A DNA stretch of 64,000 bases from positions 124,001 to 188,000 of the forward strand of contig WFMF01000315.1 in the NCBI GenBank assembly GCA_011033025.1, read 5' to 3'. Below, piece after piece: positions 1-64,000 of the stretch. The translations under genes and the position numbers were made by a program. Origin of the DNA: Beroe forskalii. Its lineage: Eukaryota; Ctenophora; Nuda; Beroida; Beroidae. Numbering within the stretch: position 1 is the first letter of the stretch; each line of letters opens with the position of its first letter. The notes below the pieces were generated by a model that saw only the letters and a list, made by a program, of their open reading frames with translations, had not been told where the DNA came from and searched no databases.

Positions 1-55
1 AACGGTTGCTATAACAACCCTTTTACAAGTTTAACGGTTGCTATGACATCATCAG

Positions 56-218
56 TAAGATTCCCCTGCCTGACATGTTGCAACACCTAACGGGAGGCAT
101 CACGGAGACGGTTAACTTGATGGGGTACGATGATGAGGGCCCTGAAGTGGATAACATGGGCTTCTATCTGGAGCAGTGCTTCCTCAAGAGGTCCCTGATC
201 CTGGCTACTGCTGTGCAG
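56..218 (+). CDS. Calpain exon: protease core, TGG segment
   Basis: Reads LPDMLQHLTGGITETVNL, then RSLILATAVQ just before the donor CAG|GTAAAT. This matches the calpain stretch with FTGG..E and the later GSLMGCSI-like strand. The acceptor ATCAG at 51-55 is the likely start but is inferred. The donor region is duplicated 59 bp downstream. Confidence 0.75.
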
Positions 219-3200
219 GTAAATTGGTGGAACTATTGGGTTATATTTGTAAACTGTTTATATTTTCTGCTGTGCAAGTAAATTGGTGGAACTATTGGGG
301 TATGTTTGTAAACTGTTTACATTTTCTTCCAGGAAATTATAAAATGTCTTTGGAGAATTATGTTTGACAGGTTGTCAACGTTTGACTATAATAACGGTTC
401 AAATGTTCCTATCGGACAGCTCTGTGATTTGCACCCCTTATTTCCAGGGCAAAGACAGCCTGATGCTGGGACTAGAGAGTGAGTTCCCGTACATCGTAAC
501 GAGAGTGAAGCGGAGAAACAGATCACACCCCTTTCTGGTGTGCCTGTACAGCCCCTTTGGCTACTGTCATTGGAGTGGCCCTTGGGGGAGAAAGTGAGGA
601 TTGCGTATTTTCCCTGCTTCCTTTTTCTATCTTTTTAATCTCCTTCATCTCTTTAATAGCAAGATAATACCTGCTTTGTACTTTGCTATAAAATACATAG
701 ACCCGCGTCTATCGGGTCTATTCTAATATAGAACCGATGAAAAGTGAAAGGTATCTATAAAATAGGTCTGAAATCTCCCCTCATTACTCATAACCTCGAA
801 ACACATCCCAGGTCCAAGGAATGGGATCACTACTCGTATGAAGATATCTACAACACCGGGCTTATTCACGAGTCCGACTACGACTTCTGGATATCGCTAG
901 CTGATGTTATGGTGTACTTTGAAACCCTGCACATCACGCATCAGGCTTTCGATAAGATCACAGGTATTATGGCGTGGGAAGTTTCCAACCTTATAGTCAA
1001 TGCACGGTCACCCGTCTCACTGAAAATAAATGGAAGGCGCTGACCCTGGCCACCTTGTATAAGGCAAAAGTCCTCCCGCCCCCTTCAGGATTATACTCCC
1101 ATCCCTATGGGAAAAGAATGGACTAATCCCCCCCCCCTTCAAGAATGGACTAATTTGTAATAAAGAACCTCCTTATTCCCCACCCCCATCCCAGCCCTAT
1201 CAAGAATAGACTTATTCCCAACCCTCAAGAATATACCCCTGGTCTCCCTGAGAATCGACTTAGAAGTTCGTATTATCCCCATCCCAGGAAGATTATGATT
1301 TATTCCCCCCCCTGAAGAAGTGACTTATCCCCCCCTGAAGAATCATCCCAGACCCCCCCCTGAAAGAAGAATAGTTCGACTACACCCCTGGATATTCCAG
1401 GGAAAGGAGATTATGACTAAATCCCCCTGAAGGTAGAGTTCTACAGTAAGTTCAGTATTCCCCCCTCAGGAGGATTATGACGATCCCCCCCCCCCTGAAG
1501 GTAGAGTTCTACGTAAGATCAGATTCCCAGGGAAAACTCAGGAGGATATGACTTATTCCCCCCCTGAAGGAAGGGTTTACAGTAAGTTCAGTATTTCCCC
1601 CACCCCTCAGGAGGATTATGACTAACTCCCCCCCCCTGAAGGTAGAGTTCTACAGTAAGTTCAGTATTCCCAGGGAACACTCAGGAGGATTATGACGTTA
1701 TCCCACCCCCCCTGAAGGTAGGGTTCTACAGTAAGTTCAGTATTCCCAGGGAACCCCTCAGGAGGATTATACAGTAGAGTTCTACAGTAAGTTCAGTATT
1801 CCCAGGGAACACCCAGGAGGATTATGATTAATTCCCCCCCCCCCCTGAAGGTAGAGTTCTACAGTAAGTTCAGTATTCCCAGGGAACACTCCCAGGAGGA
1901 TTATGATCCCACCCCCCCCTTGAAAGGAGAGTTCAGTAAGATCAGTATTCCAGGGAACACCCAGGAGGATTGACTTATTCCCCCTGAAGGTGGGGGTTCT
2001 ACAGTAAGTTCAGTATTCCCAGGGGAATACTCAGGAGGATAACTAACCCCAGGAGGAGTTCTACAGTAAGTTCAGTATTCCCCCACTCAGGAGGATTATG
2101 ACTTATTCCCCCCCCCTGAAGGTAGAGTTCTACAGTAAGTTCAGTATTCCCAGGGAACACTCAGGAGGATTATGACTTATTCCCCCCAGCCCCCTTAATA
2201 AAGGTAGAGTTCTACAGTAAGTTCAGTATTCCCAGGGAACACCCAGGAGGATTATGATTATTCCCCCCCCCCCTGAAGGTAGAGTTCTACAGTAGGTTCA
2301 GTATTCCAGGAACACTCAGGAGGATTATGACTTGATCCCCACCCCCCCTGAAGGTAGGAGTTCTACAGTAAGATCAGTATTCTAGGGAACACTCAGGAGG
2401 ATTATGACTTATTCCCCCCCCCTGAAGGTGAGTTCTACAGTAAGTTCAGTATTCCCCAGGAACACTCAGGAGGATTATGATTCCCACCCCCCCCCCTGAA
2501 GGTAGAGTTCTACAGTAAGTTCAGTATTCCCAGGGAACACTCAGGAGGATTATGACTTATTCCCCCCCCCCCCTGAAGGTAGAGTTCTACAGTAAGTTCA
2601 GTATTAGTATTCCCAGGAACACTCAGGAGGATTATGACCCCCCCAGCCCCTTAATAAAGGTAGAGTTCTACAGTAAGTTCAGTATTCCCAGGGAACACCC
2701 AGGAGGATTATGATTAATTCCCCCCTGAAGGTAGAGTTCTACAGTAAGTTCAGTATTCCCAGGGAATACTCAGGAGGATTATGACTTATTCCCCCCCACC
2801 CCTGAAGGTAGAGTTCTACAGTAAGTTCAGTATTCCCAGGGAACACTCAGGAGGATTATGACTTTGATCCCCCACCCCCTGAAGGTAGAGTTCTACAGTA
2901 AGTTCAGTATTCCCAGGGAACACTCAGGAGGATTATGACTTATTCCCCCCTGAAGGTAGAGTTCTACAGTAAGTTCAGTATTCCCAGGGAACACCCAGGA
3001 GGATTATGACTTAATCCCCCCCCCCTGAAGGTAGAGTTCTACAGTAAGTTCAGTATTTCCAGGGAACACCCAGGAGGATTATGACTTATCCCCCCCCCCC
3101 TGAAGGTAGAGTTCTACAGTAAGTTCAGTATTCCCAGGGAACACTCAGGAGGATTATGACGTTGATCCCAGCATCCTGACGTCAGTGAGGTGCGGTCTCT

Positions 3201-6200
3201 TTGGCAGCTGGATACGAGACAAGACTGACGGAGGAGCCCCCAATAATGTGAGATATTTATATTGCTCGTGGAATAACTACCTTATTAGGAGGTTTATTTA
3301 TAAAGGTTGTAATTTGGGGATTTTTCAGAAAAATCCCCATGATTTCACCCACCATGAAATTTCGAAATGACGTCATTATTATATGTTAACAAGAGTGATG
3401 ACTTGAAAAATCCCCATATTTTCAACCTATCAAAATTTGAAACATCGAAATTTCATCCCAAATAAATACACCACCTAAGGTAAATATAATTTTAGATGAT
3501 TGAAATAACCTTATTGGCCCTTATTATCAAGGACAAAATCCTCCATCTAGCAACCACTTGATCTGGCAACCACTAGAAACATTTTGTCCACGGGGCCAGT
3601 TAAAACGGTTCAAAAATGATTTCATTTTTGTCCATGGGGCCGGTTATAAAAAAGACCAGCTTAATAAAGGCCAATAAGTTAGTTTAATTTGCTAAATTTG
3701 TCATTGTATCGGTGTCACACACTCATTCAAGACAAATTGATGTTCGATGCATAGCCAAAAACTAAATTAACTAAATTAATAATTAACTAAATTCTTGTTT
3801 GATGGATAGCAAAATCTCAATAACTTAACTAGAAATTAGTAAGTTGACCATGCTCCCCTCCCAGGCTAAGTTCCTCCGGCTAAACACTCAGTACCTGATC
3901 ACGCAGACCTCTCAGAACGATCCCCTCTGTATGATATCCCTCGTTCAGAGGTTCAGGCCTCGCAACACCCCCCACGAGGGCTTCATGTGCATGGGATTCA
4001 CTGTCTTCAAGGTTAGATTCACTGTCTTCAAGGTTAGATTCACTGTCTTCAAGGTTAGATTCACTGTCTTCAAGGTTAGATTCACTGTCTTCAAGGTTAG
4101 ATTCACTGTCTTCAAGGTTAGATTTACTGTCTTCAAGGTTAGATTTACTGTCTTCAAGGTTAGATTCACTGTCTTCAAAGGTTAGATTCACTGTCTTCAA
4201 GGTTAGATTCACTGTCTTCAAGGTTAGATTCACTGTCTTCAAGGTTAGATTCACTGTCTTCAAGGTTAGATTCACTGTCTTCAAGGTTAGATTCACTGTC
4301 TTCAAGGTTAGATTCACTGTCTTCAAGGTTAGATTCACTGTCTTCAAGGTTAGATTCACTGTCTTCAAGGTTAGATTCACTGTCTTCAAGGTTAGATTCA
4401 CTGTCTTCAAGGTTAGATTCACTGTCTTCAAGGTTAGATTCACTGTCTTCAAGGTTAGATTCACTGTCTTCAAGGTTAGATTCACTGTCTTCAAGGTTAG
4501 ATTCACTGTCTTCAAGGTTAGATTCACTGTCTTCAAGGTTAGATTCACTGTCTTCAAGGTTAGATTTACTGTCTTCAAGGTTAGATTCACTGTCTTCAAG
4601 GTTAGATTCACTGTCTTCAAGGTTAGATTCACTGTCTTCAAGGTTAGATTCACTGTCTTCAAGGTTAGATTCACTGTCTTCAAGGTTAGATTTACTGTCT
4701 TCAAGGTTAGATTCACTGTCTTCAAGGTTAGATTCACTGTCTTCAAGGTTAGATTTACTGTCTTCAAGGTTAGATTCACTGTCTTCAAGGTTAGATTCAC
4801 TGTCTTCAAGGTTAGATTCACTGTCTTCAAGGTTAGATTCACTGTCTTCAAGGTTAGATTCACTGTCTTCAAGGTTAGATTTACTGTCTTCAAGGTTAGA
4901 TTCACTGTCTTCAAGGTTAGATTTACTGTCTTCAAGGTTAGATTTACTGTCTTCAAGGTTAGATTCACTGTCTTCAAGGTTAGATTCACTGTCTTCAAGG
5001 TTAGATTCACTGTCTTCAAGGTTAGATTTACTGTCTTCAAGGTTAGATTCACTGTCTTCAAGGTTAGATTCACTGTCTTCAAGGTTAGATTCACTGTCTT
5101 CAAGGTTAGATTCACTGTCTTCAAGGTTAGATTCACTGTCTTCAAGGTTAGATTCACTGTCTTCAAGGTTAGATTCACTGTCTTTCAAGGTTAGATTCAC
5201 TGTCTTCAAGGTTAGATTTACTGTCTTCAAGGTTAGATTTACTGTCTTCAAGGTTAGATTCACTGTCTTCAAGGTTAGATTCACTGTCTTCAAGGTTAGA
5301 TTCACTGTCTTCAAGGTTAGATTTACTGTCTTCAAGGTTAGATTTACTGTCTTCAAGGTTAGATTCACTGTCTTCAAGGTTAGATTCACTGTCTTCAAGG
5401 TTAGATTCACTGTCTTCAAGGTTAGATTCACTGTCTTCAAGGTTAGATTTACTGTCTTCAAGGTTAGATTCACTGTCTTCAAGGTTAGATTCACTGTCTT
5501 CAAGGTTAGATTCACTGTCTTCAAGGTTAGATTCACTGTCTTCAAGGTTAGATTCACTGTCTTCAAGGTTAGATTCACTGTCTTCAAGGTTAGATTTACT
5601 GTCTTCAAGGTTAGATTCACTGTCTTCAAAGGTTAGATTCACTGTCTTCAAGGTTAGATTCACTGTCTTCAAGGTTAGATTCACTGTCTTCAAGGTTAGA
5701 TTTACTGTCTTCAAGGTTAGATTTACTGTCTTCAAGGTTAGATTCACTGTCTTCAAGGTTAGATTCACTGTCTTCAAGGTTAGATTCACTGTCTTCAAGG
5801 TTAGATTCACTGTCTTCAAGGTTAGATTCACTGTCTTCAAGGTTAGATTCACTGTCTTCAAGGTTAGATTCACTGTCTTCAAGGTTAGATTCACTGTCTT
5901 CAAGGTTAGATTCACTGTCTTCAAGGTTAGATTCACTGTCTTCAAGGTTAGATTCACTGTCTTCAAGGTTAGATTCACTGTCTTCAAGGTTACGCTAGAT
6001 TCACTGTCTTCAAGGTTAGATTCACTGTCTTCAAGGTTAGATTCACTGTCTTCAAGGTTAGATTCACTGTCTTCAAGGTTAGATTCACTGTCTTCAAGGT
6101 TAGATTCACTGTCTTCAAGGTTAGATTCACTGTCTTCAAGGTTAGATTCACTGTCTTCAAGGTTAGATTCACTGTCTTCAAGGTTAGATTCACTGTCTTC

Positions 6201-9200
6201 AAGGTTAGATTCACTGTCTTCAAGGTTAGATTCACTGTCTTCAAGGTTAGATTCACTGTCTTCAAGGTTAGATTTACTGTCTTCAAGGTTAGATTTACTG
6301 TCTTCAAGGTTGGGATTCACTGTCTTCAAGGTTGTAAGGTTAGATTCACTGTCTTCAAGGTTAGATTCACTGTCTTCAAGGTTAGATTCACTGTCTTCAA
6401 GGTTAGATTCACTGTCTTCAAGGTTAGATTTACTGTCTTCAAGGTTAGATTCACTGTCTTCAAGGTTAGATTCACTGTCTTCAAGGTTAGATTCACTGTC
6501 TTCAAGGTTAGATTCACTGTCTTCAAGGTTAGATTCACTGTCTTCAAGGTTAGATTTACTGTCTTCAAGGTTAGATTCACTGTCTTCAAGGTTAGATTCA
6601 CTGTCTTCAAGGTTAGATTCACTGTCTTCAAGGTTAGATTCACTGTCTTCAAGGTTAGATTCACTGTCTTCAAGGTTAGATTTACTGTCTTCAAGGTTAG
6701 ATTCACTGTCTTCAAGGTTAGATTCACTGTCTTCAAGGTTAGATTCACTGTCTTCAAGGTTAGATTCACTGTCTTCAAGGTTAGATTCACTGTCTTCAAG
6801 GTTAGATTCACTGTCTTCAAAGGTTAGATTCACTGTCTTCAAGGTTAGATTTACTGTGTCTTCAAGGTTAGATTCACTGTCTTCAAGGTTAGATTCACTG
6901 TCTTCAAGGTTAGATTCACTGTCTTCAAGGTTAGATTCACTGTCTTCAAGGTTAGATTCACTGTCTTCAAGGTTAGATTCACTGTCTTCAAGGTTAGATT
7001 CACTGTCTTCAAGGTTAGATTCACTGTCTTCAAGGTTAGATTTACTGTCTTCAAGGTTAGATTACTGACTTCAAGGTTAGATTTACTGTCTTCAAGGTTA
7101 GATTACTGTTGTCAAGGTTAGATTCACTGTCTTCAAGGTTAGATAACTGTCTTCAAGGTTAGATTCACTGTTTTCAAGGTTAGATTTACTGTCTTCAAGG
7201 TTAGATTCACTGTCTTCAAGGTTAGATTCACTGTCTTCAAGGTTAGATTCACTGTCTTCAAGGTTAGATTCACTGTCTTCAAGGTTAGATTCACTGTCTT
7301 AGATTTACTGTCTTCAAGGTTAGATTTACTGTCTTCAAGGTTAGATTTACTGTCTTCAAGGTTAGATTCACTGTCTTCAGGGCAAGGTTAGATTCACTGT
7401 CTTCAAGGTTAGATTTACTGTCTTCAAGGTTAGATTCACTGTCTTCAAGGTTAGATTTACTGTCTTCAAGGTTAGATTCACTGTCTTCAAGGTTAGATTC
7501 ACTGTCTTCAAGGTTGATCTGTCTTCAAGGTTAGATTCACTGTCTTCAAGGTTAGATTCAGTACTGTCTTCAAGGTTAGATTTACTACATCTTCAAGGTT
7601 AGATTCACTGTCTTCAAGGTTAGATTCACTGTCTTCAAGGTGAGATTCACTGTCTTCAAGGTTAGATTACTGACTTCAAGGTTAGATTCACTGTCTTCAA
7701 GGTTAGATTTACTGTCTTTAAGGTTAGATTTACTGTCTTCAAGGTTAGATTTACTGTCTTCAAGGTTAGATTTACTGTCTTCAAGGTTAGATTCACTGTC
7801 TTCAAGGTTAGATTCACTGTCTTCAAGGTTAGATTCACTGTCTTCAAGGTTAGATTTACTGTCTTCAAGATTAGATTCACTGTCTTCAAGGTTAGATTCA
7901 CTGTCTTCAAGATTAGATTCACTGTCTTCAAGGTTAGATTCACTGTCTTCAAGGTTAGATTCACTGTCTTCAAGGTTAGATTCACTGTTTTCAAGGTTAG
8001 ATTCACTGTCTTCAAGGTTAGATTCACTGTCTTCAAGGTTAGATTCACTGTCTTCAAGGTTAGATTCACTGTCTTCTAGGTTAGATTACTGTATTCAAGG
8101 TTAGATTTACTGTCTTAGTGTCTTCTAGGTAAGGTTAGTAGGTTTACTGTCTTCTACAATCATGATTCATAGTTTGGATGAATTGATAGATGGATTTCAC
8201 TTTGACATAATTTCAGTCAGCAATTATTTGTAATGCATGATTTGTATAATTGGCAAATTATCATATCCTTGCAGATACGAAATACTTGCTTTCTTTTTTG
8301 ACAGGGTCACACTGATCGAATGACAGACATGATATCTTCCCCGCTAGGTGCCAGAAAACATCCAGTACCGACTCACGGACCTCAAAGACCCGCCCATCAT
8401 CATTGCCACTTACTCCTTCAACGAGAGTGTGACGGTCAAAGTGCACCTCGAACCAGGTGACCAGCTGCAGGGTGCTGTAAGAGTGGGTTTAGGATGCGTT
8501 TAGGGGCGTTTAGAGTGAGTTTTGGGGCATTTTAATACTTCGAGTGTGTTTTGGGTGGGTGTAGGACTCCTGCCATTGATCTAGATCCTGGTTATTGGTA
8601 TCATATAACCCATTCACCTCCCCAGGAAACTATGTGATCATACCTACGACGTACTATCCAGGAGTAACGGGGGAGTTCTTACTGAGGTGTATCAGTGCTC
8701 AGAACCTTCAGATCAGGTGGGTATCAGCTTTTATAGAACCAGGCATTCTATCGGTTGACAAAACAGGGGAGTATTTGGATGGGGATATGTCAGGCACATA
8801 AGCTGCTTCTTATATTATGCACACCCAGGTCTAATGCAGATCTAGTGCAGCACCTAACCTATACTAGATTACACCAAACTGACGTAACACCTGCATCTAT
8901 TAGTACAATGGACTGATCTATCATTACAACACTACAACTCTGTTCTGCAGGTTGTTGAAGTCTATCCCCCCGTCCATGACTAAGAAGCAGGTAGTGGACG
9001 TAGAGTTGGTGAAGGGGGAGAACCTCCCCAACATCAACAACATCTCTCCTGAAGGTATAACGTACATTATGTATTATGTACGTTTTATTACCCACGTACA
9101 ATTGTACAAATGGCGGTCTTGTGTAAATTTTAGAGGCGGTACTCAATTCTTGTGACATCTACATCACCCTCACTGAGTTATTACAGTAGGGTTAGTTGAG

Positions 9201-11860
9201 GCAAATCACTTTGCACCAGAAAAACTGCATGGACATGAATCTTGTGTTTGTGTTTGTGAGACTGAGGTTTATGATGTATATACATGTTTCCGTCTTCCAG
9301 GGAACCCTGAGGTGTATTGTGTGGTCCTGTGCGGGAAGGACAAGTGTAAACTCCCTGTTCGGCAAGGCTTCAACCCCATCTGGAACACTTCCGCAACCTT
9401 TCATGTCAAGAACCCTTACAACAAATCTATTAAAATTCAGGTTGGTGAATTGTTAGGGGGTCTTATGAAACCGTGACAATACTCGAAAAATTTCCAAAAA
9501 GCTTAACCCAAAAAACACAAAATAAACCAAAAAGCCAAGGCCCGGCCTACTATTCCGCTTCCTCGCCCCCCCCCCCCCCACCAAGATGACGTAGCCAGCT
9601 GATTTTTGATGATATATGCCAATGAGTAATGACTTGGCATCATAGTTTTTTAAAAGTCACGTGACTTAAATGTAACTTACACTTTATGTAGTATGGGGAT
9701 CGTACTGCAAGTTTCAAGCTGTGTTTTTGAAATCTGTAGTTGCAATTTTTGGGAATGAATGTAAGTCCCTTGAAAGAAATCACTTTGCTTGTAAATTCTC
9801 AGATTGGAATTAATTAAACACTCGATATAACACTAATTGTTAATAATAAGCAATATTATGGAATTTTGTCGAGCAATTTTGCATTAGCTAAAGTCACGGT
9901 ATAGTTGTTTTATCCACTGAGAGTCGGCGACTGCTGTCCAGTTTACCAGACGCACGAATAGCCACCACCCCACATGTTACACATCATTCCAACTCTGGTT
10001 ACCAGACGCAAGAGTAGCCACCACCCCACATGTTACACATCATTCCAACTCTGGAACACCTTGCTGCAGCCCCAGGACTGCAGCCACTCCTCTTAACTAC
10101 GCTGCCTTCTTCAGCTCCCTTCAACTTGAAGTATATCGCCTCCACGTCATCATCCACCTTCTCCAGCAAGCAGGCTCCAGAGACTGCTGAGATGAGCAGG
10201 AGCAGGACAGCGAACTTCATCATTCCTTCAGGAGGGGAGATTGTTAGTAATCACTAATCCTTCAGGAGGGGGGATTGTTAGTAATCACTAATCCTTCAGG
10301 AGGGGGATTGTTAGTAATCACTAATCCTTCAGGAGGGGGATTGTTAGTAATCACTAATCCTTCAGGAGGGGGGATTGTTAGTAATCACTAATCCTTCAGG
10401 AGGGGGGATTGTTAGTAATCACTAATCCTTCAGGAGGGGGATTGTTAGTAATCACTAATCCTTCAGGAGGGGGGATTGTTAGTAATCACTAATCCTTCAG
10501 GAGGGGGGATTGTTAGTAATCACTAATCCTTCAGGAGGGGGATTGTTAGTAATCACTAATCCTTCAGGAGGGGGATTGTTAGTAATCACTAATCCTTCAG
10601 GAGGATTGTTAGTAATCCTTCAGGAGGGGGGATTGTTAGTAATCACTAATCCTTCAGGAGGGGGATTGTTAGTAATCACTAATCCTTCAGGAGGGGGATT
10701 GTTAGTAATCACTAATCCTTCAGGAGGGGGATTGTTAGTAATCCAATCCTTCTAATCACCAATCCTTCAGGGGGGATTGTTAGTAATCACTAATCCTTCA
10801 GGAGGGGGATTGTTAGTAATCACTAAATCCTTCAGGGAGGGGGATTGTTAGTAATCACTAATCCTTCAGGAGGGGGGATTGTTAGTAATCACTAATCCTT
10901 CAGGAGGGGATTGTTAGTAATCACTAATCCTTCAGGAGGGGATTGTTAGTAATCACTAATCCTTCAGGAGGGATTGTTAGTAATCACTAATCCTTCAGGA
11001 GGGGATTGTTAGTAATCACTAATCCTTCAGGAGGGATTGTTAGTAATCACTAATCCTTCAGGAGGGGATTGTTAGTAATCACTAATCCTTCAGAGGGGGA
11101 TTGTTAGTAATCACTAATCCTTCAGGAGGGGATTGTTAGTAATCACTAATCCTTCAGGAGGGGATTGTTAGTAATCACTAATCCTTCAGGAGGGGATTGT
11201 TAGTAATCACTAATCCTTCAGGAGGGGGATTGTTAGTAATCACTAATCCTTCAGGAGGGGGATTGTTAGTAATCACTAATCCTTCAGGAGGGATTGTTAG
11301 TAATCACTAATCCTTCAGGAGGGGATTGTTAGTAATCACTAATCCTTCAGAGGGGGATTGTTAGTAATCACTAATCCTTCAGGAGGGGATTGTTAGTAAT
11401 CACTAATCCTTCAGGAGGGGATTGTTAGTAATCACTAATCCTTCAGGAGGGGATTGTTAGTAATCACTAATCCTTCAGGAGGGGGATTGTTAGTAATCAC
11501 TAATCCTTCAGGAGGGGGATTGTTAGTAATCACTAATCAGGAGGGGATTGTTAGTAATCACTAATCCTTCAGGAGGGGGATTGTTAGTAATCACTAATCC
11601 TTCAGGAGGGGATTGTTAGTAATCACTAATCCTTCAGGAGGGGGGATTGTTAGTAATCACTAATCCTTCAGGAGGGGGATTGTTAGTAATCACTAAAATT
11701 TAATTGGGAAATTCTTGTTTTATCGGGTCGACATTACTTTATAATAGATATTTCTATTAGAAGCTAACAATAAATTTCTCAGGATCATTACCAAGAAATC
11801 AGAGCTGGTGAACTCTCATTCGAGGAGGGAGCGGAGTTACGAGCTATCCTGGATTCCGCT
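56..11860 (+). CDS. Calpain-like protein with C2L and C2 domains (calpain-5/6/TRA-3 type), 5' part outside window
   Basis: Partial gene. Exons: 56-218, 448-593, 812-963, 3138-3247, 3865-4011, 8348-8456, 8626-8716, 8951-9054, 9301-9440 and possibly 11783-11860. All phases match, giving about 387 residues over the first nine exons. Order of domains: end of the papain-like protease core (TGG..E, then the PWG-like strand), calpain C2-like domain III, then a C-terminal C2 domain. That order without EF hands fits the calpain-5/6/TRA-3 group. The exon with the catalytic Cys lies upstream of the window. The catalytic His position reads Phe (GLESEFPYIV against the family's G-H-A-Y) and the Asn position reads Ser (YSPFG against N-P-W-G), so I infer a protein without protease activity. 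Calpain-6 is a known inactive relative. Two exon borders carry giant tandem arrays. Confidence 0.85.
208..326 (+). repeat. Two-copy 59-bp direct repeat over the donor of calpain exon 56-218
   Basis: Copies at 208-266 and 267-326. Each starts with CTGCTGTGCA and contains the donor (CAG|GTAAAT in copy 1, CAA|GTAAAT in copy 2) followed by the same intron start. A small example of the junction-copying pattern seen in the large arrays. Confidence 0.8.
448..593 (+). CDS. Calpain exon: substituted catalytic His/Asn region
   Basis: Acceptor TTTCCAG, donor AAA|GTGAGG, phase 0 in and 2 out. GLESEFPYIVTRV aligns with the family's GL-KGHAYSVTG strand, putting Phe where His is expected. LYSPFGYCHWSGPW aligns with IRNPWG-VEW-GPW, putting Ser where Asn is expected. 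The surrounding fold residues (G, Y, V, P, G, W, GPW) are kept. Confidence 0.8.
812..963 (+). CDS. Calpain exon: FW-SLxD motif at end of protease core
   Basis: DYDFWISLADVMVYFETLHI matches the calpain motif DGEFWMSFEDFLRHFTRLEI at the end of the protease domain. Only the acceptor CCCAG|G at 810-811 keeps phase 2 from the previous exon, so that start was chosen. Donor CAG|GTATTA. Confidence 0.8.
1060..3137 (+). repeat. Minisatellite of about 75 bp whose unit is the acceptor of calpain exon 4
   Basis: About 25 units, degraded and C-rich from 1060 to about 1430 and regular from there to the exon. Each unit contains GTAGAGTTCTACAGTAAGTT, then CAGTATTCCCAG, then GGAACACTCAGGAGGATTATG, which is the start of exon 3138-3247, then a C-homopolymer of variable length and TGAAG. 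A donor-like ACA|GTAAGT lies only about 20 bases before each acceptor. Confidence 0.9.
3138..3247 (+). CDS. Calpain exon: start of C2L domain III
   Basis: Reads into GLFGSWIRDKTDGGAPNN, the counterpart of the calpain G-W-RGSTAGGCRN motif. Phase 1 in, 0 out. The acceptor TTCCCAG|GG and the first coding bases (encoding roughly GNTQEDYD) are also present in every unit of the upstream tandem array, so about 25 alternative acceptors lie 5' of this one. Confidence 0.75.
3865..4011 (+). CDS. Calpain exon: C2L domain III, middle
   Basis: LNTQYLITQ, then CMISLVQRFRP and GFMCMGFTVFK, match the domain III pattern NPQY...L..LMQK.R.....IGF.VY. Acceptor CTCCCAG, phase 0 both ends. The exon ends GGATTCACTGTCTTCAAG followed by GTTAGA. 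That junction is the unit of the 21-bp array that follows. Confidence 0.85.
3994..8110 (+). repeat. Giant 21-bp minisatellite whose unit is the donor of calpain exon 5
   Basis: About 195 units of GTTAGATTCACTGTCTTCAAG, starting inside the last codons of the exon. Two main variants differ at one base (GATTCACTG or GATTTACTG). Single-base indels near 4179, 5184, 5629 and 6820 break the otherwise open frames. From about 7060 the array is degraded. Because the unit is a multiple of three and free of stops in several frames, long repetitive open frames appear on both strands. They are not genes. Confidence 0.95.
8348..8456 (+). CDS. Calpain exon: C2L domain III
   Basis: Reads VPENIQYRLTDLKD, then YSFNESVTVKVHLEP. 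Acceptor CCGCTAG, donor CCAG|GTGACC, phase 0 in and 1 out. It sits directly before the diagnostic YVIIP exon and continues the same frame. Confidence 0.75.
8626..8716 (+). CDS. Calpain exon: domain III YVIIPTTYxPG motif
   Basis: GNYVIIPTTYYPGVTGEFLL is the calpain domain III signature (G-YVIIPSTY-PG--GEFLLR). Acceptor CCCCAG, donor CAG|GTGGGT. Phase 1 in, 2 out. Confidence 0.9.
8951..9054 (+). CDS. Calpain exon: linker and first C2 strand
   Basis: Linker LLKSIPPSMTKKQ, then VDVELVKGENLPN, the first strand of a C2 domain (V.V..G.NLP). Phase 2 in, 1 out. An inverted copy lies at 40694-40797. Confidence 0.8.
9301..9440 (+). CDS. Calpain exon: C2 domain core
   Basis: NPEVYCVVLCGKDKCKLPV, then GFNPIWNTSATFHV, match the C2 pattern DPYV.V...K.KT.V....NP.WN..F.F.V. 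Several acidic calcium ligands of classical C2 domains are absent, so calcium binding is doubtful. Phase 1 in, 0 out. An inverted copy lies at 40289-40428. Confidence 0.85.
9852..9857. other. Empty insertion site of the foldback element
   Basis: The left inverted arm reads GCAATATTATGG here. The right arm carries the 3.5-kb foldback element at the same place, flanked by copies of AATATT. This dates the insertion after the inverted duplication. Confidence 0.7.
9945..10060 (-). repeat. 56-bp tandem repeat over the 3' end of the peptide gene, copy A (about 2 units)
   Basis: The unit covers the last codons (third and fourth Cys, Trp), the stop codon and a few bases beyond. Only about two units here, against six in the inverted copy at 35947-36273. 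Confidence 0.8.
9999..10223 (-). CDS. Secreted four-cysteine prepropeptide, copy A
   Basis: 74 residues. Hydrophobic N-terminal signal (MMKFAVLLLLISAVSG), acidic propeptide, dibasic Lys-Arg, then a mature peptide of about 29 residues with cysteines spaced C-x7-C-x6-C-x8-C and a Gly-rich loop with Trp and Tyr. The layout is that of a processed secreted peptide (hormone, antimicrobial or venom-like). No family is recognised and I assign no activity. The start codon follows an AG|GA acceptor-like site that is the unit of the neighbouring array. A copy with one substitution in the signal (Val to Ile) is at 35769-35993. Confidence 0.7.
   Translation of the reverse strand: MMKFAVLLLLISAVSGACLLEKVDDDVEAIYFKLKGAEEGSVVKRSGCSPGAAARCSRVGMMCNMWGGGYSCVW
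10224..11695 (-). repeat. 33-34-bp minisatellite with TACTAAC branch-point-like motif and AG acceptor
   Basis: About 44 units. Read on the minus strand, each is TTAGTGATTACTAACAATCC, then a run of C, then TCCTGAAG|GA. That is a textbook 3' splice region: TACTAAC, pyrimidine tract, AG. The last unit abuts the ATG of the peptide gene. Variation is mainly in the length of the C run. The inverted copy near 35700-35768 has only two units. Confidence 0.9.
11783..11860 (+). CDS. Possible further calpain exon (or exon of an SH3-type protein)
   Basis: Open exon with acceptor TTTCTCAG and donor GCT|GTGAGT, phase 0 at both ends, so it could follow calpain exon 9301-9440 in frame. The reading DHYQEIRAGELSFEEGAE resembles the ELSF-GDEL stretch of SH3 domains more than a C2 strand. 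Assignment to the calpain is therefore uncertain. Confidence 0.4.
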
Positions 11861-12470
11861 GTGAGTATTTTAACTTCCACGTTTTCATATCAATAACACT
11901 TCCCCTCTCAGAGATGGGCTGAGAGAACCAATCAACAGCCACGGAACTTGCTGTGTAGAACTACCATAATTTCATTGATTTTACATTAGTTTTTAAATAG
12001 AAACATTTTCAACTATGATATTCCTCGATTTAATTGGGAAATTCTTGAACTGGTCCATTTTCCTAATTAACATTCAGGAAGCCCAATGAGTTTTTACTGT
12101 AGGGCACGTGACTACTCCACTTAATTGGAGCAGCGCAGAATCTGCACTCGATCTGTTGTTGATTTCTACAGCAGATAATATTCCCTAGATCTGCGGTCGA
12201 TCTGCACTGCAGACTTTAATGACCGCAGATTTTACGGAACATCGGACTGCAGATTCACAGCACATTTTAATAACCGCAGATCCACTGCAGATCTACCGCA
12301 GATATTCTGTACAGGAACAACGGGGTTACAGCTCAAGTGCAACTGCGAGGGCAAGAGAAAATCTTAAGAAAATGGTTCTAAAATATCGATAAGACGCGCA
12401 TAATAATAGCTATTACCTACAAATTAAAAGCTCAATAATTTGTATTTCATTTCAATAACATTATATCTAC

Positions 12471-12591
12471 CTTGTATAAGAGCTGCAGCGCGAGAGTAAA
12501 GTCAAAACAGGTTGTAATCCCCTCCACAAACTCTCTCAACGAATCCGCATCCTCCCCTGGATTACCCGCCATCACGCTCTTCTCAAATAGA
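12471..12591 (-). CDS. MSL3-like exon 5 (MRG domain)
   Basis: SLFEKSVMAGNPGEDADSL, then REFVEGITTCFDFTLALQLL; family counterpart EVVDGLRITFDYTLPLVLLY. Phase 2 in, 0 out, donor AAG|GTAGAT. Confidence 0.85.
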
Positions 12592-15500
12592 CTGAGGATA
12601 GTCTATGGTTTTTCTTTTGGGGGCACTGGAGATGCTGGCATCCGGGCATGCAATTTTGAAATTTTTTCATGACTCTCAGTTTAGTCTGAAAAGACGAAAA
12701 CTGGTGACTTTTTTCAACTTATGATGGAGTAAGTAAAATCCAGCATCCTAGGTTGGGTCTGCACCATCTTCAAAAGAAAAACCTTAGAATAGTCTCGACA
12801 TTGGGGGATCTGGGGAGCGCTATCAGCAGATTGCGCAGCGTTACGTTCACAAACTCAAAGTCTCTTTCTAACGCTACTTTGATTGTAGGAGGGAGGGTCA
12901 GATTCATCTTAAAGGTGGGAGTGATGCTGGAGTCGAGGCCAGCTGAGGTGGATTTCCGGCGACTGCGTTTGGAGCGTTTGTTGGAGGGAGGCGGGATCGC
13001 TTTGTCGTATTGGGCTTTCAGGGCCAGGTTTTCAGGGGTTATGGGCAGCACGAGGTTCTCTGTGACCCACCTGGGACGAGGGCTGGTGATGTTAAATACG
13101 GGATTTGTGGGGGTTTGTAAGGTTGAATTAGGGATTGGTAGGGTTTGTAAGGTCAAATATGGGATTGACAGGGGCTGGTAATGGTAAATATGGCAGCTTT
13201 CTTCAAATAAAATCAAATCAAATACCTTATTCCAGTTTATTTTATCATTTATAAATACATAAAGCTCATTTTCAAATTTATGACGAGGGACATTTAAAAC
13301 TATCTTCGTTCCGTGGAATGTTGAGAAGATTCAGAACTCACCGATCATTTCTGTGTCCCCAGTTCTGGAAGTGAACATGGTAAATGGGCTGCAATATGCC
13401 GTCTTTCCTCCCCTGTTCACCCTTTACTGATGACTTAACGGTACTTTCTGATGCGGCCTCGCTCTCTGAAACGATTAAACGTTTAAATTTCCTTTTAACT
13501 TCAATCTCTTGAGTAAAATTGACCAATTGCTATCATGTTGAATTTTAAAGAATTAAATAGCAGAAAATGCGCAAAATAAGAGCTAAAATTTCAGTAGCAG
13601 CAAAAAGTAACATAAAACCCAATTGATGCGACCACGGTTCCTGTTTTTTCACCTTGTGCCGTGGGATCATTCTCCCATCCCCCTGATTTCTTGTGCTCCA
13701 CCTCACTCTCCTCCTCTCCGAACTTCCCTACCACGTCCTCGTGATCAATATCCTACGGGAATGAGGTGTCATTCTTACTACTCGTGATCAATATCCAACG
13801 GGGATGAGGTGTAATTCTTACTCCTCGTGATCAATATCCTACGGGGATGAGGTGTAATTCTTACTCCTCGTGATCAATATCCTACGGGGATGAGGTGTAA
13901 TTCTTACTCCTCGTGATCAATATCCTACGGGGATGAGGTGTTATTCTTACTCCTCGTGATCAATATCCTACGGGGTTGAGGTGTTATTCTTACTCCTCGT
14001 GATCAATATCCTACGGGGATGAGGTGTAATTCTTACTCCTCGTGATCAATATCCTACGGGGATGAGGTGTTATTCTTACTCCTCGTGATCAATATCCTAC
14101 GGGGTTGAGGTGTTATTCTTACTCCTCGTGATCAATATCCTACGGGGATGAGGTCAGAGGTGTTATTCTTACTCCTCGTGATCAATATCCTACGGGGTTG
14201 AGGTGTTATTCTTACTCCTCGTGATCAATATCCTACGGGGATGAGGTCAGAGGTGTTATTTTTACTCCTCGTGATCAATATCCTACGGGGTTGAGGTGTT
14301 ATTGGACATGTTCATTTCAGTCTGGTCATTTTTTCCCACTCCAAATTTAGCCAAAATTCGTTTTATGGCCATAAAAATGCAAATTTCTTACCAAATGTCT
14401 TCAAACTCTAGGATATGATGCAAACAGTAGATAGGAAGGTTTCTTTACCATCACATATTGAGAATAATGTTGTTAGGCTATGCAAATGCAAAAAATGTAA
14501 CTTTCTGTTATTTTGCTATCACGTCCATTTTAAACAACATCAACTCAGTTTTTTAAAAATTGGGCTCATATACCCCTTGCATGTAGTCCTATGTATAAAG
14601 GGTCAGGTTATCTGATAGTTAAATGGTCAATTCAGTCAATTTTGTAACATGGCCTAATTTAGGTCAACTTATAATTTTCTAATTGATTATATCAGTTGAA
14701 ACTTTGTGAATAATCACATATTTGGTTGTTATAAAGATAATTTATCATTAGACTTCAATGAAATGTATTGTTTGGCCAGAAAAAGACAATTATGTAACAA
14801 AATATGTGTAAGTTAATGTAGACATTTAAAAATTGAAATTGATGGTAGCATTATTAATAATGTTGTTGTTAATACCACTTACAAAGAAATTATGAGGAAA
14901 ATAATTGGTTAATAGGCTCATTTCAGCCAATTTTGTAACAAAATTTTGTTACAAAACTTGCAATATTTAGCCATTTAATGGAATTAGAATCATCAAAATT
15001 CAAAAATATGCTACAGTACATTCTAATAATGGTTTTCAAGTACAAAAGGGCTTCAGATAACAATTTTGTAACAACTAAATAAATGATTTGTTACAAAATT
15101 TGCATTTTTTGGCCAGATATATCAACTATTGTTACAAAATTTGCTCATCATGGAACCACAAAAGCAATCTTAACATGTTTTGTTAGCAACAATTAGTATA
15201 CCTCAACGTGTAACCAGGTAATAATTGGATTTATATGGACATGTATTTCACTATACCAGAAAGTAGGTGTTACAAAACTTGCAATATTAGCCATTCAATG
15301 GAATTAGAATCATCCAAATTCAAAAATATGCTACAGTACATTCTTCTAATGGTTTTTAATTACAAAACGGCTTGGGATAACAATTTTGTAACAACTTAAT
15401 AAACCATTTGTTACAAAATTTGCATTTTTTGGCCAGATATCACAAATATTGTTACAAAATTGTTATCACAAATATAATCTACACAAATATACTCCACTTT

Positions 15501-18500
15501 AGTTAAAAAACGATTGTCTTCCAAGTTAAAACATCTAAAGGAGAGTCATCTAAAGTAACCTAAGTAAAATGTGAAGCAGGAATAATAGTATATTTTACAT
15601 GTTACAAAATTTGCAAAAGGGAAACCTGTAATATAGAACTATAGGTCGAAGGAGTAACCTAATACCACATATATGCAGTGAGCGCGAAGCGCGAACTATA
15701 TATAGACGCATTATTGGCCGAAGCGAAGCTGAGGTCAATAATGGTTTGTTTTGGACGAGGCGAAGCCGAGTTCAAAACAATGTGGTATTAGGTACTCCTG
15801 AGACCTATGGTGATATTACATGGCGAAACCACAAAAATTAACGCGCTAAAAATACGTAATAACGTGAAAAATAGACTTTGACAAGTAGCATACAGCCGTC
15901 AGACAGGTTGATGTGTAAATTTACATCCGGCCCGGATCAGAACAAATTAGTGCTAAATCGTTGGTGGTGTGTCTTGCAGGAAGAATTACAGATTTTGCCA
16001 TCAACCCACTGCTGTAAATCTTGATAAAGACGTCACCTTGAACATTTTGTTCATCGTGGAATGTATAAAATTCTATTACCACAGAATGCAGATCTATGTT
16101 TGTCCCATCCAAATTATGCAAATTCGATTGACACTTTACTAATCAGCTATCATATAAGGGTTATAGATTCGTTCCCGACCCTATAACCCCGGAAAATCCA
16201 AGTTATAGGTTCGTTTCCGACCCTATAACATGGGGTTATAGGATCTGACCGACCCTATAATATAGAAATACCCCGATGTATATGGTAGCAAATAAGGGCT
16301 TATGAGCCATGTAATAACAAATACTTTGATCAAGTAATATGACATGCAATACAGCAATCATATTCACTTCATACGAATTCTCATAATGCTTTAGATTTTC
16401 GGCCAGTGGGGGAATAGTAGGCATCACTTCAATTGCTTAAATGTGTTACAAAATTTGCTATTTGTCTCCAAACAGCAATTCCGACATTGATTAGACTCCC
16501 AAACACCCATTGGAAGGTTCTGCCATCAAGATATGGTCCTTTATTAGCAAAATCGAGCCCACAATGGTCTCAGTTCAATTTTGTAACAGAAACAGGTGTT
16601 ACAAAATTTGCATTTTGAAAACCGCACTTAAATTTAAGATAACTATGCTTCTGAAAAACATTTTGGTTTGTTACAAAAATGTCAAAATAGTCCTAACTAT
16701 TGAGCTAACCATTGTAAAATTCTCGGTCACCAATTTGTTACAGTATTTGCACTATGGCCACCCAAGTAGGAGACACTCAAAGTGGGAAAAAATGACCAGA
16801 CTGAAATGAACATGTCCTATTCTTACTCCTCGTGATCAATATCCTACGGGGTTGAGGTGTTATTCTTACTCCTCGTGATCAATATCCTACGGGGATGAGG
16901 TGTTATTCTTACTCCTCGTGATCAATATCCTACGGGGATGAGGTGTAATTCTTACTCCTCGTGATCAATATCCTACGGGGATGAGGTGTAATTCCTCGTG
17001 ATCAATATCCTACGGGGATGAGGTGTAATTCTTACTCCTCGTGATCAATATCCTACGGGGATGAGGTGTAATTCTTACTCCTCGTGATCAATATCCTACG
17101 GGGTTGAGGTGTTATTCTTACTCCTCGTGATCAATATCCTACGGGGATGAGGTGTAATTCTTACTCCTCGTGATCAATATCCTACGGGGTTGAGGTGTTA
17201 TTCTTACTCCTCGTGATCAATATCCTACGGGGATGAGGTGTAATTCTTACTCCTCGTGATCAATATCCTACGGGGATGAGGTGTTATTCTTACTCCTCGT
17301 GATCAATATCCTACGGGGATGAGGTGTAATTCTTACTCCTCGTGATCAATATCCTACGGGGATGAGGTCAGAGGTGTTATTCTTACTCCTCGTGATCAAT
17401 ATCCTACGGGGTTGAGGTGTTATTCTTACTCCTCGTGATCAATATCCTACGGGGATGAGGTGTTATTTTTACTCCTCGTGATCAATATCCTACGGGGTTG
17501 AGGTGTTATTCTTACTCCTCGTGATCAATATCCTACGGGGTTGAGGTGTTATTCTTACTCCTCGTGATCAATATCCTACGGGGTTGAGGTGTTATTCTTA
17601 CTTCTCGTGATCAATATCCTACGGGGTTGAGGTGTTATTCTTACTCCTCGTGATCAATATCCTACGGGGTTGAGGTGTTATTCTTACTCCTCGTGATCAA
17701 TATCCTACGGGGTTGAGGTGTTATTCTTACTCCTCGTGATCAATATCCTACGGGGTTGAGGTGTTATTCTTACTCCTCGTGATCAATATCCTACGGGGTT
17801 GAGGTGTTATTCTTACTCCTCGTGATCAATATCCTACGGGGTTGAGGTGTCATTCTTACTCCTCGTGATCAATATCCTACGGGGTTGAGGTGTCATTCTT
17901 ACTCCTCGTGATCAATATCCTACGGGGTTGAGGTGTCATTCTTACTCCTCGTGATCAATATCCTACGGGGATGAGGTGTTATTCTTAGAGACAAGCAGGA
18001 ATAAGAAGAGGGGATGAAGTGTGGATGAAGTGTCATTCCCTGTGTCACACAGCAATAGAACGACGAAATTTATTGTCATTAAAGAACCACATTGTTTGTA
18101 TTAATACCTGTACAAATGAGTCAAAGGAGAATAAATAAATCGCGTATCAATTTGTAACCATGCGAATCTTATTCAAGAACTTGATGGTGTTTGGTATGTT
18201 GGAGGAGGGGAGTGAGGACTTATCCTACGACAAGGTACATTTTTCTTATTCCTCGGATGAAACCTGCAAATGATGTGTGTCGCGTGGGGAAGACTGGGAG
18301 TGATCAGAGACCTCGACCGGTTAAGGTGACTTTTCGTGCGCCAGCACTGCGAGACACGTTATTCTGCAAGCCTCGAATCAATATCATTCGGAGGTTCAGG
18401 TCAGTTTTCATCCGACCAGATCAATACCTACGGGGAGGCGAGCAGCTCAAAACTCCTCATCGAAGAGAAAAAAGAAGAAGAAGGAGGAGGGGAGCTAAGG

Positions 18501-19049
18501 AACAATCATATTGTCAAATTTGGGACCATTCTTACTCCTCGTTCAAAAGATGGGGCATGATTTTTTCTCTGCGTGCATAATTTTGGTATGGGTACAGTGT
18601 GTTATTAAGCGGGGTTTGAACAATCAGTTATTCAAGTTTGAAGAGTCAAGTTTCAAAATCTGACAGAAATTTCGCACAAAACTGAACAGTTTTCTTAAAT
18701 TTCGTCATTTTTTTGTTTATCATACGTGTCGGGTGTGAATTATGTTGTTTGCCCTATGGTTAATGATTGAATATTATTTTATACTCATATTTTTAGAAGC
18801 CCTTAGCGGTACCCCTCTGGGGTTTACAAACCAAAAACCCGATCCGTGAAATCAGATGGCTGTGACTTAAATGATTTAAATTTTAAGCGCGATATTCCAC
18901 TCTAAAATAAGACTCTGGGGCATTGTTGTTCCACTCACCATTATCACAGAATGGTAGATAACGAGTTGCTTGCTAGGATTAGGCTCGTAACACAGTACTT
19001 TGTCTCCCTTCTTGAAAAGGGGCGTGGCTTTCTCACCTTCTTCAGACAT
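12471..19049 (-). CDS. MSL3/MRG-family chromatin protein, N-terminal five coding exons
   Basis: Exons (minus): 19049-18939, 13752-13653, 13465-13342, 13070-12783, 12591-12471. All phases match, giving 248 residues. N-terminus: PLFKKGDKVLCYEPNPSKQ, the start of the chromo barrel of MSL3 (FHKGEKVLCYEPDPTK). The barrel resumes at PIYHVHFQNWGHRNDRWVTE (family: YLIHFNGWNRSWDRW), followed by a basic linker (KRSKRSRRK). The MRG domain then starts (MNLTLPPTIKVALERD) and runs to VEGITTCFDFTLALQLLYK. MSL3 and MRG15 read histone methylation in acetyltransferase complexes. The C-terminal MRG exons were not found to the left. Unusual: an acidic insert of about 60 residues inside the barrel, and an intron 1 full of acceptor copies. 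Confidence 0.85.
12783..13070 (-). CDS. MSL3-like exon 4 (end of barrel, basic linker, MRG start)
   Basis: The acceptor CCCAG|G rather than the upstream ACCAG gives the exact join NDR-WVTENLVLP. Basic linker SNKRSKRSRRKSTS. The MRG start MNLTLPPTIKVALERDFEFV aligns with [20 protein letters not shown] of MSL3. Confidence 0.85.
13342..13465 (-). CDS. MSL3-like exon 3 (Ser-rich linker and chromo barrel strand)
   Basis: Acceptor GTTTCAG, donor CG|GTGAGT, phase 1 in and 2 out. Contains SEAASESTVKSSVKGEQG, then PIYHVHFQNWGHRND, the aromatic chromo barrel core. Confidence 0.85.
13653..13752 (-). CDS. MSL3-like exon 2 (acidic insert)
   Basis: Starts DIDHEDVVGKFGEEESEVE after the acceptor CCCGTAG. 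Phase 0 in, 1 out. Strongly acidic and not conserved in the family as I know it. Its acceptor and first bases (GATATTGATCACGAG) form the 43-bp array in intron 1. Confidence 0.75.
13735..14303 (-). repeat. 43-bp minisatellite from the MSL3 exon 2 acceptor, first block
   Basis: About 13 units. Minus strand: CATCCCCGTAG|GATATTGATCACGAGGAG, then TAAGAAT and CACCTC. The first unit is the real exon border. Units alternate GGGATG and GGGTTG; a few carry an extra CAGAGG. The block is cut by the transposon at 14304. Confidence 0.95.
15628..15819. mobile_element. Short inverted-repeat element nested in the 2.5-kb transposon
   Basis: Imperfect TIRs of about 40 bases: GTAATATAGAACTATAGGTC and AGGAGTAACCTAATACCACA on the left, mirrored by TGTGGTATTAGGTACTCC and GACCTATGGTGATATTAC on the right. 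The centre has GC-rich GCGAAGC words. Confidence 0.75.
16145..16262. repeat. GGTTATAG..CCTATAAC short inverted repeats
   Basis: Three tandem small hairpins built from GTTATAGNTTCGT and CGACCCTATAAC, inside the 2.5-kb transposon. Confidence 0.6.
16818..17990 (-). repeat. 43-bp minisatellite from the MSL3 exon 2 acceptor, second block
   Basis: About 27 more units, continuing the first block after the transposon. The join is TATT on both sides, so this was one array before insertion. Confidence 0.95.
18030..18900. other. MSL3 intron 1, proximal part with LINE-tail fragment
   Basis: 18055-18180 resembles 42305-42428 (AACGACGAAATT..TTGTCATTAAAGAACCACA), the 3' tail of the LINE copy; ACCCGATCCGTGAAATCAG near 18838 matches 42430. 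A purine-rich open stretch at 18336-18560 has no recognised similarity and no convincing splice pair, so it was not called a gene. Confidence 0.5.
18939..19049 (-). CDS. MSL3-like exon 1 (start codon, chromo barrel)
   Basis: ATG at 19047-19049. 37 codons, ending ATG|GTGAGT in phase 0. FKKGDKVLCYEPNPSKQLV matches the MSL3 chromo barrel start. Confidence 0.85.
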
Positions 19050-20510
19050 CAAGCTAAAATATGGTGGAAATTTATTCAGAGAGAAGAGAAATTTTTCAGA
19101 GAGAAGTGAAATTATTCAGAGAGAAGTGATAGATTTTTTTAAATGAAAATTGCTGACAATTATCAAATTATACGGCAAGATTTCAAATAAAACTATCCTT
19201 TCAAATAAAACTATCTTTTACTTTTCGTATAGTATTTCAATCAATTAATTGAAAATCTAAGGCCCATATTATTTCTCAGTTCAGTGATTGAAATTTAAAA
19301 AAAATTCAATCAAACTAATAATAGATTTTATTGAAAATAATATGAAAATAATGTCAGATATTTATCTTCTTATAACATACTCTAGAAACATAAAATAGCA
19401 AATTATCTTACAAATATTGATTTTTCATTATAATACTAACCGATCAGAGACATTTTTCATGAAACTGCGTGCCTGGCATTTAATTATGGGAGTTGTTCGA
19501 CGCATCAGTTATAATTATATTATGACGTATTGCAGTTATATCAAAAGATTTTGTTGATGCCAATTAACTGTCAGCTAGGCAGATCATGATGGAATTAAAA
19601 CGTACCACAGGGGCCGGCTGCAGTAGCTGTCAATTTGGAGACCAAATCCAATGACATACTCTGCCGCGGCGACTCCGTTACTGCATAATGTGATTATTAC
19701 AATTACATCGAGAGGTTATATATATATATATATATACATATCACAACATTCATGAAGGTATGCAGATCAACATCGATTTTGTTATTTTAGCGGTGGAAAT
19801 ATAATTAACCATACGGAACAGTACGTAATATATTATCACGTTTCACGGAATTCAAGAATTCAGATCACGAGGAATAAAAATATTTTGCGATGGGTAGGTA
19901 CTTATAAACCACCCGTATATTTGCTCCCAATTAGATAATATTAATAATTAGAAAGTTTGAAATAAAACTTTGAATTATGATGGAAATCATGATTTTTATA
20001 TTAAATTTCTTTAAAATTAAGTTTTTTAAACTAATAAAGGGTGGAAAACTTCAAAATATGGCAGTTTCGTATTCTTCGCCGTATATTTTTAAAAAATGCA
20101 CATTTCATAATTCATATAATTGAAGTTTGGCCGGCGGCGACTTCATGAAATAAACTGAAGTTCAGTTTTGCCAGGCATATGAATTATCACGGACTTTAAT
20201 TTTACGGACCTATCAAAACTTCGCACGGACATTTACGCTTAATATTTACGCTTGATCCTGCCAAGCATGCCAAATTTTCAACAAATATTCGAAATTTTCG
20301 GCTTGTTTTCCAATTTTCTTCCATGATCTGAATTCTTGATATTTGGAGATTTTCCAATTGAACATGAAAAAAAGCATAATTTCTGGAAGAATTTTTTTAT
20401 GATATTTTATATTCGTTCAAACAGGTTATATAAGTATATAAACTTGTAAGTCAGAAAATTTATGTCAAGTACCTACCCGAAAAATATATTTAAGACTGAG
20501 AGGAATATTG
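19050..20510. other. AT-rich intergenic region
   Basis: Contains a short GAGAGAAGTGAAATTATTCA tandem (19076-19130) and a TA microsatellite (19718-19735). No gene seen. It holds the promoter side of the MSL3-like gene. Confidence 0.5.
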
Positions 20511-20518
20511 CTTAATTC

Positions 20519-21170
20519 TCACGGACTTGAAAAGAGGAACGGACATTTCATCTCACGACATTCCATCTCACCATGACACTTCCTCTCACGACACTTTATC
20601 TCGCAGGGGAACGGACATTTCATCTCAAGACACTTCATCTCAGGACACTTTATCTCGCAATATGTCAGCTCTATGCAAGGGTTAGGGTCTGGGTTAGGGT
20701 CATGGTTAGGGTTTGGGTTTGGGTTAGGGTTAGGGTTTGGGTTAGGGTTAGGGTTAGGGTTTGGGTTAGGGTCAGGGTTAGGGTTTGGGTTAGGGTTTGG
20801 GTTAGGATCAGGACAGGGAGATGAAGTGTCCTGAGATGCAATTGCAATGTCGTGAGATGAGATGTCGCCCACCCATCTCGCAATATATTTCAGCTCAACG
20901 CGAAGGTAAGGGTCGGGGTAAGGTTTGGGTTAGGGTAAGGGTTAGGGTCAGGAGAGGGAGATGAAGTGTCCTGAGATGAAATGTCGTGAGATATGAGATA
21001 TCGCCCGGCCCACCCCAGCCAGCGACCAGCGTGAATATTTATGTCCGTGAAAATTATATCAATATGTCCGTGACACTATAATAACAACCTATAAACGTCC
21101 GAGCTTCCGAGATTTTCAAGGGGTGGGCGACATCTCATCTCACGGACATAAATATTCACGCTGGCTGCAA
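20519..21170. repeat. Foldback-like element with internal TTAGGG/TTTGGG repeats
   Basis: ATTTCATCTCACGACA-type words (20545-20655) recur inverted as GAGATGAAGTGTCCTGAGAT (20819-20995). Between them lie two blocks of degenerate TTAGGG, GTTTGGG (20685-20812, 20905-20950). CAGCGTGAATATTTATGTCC near 21025-21050 is inverted at 21140-21165. Open frames reading Asn-Pro repeats here only reflect the telomere-like repeat. Confidence 0.7.
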
Positions 21171-22100
21171 TAAAAATAATGACAGTGATAATTGTGTCCG
21201 ATAAGCTGCGGTTCCTATTGCTATATTAGTAATATTTGGTATTTAGTAATACTTAATTATATTGATAGAGCATATATGAGCGTGAACCACATGCAGTTCG
21301 AGCTTTCGAGACCAAAGTAGACCAAACGAAGGCCACTGCGAGTACCATTCAGCTGCTAGGGAAATTTGATGGGTGATGAAGGGGATTTGAATTTCGGGCC
21401 CTGGATTTCGATTCTCTAGAAATTTGCCATATATCATCCCCCGTATACTATAAAGCTATATAACTCGAGTTTACAGCGGATCAGTCATGTAGTCCGCTAT
21501 GCAATATAGTAGCCGTCCCACACTTAAATAGTTTGCGATTAAAATCAGCGAGTTTAATCATCGTGGTGATTTCAGCGAAGGCCGTGAGTGCGACGAACTT
21601 GAGTCCGCTCGAAAAATTCCGGCCACCGAGGAAGCGAGGACACAATATAAGGTTTTCGCAGTCCCCCCCAAACCCTCAAATCATTATCAACAAAAGAGAT
21701 CGAGCCATGGCCAAGAGCTTAGGAGTTTAAACTCCAGCTGGCTCACTATCGAGTTTACAAATTTGCCGCAATTGCGGCGGATTTGTAAATGTTATGTATA
21801 ATACTAGAACCTGTCTACCGCATGGACATGGACTTGGAGGAAGCATATTTTTAATGCTCAGCATGGGGCAGGAATTTCAGGATCAGAGCTGTAATTAACT
21901 GGATGAACCGCTCGGTTTCATGTACCTATTTGTTGTTTCACCTACAAAATATCACAGCTACAATTAAATATTGCTGTTATACCTTCAAAATATTACAACA
22001 CAGAGCTGTACTCTGATCGGGGCGCGGTATCATAGCCTGGCTGATCGAGTCCAACATCGGAACTGACCCGGGTACACCTGAATATTCTATTCTGGCGGAA
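21170..22100. other. Intergenic region, no gene recognised
   Basis: No convincing exon, RNA gene or mobile element boundary was seen. Short open frames lack family resemblance. Confidence 0.4.
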
Positions 22101-22670
22101 GTATACGCCGATACGCGGGTGGATTTAAAAAATCTGCGACGGACTTCCGCGAGCGGAGTATTTCATACGTGGCGTACTTTGAGTCCGCTCACCGGCGTAC
22201 TTATAAAGTTATAAACTATACTTATAATACCATATTGATATACGTCCGCTTCACCGCCGATCGGTCGCGGTACAGGATCTCCTGGCGGAATCCGTTAGCA
22301 AAGTTTCGGAGTCCGCTCAGAACTCCGTAGCAGATGTTTTAAATCCGACGGAAAAACTTCCCCGATGTCCGGGCCGAGCCGAGTTCCGTGTGGGTCCACT
22401 CGTTGAAGTTCCGAACGGACTCGAGTCCGCCACCACGGGCTGATGCTGCCCTTCTCATATAATGATATAAGACCAGTTAATGTTGCAGGTATCATAATAG
22501 TGGTATCGGTGGTGAACTCTATAATCCGCTCGGACTCCAGTCCGATCGTGCGGAAAATTTTCCAGCGGAATTCTGAGCGGATTCGGACTCGGAGTCGAGC
22601 GGAGTGAATTCGCCCAGACTCCGCGATCAGGCCGAGCAAAATTAAGTTCACCAGGCCACGCCATCGCGAT
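22100..22670. repeat. GC-rich island with recurring GAGTCCGC / GCGGACTC words
   Basis: GAGTCCGCTC, GCGGAGT and AGTCCG words recur on both strands at uneven spacing within otherwise AT-rich DNA. The 118-residue minus-strand frame across it has Arg/Ser-rich content typical of such words and no family match. Confidence 0.45.
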
Positions 22671-22863
22671 ATTCATAATACCGTCCTCTGAACATCATAT
22701 TGTGTTTCAAAGTTTTGTACGACTTTCATGAAGATAAATAATCCCGGCTGAGTATTAATGCGCCACGGAGGCTTACCCTATATTAATATATGGACATTGA
22801 ACTTAATGCTGTAGAATTAAGATATCAATTGATTTATAAATTTTAATATCCGATTCCGAGGTA

Positions 22864-22940
22864 AATCTGTGATCATTGTATGTGACAGATCTCGACACAT
22901 ATATTGCGTCGAGATCTGTCACATACAATGATCACAGATT
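22864..22940. repeat. Perfect 33-bp inverted repeat with 11-base loop
   Basis: Arms 22864-22896 and 22908-22940 are exact reverse complements (AATCTGTGATCATTGTATGT and onward). Loop ACATATATTGC. Could be a minimal palindromic element or encode a hairpin RNA; neither is shown. Confidence 0.9.
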
Positions 22941-23279
22941 AATGATCACCTATCAATTTTGCCTATTCAGCTATTCATTCAAGGTTTGGCTGCAAGAAAT
23001 AATTGAAAATTTCACTATCCAAATCTTTTCCTCTTTCAAAAAGCTTATACAGGATACAGGTAACATTATTCCCGCAGTTTCTGGTGGATGCTATAAATAA
23101 TATTTGATTTCTAATTCGTTCTTCAAGACCATGCAGATTGTAGGTGTGTCAGAAAAGGAATGTTTATCTGCAGCCGTGTCACGTTTCGGATATTAGATGT
23201 CACAGTTTGATGACACTGTTGCAATACATTAGGTTAAATTCTAAACACTGATAGTGACGTCACTTCAAAATAGCCTATA

Positions 23280-23665
23280 TACTCTTCAGTCTCAAATAGA
23301 CGGGGGGACGACGGTTTTTTGGATTTTACTACGGTGGGAGACAATTATTTAACACCCTCCCCGTTTAGAAATTTTGAAAATTTCGAAAAAATACATACAT
23401 AAATCAAAGAAAATTCATATTTTTTGTCAGAATTGAGCGAAATCAAGCAGCAACCTGAAAGCTTTGCCAACTGTTTCTCAAAATTACGATCTTTTTCTCG
23501 ATCTGAATCCATTTTTTTGATCAATTTGGGTATTTCAAACCATTCGATTGAAATTTACCTCCCACTCCCTCTTATTTGCACCCCCCCCTTTTTACGACAT
23601 TTTTGAAAAACCTACACAGGGGGACAGTTATTACAGCCCCCCCGTCTATTTGAGACTGAAGAGTA
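23280..23665. mobile_element. Short Tc1/mariner-like MITE with TA target site
   Basis: TIRs of about 27 bases, CTCTTCAGTCTCAAATAGAC followed by a G run, mirrored by a C run and GTCTATTTGAGACTGAAGAG, each flanked by TA. 386 bp, no coding capacity. Confidence 0.8.
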
Positions 23666-23669
23666 ATCT

Positions 23670-24470
23670 TTGCGATCAAGCCAACAATTCTCTCAATTCT
23701 CGATGACTCGTGAAATGTACCTAATGGATCAAAGGAAAAATTAGGGAGACTCCAGGCACCAATAATTTTTACTATTCCATGTTATTTCATCCTTGACAAT
23801 AAGACAATTGGGAAGGTCTAATTTGCTGGGTCCCTTAAGCGACTATCTATATTAATAATTTCAGAGTGTTCGTGCATCTGTCTGTCTGTGTAAAATGACT
23901 ATTTAAGAAGTGAATTTGATATTTTTGATCGTTTTTCGGGAAAATCTTCTCAATTAAGGGGCTTATTAATATTTAAGGAAAATTTGAATTGGACCATCCG
24001 TTTGATTAGTTATTTGCATAATAAATATCATGCGTTTACCAATGCTAATATATATGCTATGGAAAACCAATACTATATAGGTGATCTCAAATTACAAAGT
24101 ACTAAAAGTATGTTGTGCAGTGCATTTCCGCGAATAGAGCAATTTATCCATGTTCCTGTACTACCCCGTTTTGCCGAATATCATCATAAATCAAATAAAA
24201 TGAATAAAAAAATGTAACTATCTGAAAACCTACATCCTAAATAAAAACCATAAAATTGAAAAAATAAAAAACTTGTGTTTGAAAATCTGAAAATTTAACC
24301 CTTGGAAAAGCCTTCCTCCCATGAAAATCAACACACTGGTGTACAAAGTACCTACCAGTGTGACTACAATAAAAATTTCCCAATTAACATTATAACAATC
24401 AATTCATATCAAATATAATAATTATTAAAAATATCCCCAAAAATTCTGTAAATTTCAACCCAAATAATTA
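23670..24470. other. AT-rich intergenic region
   Basis: No gene, RNA or element end was recognised. Short open frames are AT-rich and without family resemblance. Confidence 0.4.
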
Positions 24471-24473
24471 GAA

Positions 24474-25444
24474 CAAGAATTGCGCCTGCACCGACACAAT
24501 TATTGTTGTTCCCGTGGACCGTATGCAGGCGCTTAATTTCCCTCCCCCGCGATGCTTGATAGTTGATGTCTTGTAACTCAACATTTTGGAAATTCTAGTC
24601 TTAACGACCTGGGCAACATGCTTATTTGAGTATCGTGCCATCGTGTATTTCGAAATCTAACTGCTGAATTAAACTTATTACTGAAAATTTTCTGTGACCT
24701 GATTTAAAACCTTTCTGATGAACTGATTGGGCTATACAGGATCATTTTTTGCTATCAGAAAACTGAAGATAATCTAAGAAAATAAAAATTTGAAATTTGA
24801 CTATAGTGGGGTTTGAACCCGTGAACTCTAGCGTGCCAGCACTACAAAGTCTGACGCGCTAACGATTACGCTACGAAGTCATGTAATGACATGTTAATTA
24901 TGTGTAACAATACGTGTAAAATTTCAGTTTTTTATTGTGATATTGATTCAATTTTCCACATCATTTCTCAAAGAAATAGTCAAATTTGGCAAGCCTTCTT
25001 CATTTACTCAGTCAGTATCTTTTTTGAAAAAAAATCGTTTTTTGTGTTCGAAATAGTCGAAATGAAAATCAATTTCAGGACATTAGATTTGGTCGATATG
25101 AAAACTTTAGTGACTGGGAATGTGGCACGGATGGGCCTGGTCAACGTATGAGATTAAAATTTTTGACAACCGAAAGCTTCATGAATTAGGAAATTCGTGA
25201 TTTTGAAGATTTGTGTGAAAAGGGGACGGAGGGACGGACGGACGGACGGACGGAGGGACGGAGGGACATTTTCGCGACTGATATTATAAAGGAGCAATCC
25301 GGGCACTTTCCAGAAATTACAGTAGTTGTATTGCAAACCTCGACCTGATATACACATATCCTATTTCTCACCTTCCCAAACCACGATCTTTGCCAACCCT
25401 CTCATTTGCCTTTTTGTATACACAAAAATGCCAATGGGGAGGGA
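24474..25444 (-). mobile_element. Helitron2/Helentron-like non-autonomous element, copy 1
   Basis: Left end: CAAGAATT, then GCGCCTGCA..TGCAGGCGC hairpin and TTAATTTCCCTCCCCC. Right end: GGCCAATGGGGAGGGA with an A run. On the minus strand the element would begin TCCCTCCCCATTGG and end with the stem-loop plus AATTCTTG inside T-rich DNA, as expected of Helentron-associated elements with a subterminal inverted repeat and 3' hairpin. Also holds a GGACGGAC microsatellite. Copies 2 and 3 are at 42865 and 54633. Confidence 0.65.
24806..24889 (-). tRNA. tRNA-like sequence, probably a degenerate copy
   Basis: Minus strand has an A-box-like TAGCGTAATCGTTAGCG and a B-box-like GGGTTCAAACCCC with near-correct spacing. 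The GACT/AGTC acceptor ends and the D stem pair, but the anticodon stem pairs poorly, so it is more likely a pseudogene or tRNA-derived repeat. Confidence 0.35.
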
Positions 25445-25627
25445 AAAAATAACCACAATGTGAACTGCCAAATATTATGAATTTCAACCTAATGTGCAAA
25501 CCTACGTCCCAAATTATACAGTTCCTTATGGCAAGATGATTCAATTGTCCATAATACTGATATGACCTCCCAAAACCAAGTTTCAGAATCCAGAGTTGTG
25601 TGCTGCTGATGATCTTCCCCTTTCTCT

Positions 25628-25812
25628 CCACCTATACCCTGGGAGCTCGGGGGTTCCTCCCAACTACCCCTGGGAGCTCGGGGGTTCCTCCCAACTATAC
25701 CCCTGGGAGCCTGGGGTTCCTCCCAACTATACCCCTAGAGGCCTGGGGTTCCTCCCAACCATACCCCTGGGAGCCTGGGGTTCTCCCAACTATATACCCT
25801 GGGGCCCTGGGG
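25628..25812. repeat. 34-35-bp tandem repeat, about 6 units
   Basis: Unit approximately CCTGGGAGCCTGGGGTTCCT plus CCCAACTATAC. Its frames are open on both strands and are not taken as genes. Confidence 0.8.
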
Positions 25813-25831
25813 TGGCATAACTCTGAATCCA

Positions 25832-25965
25832 GAACCACAGGGTGGTGGTTCTCTCGGCTGGTGAGAGAATGGGAACCAAGAGGTGGTTCCTGGTCACAGA
25901 GGTGACCGACCTGCTGATGTCCTTGGACCACTGTGTGGTGGTCCCTGGCCTGAAAAGGTGGCCAG
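25832..25965. repeat. Run of six consecutive short hairpins
   Basis: GAACCAC/GTGGTTC (25832-25851), TTCTCTC/GAGAGAA (25849-25869), GGAACCA/TGGTTCC (25872-25890), GGTCAC/GTGACC (25892-25907), GGACCAC/GTGGTCC (25925-25944), TGGCC/GGCCA (25945-25965). Each has a loop of 4-9 bases. Confidence 0.75.
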
Positions 25966-26337
25966 TGGGGCCCTCCAAATAAAGTTAAACTAAAGAGATA
26001 GCCCGACTCCTGTTTCCCCAAAAAGTGTAAGGGGTGCTGATTACACACTCAAGGGAAAGTTATCCACTCTCCTACGCTCTCACTCTCTTAGTGACACGTG
26101 ATTAAAGTACATCTCCGCTCATCACTGTGGTGATCTGAGAATCTCACCTGTGTTGGGAGTTGGGCATAGGGCACAGCTCCTATTCTTAAAACCTGCCCGA
26201 AGAAGTCCCTAATGTTAGTACCCGAAGCGGTCGGGTGCTACAATCGACGCCCTATTTCTTAAATTGTACTAGGGGCCGGATGAGTCCTCTTCCTCTCCTC
26301 ACTCACTCCTCACCCTGCTGGTGTTCCATGTTGACTT

Positions 26338-26555
26338 TTGCAATCGGCGCCGGTCGGCGCTGGTCCGCCGCCGGTCGGCGCTGGTCGGCGCTGGTCGGCG
26401 CTGGTCGGGCCCGGTCGGCGCTGGTCGGCGGCGCCGCCGGTCGGCGCTGATCGGCGCCGGTCTGGGGTTTCAGAGTTCTCATCGGCGGTCGTCGGCGCTG
26501 GTCGGCGCTGGTCGGCGCCGGTCGGCGCTGGTCGGCGGTCGGTCGGTCACCCAGT
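26338..26555. repeat. GC-rich GGTCGGCGCT minisatellite
   Basis: Tandem 8-10-base units (GGTCGGCGCT, GGTCGGCGCC). Open in several frames on both strands only because of the repeat. Confidence 0.85.
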
Positions 26556-26828
26556 GATGTTGAGTGCTTTGTATCGAGGACATGCGAACTTAGAACAAAT
26601 GTCTGACAAAAGCTTGGGATGGTGAGCCTTATTGCCAATTGAAAGTTGTATTTTGGGCATGTACTCCTCACATTCCTGATACCCGAGAGCTCTTTGCCAA
26701 CTTATCCTATTCTTTCTGTTGTTAGATACCTGCTTTCCTCCTTTATCAATATCATCATTGCTGAGATTGCAGAGACTGATTGCAAACAGCACCAGGGTAA
26801 GGGCTGCCAGTCGTAGTGATGATGCCAT
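26547..26828 (-). CDS. Possible small secreted protein (93 residues)
   Basis: Single open frame beginning MASSLRLAALTLVLFAISLC, a good signal peptide. The mature part is charged, with Cys in QECEEYMP and in DICSKFACP. The C-terminus runs into the start of the GGTCGGCG repeat. No family recognised and no splice sites or supporting copy seen, so this is a candidate only. Confidence 0.4.
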   Translation of the reverse strand: MASSLRLAALTLVLFAISLCNLSNDDIDKGGKQVSNNRKNRISWQRALGYQECEEYMPKIQLSIGNKAHHPKLLSDICSKFACPRYKALNITG

Positions 26829-26859
26829 TGCTCAAATTTGATTGTATAAGAATTCTGTT

Positions 26860-27630
26860 TCAAAGATTAAACGTTTACAAAAAAGTTTTAAAAGTCTAAA
26901 ACACTACTAAGTTTAGCAACTAGCTTCCAAATAGTTGAAATGCGCATCGAACCGACGAACCAAATACTCAAATGACCAAGATGGAGGGACGTAAACTTAA
27001 ATATATCAACCAAGCCGGGAATGTGGCATAAAATCATAAAATTGCGATGAGTTTTTGGTCCCAAAAGTAAAACAAAAGCAGCTGCAGAGGTGATGAGAAA
27101 TTTTTGAATTAATCTAGAATGAATATTTAACGGGAAATTAACCGGGAACAGTATTTTATCTGTAATATGCTGTAATATGATAAACCATGTCTCTTAATGA
27201 TTACTAGAAAATGATACATGAAGTTAATAATTATATGTTTTGACGTATGTTTTAGGGTTTATTTAATAAAAATAATAGAATTTTAAAGCTTCTACGCTAA
27301 TGCTGGCAATTAGCCAATAAACTGGCAGTGACACCTTACCCTTCAACACAAACTTGTTTGAGTCCTGGCTTTGGGTTGCAGCCATACGAAAACATGCTGA
27401 CTATCTGTAGGCAGCGTTCTATTTATCCAGATATACCTTCAGTTGTCGGTATGTGTTTATTAACAAGAGCTAACATTGTGAGGCGGTTTGATTCGACAAG
27501 GAAAGCAATGGGGAATGTCCTGTCCTAATTTTCCCTGTCCTAATTTACTTTTGTTGAGTATGGGACTGTCATTTGAAACACTTGGGACAGTTGAAAAGTG
27601 GCAGAAATTAAAATTGATCCATATTTTTGT
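26860..27630. other. AT-rich intergenic region
   Basis: Nothing recognised apart from short open frames without family resemblance. Confidence 0.4.
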
Positions 27631-27634
27631 TCCA

Positions 27635-28425
27635 TTGAAATAGATTGGTCCTTGTGGCCAATTGTAGACGAAAAGTCCATTTTTAGCCCAAAAATGTGGG
27701 TTTTCGAGAGGCTGTAAATCGTGAAAATGGTCGAAATTCAAAATTCTGAAAGCAACATTTTCTTAGTTGGATCAAACTGTACTGACCTGCAAAATTTCAT
27801 GAGTTAACTAGTAAGTTTAGTAGGAGGACCCCCCTCCGGCCAGACACTGATCAAAATTCAGAAAATTCTCGGACATACTTGGACTCGGGGATAATTATGG
27901 TTAAAAATGCATCATAATTTGGTTCTAGTGCACTCCCTGGAAATCAGTCACATGGGAAAAAGCATGCTTCAGCCTTATTTTTGGTCCTTGTGGCCAATTG
28001 TAGACGAAAAGTCCATTTTTAGCCCAAAAATGTGGGTTTTCGAGAGGCTGTAAATCGTGAAAATGGTCGAAATTCAAAATTATAAAAGCAGCATTTTCTT
28101 AGTTGGATCAAACTGTACTGACCTGCAAAATTTCATGAGTTAACTAGTAAGTTTAGTAGGAGGACCAGACACTGATCAAAATTCAGAAAATTCTCGGACA
28201 TACTTGGACTTGGGGATAATTATGGTTAAAAATGCATCAGTATTTGGTTCTAGTGCACTCTCTGGAAATCAGTGACATGGGAAAAGCAGTTTTCAGCCTT
28301 ATTTTGGGTCCTTGTGGCCAATTGTTGACGAAAAAGCCCATTTTTCAAGAGGCTGTAAATCGTGAAAATGGCCGAAATTCAATATTCTGAAAGCAGCATT
28401 TTCTTAGTTGGATCAAACTGAGATT
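27635..28425 (+). repeat. Satellite-like repeat of about 330 bp, 2.3 units, block 1
   Basis: Units start near TCCTTGTGGCCAATTGTAGA and share GAGGCTGTAAATCGTGAAAA and TCATGAGTTAACTAGTAAG. A diverged block lies at 32880-33590. Confidence 0.85.
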
Positions 28426-28931
28426 ATGAAACTGAAATCATTCCTATAGTTATCCGTTTGGAACATGAAGTTTGTTTCCTGGGCGTTACTTTATAACATA
28501 CTTCAGCAGAAAATTGTTCCTCAATTATGAACGTTCACTAACGTTCACAAACGTTCACTAAAAAATGATTGGAACGTGCGTTCACTACGACCAAATTCAG
28601 CGTTCACTACAATTAAGATTTTATCTAAGCCCCAATATCGATCACCAACGTGATTTGGGTACAATGTATGCATTGAAGGATCAGAAAACATTGAAAATGC
28701 ATATCACTTGCAAAAGTGTAAAAGCGCGCAGTGGAGCAGTGGCTTTCCTGTCCATGATTCATTCGATTTCGATATTCATATTAAGATATTAAACTTATAC
28801 TGCAGTATACACTGCAATTAATTCAATCTATCAGTATAGTATCTCGATTGGTGGGGATAACAAAATAAAATAGTTTTGACTAAGCCGTTAGAACTACCCT
28901 GATAGTAATACTAATACATGTACATCTACAG

Positions 28932-29100
28932 GGGCCCCATAGAGAACACAATCCAAGATATCCTGGGAGGCATCAGGTCGTGCTGTACGTATGTTGGAGC
29001 CGTGAAACTGAAGGAACTGCCTAAGAGAACAACCTTCGTACGGTGCACTAATCAGCTAAACGAGGTGTACGGCAATACTAGCATCAACAAAGCAGACTAG
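28932..29100 (+). CDS. GMP reductase, last exon
   Basis: After the acceptor CTACAG the frame reads [40 protein letters not shown] and QLNEVYG. Animal GMP reductase has [20 protein letters not shown], then VGAAKLKEL..RTTFIRV. GMP reductase converts GMP to IMP with NADPH. Only this exon was found; no upstream exon could be recognised in about 9 kb, so the gene has a long intron or this is an isolated fragment. The stop is TAG, and the last 30 bases including the stop are repeated directly after it. Confidence 0.85.
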
Positions 29101-29134
29101 TGGCGGTAATACCAGCATCAACAAAGCAGACTAG
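29071..29134 (+). repeat. Two-copy direct repeat of the GMP reductase C-terminus and stop
   Basis: GCATCAACAAAGCAGACTAG occurs at the coding end and again about 34 bases later, in the 3' UTR. Confidence 0.8.
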
Positions 29135-29504
29135 TGACTGCAGTGATTTGACATGATATGAGGAATGGTATCACTCTAGTGAAATGGTGCCAATCTATAT
29201 GTCAATCTATAATTAGTGTAAATATGGTGTCACTTTTGGCTACAATTTCGTTATTATGTCATGTATTCACTTTTAAAGGCTACGTTTTGGGTATTGGAAA
29301 TGGGTATCTTGATTAATTTGGTTGAATTTTAGACAGAAATGTTTTACTTAGATCTGTTAAAATTGAATTTTCAAAATTAAAAGTTCAAGTTATGACCAGA
29401 ACAGTGATTGTATAAAGTAGCTTGTGTGTTTAATAATTGTACAATTTTGCATCAAATTAATTTAGTTGCATAATATATTCGTGTTTGGAATTGGAGAGTT
29501 GGAG

Positions 29505-29515
29505 GCAAAATAATA
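29505..29515 (+). promoter_or_regulatory. Candidate polyadenylation signal of the GMP reductase exon
   Basis: AATAAA about 410 bases after the stop, in AT-rich DNA. Position-based inference only. Confidence 0.3.
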
Positions 29516-29519
29516 AACA

Positions 29520-30230
29520 ATGGCTATCATTTTTGAATATCATAATATTAAATTCTGACATCAATAACAATAATTTTCACCAGATTCTTTGCATGATTTT
29601 CAAATACTCAAATAAAGAAAAATATGCTCAGCATTAATGTAAGTGTTACAGAATAAAATAATCAAAAATGAGAGTTTTAAGTTACCAAGTATATATTTAA
29701 AACATAATCAAGAAATGTTTGCAGTCGAGAAATGTTTCTTGGACGCACCATTTTTAGAGTCAAATAGTCAGTTTCAAAAATTTTCACGCATTTTAGGGAA
29801 AATCATCAGTCAAGGGTCATTTCAGGTCAATCACATTTTCAGGGCGCAGTGATAATGTAAACATAAATGAAATGGAAACAAGTTTAAAACAATTTAACTT
29901 TTGCTACATGATCTATTGATGATTCTTTGAAGTCATATCAATCAATTATTGATAGCCGTTGATATCGATGAAGCTCAGCAAGCAAAATCCCATAATTGCG
30001 GCAATGGCATGCATGAATTTAATAAAAATTGTATACGAGTATAGGGAGGAAATTAAAAGTGTCAAAAACTTTCAATTTCTATTCATTACATTCACAAATC
30101 ATATCGAATCAACTATAATTAAACAGAAAAATGTGCTCCACTTTCTCGGAGATAAAGCAATAAAATGTGTGGAAATATAGATTAAAATTAGAAAGGTTCA
30201 AAAATATACCTACACATAACGTAATCATGT
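29520..30230. other. AT-rich intergenic region
   Basis: Nothing recognised. Confidence 0.4.
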
Positions 30231-30235
30231 AACCT

Positions 30236-31300
30236 TCACAAGTTAGTGTGCAGGTACTGGGTTGAATTGTTCTCCGTCGACCTTTCTCCACCGGAATTCG
30301 GCGATGTCGACTCTCCCCCATCCGTCAATTGAGAACTGCTGTAGTCCGGAGTACGCGAGGTAGACGTATGTGACTGGCACGACTTCGACCGAACCAAGCC
30401 GTCCGATGTCGGGTTTACAGGCGGCAAATCATCGTACTCAGGATGAGACACATGAGATTCTGCAGCATGGTGGCGAGACAATGAAGGAGATCTGTCCTCG
30501 TGGGAAAACTTGAGATTTCCCCCGTTTTCTTGGTTGCTGTACGGAGAAATATCCCGGGCTGGATACCGGGGAGGGGCCTGGTTGTCATGGCGATGCCGGG
30601 AATTCTTCTCGTCGCTATGGCAACTAGCAGCAGTAGGAGGTTCTCGGAATTGTAGCGTCCTAGACTTTACAGCCGGCGAACTCTGACACGATATGGGCGT
30701 TGAACTTTTGCAGTTTTTGGCACTTTTCTTAAAATCCGCAGCGTTCAAATCCTCCTCGACAGGGAAATGGTTTGGTGCTATGATGGAAGCAGCAGAAGAC
30801 GGTTCATCGTATTGCGGAGGCAGGTCATTGAGGGGAGGAGGAGGGGGAGGGTATTCCATACTGCTGGAATGTCTCACTCGATGCTTGTTATTCTTAGCGG
30901 AATCAGACGAATCCTCGAACCGGATATGGTTATTACTTTTCACAGAATCACTGGAATTCTTGACTCCATGATGATTGTTGTTATTTTCATGATCACCGTA
31001 CAGCGCACTGTCTCCTGAACTCCCATTGTAGCGGGAGGCACGGGATCTGGACTGTCTCTGATGGGAATCCTTCCCCTGAGTAGGCCGGGTCGAGTTGGTT
31101 GAATTTACTTTGTTCGAATTGGCGGACGGTTTTGCCGAGTTATTGGACGGTTTGTGTCGTATGAGCAACACGAGAACTCCCGAACATTTGGGGGCGTGGT
31201 TTGCGTCGGTACCGTTCTGTTTGGAGGTGGCTTTTGTTGCCATGGCGGAGGATTTGGCGGAAACTCGGCGTTTCTTGGTGAGACTAAGACGAGATGTTAC
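30236..31300 (-). CDS. Last exon of an unidentified disordered, proline-rich protein
   Basis: Open from the acceptor TCCCTATAG at 31301 to a TAA stop, 354 residues. A basic start (LTKKRRVSAKSSAMATK) is followed by a Ser/Asn/His-rich disordered region. YPPPPPPLNDLPPQYDEP carries a proline run and a PPxY motif, which in known proteins bind SH3/EVH1 and WW domains. No transmembrane segment or folded domain was seen. The phase agrees with the upstream exon 31992-31900. Met at 31243 could also be an alternative start. Function unknown. It resembles a C-terminal tail of a signalling or adhesion protein. Confidence 0.65.
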   Translation of the reverse strand, partial: VTSRLSLTKKRRVSAKSSAMATKATSKQNGTDANHAPKCSGVLVLLIRHKPSNNSAKPSANSNKVNSTNSTRPTQGKDSHQRQSRSRASRYNGSSGDSALYGDHENNNNHHGVKNSSDSVKSNNHIRFEDSSDSAKNNKHRVRHSSSMEYPPPPPPLNDLPPQYDEPSSAASIIAPNHFPVEEDLNAADFKKSAKNCKSSTPISCQSSPAVKSRTLQFREPPTAASCHSDEKNSRHRHDNQAPPRYPARDISPYSNQENGGNLKFSHEDRSPSLSRHHAAESHVSHPEYDDLPPVNPTSDGLVRSKSCQSHTSTSRTPDYSSSQLTDGGESTSPNSGGERSTENNSTQYLHTNL

Positions 31301-31899
31301 CTATAGGGAGTACACGGGGGGATTTAGGGTGAGGAGGGTCACAAGGGTAACAAACTATAGACGGATGATTTGCGGCAGACTGGAGGAGCACCGAATTTCA
31401 AAAAGTGGAAACAGAAGTGGAATCGCTATCTCAGTCTTATAATCCAACCATAACCCTAACCATCGTGGCTAACCCTTATCCTTACCATAAAAAGTTAGGT
31501 TTAGGTCGGTAGTTAGGGTTATGGTTAGGGTTTTGGATAGGAATAGTGCTTTCATTTCTGCTTCCACTTTTTAACAATCGATGTTATTCCATTCTGCCTG
31601 ATTTTCTTTTAAACTAAGAAAGCAGGCAGACGACCTCTGTCTGACAAATCCTGGCTAGTGCTATGTTCAAATTTCTTTATTTGGTCAGAAGTTTTTTTGG
31701 GTTGCCCATCAAAAGAAGAGTTTTAGTAAGAACGAGCATCTAGTAAAGCTGCTGTTCTAGTGTTCTTCTGTTATGACCAGTACTGAGTACGAACGGAAGT
31801 AAGGAATTAAAGGGCGTTATACAACTTTGCAGCCTTTCTAAAGGTACGTAAGGTACGTGTACACCTCTATAGATAAGACATTAACCCAACACACCTTAC

Positions 31900-31992
31900 C
31901 TTGTAATCTCCAGTCAGTATAGGTAGTTTGTTCGTCTCCGCAACACACACATCGTCCTTATTCTTATCCTTCTTATCGGGCTTGTACCAAAC
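31900..31992 (-). CDS. Upstream exon of the same unidentified gene
   Basis: 31 codons, acceptor CCATAG, donor AAG|GTAAGG, phase 0 both ends. Reads VWYKPDKKDKNKDDVCVAET, then NKLPILTGDYK. Joined to the next exon it gives GDYKVTSRLSL, which loosely recalls an Ig-fold F/G strand. That resemblance is weak. Confidence 0.55.
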
Positions 31993-32104
31993 CTATGGGA
32001 GGAGAATTCATTGTCCATTGATTCCAACTTATTAGCTTGAAATTCTATCATCCATGATTAACATGAAATAGAGTTTATGATGTACGATTAACAAACGAAT
32101 GGGA

Positions 32105-32170
32105 GTGTTATATCGAAAATTATCACACGAGGCGTCAGCCGGGTTTGACAATTTTCGATATAACACGATC
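32105..32170. repeat. Short hairpin, GTTATATCGAAAATT / AATTTTCGATATAAC
   Basis: 15-base perfect arms around about 30 bases. A related GTGATATATCGATAATTATC lies near 32349. Confidence 0.75.
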
Positions 32171-32879
32171 CATGAGTTTGTTAATTGTATTATTACCCGA
32201 CAAAACAGTGCTCCCTACCACTCGGGTCTGACGACCCTCGTCTGAATTCAACGTTTTTAAAGATTTTCGAGTGCCCCTTATAAAATAAACAATTTATTTA
32301 ACGATATTCTGCTCTATTATTCCGCCACTGTTCAGTAGTCCTATAAAGGAGTGATATATCGATAATTATCACACTGGAGTTTGAGCCACGGGAGGGTAAT
32401 GATGGATTCTTCGACAGCTCATTAATTTAGAAATCATAATAATTTAGGAAAGTTCGAGCATATGTGGCAGAGCCTGTTCAGCTTTTAAAAAGTTCCGTTT
32501 TTGACAACTGACGGCCTCATTAAGGGATATATTCATATATCTGCCCCAGGCTGTAACCCCCCGTGAACTAAATCCTCCCAAAGATGTTAGAACGGCTTTC
32601 GGTAGTCCATAGAGCATAGTTTGAAGTCGCTATGTCAATCAATTCGGAAGATAATTGCAAAAGAATACCATTTTCATCACTTTCAAAATGATACGGGGGT
32701 AAAGTAGTATTAGAGCCTAAAATAAGCATTTATGGCAAATATTCATACTTTTGTAGTACTTTGGGGACGAAATTCAAAAAATAATGCCTTAATTTGTTAT
32801 TATAAACAAAGCTATAGATTATTATCATCTACAATGCTATCAGCAAAGTTTATAATAGTTGCTTCTGCTTCGACTACAG

Positions 32880-33590
32880 TAGATAATGGTTGCTGGTGGG
32901 GGCTAGTGGTTATCCAAAATCCCCTGACAGAATTGGACTTTTGGAACACTCTGTGTATAAGTGCATCATTATTTGGTTTTAGTAAACACCCTGGAATGCA
33001 GTCACATGGGAAAAACAGTTACCATCCTTATTTTTGGTATTTGTGGCCAATTATAGACAAAAAAGTCCATATTTAGCCCAAAAATGGGGTTTTTAAGGGG
33101 CTGTACATCGTGAAAATTGCCAAAGTTCAAAATTTTGAAAGCTGTATTTTCTTAGTAGGATTAGACTTTACTGACCTGCAAACTTTCACGAGTTAACTAG
33201 TAAGTTTACAACTGGGAGGACCCCCCCCTGAGACACTGATCAAAATTCAGAAAATCCCCTGCCACAATTGCACTTTGGGAAGACTCTGTGTATAAATGCA
33301 TCATTATTTGGTTTCAATACACACTTTGGAATGCAGTCACATGGGATAAACAGTTACCACCCTTATTTTTGATATTTGTGGCCAATTATGGACAAAGAAG
33401 TCCATATTTAGCCCAAAAATGGGGTTTTTAAGAGGCTGTAAATCGTGAAAATGGCCAAAGTTCAAAATTTTGAAAGCTGTATTTTCTTAGTTGGATTAGA
33501 CTTCACTGACCTGCAAACTTTCACGAGTTAACCAGTAAGGTTATCAGTGTGAGGACCCCCTCGAGTCACTGATCAAAATTCAGCCCTCCG
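32880..33590 (+). repeat. Satellite-like repeat of about 330 bp, block 2
   Basis: Two diverged units of the family at 27635-28425, sharing TGTGGCCAATTAT, GGCTGTA(A/C)ATCGTGAAAA and ACGAGTTAAC. Same orientation. Confidence 0.8.
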
Positions 33591-33594
33591 GTAT

Positions 33595-33810
33595 TATAAG
33601 CCGTGTAAATTGTGTAATAACACAGCACATCGTTAATTCATTATTTAACAAACATAAAATCAAATCACTAGCGATCCAGATTTAATAAATTATCTTTAAA
33701 TGGGGGTAAGCTAATGTTATTGAGGGAAATATGTGGAGTGATTACCAAGGATTAGATATTCGTGACTCAATGGATGTCATGTGGTGACGCATTGATTGAT
33801 TAAGAGCCCC
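33595..33810 (+). repeat. Direct repeat of about 215 bp, copy 1
   Basis: Matches 34968-35180 over most of its length (TGTGTAATAACACAGCACAT, AATCACTAGCGATCCAGATT, GTGACTCAATGGATG). The two copies flank about 1.2 kb in LTR-like arrangement, but no retroelement coding was seen. Confidence 0.75.
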
Positions 33811-33849
33811 CAGGGATTGCCTCTTTTATGAGCAGTAACAAAAAGTTAT

Positions 33850-34087
33850 TCAACAATAAACAGACATCGATGTATCTATAAGGCTTTTCTGAAAGTACTG
33901 CGAGGATAATTTAAATCCTGAGCACAAATAACGGTAAGACAAAAGCCATAATTGATCAGTCTTCGTCATGGGCCTCTCTCGGCTTGAGCATACAGCCCCT
34001 TGCTTAATGAAGAAGACTGCATGCTCAGTCCTCGTCTTCTTGAGCTCCTCCACCAGTTTCCTGTGTGCTTTCCACTTCTCTAGAGTC
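33850..34087 (-). CDS. Possible terminal exon, coiled-coil-like
   Basis: From acceptor CTGGGCAG the frame reads TLEKWKAHRKLVEELKKTRT, then EHAVFFIKQGAVC, to a stop at 33850. A charged helical start with no family match. It lies between the 215-bp direct repeats. Not linked with confidence to any neighbour. Confidence 0.3.
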
Positions 34088-34138
34088 CTGCCCAGACTTT
34101 ATATTTTCATACGAAATCCCAAGGTTGTTAAATACGTA

Positions 34139-34215
34139 TTTTTAAAAGTATTTTAAAAGTATTTTAAAAGTATTTTAAAAGTATTTTAAAAGTATTTTAA
34201 AAGTATTTCTAAAGT
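34139..34215 (+). repeat. 11-bp microsatellite (AGTATTTTAAA)
   Basis: About seven tandem units. A 16-bp triplet, ACTCAGTAAAATGCT, follows near 34480-34525. Confidence 0.85.
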
Positions 34216-34219
34216 ATTT

Positions 34220-35700
34220 TTAAAAGTTTTCCTGAAAACTGCCGTATTTTTTGGGAGTGCAATAGTCAGTCAAAATGCATCGTAAAACTTTTATGATTAA
34301 CTTTCCATGATATCAAACTTCAATTCGGTAGCACGCTGCGCGCGTACTTTTTCACGTATTTAACAACCCCTATTCAGACCTCTTGTTGCCATTTTTGTCA
34401 CGTAATTTTAAAAAAATTCGCGTATTTTTCTCCAGGAGCCAATACGCGTACTTTCTGTACGATTTTTGCACCTATTTAAAAACTCAGTAAAATGCTACTC
34501 AGTAAAATGCTACTCAGTAAAATGCTACGGATAAGACTTCACAAAATGAGACCTGTGACCAATTGTTGAATTCCACTTCCATTGATCTCAATGTTCAATC
34601 CCTCCTTTGTCTCTAAACTGTGATGCTCAGAATTCCGGAGTTCTGGGTGGCCAAGCCTTGCAGTTGTAAGCTGTGAGGGGTACGGTGGGCCCAAACCTCT
34701 CTGTTCTCTCTCGTCGCCTGCTGATGGAAAATCTCATCGCAGTTGACAAGGGGGACCGTGCATCTACAAGCTTACAAGGTAACCGCTGATGATTCGCAGT
34801 TTAGTTTCTTCCCTCTTCACTCTGATCCTTGGATAATAATATCGATATGTTTGTTTTATGTTTGTCATATACCCTTACACCAGACACCTATATAGATGAG
34901 ACTTTGGATTGGGAGCTTTGGAAGTGAAAAAATTAAATTTTACCTTCAAATAATTTTATTATATTATACGCCGTGTAAGTTGTGTAATAACACAGCACAT
35001 CGTCAATTCATAATCTAACAAACATAAAATCAAATCACTAGCGATCCAGATTTAACAAATTATCATTGAATGGGATTAATTAGCTAATGTTATTGAGGGA
35101 AATGCGTGAATTTGCAGCAATTATCAAGGATTTTGCATTAGACATCCGTGACTCAATGGATGCCATGTGGTGACGCCCAGATTTAATTTTTTCATATAAA
35201 ATCCTACGGATAAGACTTCAAGTTAAAGTTCACAATATGAGACCAGTGAACATTTCTTGAATGTCATGGCTTCGTGTGATCTTTTCGGTTAGTGATGTTC
35301 CACTTTTGCACCCCAATTTGCAGCCTCCTTGCAACCTTATGTTAGGTAAATGTCTCCTTTCTGCCCTTTTCAGCACAATTCCAGATCTATTTTCAAAAAA
35401 ATATTAAGACAGTACATTATCGCTAGTTTGTTCAACTTTTGATAAGTTTTGAGGGTTTTGATCATTACAACCACTTTCATTCACAAATGTACCCTACTGT
35501 AATAAACCAGTATTTTCATTTTTCAATATGTTGAAGTTTGTTTCCGTTAAACTGTTAAAGTTTCTCCTGGAAAGATGCTATCAGAAAGAAAGGGGACAAA
35601 AAGGTCACTTGTGGAAAAACTAGACTTAAAGGGACCCCTTTTGTTCCCTTTGTCCACACTGATTTCAGAATATCACGCCCTGAGCGAGTACTACCCGTGA
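34220..35700. other. Intergenic region with second 215-bp direct repeat
   Basis: 34968-35180 is copy 2 of the direct repeat. ACGGATAAGACTTCA near 34528 recurs near 35213. A short phase-0 open stretch at 34750-34785 between CGCAG and AAG|GTAACC (reads LTRGTVHLQAYK) could be an exon but has no family match. Confidence 0.4.
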
Positions 35701-35768
35701 TTAGTGATTACTAACAATCCCCCCTCCTGAATGATTAGTGATTACTAACAATCCTCCCTCCTGAAGGA
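35701..35768 (+). repeat. Two-unit counterpart of the TACTAAC array, upstream of peptide copy B
   Basis: Two units of TTAGTGATTACTAACAATCC, C run and TCCTGAA(G) before the peptide ATG. The same element has about 44 units in the inverted copy at 10224-11695. Confidence 0.85.
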
Positions 35769-35993
35769 ATGATGAAGTTCGCTATCCTGCTCCTGCTCAT
35801 CTCAGCAGTCTCTGGAGCCTGCTTGCTGGAGAAGGTGGATGATGATGTGGAGGCGATATACTTCAAGTTGAAGGGAGCTGAAGAAGGCAGCGTAGTTAAG
35901 AGGAGTGGCTGCAGTCCTGGGGCTGCAGCAAGGTGTTCCAGAGTTGGAATGATGTGTAACATGTGGGGTGGTGGCTATTCCTGCGTCTGGTAA
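35769..35993 (+). CDS. Secreted four-cysteine prepropeptide, copy B
   Basis: 74 residues, differing from copy A (9999-10223, minus) by Val to Ile in the signal peptide. Same Lys-Arg cleavage site and the same C-x7-C-x6-C-x8-C frame. The near-identity and open frame of both copies suggest a recent duplication or purifying selection. Function unknown. Confidence 0.7.
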   Translation: MMKFAILLLLISAVSGACLLEKVDDDVEAIYFKLKGAEEGSVVKRSGCSPGAAARCSRVGMMCNMWGGGYSCVW

Positions 35994-36273
35994 CCAGAGT
36001 TGGAATGATGTGTAACATGTGGGGTGGTGGCTACTCCTGCGTCTGGTAACCAGAGTGGGAATGATGTGTAACATGTGGGGTGGTGGCTACTCCTGCGTCT
36101 GGTAACCAGAGTGGGAATGATGTGTAACATGTGGGGTGGTGGCTATTCCTGCGTCTGGTAACCAGAGTGGGAATGATGTGTAACATGTGGGGTGGTGGCT
36201 ACTCTTGCGTCTGGTAACCAGAGTTGGAATGATGTGTAACATGTGGGGTGGTGGCTACTCTTGCGTCTGGTAA
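35947..36273 (+). repeat. 56-bp tandem repeat over the 3' end of the peptide gene, copy B (6 units)
   Basis: Each unit repeats the codons around the last two cysteines, the stop codon and CCAGAGTTGGAATGATGTG. Two units in copy A. Confidence 0.9.
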
Positions 36274-36377
36274 ACACTTCATCGGACAGCAGTCGCCGAC
36301 TCTCAGTGGATAAAACAACTATACCGTGACTTTTGTTAATGCAAAATTGCTCGACAAAATTCCATAATATTAGTAAG

Positions 36378-39300
36378 GGAATTATATTGTTATATGTAGG
36401 GTATCTGCAAAAAAATTCCTTACTAAGGTTTTAGTGGCTCAATTGACTCTAATAGGTGTCCAGAGCCACCAAAAAAATTTATTCAAATTTTCGATGCCCG
36501 GAACCCTCTGGTTGGCCACGCCCTTTTTTGACCGTGGGAATTTTCAAGAAAAATTGTTAAAAATTTTTTCAAAAGCAACTAGGGCATGATTATGCTCTAA
36601 TGTTCCAATGTTTTTTCAGCATGGGAGAAATCGTTTAAAACCAAAATCTAGGTCCTACAACCAATATTTTGGCCATTATGGGCCACGCCCACTTCTTGTC
36701 ATCAAAATTATGGCCGAAAATCGTAAGTTTTCATATGATATAAACTAGGACATGATTATACTCGAATCCTAGGTTTTTTGGCACGAGAAATCGATTAAAG
36801 CAATTTTCTAACCGCTAAAACTAATATTTTGGGCATTTCGGACCACGCCCACTTTTGGGCATCAATATTATGGCCGAAAATCTGAAGTTATTATACGTCA
36901 TCAATTAGGGCATGATTATACTCGAATCCTAGGTATTTTGGCACGAGAAATCGATTAAAGCAATTGTCATAACGCTTACACCAATATTTTGGGCATTTTG
37001 GACCACGCCCACTTTTTGGCATCAATATTATGGCCGAAAATCTGAAGTTATTAATTTATTATATATGTCCAACTAGTTACTAGGGCATGATTATACTCGA
37101 ATCCTAGGTATTTTGGCACGAGAAATCGATTGAAGCAATTGTCAAAACGCTTACACCAATATTTTGGGCATTTTGGACCACGCCCACTTTTTCACATCAA
37201 TGTTATGGCTGAAAATCTGAAGTTATTATATGTATTCAATACTAGGGCATGATTATACTCAACTTCTAGGTTAAGCGGGGAATCTAAACGCTGAGTTCAA
37301 TATTTTGGGAATTCGCATATAGGACCATATTTACATATTCATACTCTAAGTCTAAACATTTGTTTTCTGGCATGCGAAATAGATTAAGATATATAAACAC
37401 TTTAATATTAAAATATTTGAACATAACTTTAGTTATGATACGCTCACATTTGTCACGAAGCTGTTGGCCATGGTCGTGCAGTTGACAACAAGTCGACTTC
37501 TAGGAGTATGTAGATATAGAACTTCTTCAATGGTGGCAGGGACTCTGTGCTGTTGGATACTCATTCACAGTAGCTTATCAGCCCTTTTGAGGGATAGGCA
37601 GTCCACAGTCTCCAGAGGTGAAATTCGGCATGACTTATGAGAGGAGATTTATCTTACTTCAAGTTAAGCACCTTCTTGGGAGTTTTCTACAATGTTCATG
37701 CAAAGATGGAACCATCAAGTCATTGCACCGTAGATTTTGCTGGAGGCTCATGGCAATTGTAGCAGCCATCTTCTTCATAATATCAAAGCTGAATTTTAGA
37801 ATCAGAAATACATAACGATCTGAAGGGTGGAGGAGAAAGCTGTATAGGACCTCACGTGTATTTAGTTATACAGTATACATAGCTACGCCAACTAGACGGT
37901 ACTTAGCGTGGTATGTAGTGTCATAAATGGTAACATATCTAGACAAATCATTAATAGCTTACTGGCCATCTCTACTTACGAGGTCCTCGTGTCAATCAAA
38001 AGCATTTGTGCAATGCGCACGATCTGTCATAGTAAATATACGGCTATAATCTAAGGTATAATGACATTCGTCGCAATAGAAATGGCCTGTCGTACAGGCA
38101 TATAGCAATAGCCTATAGTACAGGCCCTGTTCGGAGTCCCTCAAGTTCGATTTCTTGACCCTTGTTGACATGTCGCACAGCAAGGATCTCCACTGAGCTC
38201 ACCGGGTTAGGCTCATAGCCATGTGTCCATTACTACTACGACGAAAGTTGTCTTTATATCCACTGCGAATCCTATAGCAATAGCGAAGTTCATTACATGT
38301 CGCACAGCAAGGATCTCCACTGAGCTCACCGGGTTAGACTCATAGCCATGTGTCCATTACTACTACGACGAAAGTTGTCTTTATCCACTGCGAATCCTCT
38401 TACAGGGCGGAAATGTTGCCTTGGGTTGGACAAGCGTTAAGAAATTGTTTAAATTAGCAACAACTATAGCCATATATAATATTCAATCGAAATACCCAAA
38501 CTCAGGCCAGGACAAGACTAAGGAGTCGGCCTTGATCTAGGATTCAAGCATAACCTAGGATTCGAGTATAAACTCGGATTCCAGTATAGCCTGGGATTCG
38601 AGTATAATCGCCCTTATACAGCCCTAGTTGAAGCGTTTTGACAATTGCTTTAATCGATTTCTGCCAAAAAACCTAAGATTCGAGTATAATGCCTTAGTTG
38701 GACTTATATGATATATAATAAGGAATAACTTCAGATTTTCAGCCATAATATTGATGTGAAAAATCGGGGCTGGTCCAAAATACATGGAATATTGGTGATA
38801 GCCTTTTGGCAATTGCTTCAATCGATTCCTCGTGCCAAAAAAACCTAGGATTCGAGTATGCGCATGCCCTAGTTGGACATATATAATAACTTCAGATTTT
38901 CGGCCATAATATTGATGCAAAAAAGTGGGCGTGGTCCAAAATGCCCAAAATATTGGTGTAAGCGTTTTGACAATTGCTTTAATCGATTTCTCGTGTCAAA
39001 AAACCTAGGATTCGAGTATAATGATGACCTAATTGAAGACGTATAATTACTTCAGATTTTCGGCCATAATATTGATGCTCAAAAGTGGGCGTGGTCCGAA
39101 ATGCCCAAAATATTTTTTTTAGCGTTTAGAAAATGGCTTTAATCGATTTCTCGTGCCAAAAAACCTAGGATTCGAGTATAATCATGTCCTAGTTTATATC
39201 ATATGAAAACTTACGATTTTCGGCCATAATATTGATGCCAAAAAGTGGGCGTGGTCCAAAATGCCCAAAATATTGTTGTAAGCGTTTTGACAATTGCTTT

Positions 39301-39867
39301 AATCGATTTCTCGTGTCAAAAAACCTAGGATTCGAGTATAATGATGACCTAATTGAAGACGTATAATTACTTCAGATTTTCGGCCATAATATTGATGCTC
39401 AAAAGTGGGCGTGGTCCGAAATGCCCAAAATATTTGTTTTAGCGTTTAGAAAATAGCTTTAATCGATTTCTCGTGCCAAAAAACCTAGGATTCGAGTATA
39501 ATCATGTCCTAGTTTATATCATATGAAAACTTACGATTTTCGGCCATAATTTTGATGACAATAAGTGGGCGTGGCCCATAATGACCAAAATATTGGTTCT
39601 AGGACCTAGATTTTGGTTTTAAACGATTTCTCGTGCCGAAAAACATTGGGTTAGAGCATAATCATGCCCTAGTTGCTTTTGAATAAATTTTAAATAATTT
39701 TTCTTCAAAATTCCCACGGTCAAAAAAGGGCGTGGCCAACCAGAGGGTTCCGGGCATCGAAAATTTGAATAAATTTTTTTTGGTGGCTCTAGACACCTAT
39801 TAGAGTCCATTGAGCCACTAAAACCTTAGTAAGGAATTTTTTCGCAGGCATTCCACATGATTCCCTT
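36378..39867. mobile_element. Foldback-type element, copy 1 (about 3.5 kb)
   Basis: Ends AGTAAGGGAAT / ATTCCCTTACT. About 1 kb at each end consists of tandem units of about 155 bp in opposite orientation in the two halves, sharing ACTCGAATCCTAGGTTTTTT, GAGAAATCGATTAAAGCAAT, GGACCACGCCCACTTTTTGG and ATTATGGCCGAAAATCTGAA. A unique centre (about 37420-38450) has no transposase. The left inverted arm (9852) has the empty site, and flanks repeat AATATT. Copy 2 at 45889-48949 is in the opposite orientation. Confidence 0.85.
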
Positions 39868-40288
39868 ACTAATATTGCTTATCATTTACAATTAGTGTTA
39901 TATCGAGTGTTTAATGAATTCCAATCTGAGAATTTACAAGCAAAGTGATTTCTTTCAAGGGACTTAAATTCATTCCAAAAATTGCAACTACAGATTTCAA
40001 AAACACAGCTTGAAACTTGCAGTACGATCCCCATACTACATAAAGTGTAAGTTACATTTAAGCCACGTGACTTTTAAAAAACTATGATGCCAAGTCATTA
40101 CTCATTGCCATATATCATCAAAAGTCAGCTGGCTACGTCATCTTGGTGGGGGGGGGGGAGGGGCGAGGAAGCGGAATAGTAGGCCGGGCCTCGGCTTTTT
40201 GGTTTATTTTGTGTTTTTTGGGTTAAGCTTTTTGGAAATTTTTCGAGTATCGTCACGGTTTCAAAAGACCCCCTAACAATTCACCAAC

Positions 40289-40428
40289 CTGAATTTTAAT
40301 AGATTTGTTGTAAGGGTTCTTGACATGAAAGGTTGCGGAAGTGTTCCAGATGGGGTTGAAGCCTTGCCGAACAGGGAGTTTACACTTGTCCTTCCCGCAA
40401 AGGACCACACAATACACCTCAGGGTTCC
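40289..40428 (-). pseudogene. Inverted partial copy of the calpain C2 core exon
   Basis: Same 140-bp exon as 9301-9440 with intact frame and splice sites. Without upstream protease exons it is likely a non-functional fragment, although nothing in the exon itself is broken. Confidence 0.75.
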
Positions 40429-40693
40429 CTGGAAGACGGAAACATGTTTATTACTATTAGTGGTAAACTTCAGTCTCGCAAACAACATCAGATTCATGTC
40501 CATCTAGTTTTTCTGGTGCAAAGTGATTTGCCTCAACTAACCCAATGAAGGCGATGTAGATGTCTCAATTTTTGGGGACAGCCTCTAAAATTTAGACAAG
40601 ACCGCCATTTGTACAATTGTACGTGGGTAATGCTATCTTATAAAAGTATAAAGTATAAAGCGTACATGACAAATAATATTTTGTACGTTATAC

Positions 40694-40797
40694 CTTCAGG
40701 AGCGATGTTGTTGATGTTGGGGAGGTTCTCCCCCTTCACCAACTCTACGTCCACTACCTGCTTCTTAGTCATGGACGGGGGGATGGACTTCAACAAC
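40694..40797 (-). pseudogene. Inverted partial copy of the calpain linker/C2 exon
   Basis: Counterpart of 8951-9054, with one Ser to Ala change near the end. Splice sites are kept. Homology to the left arm stops near 40925, where a LINE fragment begins. Confidence 0.75.
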
Positions 40798-40925
40798 CTG
40801 TAAGACAGAGTCAGTTGTAGTGTTGTACTAATAGATCAGTCCATTGTACTAATAGATGCAGGTGTTACGTCAGTTTGGTGTAATCTAGTACAGGTTAGGT
40901 GCTGCATTAGCTCTGCATTAAAACC

Positions 40926-42430
40926 GGGGGCCCCTAATCAAAACAAACCATGGAGACGATCTGCCTGCACTCAAAGCATGGACTACGCACCTTAATAAAG
41001 ATTATATAGACTGGACAGTAGTGCTAGATAATACCTTCAATGGTATTACCAACAATTATAAATTAATTCAATTTCAATATAAGTTATTTATGCGGATATC
41101 AACCTGTAAATATATGAGATACAAAATGAAAATTGCAACGGATAATGGTCAGTGTAGTCTTTGCCATACCTCCTTAGAAACTCTAGAACATATATTCCTA
41201 AATGCCCATACACACAGCTATTCCTAGATAAGCTGCAAAAATTCATTAAGAATAACATAGACGCCTATTATGATGATAGAAATAAGATATTCTTCATGCT
41301 ATGTAACCATATCGACCCGACCATTAATTATCTAAATCTATCTGCTAAATGGTACATAAGTAAGAACTTTCAAAACTCTAAGCCTCTAGATTGGCTAGAA
41401 TATACTAGATATACGAAATTCGCGTTAAACGGCGATAGAACAAATATCCGCGTTATTCTACTGGAGAAGCTGACTCCGTGATCTAAATACTCTTCATCTC
41501 TCTCGGTTATCTCGTTCCTGCTCTTCCCTCCCTGAATTCTATCTCTTTTCTGACACCTTCAGATCTTGTGCTGTGCCAGGGTGGTGAAATCTGACGTGGT
41601 GAGGAGCTGTCTGCTGATGAGGTGATTTATGAAAAACCAAAAAAATCGAAAATGTATAAAAACACAAAAAAGAAGAAAAAGTTAAAAAGAACGTAAAACA
41701 AAATAAAAAGAAAAGAAAAGAAAAATTTAGTTTATTTTAATATATTTTAATTTATTTCAATTTAATTTTTTCATTCTTACTTTTATTTCAAGTATTTCAG
41801 ATTTTGTGGGATGAAGGCTGTGGCAATAGACAAGGGAAAACTATAAAGGTTTAAGTACATTATCACTATGATGAATGTGACAGGATGTGAGAGCGCCCTA
41901 ACAAGGAGCTCAGTGATCCTTCGCCACGCTCTGAGTGAAAAAAAAAAAAAAAAAAAAAAAGTTGTACAGATTTATCATTTTAACACGTAGTACGATTATC
42001 GTACGATTATCAGCACATACGATCGACGATCATTACTTTGAATTTGATTTTGATACAGTTTTGATCAGTTTTTCAGTCAATTTTAATTATTTTAGTTTTT
42101 TAGTACGGCAATTTTTAGTTGATTAGTATTTAGTATCATGAATTTATTCGTAGGTAGTACTATAGTTAGTGTATGAATCTAGGTAGCCCTAGAACCCTGA
42201 ATTTCAAGTTCGTTGGTTAGGGCATTACATACTCCGTAGATTTAGAGTTTATGATTCTATTCTATATATTCTAATAATGTTATTGTATTTACAGACCTGA
42301 AGATGTCGTAGAACGACGAAATTGATTGTCATTAAAGAACCACATCGTTTAGATTTGTACCTGTACCATTGAGTCAAAAGAGAATAAATTAATTACTCAT
42401 CAATTGTTATCATGCGACTCTTATTCAACG
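40926..42430 (+). mobile_element. 5'-truncated non-LTR retrotransposon (LINE)
   Basis: The frame LIQFQYKLFMRISTCKYMRY, then CSLCHTSLETLEHIF, is the post-RT C-terminal region of LINE ORF2 with a Cys/His zinc-finger-like motif. A frameshift near 41215 is followed by SAKWYISKNFQ, WLEYTRYTKFAL and a stop near 41481. The remainder is 3' UTR with a poly-A/AAAG-rich stretch and an end hairpin CGTAGAACGACG. It abuts the end of inverted arm A. A relative of the tail lies at 18055-18180. Confidence 0.75.
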
Positions 42431-42864
42431 ACCCGATCCGTGAAATCAGTATACTTTATAAATAACATGTATCAAAGTCCGGGCATTATATATTGTACAC
42501 AGCGCTCAGTATAGGAAGCTGAAATATCACTGCTTATGTATGATGTGGGAATCGATGGGATATCACAATACAAACTACTGTAAAATGGGCCGCATTCCAG
42601 AGCCTGTAGCTAGTGCATGTTAAGTCGTAATTGAAATCCGATGACACGATATGGTAATTTAATCTGTCATCCAAACAAATTTTCAGATCAGTAAACATAA
42701 ATATTACGATTTATAATTGCTATCATTTTTTCGATACCTAAGCCAACATTTAGTACCTAAATTATTTTTACCTGTCATTTCAAGCTATAAACTCCCACCT
42801 GCTACGTCACAACATGTTCTTAAATGTGTCATTCTCAGCAGTTCTGTCCAGATATGCAGACTAA

Positions 42865-43830
42865 CAAGAATTGCGCCTGCACCGACACGATTATTGTTGT
42901 TCCCGTAGGCCGTATGCAGGCGCTTAATTTCCCTCCCCCGCGGTGCTTGATGTGACCTAAGCATCATAATACAAAACGCAGTCGTTATGAAGTCATATTG
43001 TTCCGATGCGCGTGCTGCACGCGACCACCAAGAACACGAATTGGCACGTGCCATTCTTCTAAAATTCGTGCGCGCGCGTTCGTTGTTGTACTCATATCAG
43101 TTCGTTGTAGATTTCGCGCCATTTTGTTGAATTGGTTTACGTTTCGCATCAAATTGTGTCACCGTTTATTCACGCGATGTATTTTCTTGAATGTTTATAC
43201 TAATTTGATATCAGATATCACTTATTTTCATCTGATTTTCAAATTTCGTGCTTTTGTTTTCTGTTTCAATGCTTTCTCTTGTTCCAAATAGCAATATTCG
43301 TCTTTCACAGCGAACAGTATTTGTCAAAATTAGTCGAATTCAGCAAAAGTCTAATAGTTATGCAGTTTGGTACTAAAACTAGTACAAAACCGAAGCCTTT
43401 ACCTCCAATCCACCGCCCAACTCATAACTAAGATTTTAACTTTTTAAGACACGAATTCTTCAACAGCCTAATTAAATTTAGAACTTATCATAATTTAGGA
43501 GTTCGAGCATGCGGCACGGATGGGCCAGATCAACCTATAAGATTTGAAACCGATAGCTCCATGAATCAAGAAATTCTTTATTTTGAATATTTATGAGATA
43601 TGGAGAAAGACGGAGGGACGGACGGACGGAGGGACGGACGGAGGGACATTTTCGCGACTGATATTATAAAGGAGCAATCCGGGCACTTTCCAGAAATTAC
43701 AGTAGTTGTATCGCAAAACTGGACCTGATATACAGTATACACATATTCCATTTCTCACCCTCCCAGACCACGATCTCTGCCAACCCTCCTATTTGCCTTT
43801 TTGTTTTACAAAAAGGCCAATGGGGAGGGA
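42865..43830 (-). mobile_element. Helitron2/Helentron-like non-autonomous element, copy 2
   Basis: Same ends as copy 1: hairpin GCGCCTGCA..TGCAGGCGC near the left end, GGCCAATGGGGAGGGA at the right. Contains a GGACGGAGGGAC microsatellite and the shared CCGGGCACTTTCCAGAAATT block. Confidence 0.65.
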
Positions 43831-43839
43831 AAAAATATG

Positions 43840-44150
43840 CGGAATCTTCATGGTTCATATGAACGGTGTTATTCCAAGCATTTGTAGAAAAACTTAAAAT
43901 GATCAGTTGGCCTTTAAGATGATTAATAGCCATAATGACCTGAACATATGTCAAAAATTTTAAGGGTGCTTTTGAGTAAAACATGCCTTTCTAACCCATA
44001 GATTGCTGTTCAAGTCTATTGTCTAATGTATGACCAAATATTGTGAATCTGGTAATAACTGACATGATCAGTACCTTAAAAGTATTTTGATTTTATAAAC
44101 TTATAAAGCAGTGTTGTGATGTTTACAACTTTGTTAAAAGATCACAAATA
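43840..44150. other. Upstream region of the visible PSTPIP exons
   Basis: Nothing recognised. The N-terminal F-BAR exon(s) of the PSTPIP-like gene were looked for between 41.5 and 44.1 kb and not found. Confidence 0.4.
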
Positions 44151-44151
44151 G

Positions 44152-44215
44152 AATTACGATATGGTCAGGAGCTCTCGAAGCTTGCACACAGTGTCTTGGG
44201 AAGAGGAGAAGTGGG
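44152..44215 (+). CDS. PSTPIP-like exon: F-BAR helix 2 start
   Basis: LRYGQELSKLAHSVLGRGEV, matching the conserved YGKEL of F-BAR domains. Acceptor AAATAG, donor GTGGG|GTGAGT, phase 2 out. Confidence 0.7.
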
Positions 44216-47200
44216 GTGAGTTTAAAACACCTTAAAAAGTTAACAAGTTATCATGCTATTAAGGGGGCCTGGGGGTCCGAGGTCGATTTCTGGGTTTTTG
44301 ATGTTCCAATAGAGCAGAACGCCAGCTACCAGTAGGTTTTTACCCCATGAAAAAATATTGTTCCTAGCCAAAGTTATGAATATTGAATTTTTCAAATCAT
44401 GGGTTTGCCTGTAATTACAGTGCGCACAGGATCTTCTATCACGATTTGCGGAAAATAAAAAATTTGAATCGAGCCGATTTTTATTTTTTGATTTATGCCT
44501 CAGAAGTGAAAATATGGATTTTCAAAGTTGGCTCCTATCCAAAAAATGGTCAAAAATAGTGATTTTCTATTTTCAAAAATCGGTATTTTCACTTCTGAGG
44601 CCTAAATCAAAAATCAGCTCGATTCAAAGTTTTGTTTTATGCCCTATAACATAACTACCAAGTTTCAAGGGTTTTCCTCAAAAACTGTAGGAAAAGATAC
44701 ATTTGAAAGTTTATTTTCGGCAAATCGCGTAAGAAGTTCACGCACGCACTGTAATTACATGCGAACCCGCGTTTTGAAAAATTCATAACTTCGGCTAGGA
44801 AAGTAGGAACAATACTTTTTCATGGGGTAAAAACCTACTGGTAGCGTCATGCCCTATCAGAAACATCAAAAAACCGAAAATCGACCTCAGACCCCCCGGC
44901 CTCCTTAAGAGCTACCTATTAAGCTATTAGCTACCTATGTAATTTCGTAAATCCTGTATTTGTTTCCTCTCCAAATCGCCTTTTTATTTTACAAAAAAGC
45001 ATTGAAGAGGGTAAGCAGATGTCAGCATTTTGACAGGATTGGGTCGACAAAAATTAGTGTGTTGTGTATACTACCTTTATCCGTACACGATAGAAATAGG
45101 TGATTAATTCATGTTTCATTGCAGAACATTGCAAGGGAGCCTGGAGGCTTTGCAGAAAGGTGGGTCTCAGGGAAAATTTGTTAATTATTATTTGTTGTAT
45201 TATTTCCAAATTACATGATCTATCACATTGTATTTTACATAAGTAGGAATTCAAATTCTAGAAAAAGAGAAGAGTCGCATAAGTACATTGACCATTAAAT
45301 GCCTAGTCATAGACCAGTAACATGGCGTCGCTCTTTCTGTGGAGACTCTGGAAGTTAACGTGGTCCTGTGGACACCCCTTGTAACGTGGTCCCAACCCCA
45401 GAAACCGAGGAGATGAGCAAAGTTGCGCTGCAGAGCAGCAAGCTGATGACGGATGATATCCAGACCGTCCTAACGGAGTTCAGAGACCAGCAGCGGGACG
45501 ACAGGAGACCATACGAGGAGGCAGTCAAGAAGTCCATCAGAACCAAGAAGAGCAGCTACGACCAGATGCTTCGGGTAGGGCTCCAGACACGTGATGCCCA
45601 TATATGGTATTTGAACTGGGGTAGGGCTGCAGAGCTATAAACTGGGGCTTGTGGCAGGGTTTGATTAGAGACTGAATCCGCATAGTTAGAGACTACCTGA
45701 GAGAGAAACTTCTAGGAAATGGAATTGAGTACACTTTATGAAGTTTCTCATGTTTTACAAATGTAAAGTAAATAAGTGGTAAATGGGTCCAGTAAGATAG
45801 ACTTTGGATAGATAGACTTTGGATGAAGCACCATGAGGAAACCCGTCTGCTAAACTCTCTTAATAAGTCAGTGCAAGGAGGTGTAGTAAGGGAATCATGT
45901 GGAATGCCTGCAAAAAAATTCCTTACTAAGGTTTTAGTGGCTCAATGGACTCTAATAGGTGTCTAGAGCCACCAAAAAAATTTATTCAAATTTTCGATGC
46001 CCGGAACCCTCTGGTTGGCCACGCCCTTTTTTGACCGTGGGAATTTTCAAGAAAAATTGTTAAAAATTTATTCAAAAGCAACTAGGGCATGATTATGCTC
46101 TAACTCAATGTTTTTCGGCATGAGAAATCGTTTAAAACCAAAATCTAGTTCCTAGAACCAATATTTTGGTCATTATGGGCCACGCCCACTTATTGTCATC
46201 AAAATTATGGCCGAAAATCGTAAGTTTTCATATGATATAAACTAGGACATGATTATACTCGAATCCTAGGTTTTTTGGCACGAGAAATCGATTAAAGCTA
46301 TTTTCTAAACGCTAAAACAAATATTTTGGGCATTTCGGACCACGCCCACTTTTGAGCATCAATATTATGGCCGAAAATCTGAAGTAATAATACGTCTTCA
46401 ATTAGGTCATCATTATACTCGAATCCTAGATTTTTTGACACGAGAAATCAATTAAAGCAATTGTCAAAACGCTTACACCAATATTTTGGGCATTTTGGAC
46501 CACGCCCACTTTTTGGCATCAATATTATGGCCGAAAATCTGAAGTTATTATATATGTCCAACTAGGGCATACGCATACTCGAATCCTAGGTTTTTTGGCA
46601 CGAGGAATCGATTGAAGCAATTGCCAAAAGGCTATCACCAATATTCCATGTATTTTGGACCACCCCCGATTTTTCACATCAATATTATGGCTGAAAATCT
46701 GAAGTTATTCCTTATTATATATCATATAAGTCCAACTAAGGCATGATTATACTCGAATCTTAGGTTTTTGGCAGCAGAAATCGATTAAAGCAATTGTCAA
46801 AACGCTTCAACTAGGGCTGTATAAGGGCGATTATACTCGAATCCTAGGCTATACTCGAATCCGAGTTTATACTCGAATCCTAGGTTATGCTTGAATCCTA
46901 GATCAAGGCCGACTCCTTAGTCTTGTCCTGGCCTGAGTTTGGGTATTTCGATTGAATATTATATATGGCTATAGTTGTTGCTAATTTATGATAGGCAAGT
47001 ATCGTATCTTATTGCTTGTCCAACCCAAGGCAACATTTCCACTTCGCAGAGGATTCGCAGTGGATATAAAGACAACTTTCGTCGTAGTAGTAATGGACAC
47101 ATGGCTATGAGCCTAACCCGGTGAGCTCAGTGGAGATCCTTGCTGTGCGACATGTAATGAACAAGGGTCAAGAAATCGAACTTGAGGGACTCCGAACAGG

Positions 47201-50200
47201 GCCTGTACTATAGGCTATTGCTATATGCCTGTACGACAGGCCATTTCTATTGCGACGAATGTCATTATACCTTAGATTATAGCCGTATATTTACTATGAC
47301 AGATCGTGCACATTGCACAAATGCTTTTGATTGACACGAGGACCTCGTAAGTAGAGATGGCCAGTAAGCTATTAATGATTTGTCTAGATATGTTACCATT
47401 TATGACACTACATACCACGCTATGTACCGTCTAGTTGGCGTAGCTATGTATACTGTATAACTAAATACACGCGAGGTCCTATACAGCTTTCTCCTCCACC
47501 CTTCAGATCGTAATGTATTTCTGATTCTAAAATTCAGCTTTGATATTATGACGAAGATGGCTGCTACAATTGCCATGAGCCTCCAGCAAAATCTACGGTG
47601 CAATGACTTGATAGTTCCATCTTTGCATGAACATTGTAGAAAACTCCCAAGAAGGTGCTTAACTTGAAGTAAGATAAATCTCCTCTCATAAGTCATGCCG
47701 AATTTCACCTCTGGAGACTGTGGACTGCCTATCCCTCAAAAGGGCTGATAAGCTACTGTGAATGAGTATCCAACAGCACAGAGTCCCTGCCACCATTGAA
47801 GAACTATATCTACATACTCCTAGAAGTCGACTTGTTGTCAACTGCACGACCATGGCCAACAGCTTCGTGACAAATGTGAGCGTATCACAATAGACTAAAG
47901 TTATGTTCAAATATTTTAATATTAAAGTGTTTATATATCTTAATCTATTTCGCATGCCAGAAAACAAATGTTTAGACTTAGAGTATAAATATGTAAATAT
48001 GGTCCTATATGCGAATTCCCAAAATATTGAACTCAGCGTTTAGATTCCCCGCTTAACCTAGAAGTTGAGTATAATCATGGCCTAGTATTAAATACATATA
48101 ATAACTTCAGATTTTCAGCCATAACATTGATGTGAAAAAGTGGGCGTGGTCCAAAATGCCCAAAATATTGGTGTAAGCGTTTTGACAATTGCTTAAATCG
48201 ATTTCTCGAGCCAAAATACCTAGGATTCGAGTATAATCATGCCCTAGTAACTAGTTGGACATATATAATAAATTAATAACTTCAGATTTTCGGCCATAAT
48301 ATTGATGCCAAAAAGTGGGCGTGGTCCAAAATGCACAAAATAGTGGTGAAAGCGTTATAAAAAATTGCTTTAATCGATTTCTCGTGCCAAAATACCTAGG
48401 ATTCGAGTATAATCATGCCCTAATTGATGACGTATAATAACTTCAGATTTTCGGCCATAATATTGATGCCCAAAAGTGGGCGTGGCCCGAAATGCCCAAA
48501 ATATTATTTTTAGCGTTTGGAAAATAGCTTTAATCGATTTCTCGTGCCAAAAAACCTAAGATTCGAGTATAATCATGTCCTAGTTTATATCATATGAAAA
48601 CTTGCGATTTTCGGCCATAATTTTGATGACAATAAGTGGGCGTGGCCCATAATGACCAAAATATTGGTTCTAGGACCTAGATTTTGGTTTTAAACGATTT
48701 CTCGTGCCGAAAAACATTGGGTTAGAGCATAATCATGCCCTAGTTGCTTTTGAACAAATTTTTAACAATTTTTCTTGAAAATTCCCACGGTCAAAAAAGG
48801 GCGTGGCCAATCAGAGGGTTCCGGGCATCGAAAATTTGAATAAATTTTTTTGGTGGCTCTAGACACCTATTAGAGTCAATTGAGCCACTAAAACCTTAGT
48901 AAGGAATTTTTTTGCAGATACCCTACATATAACAATATAATTCCCTTACTAGTGTCAGCATTTGTAAGTTTGTATGTTTGTGTCTTGTCAGTGCAAGGCG
49001 GTGTCAGCATTTGTAAGTTTGTAAGTTTGTATGTTTGTATCTTTTCAGTGCAAGGCGGTGTACGAGAGGGCGTGTTTTGAGGCTGACAAGAGTTCGGAAG
49101 TGTTGCAGCAGAACATGACCCAACCCCACAAGAAGGTGGACCAGCTAAAAGCGAAGATGAAGACCTGCAGACAAGCTGCTGAGACTGCAGGTATAGAGTT
49201 GCTAGGTTACTAGACGAGACTGCAGGTATCTAGAGTTGCTAGGTTACTAGACCTGCAGACAAGCTGCTGAGACTGCAGGTATCTAGAGTTGCTAGGTTAC
49301 TAGACCTGCAGACAAGCTGCTGAGACTGCAGGTATCTAGAGCTGCAGACCTGCAGACAAGCTGCTGAGACTGCAGGTATCTAGAGTTGCTAGGTTACTAG
49401 ACCTGCAGACAAGCTGCTGAGACTTGCAGGTACTATCTAGAGTTGCTAGGTTACTAGACCTGCAGACAAGCTGCTGAGACTGCAGGTATCTAGAGTTGCT
49501 AGGTTACTAGACCTGCAGACAAGCTGCTGAGACTGCAGGTATCTAGAGTTGCTAGGTTACTAGACCTGCAGACAAGCTGCTGAGACTGCAGGTATCTAGA
49601 GTTGCTAGGTTACTAGACCTGCAGACAAGCTGCTGAGACTGCAGGTATCTAGAGTTGCTAGGTTACTAGACCTGCAGACAAGCTGCAGGGTATCTAGAGT
49701 TGCTAGGTTACTAGACCTGCAGACAAGCTGCTGAGACTGCAGGTATCTAGAGTTGCTAGGTTACTAGACCTGCAGACAAGCTGCTGAGACTGCAGGTATC
49801 TAGAGTTGCTAGGTTACTAGACCTGCAGACAAGCTGCTGAGACGGTATCTAGAGTTGCTAGGTTACTAGACCTGCAGACAAGCTGCTGAGACTGCAGGTA
49901 TCTAGAGTTGCTAGGTTACTAGACCTGCAGACAAGCTGCTGAGACTGCAGGTATCTAGAGTTGCTAGGTTACTAGACCTGCAGACAAGCTGCTGAGACTG
50001 CAGGTATCTAGAGTTGCTAGGTTACTAGACCTGCAGACAAGCTGCTGAGACTGCAGGTATCTAGAGTTGCTAGGTTACTAGACCTGCAGACAAGCTGCTG
50101 AGACTGCAGGTATCTAGAGTTGCTAGGTTACTAGACCTGCAGACAAGCTGCTGAGACTGCAGGTATCTAGAGTTGCTAGGTTACTAGACCTGCAGACAAG

Positions 50201-53200
50201 CTGCTGAGACTGCAGGTATCTAGAGTTGCTAGGTTACTAGACCTGCAGACAAGCTGCTGAGACTGCAGGTATCTAGAGTTTACTAGACCTGCAGACAAGC
50301 TGCTGAGACTGCAGGTATCTAGAGTTGCTAGGTTACTAGACCTGCAGACAAGCTGCTGAGACTGCAGGTATCTAGAGTTGCTAGGTTACTAGACCTGCAG
50401 ACAAGCTGCTGAGACTGCAGCAGGTATCTAGAGTTGCAGTGCTGGTTACTAGACCTGCAGACAAGCTGCTGAAGTTGCTAGGTTGACCTGCAGACAAGCT
50501 GCTGAGACTGCAGGTATCTAGAGTTGCTAGGTTACTAGACCTGCAGACAAGCTGCTGAGACTGCAGGTATCTAGAGTTGCTGAGACTGCAGGTATCTAGA
50601 GTTGCTAGGTTACTAGACCTGCAGACAAGCTGCTGAGACTGCAGGTATCTAGAGTTGCTAGGTTACTAGACCTGCAGACAAGCTGCTGAGACTGCAGGTA
50701 TCTAGAGTTGCTAGGTTACTAGACCTGCAGACAAGCTGCTGAGACTGCAGGTATCTAGAGTTGCTAGGTTACTAGACCTGCAGACAAGCTGCTGAGACTG
50801 CAGGTATCTAGAGTTGCAGGTTAACCTGCAGACAAGCTGCTGAGACTGCAGGTATCTAGAGTTGCTAGGTTACTAGACCTGCAGACAAGCTGCTGAGACT
50901 GCAGGTATCTAGAGTTGCTAGGTTACTAGACCTGCAGACAAGCTGCTGAGACTGCAGGTATCTAGAGTTGCTAGGTTACTAGACCTGCAGACAAGCTGCT
51001 GAGACTGCAGGTATCTAGAGTTGCTAGGTTACTAGACCTGCAGACAAGCTGCTGAGACTGCAGGTATCTAGAGTTGCTAGGTTACTAGACCTGCAGACAA
51101 GCTGCTGAGACTGCAGGTATCTAGAGTTGCTAGGTTACTAGACCTGCAGACAAGCTGCTGAGACTGCAGGTATCTAGAGTTGCTAGGTTACTAGACCTGC
51201 AGACAAGCTGCTGAGACTGCAGGTATCTAGAGTTGCTAGGTTACTAGACCTGCAGACAAGCTGCTGAGACTGCAGGTATCTAGAGTTGCTAGGTTAGTTA
51301 CTAGACCTGCAGACAAGCTGCTGAGACTGCAGGTATCTAGAGTTGCTAGGTTAGACCTGCAGACAAGCTGCTGAGACTGCAGGTATCTAGAGTTGCTAGG
51401 TTACTAGACCTGCAGACAAGCTGCTGAGACTGCAGGTATCTAGAGTTGCTAGGTTACTAGACCTGCAGACAAGCTGCTGAGACTGCAGGTATCTAGAGTT
51501 GTTACTAGGTTAGACAAGCTGCTGAGACTGCAGGTATCTAGAGTTGCCTGAGACAAGCTGCAGGTATCTAGAGTTGCTAGGTTACTAGACCTGCAGACAA
51601 GCTGCTGAGACTGCAGGTATCTAGAGTTGCTAGGTTACTAGACCTGCAGACAAGCTGCTGAGACTGCAGGTATCTAGAGTTGCTAGGTTACTAGACCTGC
51701 AGACAAGCTGCTGAGACTGCAGGTATCTAGAGTTGCTAGGTTACTAGACCTGCAGACAAGCTGCTGAGACTGCAGAGTTGCTAGGTTACTAGACCTGCAG
51801 ACAAGCTGCTGAGACTGCAGGTATCTAGAGTTGCTAGGTTCCTAGACCTGCAGACAAGCTGCTGAGACTGCAGGTATCTAGGTATCTAGACCTGTTGCTG
51901 AGGTTACTATCTAGACCTGCAGACAACAAGCTGCTGAGACTGCAGGTATAGAGTTGCTAGGTTACTAGACCTGCAGACAAGCTGCTGAGACTGCAGGTAT
52001 CTAGAGTTGCTAGGTTACTAGACCTGCAGACAAGCTGCTGAGACTGCAGGTATCTAGAGTTGCTAGGTTACTAGACCTGCAGACAAGCTGCTGAGACTGC
52101 AGGTATTTAGAGTTGCTAGGTTACTAGACCTGCAGACAAGCTGCTGAGACTGCAGGTATCTAGAGTTGCTAGGTTACTAGACCTGCAGACAAGCTGCTGA
52201 GACTGCAGGTATCTAGAGTTGCTAGGTTACTAGACCTGCAGACAAGCTGCTGAGACTGCAGGTATCTAGAGTTGCTAGGTTACTAGACCTGCAGACAAGC
52301 TGCTGAGACTGCAGGTATTGAGTTGCTAGGTTACTAGACCTGCAGACAAGCTGCTGAGACTGCAGGTATCTAGAGTTGCTAGGTTGCTAGGTTACCAGAG
52401 TTGCTAGGTTACCAGAGTTGCTAGGTTACCAGAGTTGCTAGGTTACTAGACCTGCAGACAAGCTGCTGAGACTGCAGGTACAGAGTTACTAAGTTAATAG
52501 ACCTGCAGACAAGCTGCTGAGACTGCAGGTACAGAGCTGCTGAGACTGCAGGTATCTAGAGTTGCTAGGTTACAAGAGTTGCTAGGTTGCCAGAGTTGCT
52601 AGGTTACCAGAGTTGCTAGGTTGCTAGGTTACCAGAGTTGCTAGGTTGCTAGGTATGGTTGCCAGGTTCCTAAGAGTTGCTAGGTTACTAGGTTAAAGAG
52701 TACTTGGTTACTAGGTTACTAGAGCACTAGGTTACTAGGTTACCAGAATTGCTAGGTTACTGGAGTACTTGAGTACTAAGTTACTAGAGTACTTGGTTAC
52801 TAGGTTACTAGAGTACTGGGTTTCTAGAGTACTAGGTTACTAGACTACTGAGTTTCTAGAGTACTAGAGTACTGGGTTACTAGGTTACTAGGTTACTGAG
52901 TTACTATAGGTTACTAGGTTACAAGAGTAATGGGTAACTATGTTCTTAGGTTACTGGGTTACTAAATACTAGGTTACCAGAGTACAATGTTACTAGGTTA
53001 CTATGTTACTATGTTACTTGGTTACTAAGTTTCTAGAGTACTAGGTTACTAGACTACTGAGTTTCGAGAGTACTAGAGTACTGGGTTACTAGGTTACTAG
53101 GTTACTGAGTTACTAGGTTACTAGGTTACCTGGGGTTACTAGGTTACTGGATTACTAGGATACTAGGTTACCTGGGGTTACTAGGTAACGAGGTTACTGG

Positions 53201-56200
53201 GCTACTATTATATTGTATAGACCGAGCTGATTAGAAAGATGTGTTGCTTGAAAAGGCAGTCTCCACTCGTGAGGTAACTGCGTGTTTTTCAGATAAAGAA
53301 TACAGCGAATCAGTGAAAGCCTTGGAATCAGCCCGACAAAACTGGGAGAGTGACTACTCGCTATACTGCCAGGTTCTCAGGTTCTTTAGTTGCTAGAGTA
53401 GCCTATAGTACTGTGGGTTACTAGGTTACTAGGTTAGTAGAAGTAGTAGATTAGTAGGGGGGCCAACCCCCATAAACCCCCGGTGGATATCGAAAAATGG
53501 CAAATGGGGGTTTAATTTTTGGGGGTTTATGGGGGTTTATGGGGGCTTAATTTAGTTAAATTTTGCTGTTTTATGACTGATTTTGTTCACGATTTTTGGC
53601 ATTTTACGGAATGGTACCATTTTTTGTTGACGATTTTTGGCCTTTTTTTTGAAATGGTACCATTTTTTGTTGATGAATTTCGGCCCTTTTCTGAAATGGT
53701 ACCATTTTTCAGCGATTTTCAAGCCTTTTTTGAAATACCATTTTCTGTTGCACATTTTCGAACCTTTCCTAAAATGGTACCATTTTCGGCCATTTTTTGA
53801 AATGGTACCATTTTTTGTTGACAATCTTAGACCCTTTTTTGAAATGGTACCATTTTTTGTTGGCGATTTTCAAGCCTTTTCTGAAATGGTACCATTTTTT
53901 GTTGACGATTTTTGGCCCTATTTTGAAATGGTACCAATTTTCATTGAAGATTTTCGACCTTTTTCTGGAAAATTAAACCCCCATAAACCCCCAAGTGGAT
54001 ATCGAAAAGGCAAATGGGGTTAAATTTTTGGGGTTTATGGGGGCTGCCCCCCCCCATTAGTAGAGTAGTAGTTGTTCAAAGTCCGGAATGATTGTCAGGG
54101 CATGAAATGACACACATGATCAAACTTGTCAAAACGTCTCCGTGATGAAATTGATGGATTTCGAACTGGTCTCAAACAATGAAAAGGTAGTAAATTGATT
54201 ACTTTAATCATCAACCCATTCTATAACTTGTCCTCATACATAATTTCAAATTGTATTACGTAGTGTTGTAAGTTTTGTAAAACCTATATCCGTTTCAGAA
54301 GATGGACTCCTTGGAGGAGGCCCGGGTAACGAAGCTTAGGAACAGTATTTGGAACTACGCCAACATCTGCTCCCAAGCCTTAGTGGACACTGATCACCGG
54401 CTGGAGGAGGTAGGGGTCTGCACATGATTCCAATCTCCCATTTGTAGGAAACTAAAACAATTTGTGAAAACAGGCATGGACTTTTTTTATCCGATTTTTC
54501 CTGTTCCGTGCCTCCTATTCGCTTTTTAAAACCACAATTCCACAATAGAAATGTGCGCTTTCCCCATTATATATTCAGTGTTCGCTTTTCAAACATTTGG
54601 GCCCAGAATAGCTTCTATATCTAATAAATAAACAAGAAATGCGCCCGTTACCCATTTGCGGGCGCTTAATTTCCCTCCCCCGAGCTTGAAGAAAATATTA
54701 ATAGGATCGCGCAATTCTAAATGCATGTGGGACATGGGCAGCTTCGATCCACGTTGATGAGCTTTTTAACAACGCAATTGAATTACTTCACGAAGTTATT
54801 TATTTCATAAACTCCGTAGTTTGCCATGGTTTTCACGCAAGCAACTATTACTATTGCATTGATGATTCAATTTCATGTCGACGGACGTTGCCCGTCTATT
54901 TCTTCCTGACTGGATGGCTATCAAAAGTGACGTCCAAATGTGGAACGTTGCGCCGCGCGCGCGTGGGTAGGGTAACATCCTACGAATTTCATGATATACA
55001 ATTTCATGATACAGTAATTTGTTTTTCCACCATAAATTGTTCAAAATTGCTAGAATTTCAAACATTGGTAAAGTGTTGACTCGGCGCTTGAATTTTCGCT
55101 AAAATTTGATAGGCTAACTAAAGCTTAACTTGAGCGCGCCACGCATGATGTTGAGCCGCAGCGCCGCGCACAAAACTGGTCGATATATACATCCATCCTG
55201 ATCTTGCGGAGTGAATTGCGCGCAACTGCGCGCGCAATAAAGGTTGCTACGCGACTCCACCTGATAGTACCATTGTTGACGAAATCTCCCTCAAATATGT
55301 GGACATCTCCCTCAAATTTGTGGACATCTCCCTCAAATTTTGTGGACATATCTCCCTCGGACTTTCCGGGCACCTTCCAGAAATTACAGTAGTTGTATTG
55401 CAAATCTGGACCTGCTATGCACATATCCTATTTCTCACCTTCCCAAACACGATCTCTGCTAACCCTCTCATTTGCCTTTTTGTATTCACAAAAAGGCCAA
55501 TGGGGAGGGAAAAAATCAAGGGGAACTTTCCAAAATCCCCTTGATTTTTGTCTGTCTAGGTGAGAAAGTCGCTAGAGCACTGTGACTTGCGACATGACAT
55601 GAACTCGTACATAAAGCAGAACAAGACAGGAACCAACCGACCAGGTGTGAGGTGTGGGGGGGGGTAGCAGCAACACTTGGATTTTAAACCTCTGAATTCA
55701 TTTCATTGACTAAGCCATTTCATTGTCGTTCTCTTTAATCTCACTGATTTGGCTATGTAAGGATGTTATGGTTATGAGCTGATTAGCTTATATACACCTT
55801 ATCATTCTTTCATGTGTAGTCATGCAGACAATGAAATCGAGAAATACCAAACATGAACCATATGAATGATTTAATCAATTACCGTTCAATGAATGATTGG
55901 TGATTTCAGTGCCTATTGGCTATGAAAACTACTACAACTCCAATGTAAGAATTGAAGATGAAGTAAAGAAAAACGTTCTACCCAAAGGTAAGTCTTATAG
56001 AAACAACTGTTTTCTCCAACACTGGTTTGAGAGATAGATCCTATTCCTCCGAGACTGGTTTGAGAGATAGATCCTATTTCATGTTATCCCCAATAACTGA
56101 TCAGATCTCAAAACTGTCCATTCCTCAGGCCCCCCTGTCCTTGACTATGAACGTGTAGTGGCAATGTATGAATATAACGCACAAGGGCCTGAAGAGTTGG

Positions 56201-56633
56201 AATTGCTGCCTGGAGATTTGCTGGTTGTTATTCATAAAGTGGACGATGTGAGTATTTAGTGTCTTCCCTCTGATCCTTGGATTATAATATAGAAATTCAG
56301 TATTTATTTTACTATTCGATGTGTGCCATTTTATACCCATACACCTTTTGTTACTATTTTATGGGGTGTTTAAAAGCTTCAATGACTTGTCTGTCTATCT
56401 ATAGCAGTAGCACAATCCACATAGATCCTCACTACTGAAGATCACTACATTCCACTTTAACAGAAAGACTACACAGATGTTTTCATATTTTGAAAATAAT
56501 AATAAACTATTTATGTGTTATCAGTAACTCAATCCTCCGTTTTCCATTTCAGCTTTGGTGGTACGGAAAGCACAAGAATGGCAACTCTGGTGTGTTCCCT
56601 GTATCGTACGTAAGAGAAATTCCTATGTCTTAG
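44152..56633 (+). CDS. PSTPIP-like F-BAR and SH3 adaptor, N-terminal exon(s) not found
   Basis: Exons: 44152-44215, 45125-45159, 45402-45574, 49049-49190, 53293-53372, 54299-54409, 55560-55644, 55910-55987, 56129-56247, 56553-56633. All phases match, about 321 residues to the TAG stop. The F-BAR part includes RYGQELSKLAHSVLG (PSTPIP1 RYGKELVQIARKAGG), long charged helices, and VRKSLEHCDLRHDMNSYIKQ then TGTNRPGVPIGYENYY, against PSTPIP1's VRLTLEGCSIDADIDSF..TGTEPPAPVPYQNYYD. A C-terminal SH3 domain follows (AMYEYNAQGPEELELLPGD, WWYGKHKNGNSGVFPVSYV). Family members bend membranes and link PTP-PEST phosphatase and WASP to actin. Two introns carry mobile elements and one carries a 53-bp array. 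Confidence 0.85.
44263..44904. mobile_element. TTAA-flanked inverted-repeat element (piggyBac/Kolobok-like MITE)
   Basis: Flanked by TTAA at 44259-44262 and 44905-44908. TIRs of about 160 bases, left GGGGGCCTGGGGGTCCGAGG, mirrored by CCTCAGACCCCCCGGCCTCC. Shared inner blocks include TTTTACCCCATGAAAAA. No transposase. Lies in a PSTPIP intron. Confidence 0.85.
45125..45159 (+). CDS. PSTPIP-like 35-bp micro-exon
   Basis: TLQGSLEALQK, counterpart of INSLRASFDSLKQQ. Acceptor ATTGCAG, donor AAAG|GTGGGT. Phase 2 in, 1 out, joining its neighbours exactly. Confidence 0.7.
45402..45574 (+). CDS. PSTPIP-like exon: long F-BAR helix
   Basis: ALQSSKLMTDDIQTVLTEFR, then DQQRDDRRPYEEAVKKSIRT and KKSSYDQMLR. 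Highly charged helix, aligned with [20 protein letters not shown] of PSTPIP1. Phase 1 in, 0 out. Confidence 0.85.
45580..45888. other. PSTPIP intron 3, start
   Basis: No feature other than an acceptor-like GTCAGTGCAAGGAGGTGT at 45871-45888, a copy of the exon 49049 border, into which foldback element copy 2 inserted. Confidence 0.5.
45889..48949. mobile_element. Foldback-type element, copy 2 (about 3.1 kb)
   Basis: Same ends, half-to-half inverted units and unique centre as copy 1, but in the opposite orientation. The flanks GGTGT and AGTGTCAGC restore GGTGTCAGC after removal of the element and a duplication of about 4 bp. A 100-bp central block present once here (about 47045-47155) is duplicated in copy 1. 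Confidence 0.85.
48950..49060 (+). repeat. Repeated acceptor of PSTPIP exon 4
   Basis: CAGTGCAAGGCGGTGT with its pyrimidine-rich lead TATGTTTGT(A/G)TCTT occurs at about 48989 and at the real border 49046. A third copy, interrupted by the foldback element, is at 45873. Confidence 0.8.
49049..49190 (+). CDS. PSTPIP-like exon: F-BAR helix 3
   Basis: CKAVYERACFEADKSSEVLQ, then KKVDQLKAKMKTCRQAAETA. Acceptor TTTTCAG, donor GCAG|GTATAG. The acceptor is present in repeated copies upstream, and the donor with the last 25 coding bases founds the 53-bp array downstream. Confidence 0.85.
49163..52560 (+). repeat. 53-bp minisatellite whose unit is the donor of PSTPIP exon 4
   Basis: About 60 units. Each contains ACCTGCAGACAAGCTGCTGA, then GACTGCAG (the last coding bases), then GTATCTAGAGTTGCTAGGTT (the intron start) and ACTAG. 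Some units are shortened. The unit is not a multiple of three and contains an in-frame TGA, so use of a distal donor would truncate the protein. Confidence 0.95.
52380..53200 (+). repeat. Degenerate GTTACTAG / GTTGCTAG repeats
   Basis: Short 8-15-base units derived from the intron half of the 53-bp array, increasingly diverged toward the next exon. Confidence 0.85.
53293..53372 (+). CDS. PSTPIP-like exon: F-BAR helix
   Basis: DKEYSESVKALESARQNWES, then DYSLYCQ, against YRQSIAQLEKVRAEWEQEH of PSTPIP1. Phase 1 in, 0 out. Confidence 0.8.
53458..54055. mobile_element. hAT-like MITE with KpnI-palindrome repeats, copy 1
   Basis: Flanked by ATTAGTAG on both sides (8-bp target duplication at 53450-53457 and 54056-54063). 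Ends GGGGGGCCAACCCCCATAAA and its mirrored end. The centre has about ten units of 38-50 bases, each with AAATGGTACCATTT and a TGTTGACGATTTTTGGCC-like block. No transposase. Copy 2 is at 63397-64000 in inverted orientation. Confidence 0.8.
54299..54409 (+). CDS. PSTPIP-like exon: F-BAR helix 4
   Basis: MDSLEEARVTKLRNSIWNYA, then NICSQALVDTDHRLEE, against [20 protein letters not shown]. Acceptor GTTTCAG, donor GAG|GTAGGG. Inverted copy at 63044-63154. Confidence 0.85.
54633..55510 (-). mobile_element. Helitron2/Helentron-like non-autonomous element, copy 3
   Basis: Left end CAAGAAATGCGCCCGT..GCGGGCGCTTAATTTCCCTC (hairpin with a diverged loop), right end GGCCAATGGGGAGGGA. The other PSTPIP arm (near 62815-62840) has the empty site, AATAAATAAAAAATCAAGG in reverse. 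This shows both ends and insertion into an A/T run. Confidence 0.75.
55560..55644 (+). CDS. PSTPIP-like exon: end of F-BAR
   Basis: VRKSLEHCDLRHDMNSYIKQ, then NKTGTNRP. Acceptor TGTCTAG, donor CCAG|GTGTGA. Inverted copy at 62690-62774 with a Ser to Thr change. Confidence 0.85.
55910..55987 (+). CDS. PSTPIP-like exon: linker with YENYY motif
   Basis: VPIGYENYYNSNVRIEDEVK. The tyrosine-rich start matches the PSTPIP1 YQNYYD motif. Inverted copy at 62348-62425. Confidence 0.85.
56129..56247 (+). CDS. PSTPIP-like exon: SH3 domain, first half
   Basis: VVAMYEYNAQGPEELELLPG, then DLLVVIHKVDD: the SH3 ALYDY-like motif and the acidic RT loop. Inverted copy at 62088-62206. Confidence 0.9.
56553..56633 (+). 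CDS. PSTPIP-like last exon: SH3 domain, second half
   Basis: LWWYGKHKNGNSGVFPVSYV with the WW, G-FP-SY signature, then a TAG stop. Inverted copy at 61699-61779. Confidence 0.9.
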   Translation, partial: LWWYGKHKNGNSGVFPVSYVREIPMS

Positions 56634-56639
56634 CTGCGT

Positions 56640-57415
56640 CTACTCAAACCACAGATACCTACCTCCGCACTTTTCTGCTTCCTCAATCATAATAAACGCG
56701 TATTGCTAGTTTTTGGCTTTCTGCAGATACGCAGTCCGCGCAGCACGGACGTTTTTTCTTTGAATTTCTCGATTTGACTGACTTGACTAGTCAGAACTAA
56801 CGCGCGCATGTGTGATTTTAAGTGAATGAATTTTGCCGTAATTTTATTGCATGTGTGACGCAGCAGACCCTTTTGTTTTTTTGGGCATTATTATTGGGCT
56901 GAACATGGGCACTGGGCGCCAGTTTTCAAGTCACTTGAATTATCCCAATATTTTGACTTTCATTAATTGAATTCTCTCAGAGAATGCGAGTCCCTTCCAT
57001 TTCCAATTGCCTACCATACGGAAAACAGGGGAGCACGTGGCAACATTTTCGACCAAAATATACCCAGTTTAACTTTTAAGGGAAAATCATTTCTTTGGGA
57101 ATAAAATTAATCGCATATTAAAGCCCATCGTAGACTGAAAGCCTTTTTAGTTTTTTCTCATATCAACTTGTTATCTTAAATTCGTTGTTATTATACATTA
57201 AGTTCAGTTGTTATGTAAAGCTAAAGCGATTTCAAATATCTCTTATTGTTTAAAACTGTTAAAAAATCAATCATTCTTTTATTGGATTCTTAGAAATAGA
57301 ATGCTTTTTAAATTCTTCAAATAACCCTCGCAATAATTGACATACGGCAAAGTCATCTCACGACAATTCAACCAGGCTTTTGACGTCGACAAATTATTAC
57401 ATTTAATGCATTACA
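56640..57415. other. Downstream of PSTPIP
   Basis: To about 57000 it matches the other arm. The rest is AT-rich with nothing recognised. A possible AATAAA lies at 56690-56696. Confidence 0.4.
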
Positions 57416-57561
57416 GGTGAGTGTCGAACTAATATGTGCGCGGCTTTTCCATGCGCGGCATAATCGTGCGCGGCTCGCTGCCTGTTAATTACAGGCAGCA
57501 AGCCGCGCACTATCACGCCGCGCATTGAAAAGCCGCGCATATATGAGTTCGACACGCCACC
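57416..57561. mobile_element. 146-bp near-perfect palindrome, GC-rich arms
   Basis: Arms GTGTCGAACTAATATGTGCG and GCGGCTTTTCCATGCGCGGC mirror the right half around CCTGTTAATTACAGG. Likely a very small foldback/MITE. Confidence 0.8.
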
Positions 57562-57869
57562 GTTAACAAACAAGAAAAAAACAAATATTCAAAAAGAACA
57601 AATAATTTTATCTTGAAGTTTACAATATGAATAAAATTACGATTACAGCCAAAAGGTATAAAACGTATTAAGCATAAGAAAGGCGGTTAGAACCAGGAGA
57701 TTTTATCAGGTACTAGAGTAGCAGACCAAAGTTGAGCATGCATTTCGGTGTCCAGAGTTTTTGAGAGTTGGGGGTGGTACTTGGGGTGTTTCTGCACCAA
57801 AATCACCTTGGCACACAATATGCATCCGCAGCGGGCGTTCAGGAGGGCCACGCCCATTTCCGCTCCCAG

Positions 57870-58830
57870 GCGGAAAGTCAGATTTTATGTAACTTGGCTC
57901 AGGAAGGTCGTAGAAACTTCGTTTTGGGCTCAAACGAATCGCAATGGCCATGTTTATGTACGACTTGTCAACAAACATATGCTCTAAAATGCTTACAAGC
58001 CGAGTTATGGGCGAAAACTGATTTTTTGGCCACCCGCGAGCCATCAATGAGCCAATTTTTGTAACTTGGCTCAGGAAGGTCGTAGAGACTTCGTTTTGTG
58101 CTCAAACGAATCGCAATGGCCATGTTTATATACAATTTCCAACAAAAATATGCTCTAAGATGCTCACAAACCGAGTTATGGGCGAAAAACCGGTTTTTGG
58201 ACACTCGCAAGCCATCAATGAGCCAATTTTTGTAACTTGGCTCAGGAAGGACGTAGAGACTTCGTTCTGTGCTCAAACGAATCGCAATGGCCATGTTTAT
58301 ATACAATTTCCAACAGAAATATGCTCTAAAATGCTCACAAACCGAGTTATGGGCGAAAAACCGGTTTTTGGACACTCGCAAGCCATTGATGAGACAATTT
58401 GCGTAACTTGCCTCATGTGGTTCATAGATACTTCGTTTTGTGCTCAAACGAATTACAATGGCCATGTTCATATACGCGACTTGCTTACAAACATATGCTC
58501 TAAAATGCTAACAATCTTAACAAACTGAGTTATGGGCGAAAACTGATTTTTTTGGATACTTGCGAGCCATCAATGAGACGTTTTTTTAACTTGCCTCATG
58601 TAGTTCATAGAGACTTCGTTTTGGGCTCAAAAGAGTCGCAACGTTCATGTTTATGTACAACTTGTTATGTTAACCAACATGCTTTAAAACGTTCACAAAC
58701 CGAGTCAAGGGCAATAAACTGATTTTTGGACACTGACGAGCCATCAATTATTGTAACTTGACTCAGAATAGTCGTAGAGGCTTCGTTTTGGACTCAAAAG
58801 AATTGCAATTGATTATTAAGTTAATGTTTA
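57870..58830 (+). repeat. Tandem repeat of about 170 bp, 5-6 units
   Basis: Units share GTAACTTGGCTCAGGAAGG, GACTTCGTTTTGTGCTCAAA, GCAATGGCCATGTTTATATA and CCGAGTTATGGGCGAAAA. Middle units are nearly identical, outer ones diverged. Frames are open by repetition only. Confidence 0.9.
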
Positions 58831-60250
58831 TTATATACGACTTGTCACATCCCATAATAAAACGTTTAATGCACTGTTATTCTAAAGTTCTAAATGTTAA
58901 TCAAGAAGTTTTCTAGCTGATCCACGCTGCTTACAATAATTCTAAACGTTCTCGTATATATCATTATCATTTGCAACTTGCCTACTACTTTATTGGCCTT
59001 TGATTCAGCAAGCCTTTTTAACCAGCACTTTTTAACCAGCCCTATGGACAAAAATCTAATCATTTTGAACCATTTTAACCAGTCCCAGACAAAAATTTTC
59101 TAGTGGTTACCAGATCAAGGATCTTATGCTCTAGAATGATCACTGAAACACATTTGTACTCAATAATGTGCAACGAAAGACCCAAATCCCGGTCTTATAA
59201 TGTTATGATTTAGCTCCACTTTACCCAGCATTTTTTGAACGAAGGCCAATAAGGTTAGTCATTCATGTTGTTTAACAGGCTTTTTCATTTTTGTTTGACC
59301 TATCTCCAGGAGACAAAAACGCAGACTTATATCTGTCACTCCTTCTCAGTTTATGAGTCCTTGATAATGACGGTATCTGAGTAACAGTCACTGAGCTGGA
59401 CAATGTTACCTTCACTGCACGAGGTCGTGTGGGTTGGCTTTAAAATTTGGAAGCTTTCAGTCACAGCTTCCAAGTACAATGCAGTAAGCTGCATGATTTC
59501 ATTTTGATCTACCTTACATATTCTCATATTAATGTCTTCACACCTTCTTCTGGAAGTCCAAACACGAAGAGGCTTCATATCCAGTCCTCCTCCTCCTTCA
59601 CCAGCTTCTTACTTGGCTAGGGGGTAACATTTTCCCTTTACTTCTGACTCTGCCCTGACATGAGGACGTAGCATTAAGACCTCAACTCTTCCTTCACAGT
59701 TTCTTGAAAACAAATGACGTGACAATTGATTTCCACTGCACGCAATTAATCGTCTTTACATTCCAGCAGCTGCTGCTGGCCGCCTATCGGGTCCATTTTG
59801 GGATACTGCCCGAGGCGTAAGCCCGAGGTGGTATCCGGTTTTGGCCTGAGCCCGTAGGGTGAGGTCTAAACCAATATGGACCCGATCAGGCAAGTGTCTA
59901 TATATTATAGACCCGCATGAAAACTGCAGATGGTTCTATAAGAATATAATTGTGGGGGGGGGGGATTGATCTTCATATTTACTTTCTGAGCCACATGATA
60001 GTATATTTATTTTACCCGGAAATATATAAAGGCCATAAATAGAAAACAAGATTTTATTGTAGAGTTTATTGCAGAGTTTATTAAGGATCGAGGATGCACG
60101 CTAGATGTGTTTGGTGACCTTGACTTTAACCAACTTTGTAAAAAGATAAGAGGAATCATAATAAGTGCCGTTCTAGGTCAGTATACTCACGTTTGAGGTT
60201 ATTGATTTTGCTCGAGACATAAATAGAAATGAGTTGTAATAGAAGTTGTA
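58830..60250. other. Spacer of inverted duplication B
   Basis: No gene recognised. Two phrases, AACCAGCACTTTTTAACCAG and CAAGGATCTTATG, recall text at 3540-3680, a diverged dispersed repeat. Confidence 0.4.
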
Positions 60251-61140
60251 ATCGAATGGCCATTTCGAGAAAGAGTGGAAATAGAGCCTTGAACCATGCT
60301 CTACCCCCTTAAACCGACCATTTCCAGTCAAGTTACATGGTTACATGGTCTCCATCTCATTAGCTGTCCAAATGCCCAAATTGGGTCTCATGGACAGCAA
60401 ATATGGCCGAATTGGGGATTATCTCGGGAACGGGCTGAGATAGAGCCTTGAAACCATGCTTTGCCCTCACGAACCGACCATTTCCGGTCGAGTTGGATGG
60501 TTCTGATGGTCTTCATCTCATAAGTTGTCCAAATGCCCAAATTGGGCCTCATGGACAGCCAATATGGCCTAAATGGGGATTATCTCGGGAATAGGTTGAG
60601 ATAGAGCTTTGAAACCATGCTTTACCCTCACAAAGCGGCCAATCCCAGTCGAGTTACATGGTTCTGATGCTCTACATCTCATAAGTTGTCCAAATGCCCA
60701 AATTGGGCCTCATGGACAGCCAATATGGCAAAATTGGGGATTATCTCGGGAATAGGTGGAGATAGAGCTTTGAAACCATGCTCTACCCTCATAAACCGAT
60801 CATTTTCGGTTGAGTTACACGGTTCTGATTTTCTCCATCTCATAAGCTGTCCAAATGCCCGAATTGGGCCTCATGGACAGCCAACATGGCCAAAATGGGG
60901 ATTATCTCGGAAACGGATTGAGATAGAGCTTGGAAACCAAGCTCTACCCTCATAAACCGATCATTTCCAGTCGAGTTACACGGTTCTGATGTTCTCCCCC
61001 TCATAAGCTGCCCAAATGCCCATATTGGGCCTCATGGACAGCCAAAATGGCCAAATTTGGGATTATCTCAAAGGAATGGGTTGAGGTAGAACCTTAAAAC
61101 CATGTTCTACCCTACCAAAACCGACAATTCTACGTCAGTT
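60250..61140 (+). repeat. Tandem repeat of about 180 bp, 4-5 units
   Basis: Units share CATAAG(T/C)TGTCCAAATGCCC, AATTGGGCCTCATGGACAGC, GGGGATTATCTCGGGAA and GAGATAGAGCTTTGAAACCA. Not related to the 170-bp array. Confidence 0.9.
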
Positions 61141-61698
61141 AGAGTGGTAATTTATAACTTTTCCTCAAAAGAAGCTGAGATATCGTTCATTCATTTTTTT
61201 GGGCACTGCCCAAAAGGCGTGGGCCAAAAAATGGGTTTCCGCATCGAGGGTTTTTGAGACTTTTTTTCTGGTATGTGTTTGACCTATATGCTATCGAATT
61301 GAACCCTCAAACCTAGATTAAGATTTATTTCACACCCATGTTCAGATATATCAAATATAGCCCTTACTACAAGGGACTCTCGCATTCTCTGACAATAAGT
61401 GATAAATTCAAGCGACTTGAAAATTGGCGCCCAGTGCCCATGTTTAGCCCAATAATAATGTCCAATAAACATTGCTGCGTCACACATGCAATAAAATTAC
61501 GGCAAAATTCATTCACTTAAAATCACACATGCGCGCGTTCTGATTAGTCAAGTCAGTCAAATCGAGAAATTCAAAGAAAAAGCGTCTGTGATGCGCGGAG
61601 TGCGTATCTGCAGAAAGCCAAAAACTAGCAATACGCGTTTATTATGATTGAGGAAGCAGAAAAGTGGAGGTAGGTATCTGTGGATTGAGTAGACGCAG

Positions 61699-61779
61699 CT
61701 AAGACATAGGAATTTCTCTTACGTACGATACAGGGAACACACCAGAGTTGCCATTCTTGTGCTTTCCGTACCACCACAG
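61699..61779 (-). CDS. PSTPIP-like last exon, inverted copy
   Basis: Intact SH3 second half and TAG stop, like 56553-56633. The acceptor is kept. Confidence 0.75.
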   Translation of the reverse strand: MWWYGKHKNGNSGVFPVSYVREIPMS

Positions 61780-62087
61780 CTGAAATGGAAAACAGAGGAT
61801 TGAGTAACTGATATCGCATAAATAGTTTATTATTATTTTCAAAATATGAAAACATCTGTGTAGTCTTTCTGTTAAAAGTGGAATCTTCAGTAGTGAGGAT
61901 CTGTGTGAATTGTGCTACTGCTATAGATAGACAGACAAGTCATTGAAGCTTCTAAACACACAATGAAATAGTAACAATTCAAAGTCTATAAAGGTGTATG
62001 GGTATATGGCACATATCGAAGAGTTAAATAAATACTGAATTTCTATTTTATAATCCAAGGATCAGAGGGAAGACACTAAATACTCAC

Positions 62088-62206
62088 ATCGTCCACTTTA
62101 TGAATAACAACCAGCAAATCTCCAGGCAGCAATTCCAACTCTTCAGGTCCTTGTGCGTTATATTCATACATTGCCACTACACGTTCATAGTCAAGGACAG
62201 GAGGCC
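62088..62206 (-). CDS. PSTPIP-like SH3 first-half exon, inverted copy
   Basis: 119 bp, intact splice sites, essentially the same protein as 56129-56247. Confidence 0.75.
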
Positions 62207-62347
62207 CTGAGGAATGGACAGTTTGGAGATCTGATCAGTTATTGGGGATAACATGAAATAGGATCTATCTCTCAAACCAGTCTCGGAGGAATAGGATCTA
62301 TCTCTCAAACCAGTGTTGGAGAAAACAGTTGTTTCTATAAGACTTAC

Positions 62348-62425
62348 CTTTGGGTAGAACGTTTTTCTTCACTTCATCTTCAATTCTTACATTGGAGTTG
62401 TAGTAGTTTTCATAGCCAATAGGCA
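62348..62425 (-). CDS. PSTPIP-like YENYY exon, inverted copy
   Basis: 78 bp, intact, same protein as 55910-55987. Confidence 0.75.
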
Positions 62426-62689
62426 CTGAAATCACCAATCATTCATTGAACGGTAATTGATTAAATCATTCATATAGTTCATGTTTGGTATTTCTCGAGT
62501 TCATTGTCTGCATGACTACACATGAAAGAATGATGAGGTGTATATAAGCTAGTTAGCTCATAACCATAACATCCTGACATTGCCAAATCAGTGAGATTAT
62601 AGAGAACGACAATGAAATGGCTGAGTCAATGAAATGAATTCAGAGGTTTAAAATCCAAGTGTTGCTGCTACCCCCCTCACACCTCACAC

Positions 62690-62774
62690 CTGGTCGGTTG
62701 GTTCCTGTCTTGTTCTGCTTTATGTACGTGTTCATATCATGTCGCAAGTCACAGTGCTCTAGCGACTTTCTCAC
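62690..62774 (-). CDS. PSTPIP-like F-BAR end exon, inverted copy
   Basis: 85 bp, intact. One conservative change (Ser to Thr) from 55560-55644. The acceptor is TAATTAG, less pyrimidine-rich than in the left arm. Confidence 0.75.
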
Positions 62775-63043
62775 CTAATTAGACAGACACAAGGGAAGTT
62801 CTGGAAAGTTCCCCTTGATTTTTTATTTATTAGATATAGAAGCTATTCTGGGCCCAAATGTTTGAAAAGAGAACACTGAATATATAATGGGGAAAGCGGA
62901 CATTTCTATTGTGGAATTGTGGTTTTAAAAAGCGAATAGGAGGCACGGAACAGGAAAAATCGGATAAAAAAGTCCATGCCTGTTTTCACTAATTGTTTAA
63001 GTTTCCTACAAATCGTAGATTGGAATCATGTGCGGACCCCTAC

Positions 63044-63154
63044 CTCCTCAAGGCGGTGATCAGTGTCCACTAAGGCTTGGGAGCAGATGTTGGCGTAGTT
63101 CCAAATACTGTTCCTAAGCTTCGTTACCCGGGCCTCCTCCAAGGAGTCCATCTT
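63044..63154 (-). CDS. PSTPIP-like F-BAR helix 4 exon, inverted copy
   Basis: 111 bp, intact, same protein as 54299-54409. Confidence 0.75.
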
Positions 63155-63396
63155 CTGAAACGGATATAGGTTTTACAAAAGTTACAACATTACGTTATAC
63201 AATTTGAAATTATGCATGAGGACAAGTTATAGAATGGGTTGATGATTAAAGCAATCAATTTACTACCTTTTCATTGTTGAAGAGCAGTTCGAAATCCATC
63301 AATTTCATCACGGAGACGTTTTGACAAGTTTGATCATGTGTGTCATTTCATGCCCCGGCAATCATTCCGGACGTTGAACAACTACTACTCTACTAA

Positions 63397-64000
63397 TGGG
63401 GGGGGGGCAACCCCCATAAACCCCCAAAAATTTAACCGCCATTTGCCTTTTTCGATATCCACTTGGGGGTTTATGGGGGTTTAATTTTCCAGAAAAAGGT
63501 CGAAAATCTTCAATGAAAATTGGTACCATTTCAAAATAGGGCCAAAAATCGTCAACAAAAAATGGTACCATTTCAGAAAAGGCTTGAAAATCGCCAACAA
63601 AAATGGTACCATTTCAAAAAGGGTCTAAGATTGTCAACAAAAATGGTACCATTTCAAAAATGGCCGAAAATGGTACCATTTTAGGAAAGGTTCGAAAATG
63701 TGCAACAGAAAATGGTATTTCAAAAAAGGCTTGAAAATCGCTAAAAAATGGTACCATTTCAGAAAAGGGCCGAAATTCATCAACAAAAATGGTACCATTT
63801 CAAAAAAAAGGCCAAAATCGTCAACAAAAAATGGTACCATTCCGTAAAATGCCAAAAATCGTGAACAAAATCAGTCATAAAACAGCAAAATTTAACTAAA
63901 TTAAGCCCCCATAAACCCCCATAAACCCCCAAAAATTAAACCTCCATTTGCCATTTTTCGATATCCACCGGGGGTTTATGGGGGTTGGCCCCCCTACTAA
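63397..64000. mobile_element. hAT-like MITE with KpnI-palindrome repeats, copy 2
   Basis: Inverted counterpart of 53458-54055, with AAATGGTACCATTT units and GGGGGTTTATGGGGGTTGGC at its end. It runs to the window edge. Confidence 0.8.

Follow-up and report, generated by a model that had tools for sequence, protein, structure and literature searches.

Tandem arrays in the genome of Beroe forskalii have repeat units that include an exon–intron border, with the extra copies sitting on the intron side of that border, unit lengths mixed modulo 3, and repeat numbers that differ between paralogues. We interpret them as minisatellites that by chance include a splice junction in their repeat unit and that are tolerated as they are spliced out, some of them then expanding; we give this interpretation a probability of roughly 0.6.

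Tandem Arrays with Splice Junctions in Their Units

The window is a stretch of 64,000 nt of contig WFMF01000315.1, and its tandem repeats were called with TRF. All five large arrays described in a sequence-only reading of this DNA were recovered by TRF (table 1), and the small cases that it named at the calpain exon 1 donor and the PSTPIP exon 4 acceptor are present. That reading took the unit of each large array to be a host splice junction. This holds at two calpain borders (exon 4 acceptor and exon 5 donor) and at the exon 4 donor of PSTPIP, where homology or phase puts the border within the unit; for the MSL3-like gene the border in the 43-bp unit is placed by open frame and phase, and in the peptide gene the array merely abuts the predicted acceptor. 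The TRF row for the PSTPIP 53-bp array (49216–52531) begins 25 nt past the donor, and the span of the first unit across the donor was read from the sequence. The two 43-bp MSL3 blocks are one array, split by the TIR element.

Table 1. Arrays and Associated Features of the Window, with Predicted Exon Borders (a slash marks the border)
Feature	Position	Strand	Details	Source
32-bp calpain acceptor array, 3' tail	1..48	+	~26 copies in all, bulk upstream in contig (L009 9205–10000); unit GTTTAACGGTTGCTATAACA/ACCCTTTTACAG	
59-bp × 2 duplication across calpain exon 1 donor	208..327	+	exon end 218; 11 exonic nt	TRF
75-bp array across calpain exon 4 acceptor, ATTCCCAG/GGAACACTCAGGAGG	1423..3160	+	~23 copies; last intron base 3137; 23 exonic nt per unit	
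21-bp array across calpain exon 5 donor, TTCACTGTCTTCAAG/GTTA	3995..8116	+	~196 periods, 184 units counted; exon end 4011; 17 exonic nt per unit	
32–33-bp array upstream of peptide exon	10224..11696	-	45 units; unit holds TACTAAC and CTCCTGAAG/GA; ~2 nt exonic; predicted acceptor	
43-bp array, exon-proximal block, across MSL3-like exon 2 acceptor, CCCCGTAG/GATATTGATCACGAGG	13736..14303	-	exon start 13752	
TIR element inside 43-bp MSL3 array	14304..16817	.	inverted ends ggacatgttcatttcagtctggtc...	read from sequence
43-bp array, intron-distal block	16818..17987	-	27 copies	TRF
PSTPIP exon 4 acceptor region, two copies	48954..49052	+	TTTTCAG/TGCAAGGCGGTGT	
53-bp array across PSTPIP exon 4 donor, CTGCTGAGACTGCAG/GTATCT	49164..52551	+	58 units counted; exon end 49190; 26 exonic nt per unit; next exon start 53293	

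AGGT is found in 181 of the 184 units of the calpain exon 5 donor array and in all 58 units at the PSTPIP exon 4 donor, and the acceptor AG in 39/40 units of the MSL3 array; the 75-bp calpain array is more decayed, with the full acceptor string in about 15–16 of 23 cores. Both donors (calpain, PSTPIP, DMGDH, and PTP-domain genes) and acceptors (calpain, MSL3-like, DMGDH, and PTP-domain genes) are affected. Ten units decomposed by hand each hold 14–35 nt of exonic sequence, and in seven of the ten the unit length is not a multiple of 3; taken as a class, then, these are not protein repeats.

Placement of the Exon Borders

Residues 11–420 of the joined calpain model give a colinear alignment to M-calpain (E = 3.8e-47) that includes GFTVFK/VPEN at exon 5/6. 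Exon 4 was fixed mainly by phase, the alignment to M-calpain being gapped there, and the acceptor of the 75-bp array is phase-consistent with an exon ending at 963. The calpain has one database relative with 56% identity over 40% of the query. PSTPIP exons 4–5 match PSTPIP1 (E = 6.5e-5). For MSL3 exon 2, placement relied on an open frame with AG and phase 0; the exons on either side match Pfam MSL3_chromo-like and MRG, and no second half of the chromo domain was seen. The peptide array extends about 2 nt past an acceptor that was predicted without homology support, and this region could be 5' UTR.

Arrays at Other Loci and Differences in Repeat Number

Border-spanning arrays occur at unlinked loci; further acceptor arrays lie upstream in the same calpain gene as those of the window, and border arrays are also present in a DMGDH gene and a PTP-domain gene on other contigs. 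Paralogues at L010, with flanks 91–93% identical, carry about 6 versus about 80 half-units of one repeat, which in the longer copy ends 6 nt before the acceptor. A 56-bp peptide repeat has 2 versus 6 copies between near paralogues, and for PSTPIP the copies number 64 versus 61. The 45 versus 2 copies of the peptide array were rejected as proof of expansion, because the inverted duplicate begins inside the array and may simply be truncated.

Border-Spanning Arrays Relative to Random Placement

An array was scored as spanning if it included at least 6 exonic nt, the null being random placement in resolved introns after subtraction of the arrays; the array tables for these tests were compiled by hand. 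For set G, 45 introns were tried, 5 without resolved borders and 6 weak ones were dropped, and 34 were kept; a further L033 intron was included manually once its repeats had been noticed. Set R comprised L010 and L012–L026 (L010 and L012 being on the window's contig), with 13 introns resolved and 2 not. One L020 intron with weak sites was dropped from it together with its repeats (45 bp × 1.9 and 17 bp × 2.1), and an L023 intron was divided by an exon taken from the list of candidate arrays. Arrays at L010, L020, and L023 were already known when the borders were set by a script that ignores arrays; frames lying mostly within arrays were passed over by the codon scan. The TRF row taken for the 90-bp array of L023 begins within the intron, and its spanning was read from the sequence; a second TRF row covers the exon end. 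Across L009–L026, 46 arrays were listed and those outside a resolved intron were left uncounted, including L014 30 bp × 52 (with an exon found beside it), L020 19 bp × 111 (20–25 nt from a predicted donor), L010 39 bp × 16, L023 53 bp × 2.9, and all arrays of L018. An L009 array (43 bp × 6) was kept out of the sets of 11 and 19 arrays below, no upstream exon having been identified; its exon has an open frame and a strong donor, and gave no Pfam match.

The sequence-only reading had assumed that random arrays would rarely meet exon borders. This premise fails: introns minus their extra copies measure 116–784 bp (13 arrays), and random placement in introns reduced in this way gives 0.015–0.66 border hits per array. 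An excess over chance is not shown, since the premise took no account of the shortness of introns stripped of their extra copies. Outside the window, 5/13 span (2.86 expected, P = 0.117), or 2/10 (1.79 expected, P = 0.57) when three arrays whose exon or intron was added after seeing the repeat are removed. By size, three of the seven arrays with fewer than five copies span (1.79 expected), as do two of the six large ones (1.07 expected, no clear excess). Outside the window, border-spanning arrays are thus roughly as common as random placement would make them.

Higher counts were obtained in a mixed set with the upstream neighbor (6/11 span, 2.80 expected, P = 0.026) and when the arrays of the window itself were added to it (11/19, 4.07 expected, P = 0.0002), but these loci had come to notice through their arrays. 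With the window included, 8 of the 11 arrays of at least five copies span (1.87 expected) and 3 of the 8 short ones (2.20 expected); without the window's arrays, the larger class gives 4/6 (1.31 expected, P = 0.014), a figure that includes L009, the window's own gene, and L023, noticed beside its arrays. Outside the window, each of the 13 arrays placed in a resolved intron either spans a border or falls within 50 nt of one (7.63 expected, P = 0.0002), with the distance chosen post hoc and five of the 13 arrays in one gene; this hints at a bias toward borders and does not show it. Exon-terminal 14-mers recur in the adjacent intron at 7/95 junctions, five of these being the arrays, and exonic 14-mers from 32–80 nt inside the exon recur in the intron at 4/380, each of the four belonging to the codon-score set.

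Origin of the Arrays

Under the reading that we prefer, a short tandem duplication would arise at a random position in a gene. If wholly exonic, it would change the protein and usually be lost; if intronic or across a donor or acceptor, it could leave the mRNA unchanged, because the copy beside the exon body would be a complete splice site and the extras would leave with the intron. A duplication tolerated in this way could expand and homogenize by slippage or unequal exchange, and would leave the intron side with as many as nearly 200 decoy splice sites of almost identical sequence. That the exon-proximal site alone is used, that selection is the filter, and that exchange acts in this manner is what we infer. 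The tolerance idea, in which one site suffices and expansion follows, was already part of the sequence-only reading; it fits the anatomy seen, and the excess over chance claimed along with it has not been borne out. In its favor we count the borders placed by homology in calpain, PSTPIP, and DMGDH, the exonic content and lengths of the decomposed units, the involvement of donors as well as acceptors, the near-random spanning frequency outside the window, the 14-mer counts, and the repeat numbers of the paralogues. We count against it the spanning frequencies of arrays with at least five copies, both with and without those of the window, the post hoc finding that arrays lie nearer to borders than expected, and the exon-proximal copy of the 32-bp calpain array, which has CAAG at the acceptor where most others have CAGG and, as read, keeps no frame with the upstream exon. 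The latter could reflect an assembly or allelic error, or a gene no longer under selection.

Breaks or R-loops at junctions during transcription might instead seed the duplications, so that arrays start at borders beyond what placement predicts. The proximity of all 13 arrays to a border points in this direction, as do the 10/10 within 50 nt after removal of the three by-hand arrays (5.59 expected, P = 0.0009) and the 11/19 count with the window's arrays; however, spanning by itself shows no excess outside the window or among arrays of fewer than five copies, which would be the seeds, the distances are post hoc, and within 20 nt the signal is weak (P = 0.017, rising to 0.08 when the by-hand cases are left out and to 0.23 when the L023 gene is). 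We regard such seeding as unlikely. Somewhat less likely again is a bias in expansion, whereby seeds are random and arrays with conserved exonic sequence are reseeded by the selected exon-proximal copy, becoming more homogeneous, larger, and longer-lived than intronic ones. The concentration of the excess in larger arrays once the window is included would suit it, but the large arrays outside the window argue otherwise, as do large internal arrays (L010 21 bp × 40, L020 26 bp × 33, and L033 43 bp × 11.5).

It is very improbable that the copies are themselves used, as alternative donors or acceptors adding in-frame repeats or microexons, with the arrays kept by selection. Three of the ten decomposed units are multiples of 3 and open as read (calpain 21 and 45 bp, DMGDH 45 bp), and the signal is kept in most copies of the 21-, 43-, and 53-bp arrays, but the other seven units are not multiples of 3, some copies of the 21-bp array have one extra base, and comparable arrays in amphioxus leave splicing undisturbed by RT-PCR (PMC3087553). 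Misplaced exon ends, which would make the arrays ordinary intronic or coding repeats, are hardly to be expected: all borders were predicted from sequence and those of the peptide and MSL3 genes from open frames only, but in calpain, PSTPIP, and DMGDH the borders are set by homology and by phase to either side of the intron. A wider proposal, that in a non-lancelet animal exon borders are genome-wide sites of minisatellite birth or growth beyond the effects of intron length and selection, with very many genes carrying long rows of decoys from which the spliceosome still picks the exon-adjacent site, seems to us rather doubtful.

Relation to Known Repeats at Exon–Intron Borders

The arrays are not new in kind. 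The same phenomenon is known from the amphioxus "mirages," minisatellite-like tandem repeats of exon/intron boundaries at 5' and 3' borders, described in Adh3, the globins BflGb6 and BflGb9, troponin C, and PGBD5 (PMC3087553, PMC3902484). Like mirages, the arrays combine exonic and intronic sequence in the unit (the ten decomposed units, the peptide array excepted), affect both 5' and 3' borders, and keep AG/GT signals in many units. Mirages have 2–7 copies, where these reports give numbers, of 10–160-bp units, whereas here up to ~196 copies and 4 kb lie at one border and several arrays occur within one gene. Length instability between haplotypes or in the soma also belongs to the description of mirages; the differences in repeat number seen here are those between paralogues. 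A genome rich in such arrays would allow a statistical test of the mirage idea, so far confined to a handful of lancelet genes. The loci are also natural experiments on splice-site choice, offering dozens to nearly 200 near-identical, evenly spaced sites, of which the cell presumably uses one. Acceptor arrays are especially informative: transcription reaches the decoys ahead of the real site, so that a first-come rule would fail and exon definition would work.

In human segmental duplications, internal tandem repeats at exon–intron boundaries change intron structure through minisatellite expansion (PMC2812944) and, as that report describes them, alter coding sequence or splicing in recent paralogues, whereas here the coding sequence appears unchanged. 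Earthworm metallothionein intron arrays were considered as a parallel and set aside, the accessible text of PMC12783039 not describing them as border-spanning. The present arrays illustrate a way for introns to lengthen and indicate possible starting points of new introns or exons. Tandem duplication of AGGT as a source of intron gain (PMC4974935, PMC2891723, PMC3443670) likewise involves tandem copies of a splice signal; in the cases reported there the duplication lies within an exon and creates an intron, whereas the copies here extend introns.

Repeat Arrays Carry Exon–Intron Junctions

Tandem arrays at exon–intron junctions, hereafter borders, are real and recurrent in this genome. All five large arrays that the sequence-only reading had listed in the window were recovered by TRF at the places claimed; the window occupies C376:124001–188000 in an assembly of 216 Mb and 1134 contigs, whose genes look like those of an animal. 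With exon borders set through protein homology and phase, the proposal that each repeat unit contains a splice junction held for the 75- and 21-bp calpain arrays and the PSTPIP array, and for the MSL3-like array from frame, phase and an AG only; it failed for the peptide array, which includes a TACTAAC motif as well as a predicted acceptor, yet holds only about 2 nt of exonic sequence and has no homology support. Joining the exons of the window to those of L009, the stretch directly upstream on the same contig, gave a colinear alignment to M-calpain over residues 11–420 (E 3.8e-47). The exon ending FTVFK contributes its final 17 nt to the start of the 21-bp array, which runs on into the intron; the following exon opens VPEN. 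The 75-bp array ends 23 nt into the exon opening (G)NTQEDYD, whose phase agrees with the preceding exon. The 53-bp array starts with the final 26 nt of PSTPIP exon 4, as read from the sequence, and a match to PSTPIP1 (E 6.5e-5) covers exons 4 and 5. The 43-bp array ends 17 nt into a predicted exon, and the flanking exons match Pfam MSL3_chromo-like and MRG. The small cases proposed at the calpain exon 1 donor and the PSTPIP exon 4 acceptor were also found, with two copies at each.

Outside the window, L009, read as the same calpain gene, holds acceptor-spanning arrays of 45 bp × 24, 32 bp × 26 (extending into the window) and 43 bp × 6, the exon of the last being an open frame without a Pfam match, and an array of 20 bp × 22 whose start coincides with a donor and which contains no exonic sequence. 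At window 1–48, the exon-proximal copy of the 32-bp array has CAAG and most other copies CAGG; as read, this copy and the preceding one both break the frame of the upstream exon. L023 was chosen by number alone and lies on another contig; it carries a dimethylglycine dehydrogenase gene (E 4.4e-48 against a solved DMGDH) with donor arrays of 34 bp × 5 and 90 bp × 23. One acceptor of this gene has a 45 bp × 2.8 array, and inspection by eye shows an acceptor duplication of two diverged copies. In L033, chosen solely for its multi-exon PTP domain, a single intron has both a 115-bp donor duplication and a 43 bp × 2.8 acceptor array, and in the stretch L014 a 30 bp × 52 array spans the donor of what is predicted, from an open frame only, to be the first coding exon.

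Border minisatellites are already known in kind: these are the same structures as the mirages of amphioxus, described in Adh3, globin genes, troponin C and PGBD5, which affect both borders, reportedly leave splicing undisturbed and have been proposed to be linked to intron gain (PMC3087553, PMC3902484). Border repeats are also known from human segmental duplications (PMC2812944). Among the papers listed by literature searches, the structure was recognized in no other lineage, a weak negative drawn from listings. The host here is probably not a lancelet, to judge from its assembly size and from a GFP search that gave no match but had no working control.

Excess over Chance

The premise that chance border hits should be rare fails: in the 13 arrays of our outside sample, removal of the extra copies leaves only 116–784 bp of intron, so that a unit placed at random has a probability of 0.015–0.63 per array of spanning a border with 6 or more exonic nt. 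In the sample, TCP1 and PTP genes identified through Pfam supplied 35 introns, of which a script resolved 34 and one was set by hand; another 12 introns (13 after a split) came from stretches picked by position and were resolved by codon score. Tandem repeats in these introns were counted from a TRF score of 60 and a unit of 12 upward. An excess at borders, as had been claimed, is not yet demonstrated: 5 of the 13 repeats span a border against 2.86 expected (P 0.117), and three of these five rest on an exon or intron added once the repeat had been seen; without these by-hand cases the count is 2/10 against 1.79 (P 0.57). Requiring at least 1 exonic nt gives 6/13 (3.30 expected, P 0.068). Spanning was found in 2/6 arrays of at least five copies (1.07 expected), 3/7 of fewer than five (1.79 expected) and 2/6 of the TCP1/PTP set on its own (1.75 expected). 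Pooling L009, two arrays of L023 and the TCP1/PTP set gives 6/11 against 2.80 (P 0.026), and adding the window arrays 11/19 against 4.07 (P 0.0002), both counts including genes noticed through their arrays.

Closeness to borders is a lead only, since the distances were picked post hoc and the arrays are clustered, with the L023 gene holding five of the 13 and L033 another three: all 13 span a border or lie within 50 nt of one (7.63 expected, P 0.0002), and 9/13 do so with a limit of 20 nt (5.03 expected, P 0.017). Without the by-hand cases these become 10/10 (5.59 expected, P 0.0009) and 6/10 (P 0.08), and without L023 8/8 (5.40 expected, P 0.029) and 5/8 (P 0.23). In a count free of any repeat finder, the terminal 14 nt of an exon, sought in the adjacent intron with at most two mismatches, recurred at 7/95 junctions (3/70 in the TCP1/PTP set, 4/25 in the other), five of the seven being arrays already counted; 14-mers from 32–80 nt inside the exon recurred in 0/280 and 4/100, respectively.

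Origin of the Arrays

In the cases read, the exon is intact and the extra copies are placed toward the intron. Unit lengths are mixed modulo 3 (multiples of 3 in 3/10), which means that the arrays, as a class, are not protein repeats. The splice signal is kept in nearly every copy of the 21-, 43- and 53-bp arrays and in about two-thirds of the 75-bp copies, which fits exchange as the homogenizing process rather than copy-by-copy selection. Copy number shifts: tandem TPR-gene paralogues in the stretch L010 have matching introns with the same repeat, present next to the acceptor as about 6 versus about 80 half-units between flanks 91–93% identical; in the longer paralogue, 6 nt separate the end of the repeat from the acceptor. 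The pair thereby captures an expansion that sets one paralogue apart from the other. The peptide coding sequence ends in a 56-bp repeat, stop codon included, with two copies in one paralogue and six in its inverted duplicate. A TIR element is flanked on either side by the 43-bp array, which means that the array was already long at insertion. PSTPIP exon 4 occurs a second time, inverted and accompanied by a 53/159-bp array, in L011 (contig C376, 188902–193202); donor copies number 64 against 61.

Taken together, these observations favor a course in which a duplication would arise at a random position, would be tolerated where it spanned a border and would then expand neutrally. Of the causes offered by the sequence-only reading, tolerance is the best explanation; the border excess itself is not yet demonstrated. 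Seeding by a splice-linked process is possible and would draw on the post hoc lead that every outside array spans or closely approaches a border, but the spanning counts speak against it (P 0.117, or 0.57 without by-hand cases). It is also possible that arrays anchored on a conserved exon survive better than others.

Coordinates of repeats, duplications and genes discussed in the text.
Feature	Position	Remark
Calpain homologue	window 1–9450 and L009	
56-bp peptide repeat	window 9943–10054 and 35938–36273	2 and 6 copies
TIR element, ~2.5 kb, inverted ends ggacatgttcatttcagtctggtc...	window 14304–16817	inside 43-bp array, splits it
TPR-gene paralogues	L010 3594–4174 and 6705–8077	tandem
Inverted duplication, calpain 3' exons	window 8832–9858 vs 39870–40920	91%
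Inverted duplication, peptide gene	window 9943–10293 vs 35699–36049	97%
Element with 160-bp tandem repeats, two inverted copies	window 36371–39871 and 45884–48951	up to 97% identical
Separate 161-bp repeat family	window 60281–61129	found too in L015, other contig

Other Features of the Region

In the stretch L022, a predicted intron (6926–7235, margin 2.1) has an identical 12 nt (CCTACTCAACAG) before the donor and at the acceptor end; either a duplication that gave rise to the intron or an error in placing the border could account for this. The inverted duplication of the peptide gene starts within the peptide array. Relative to M-calpain, the calpain homologue has GTPL for GDCW, EFPY for GHAY and YSPF for RNPW; as the catalytic residues are absent, it is probably a pseudoprotease.
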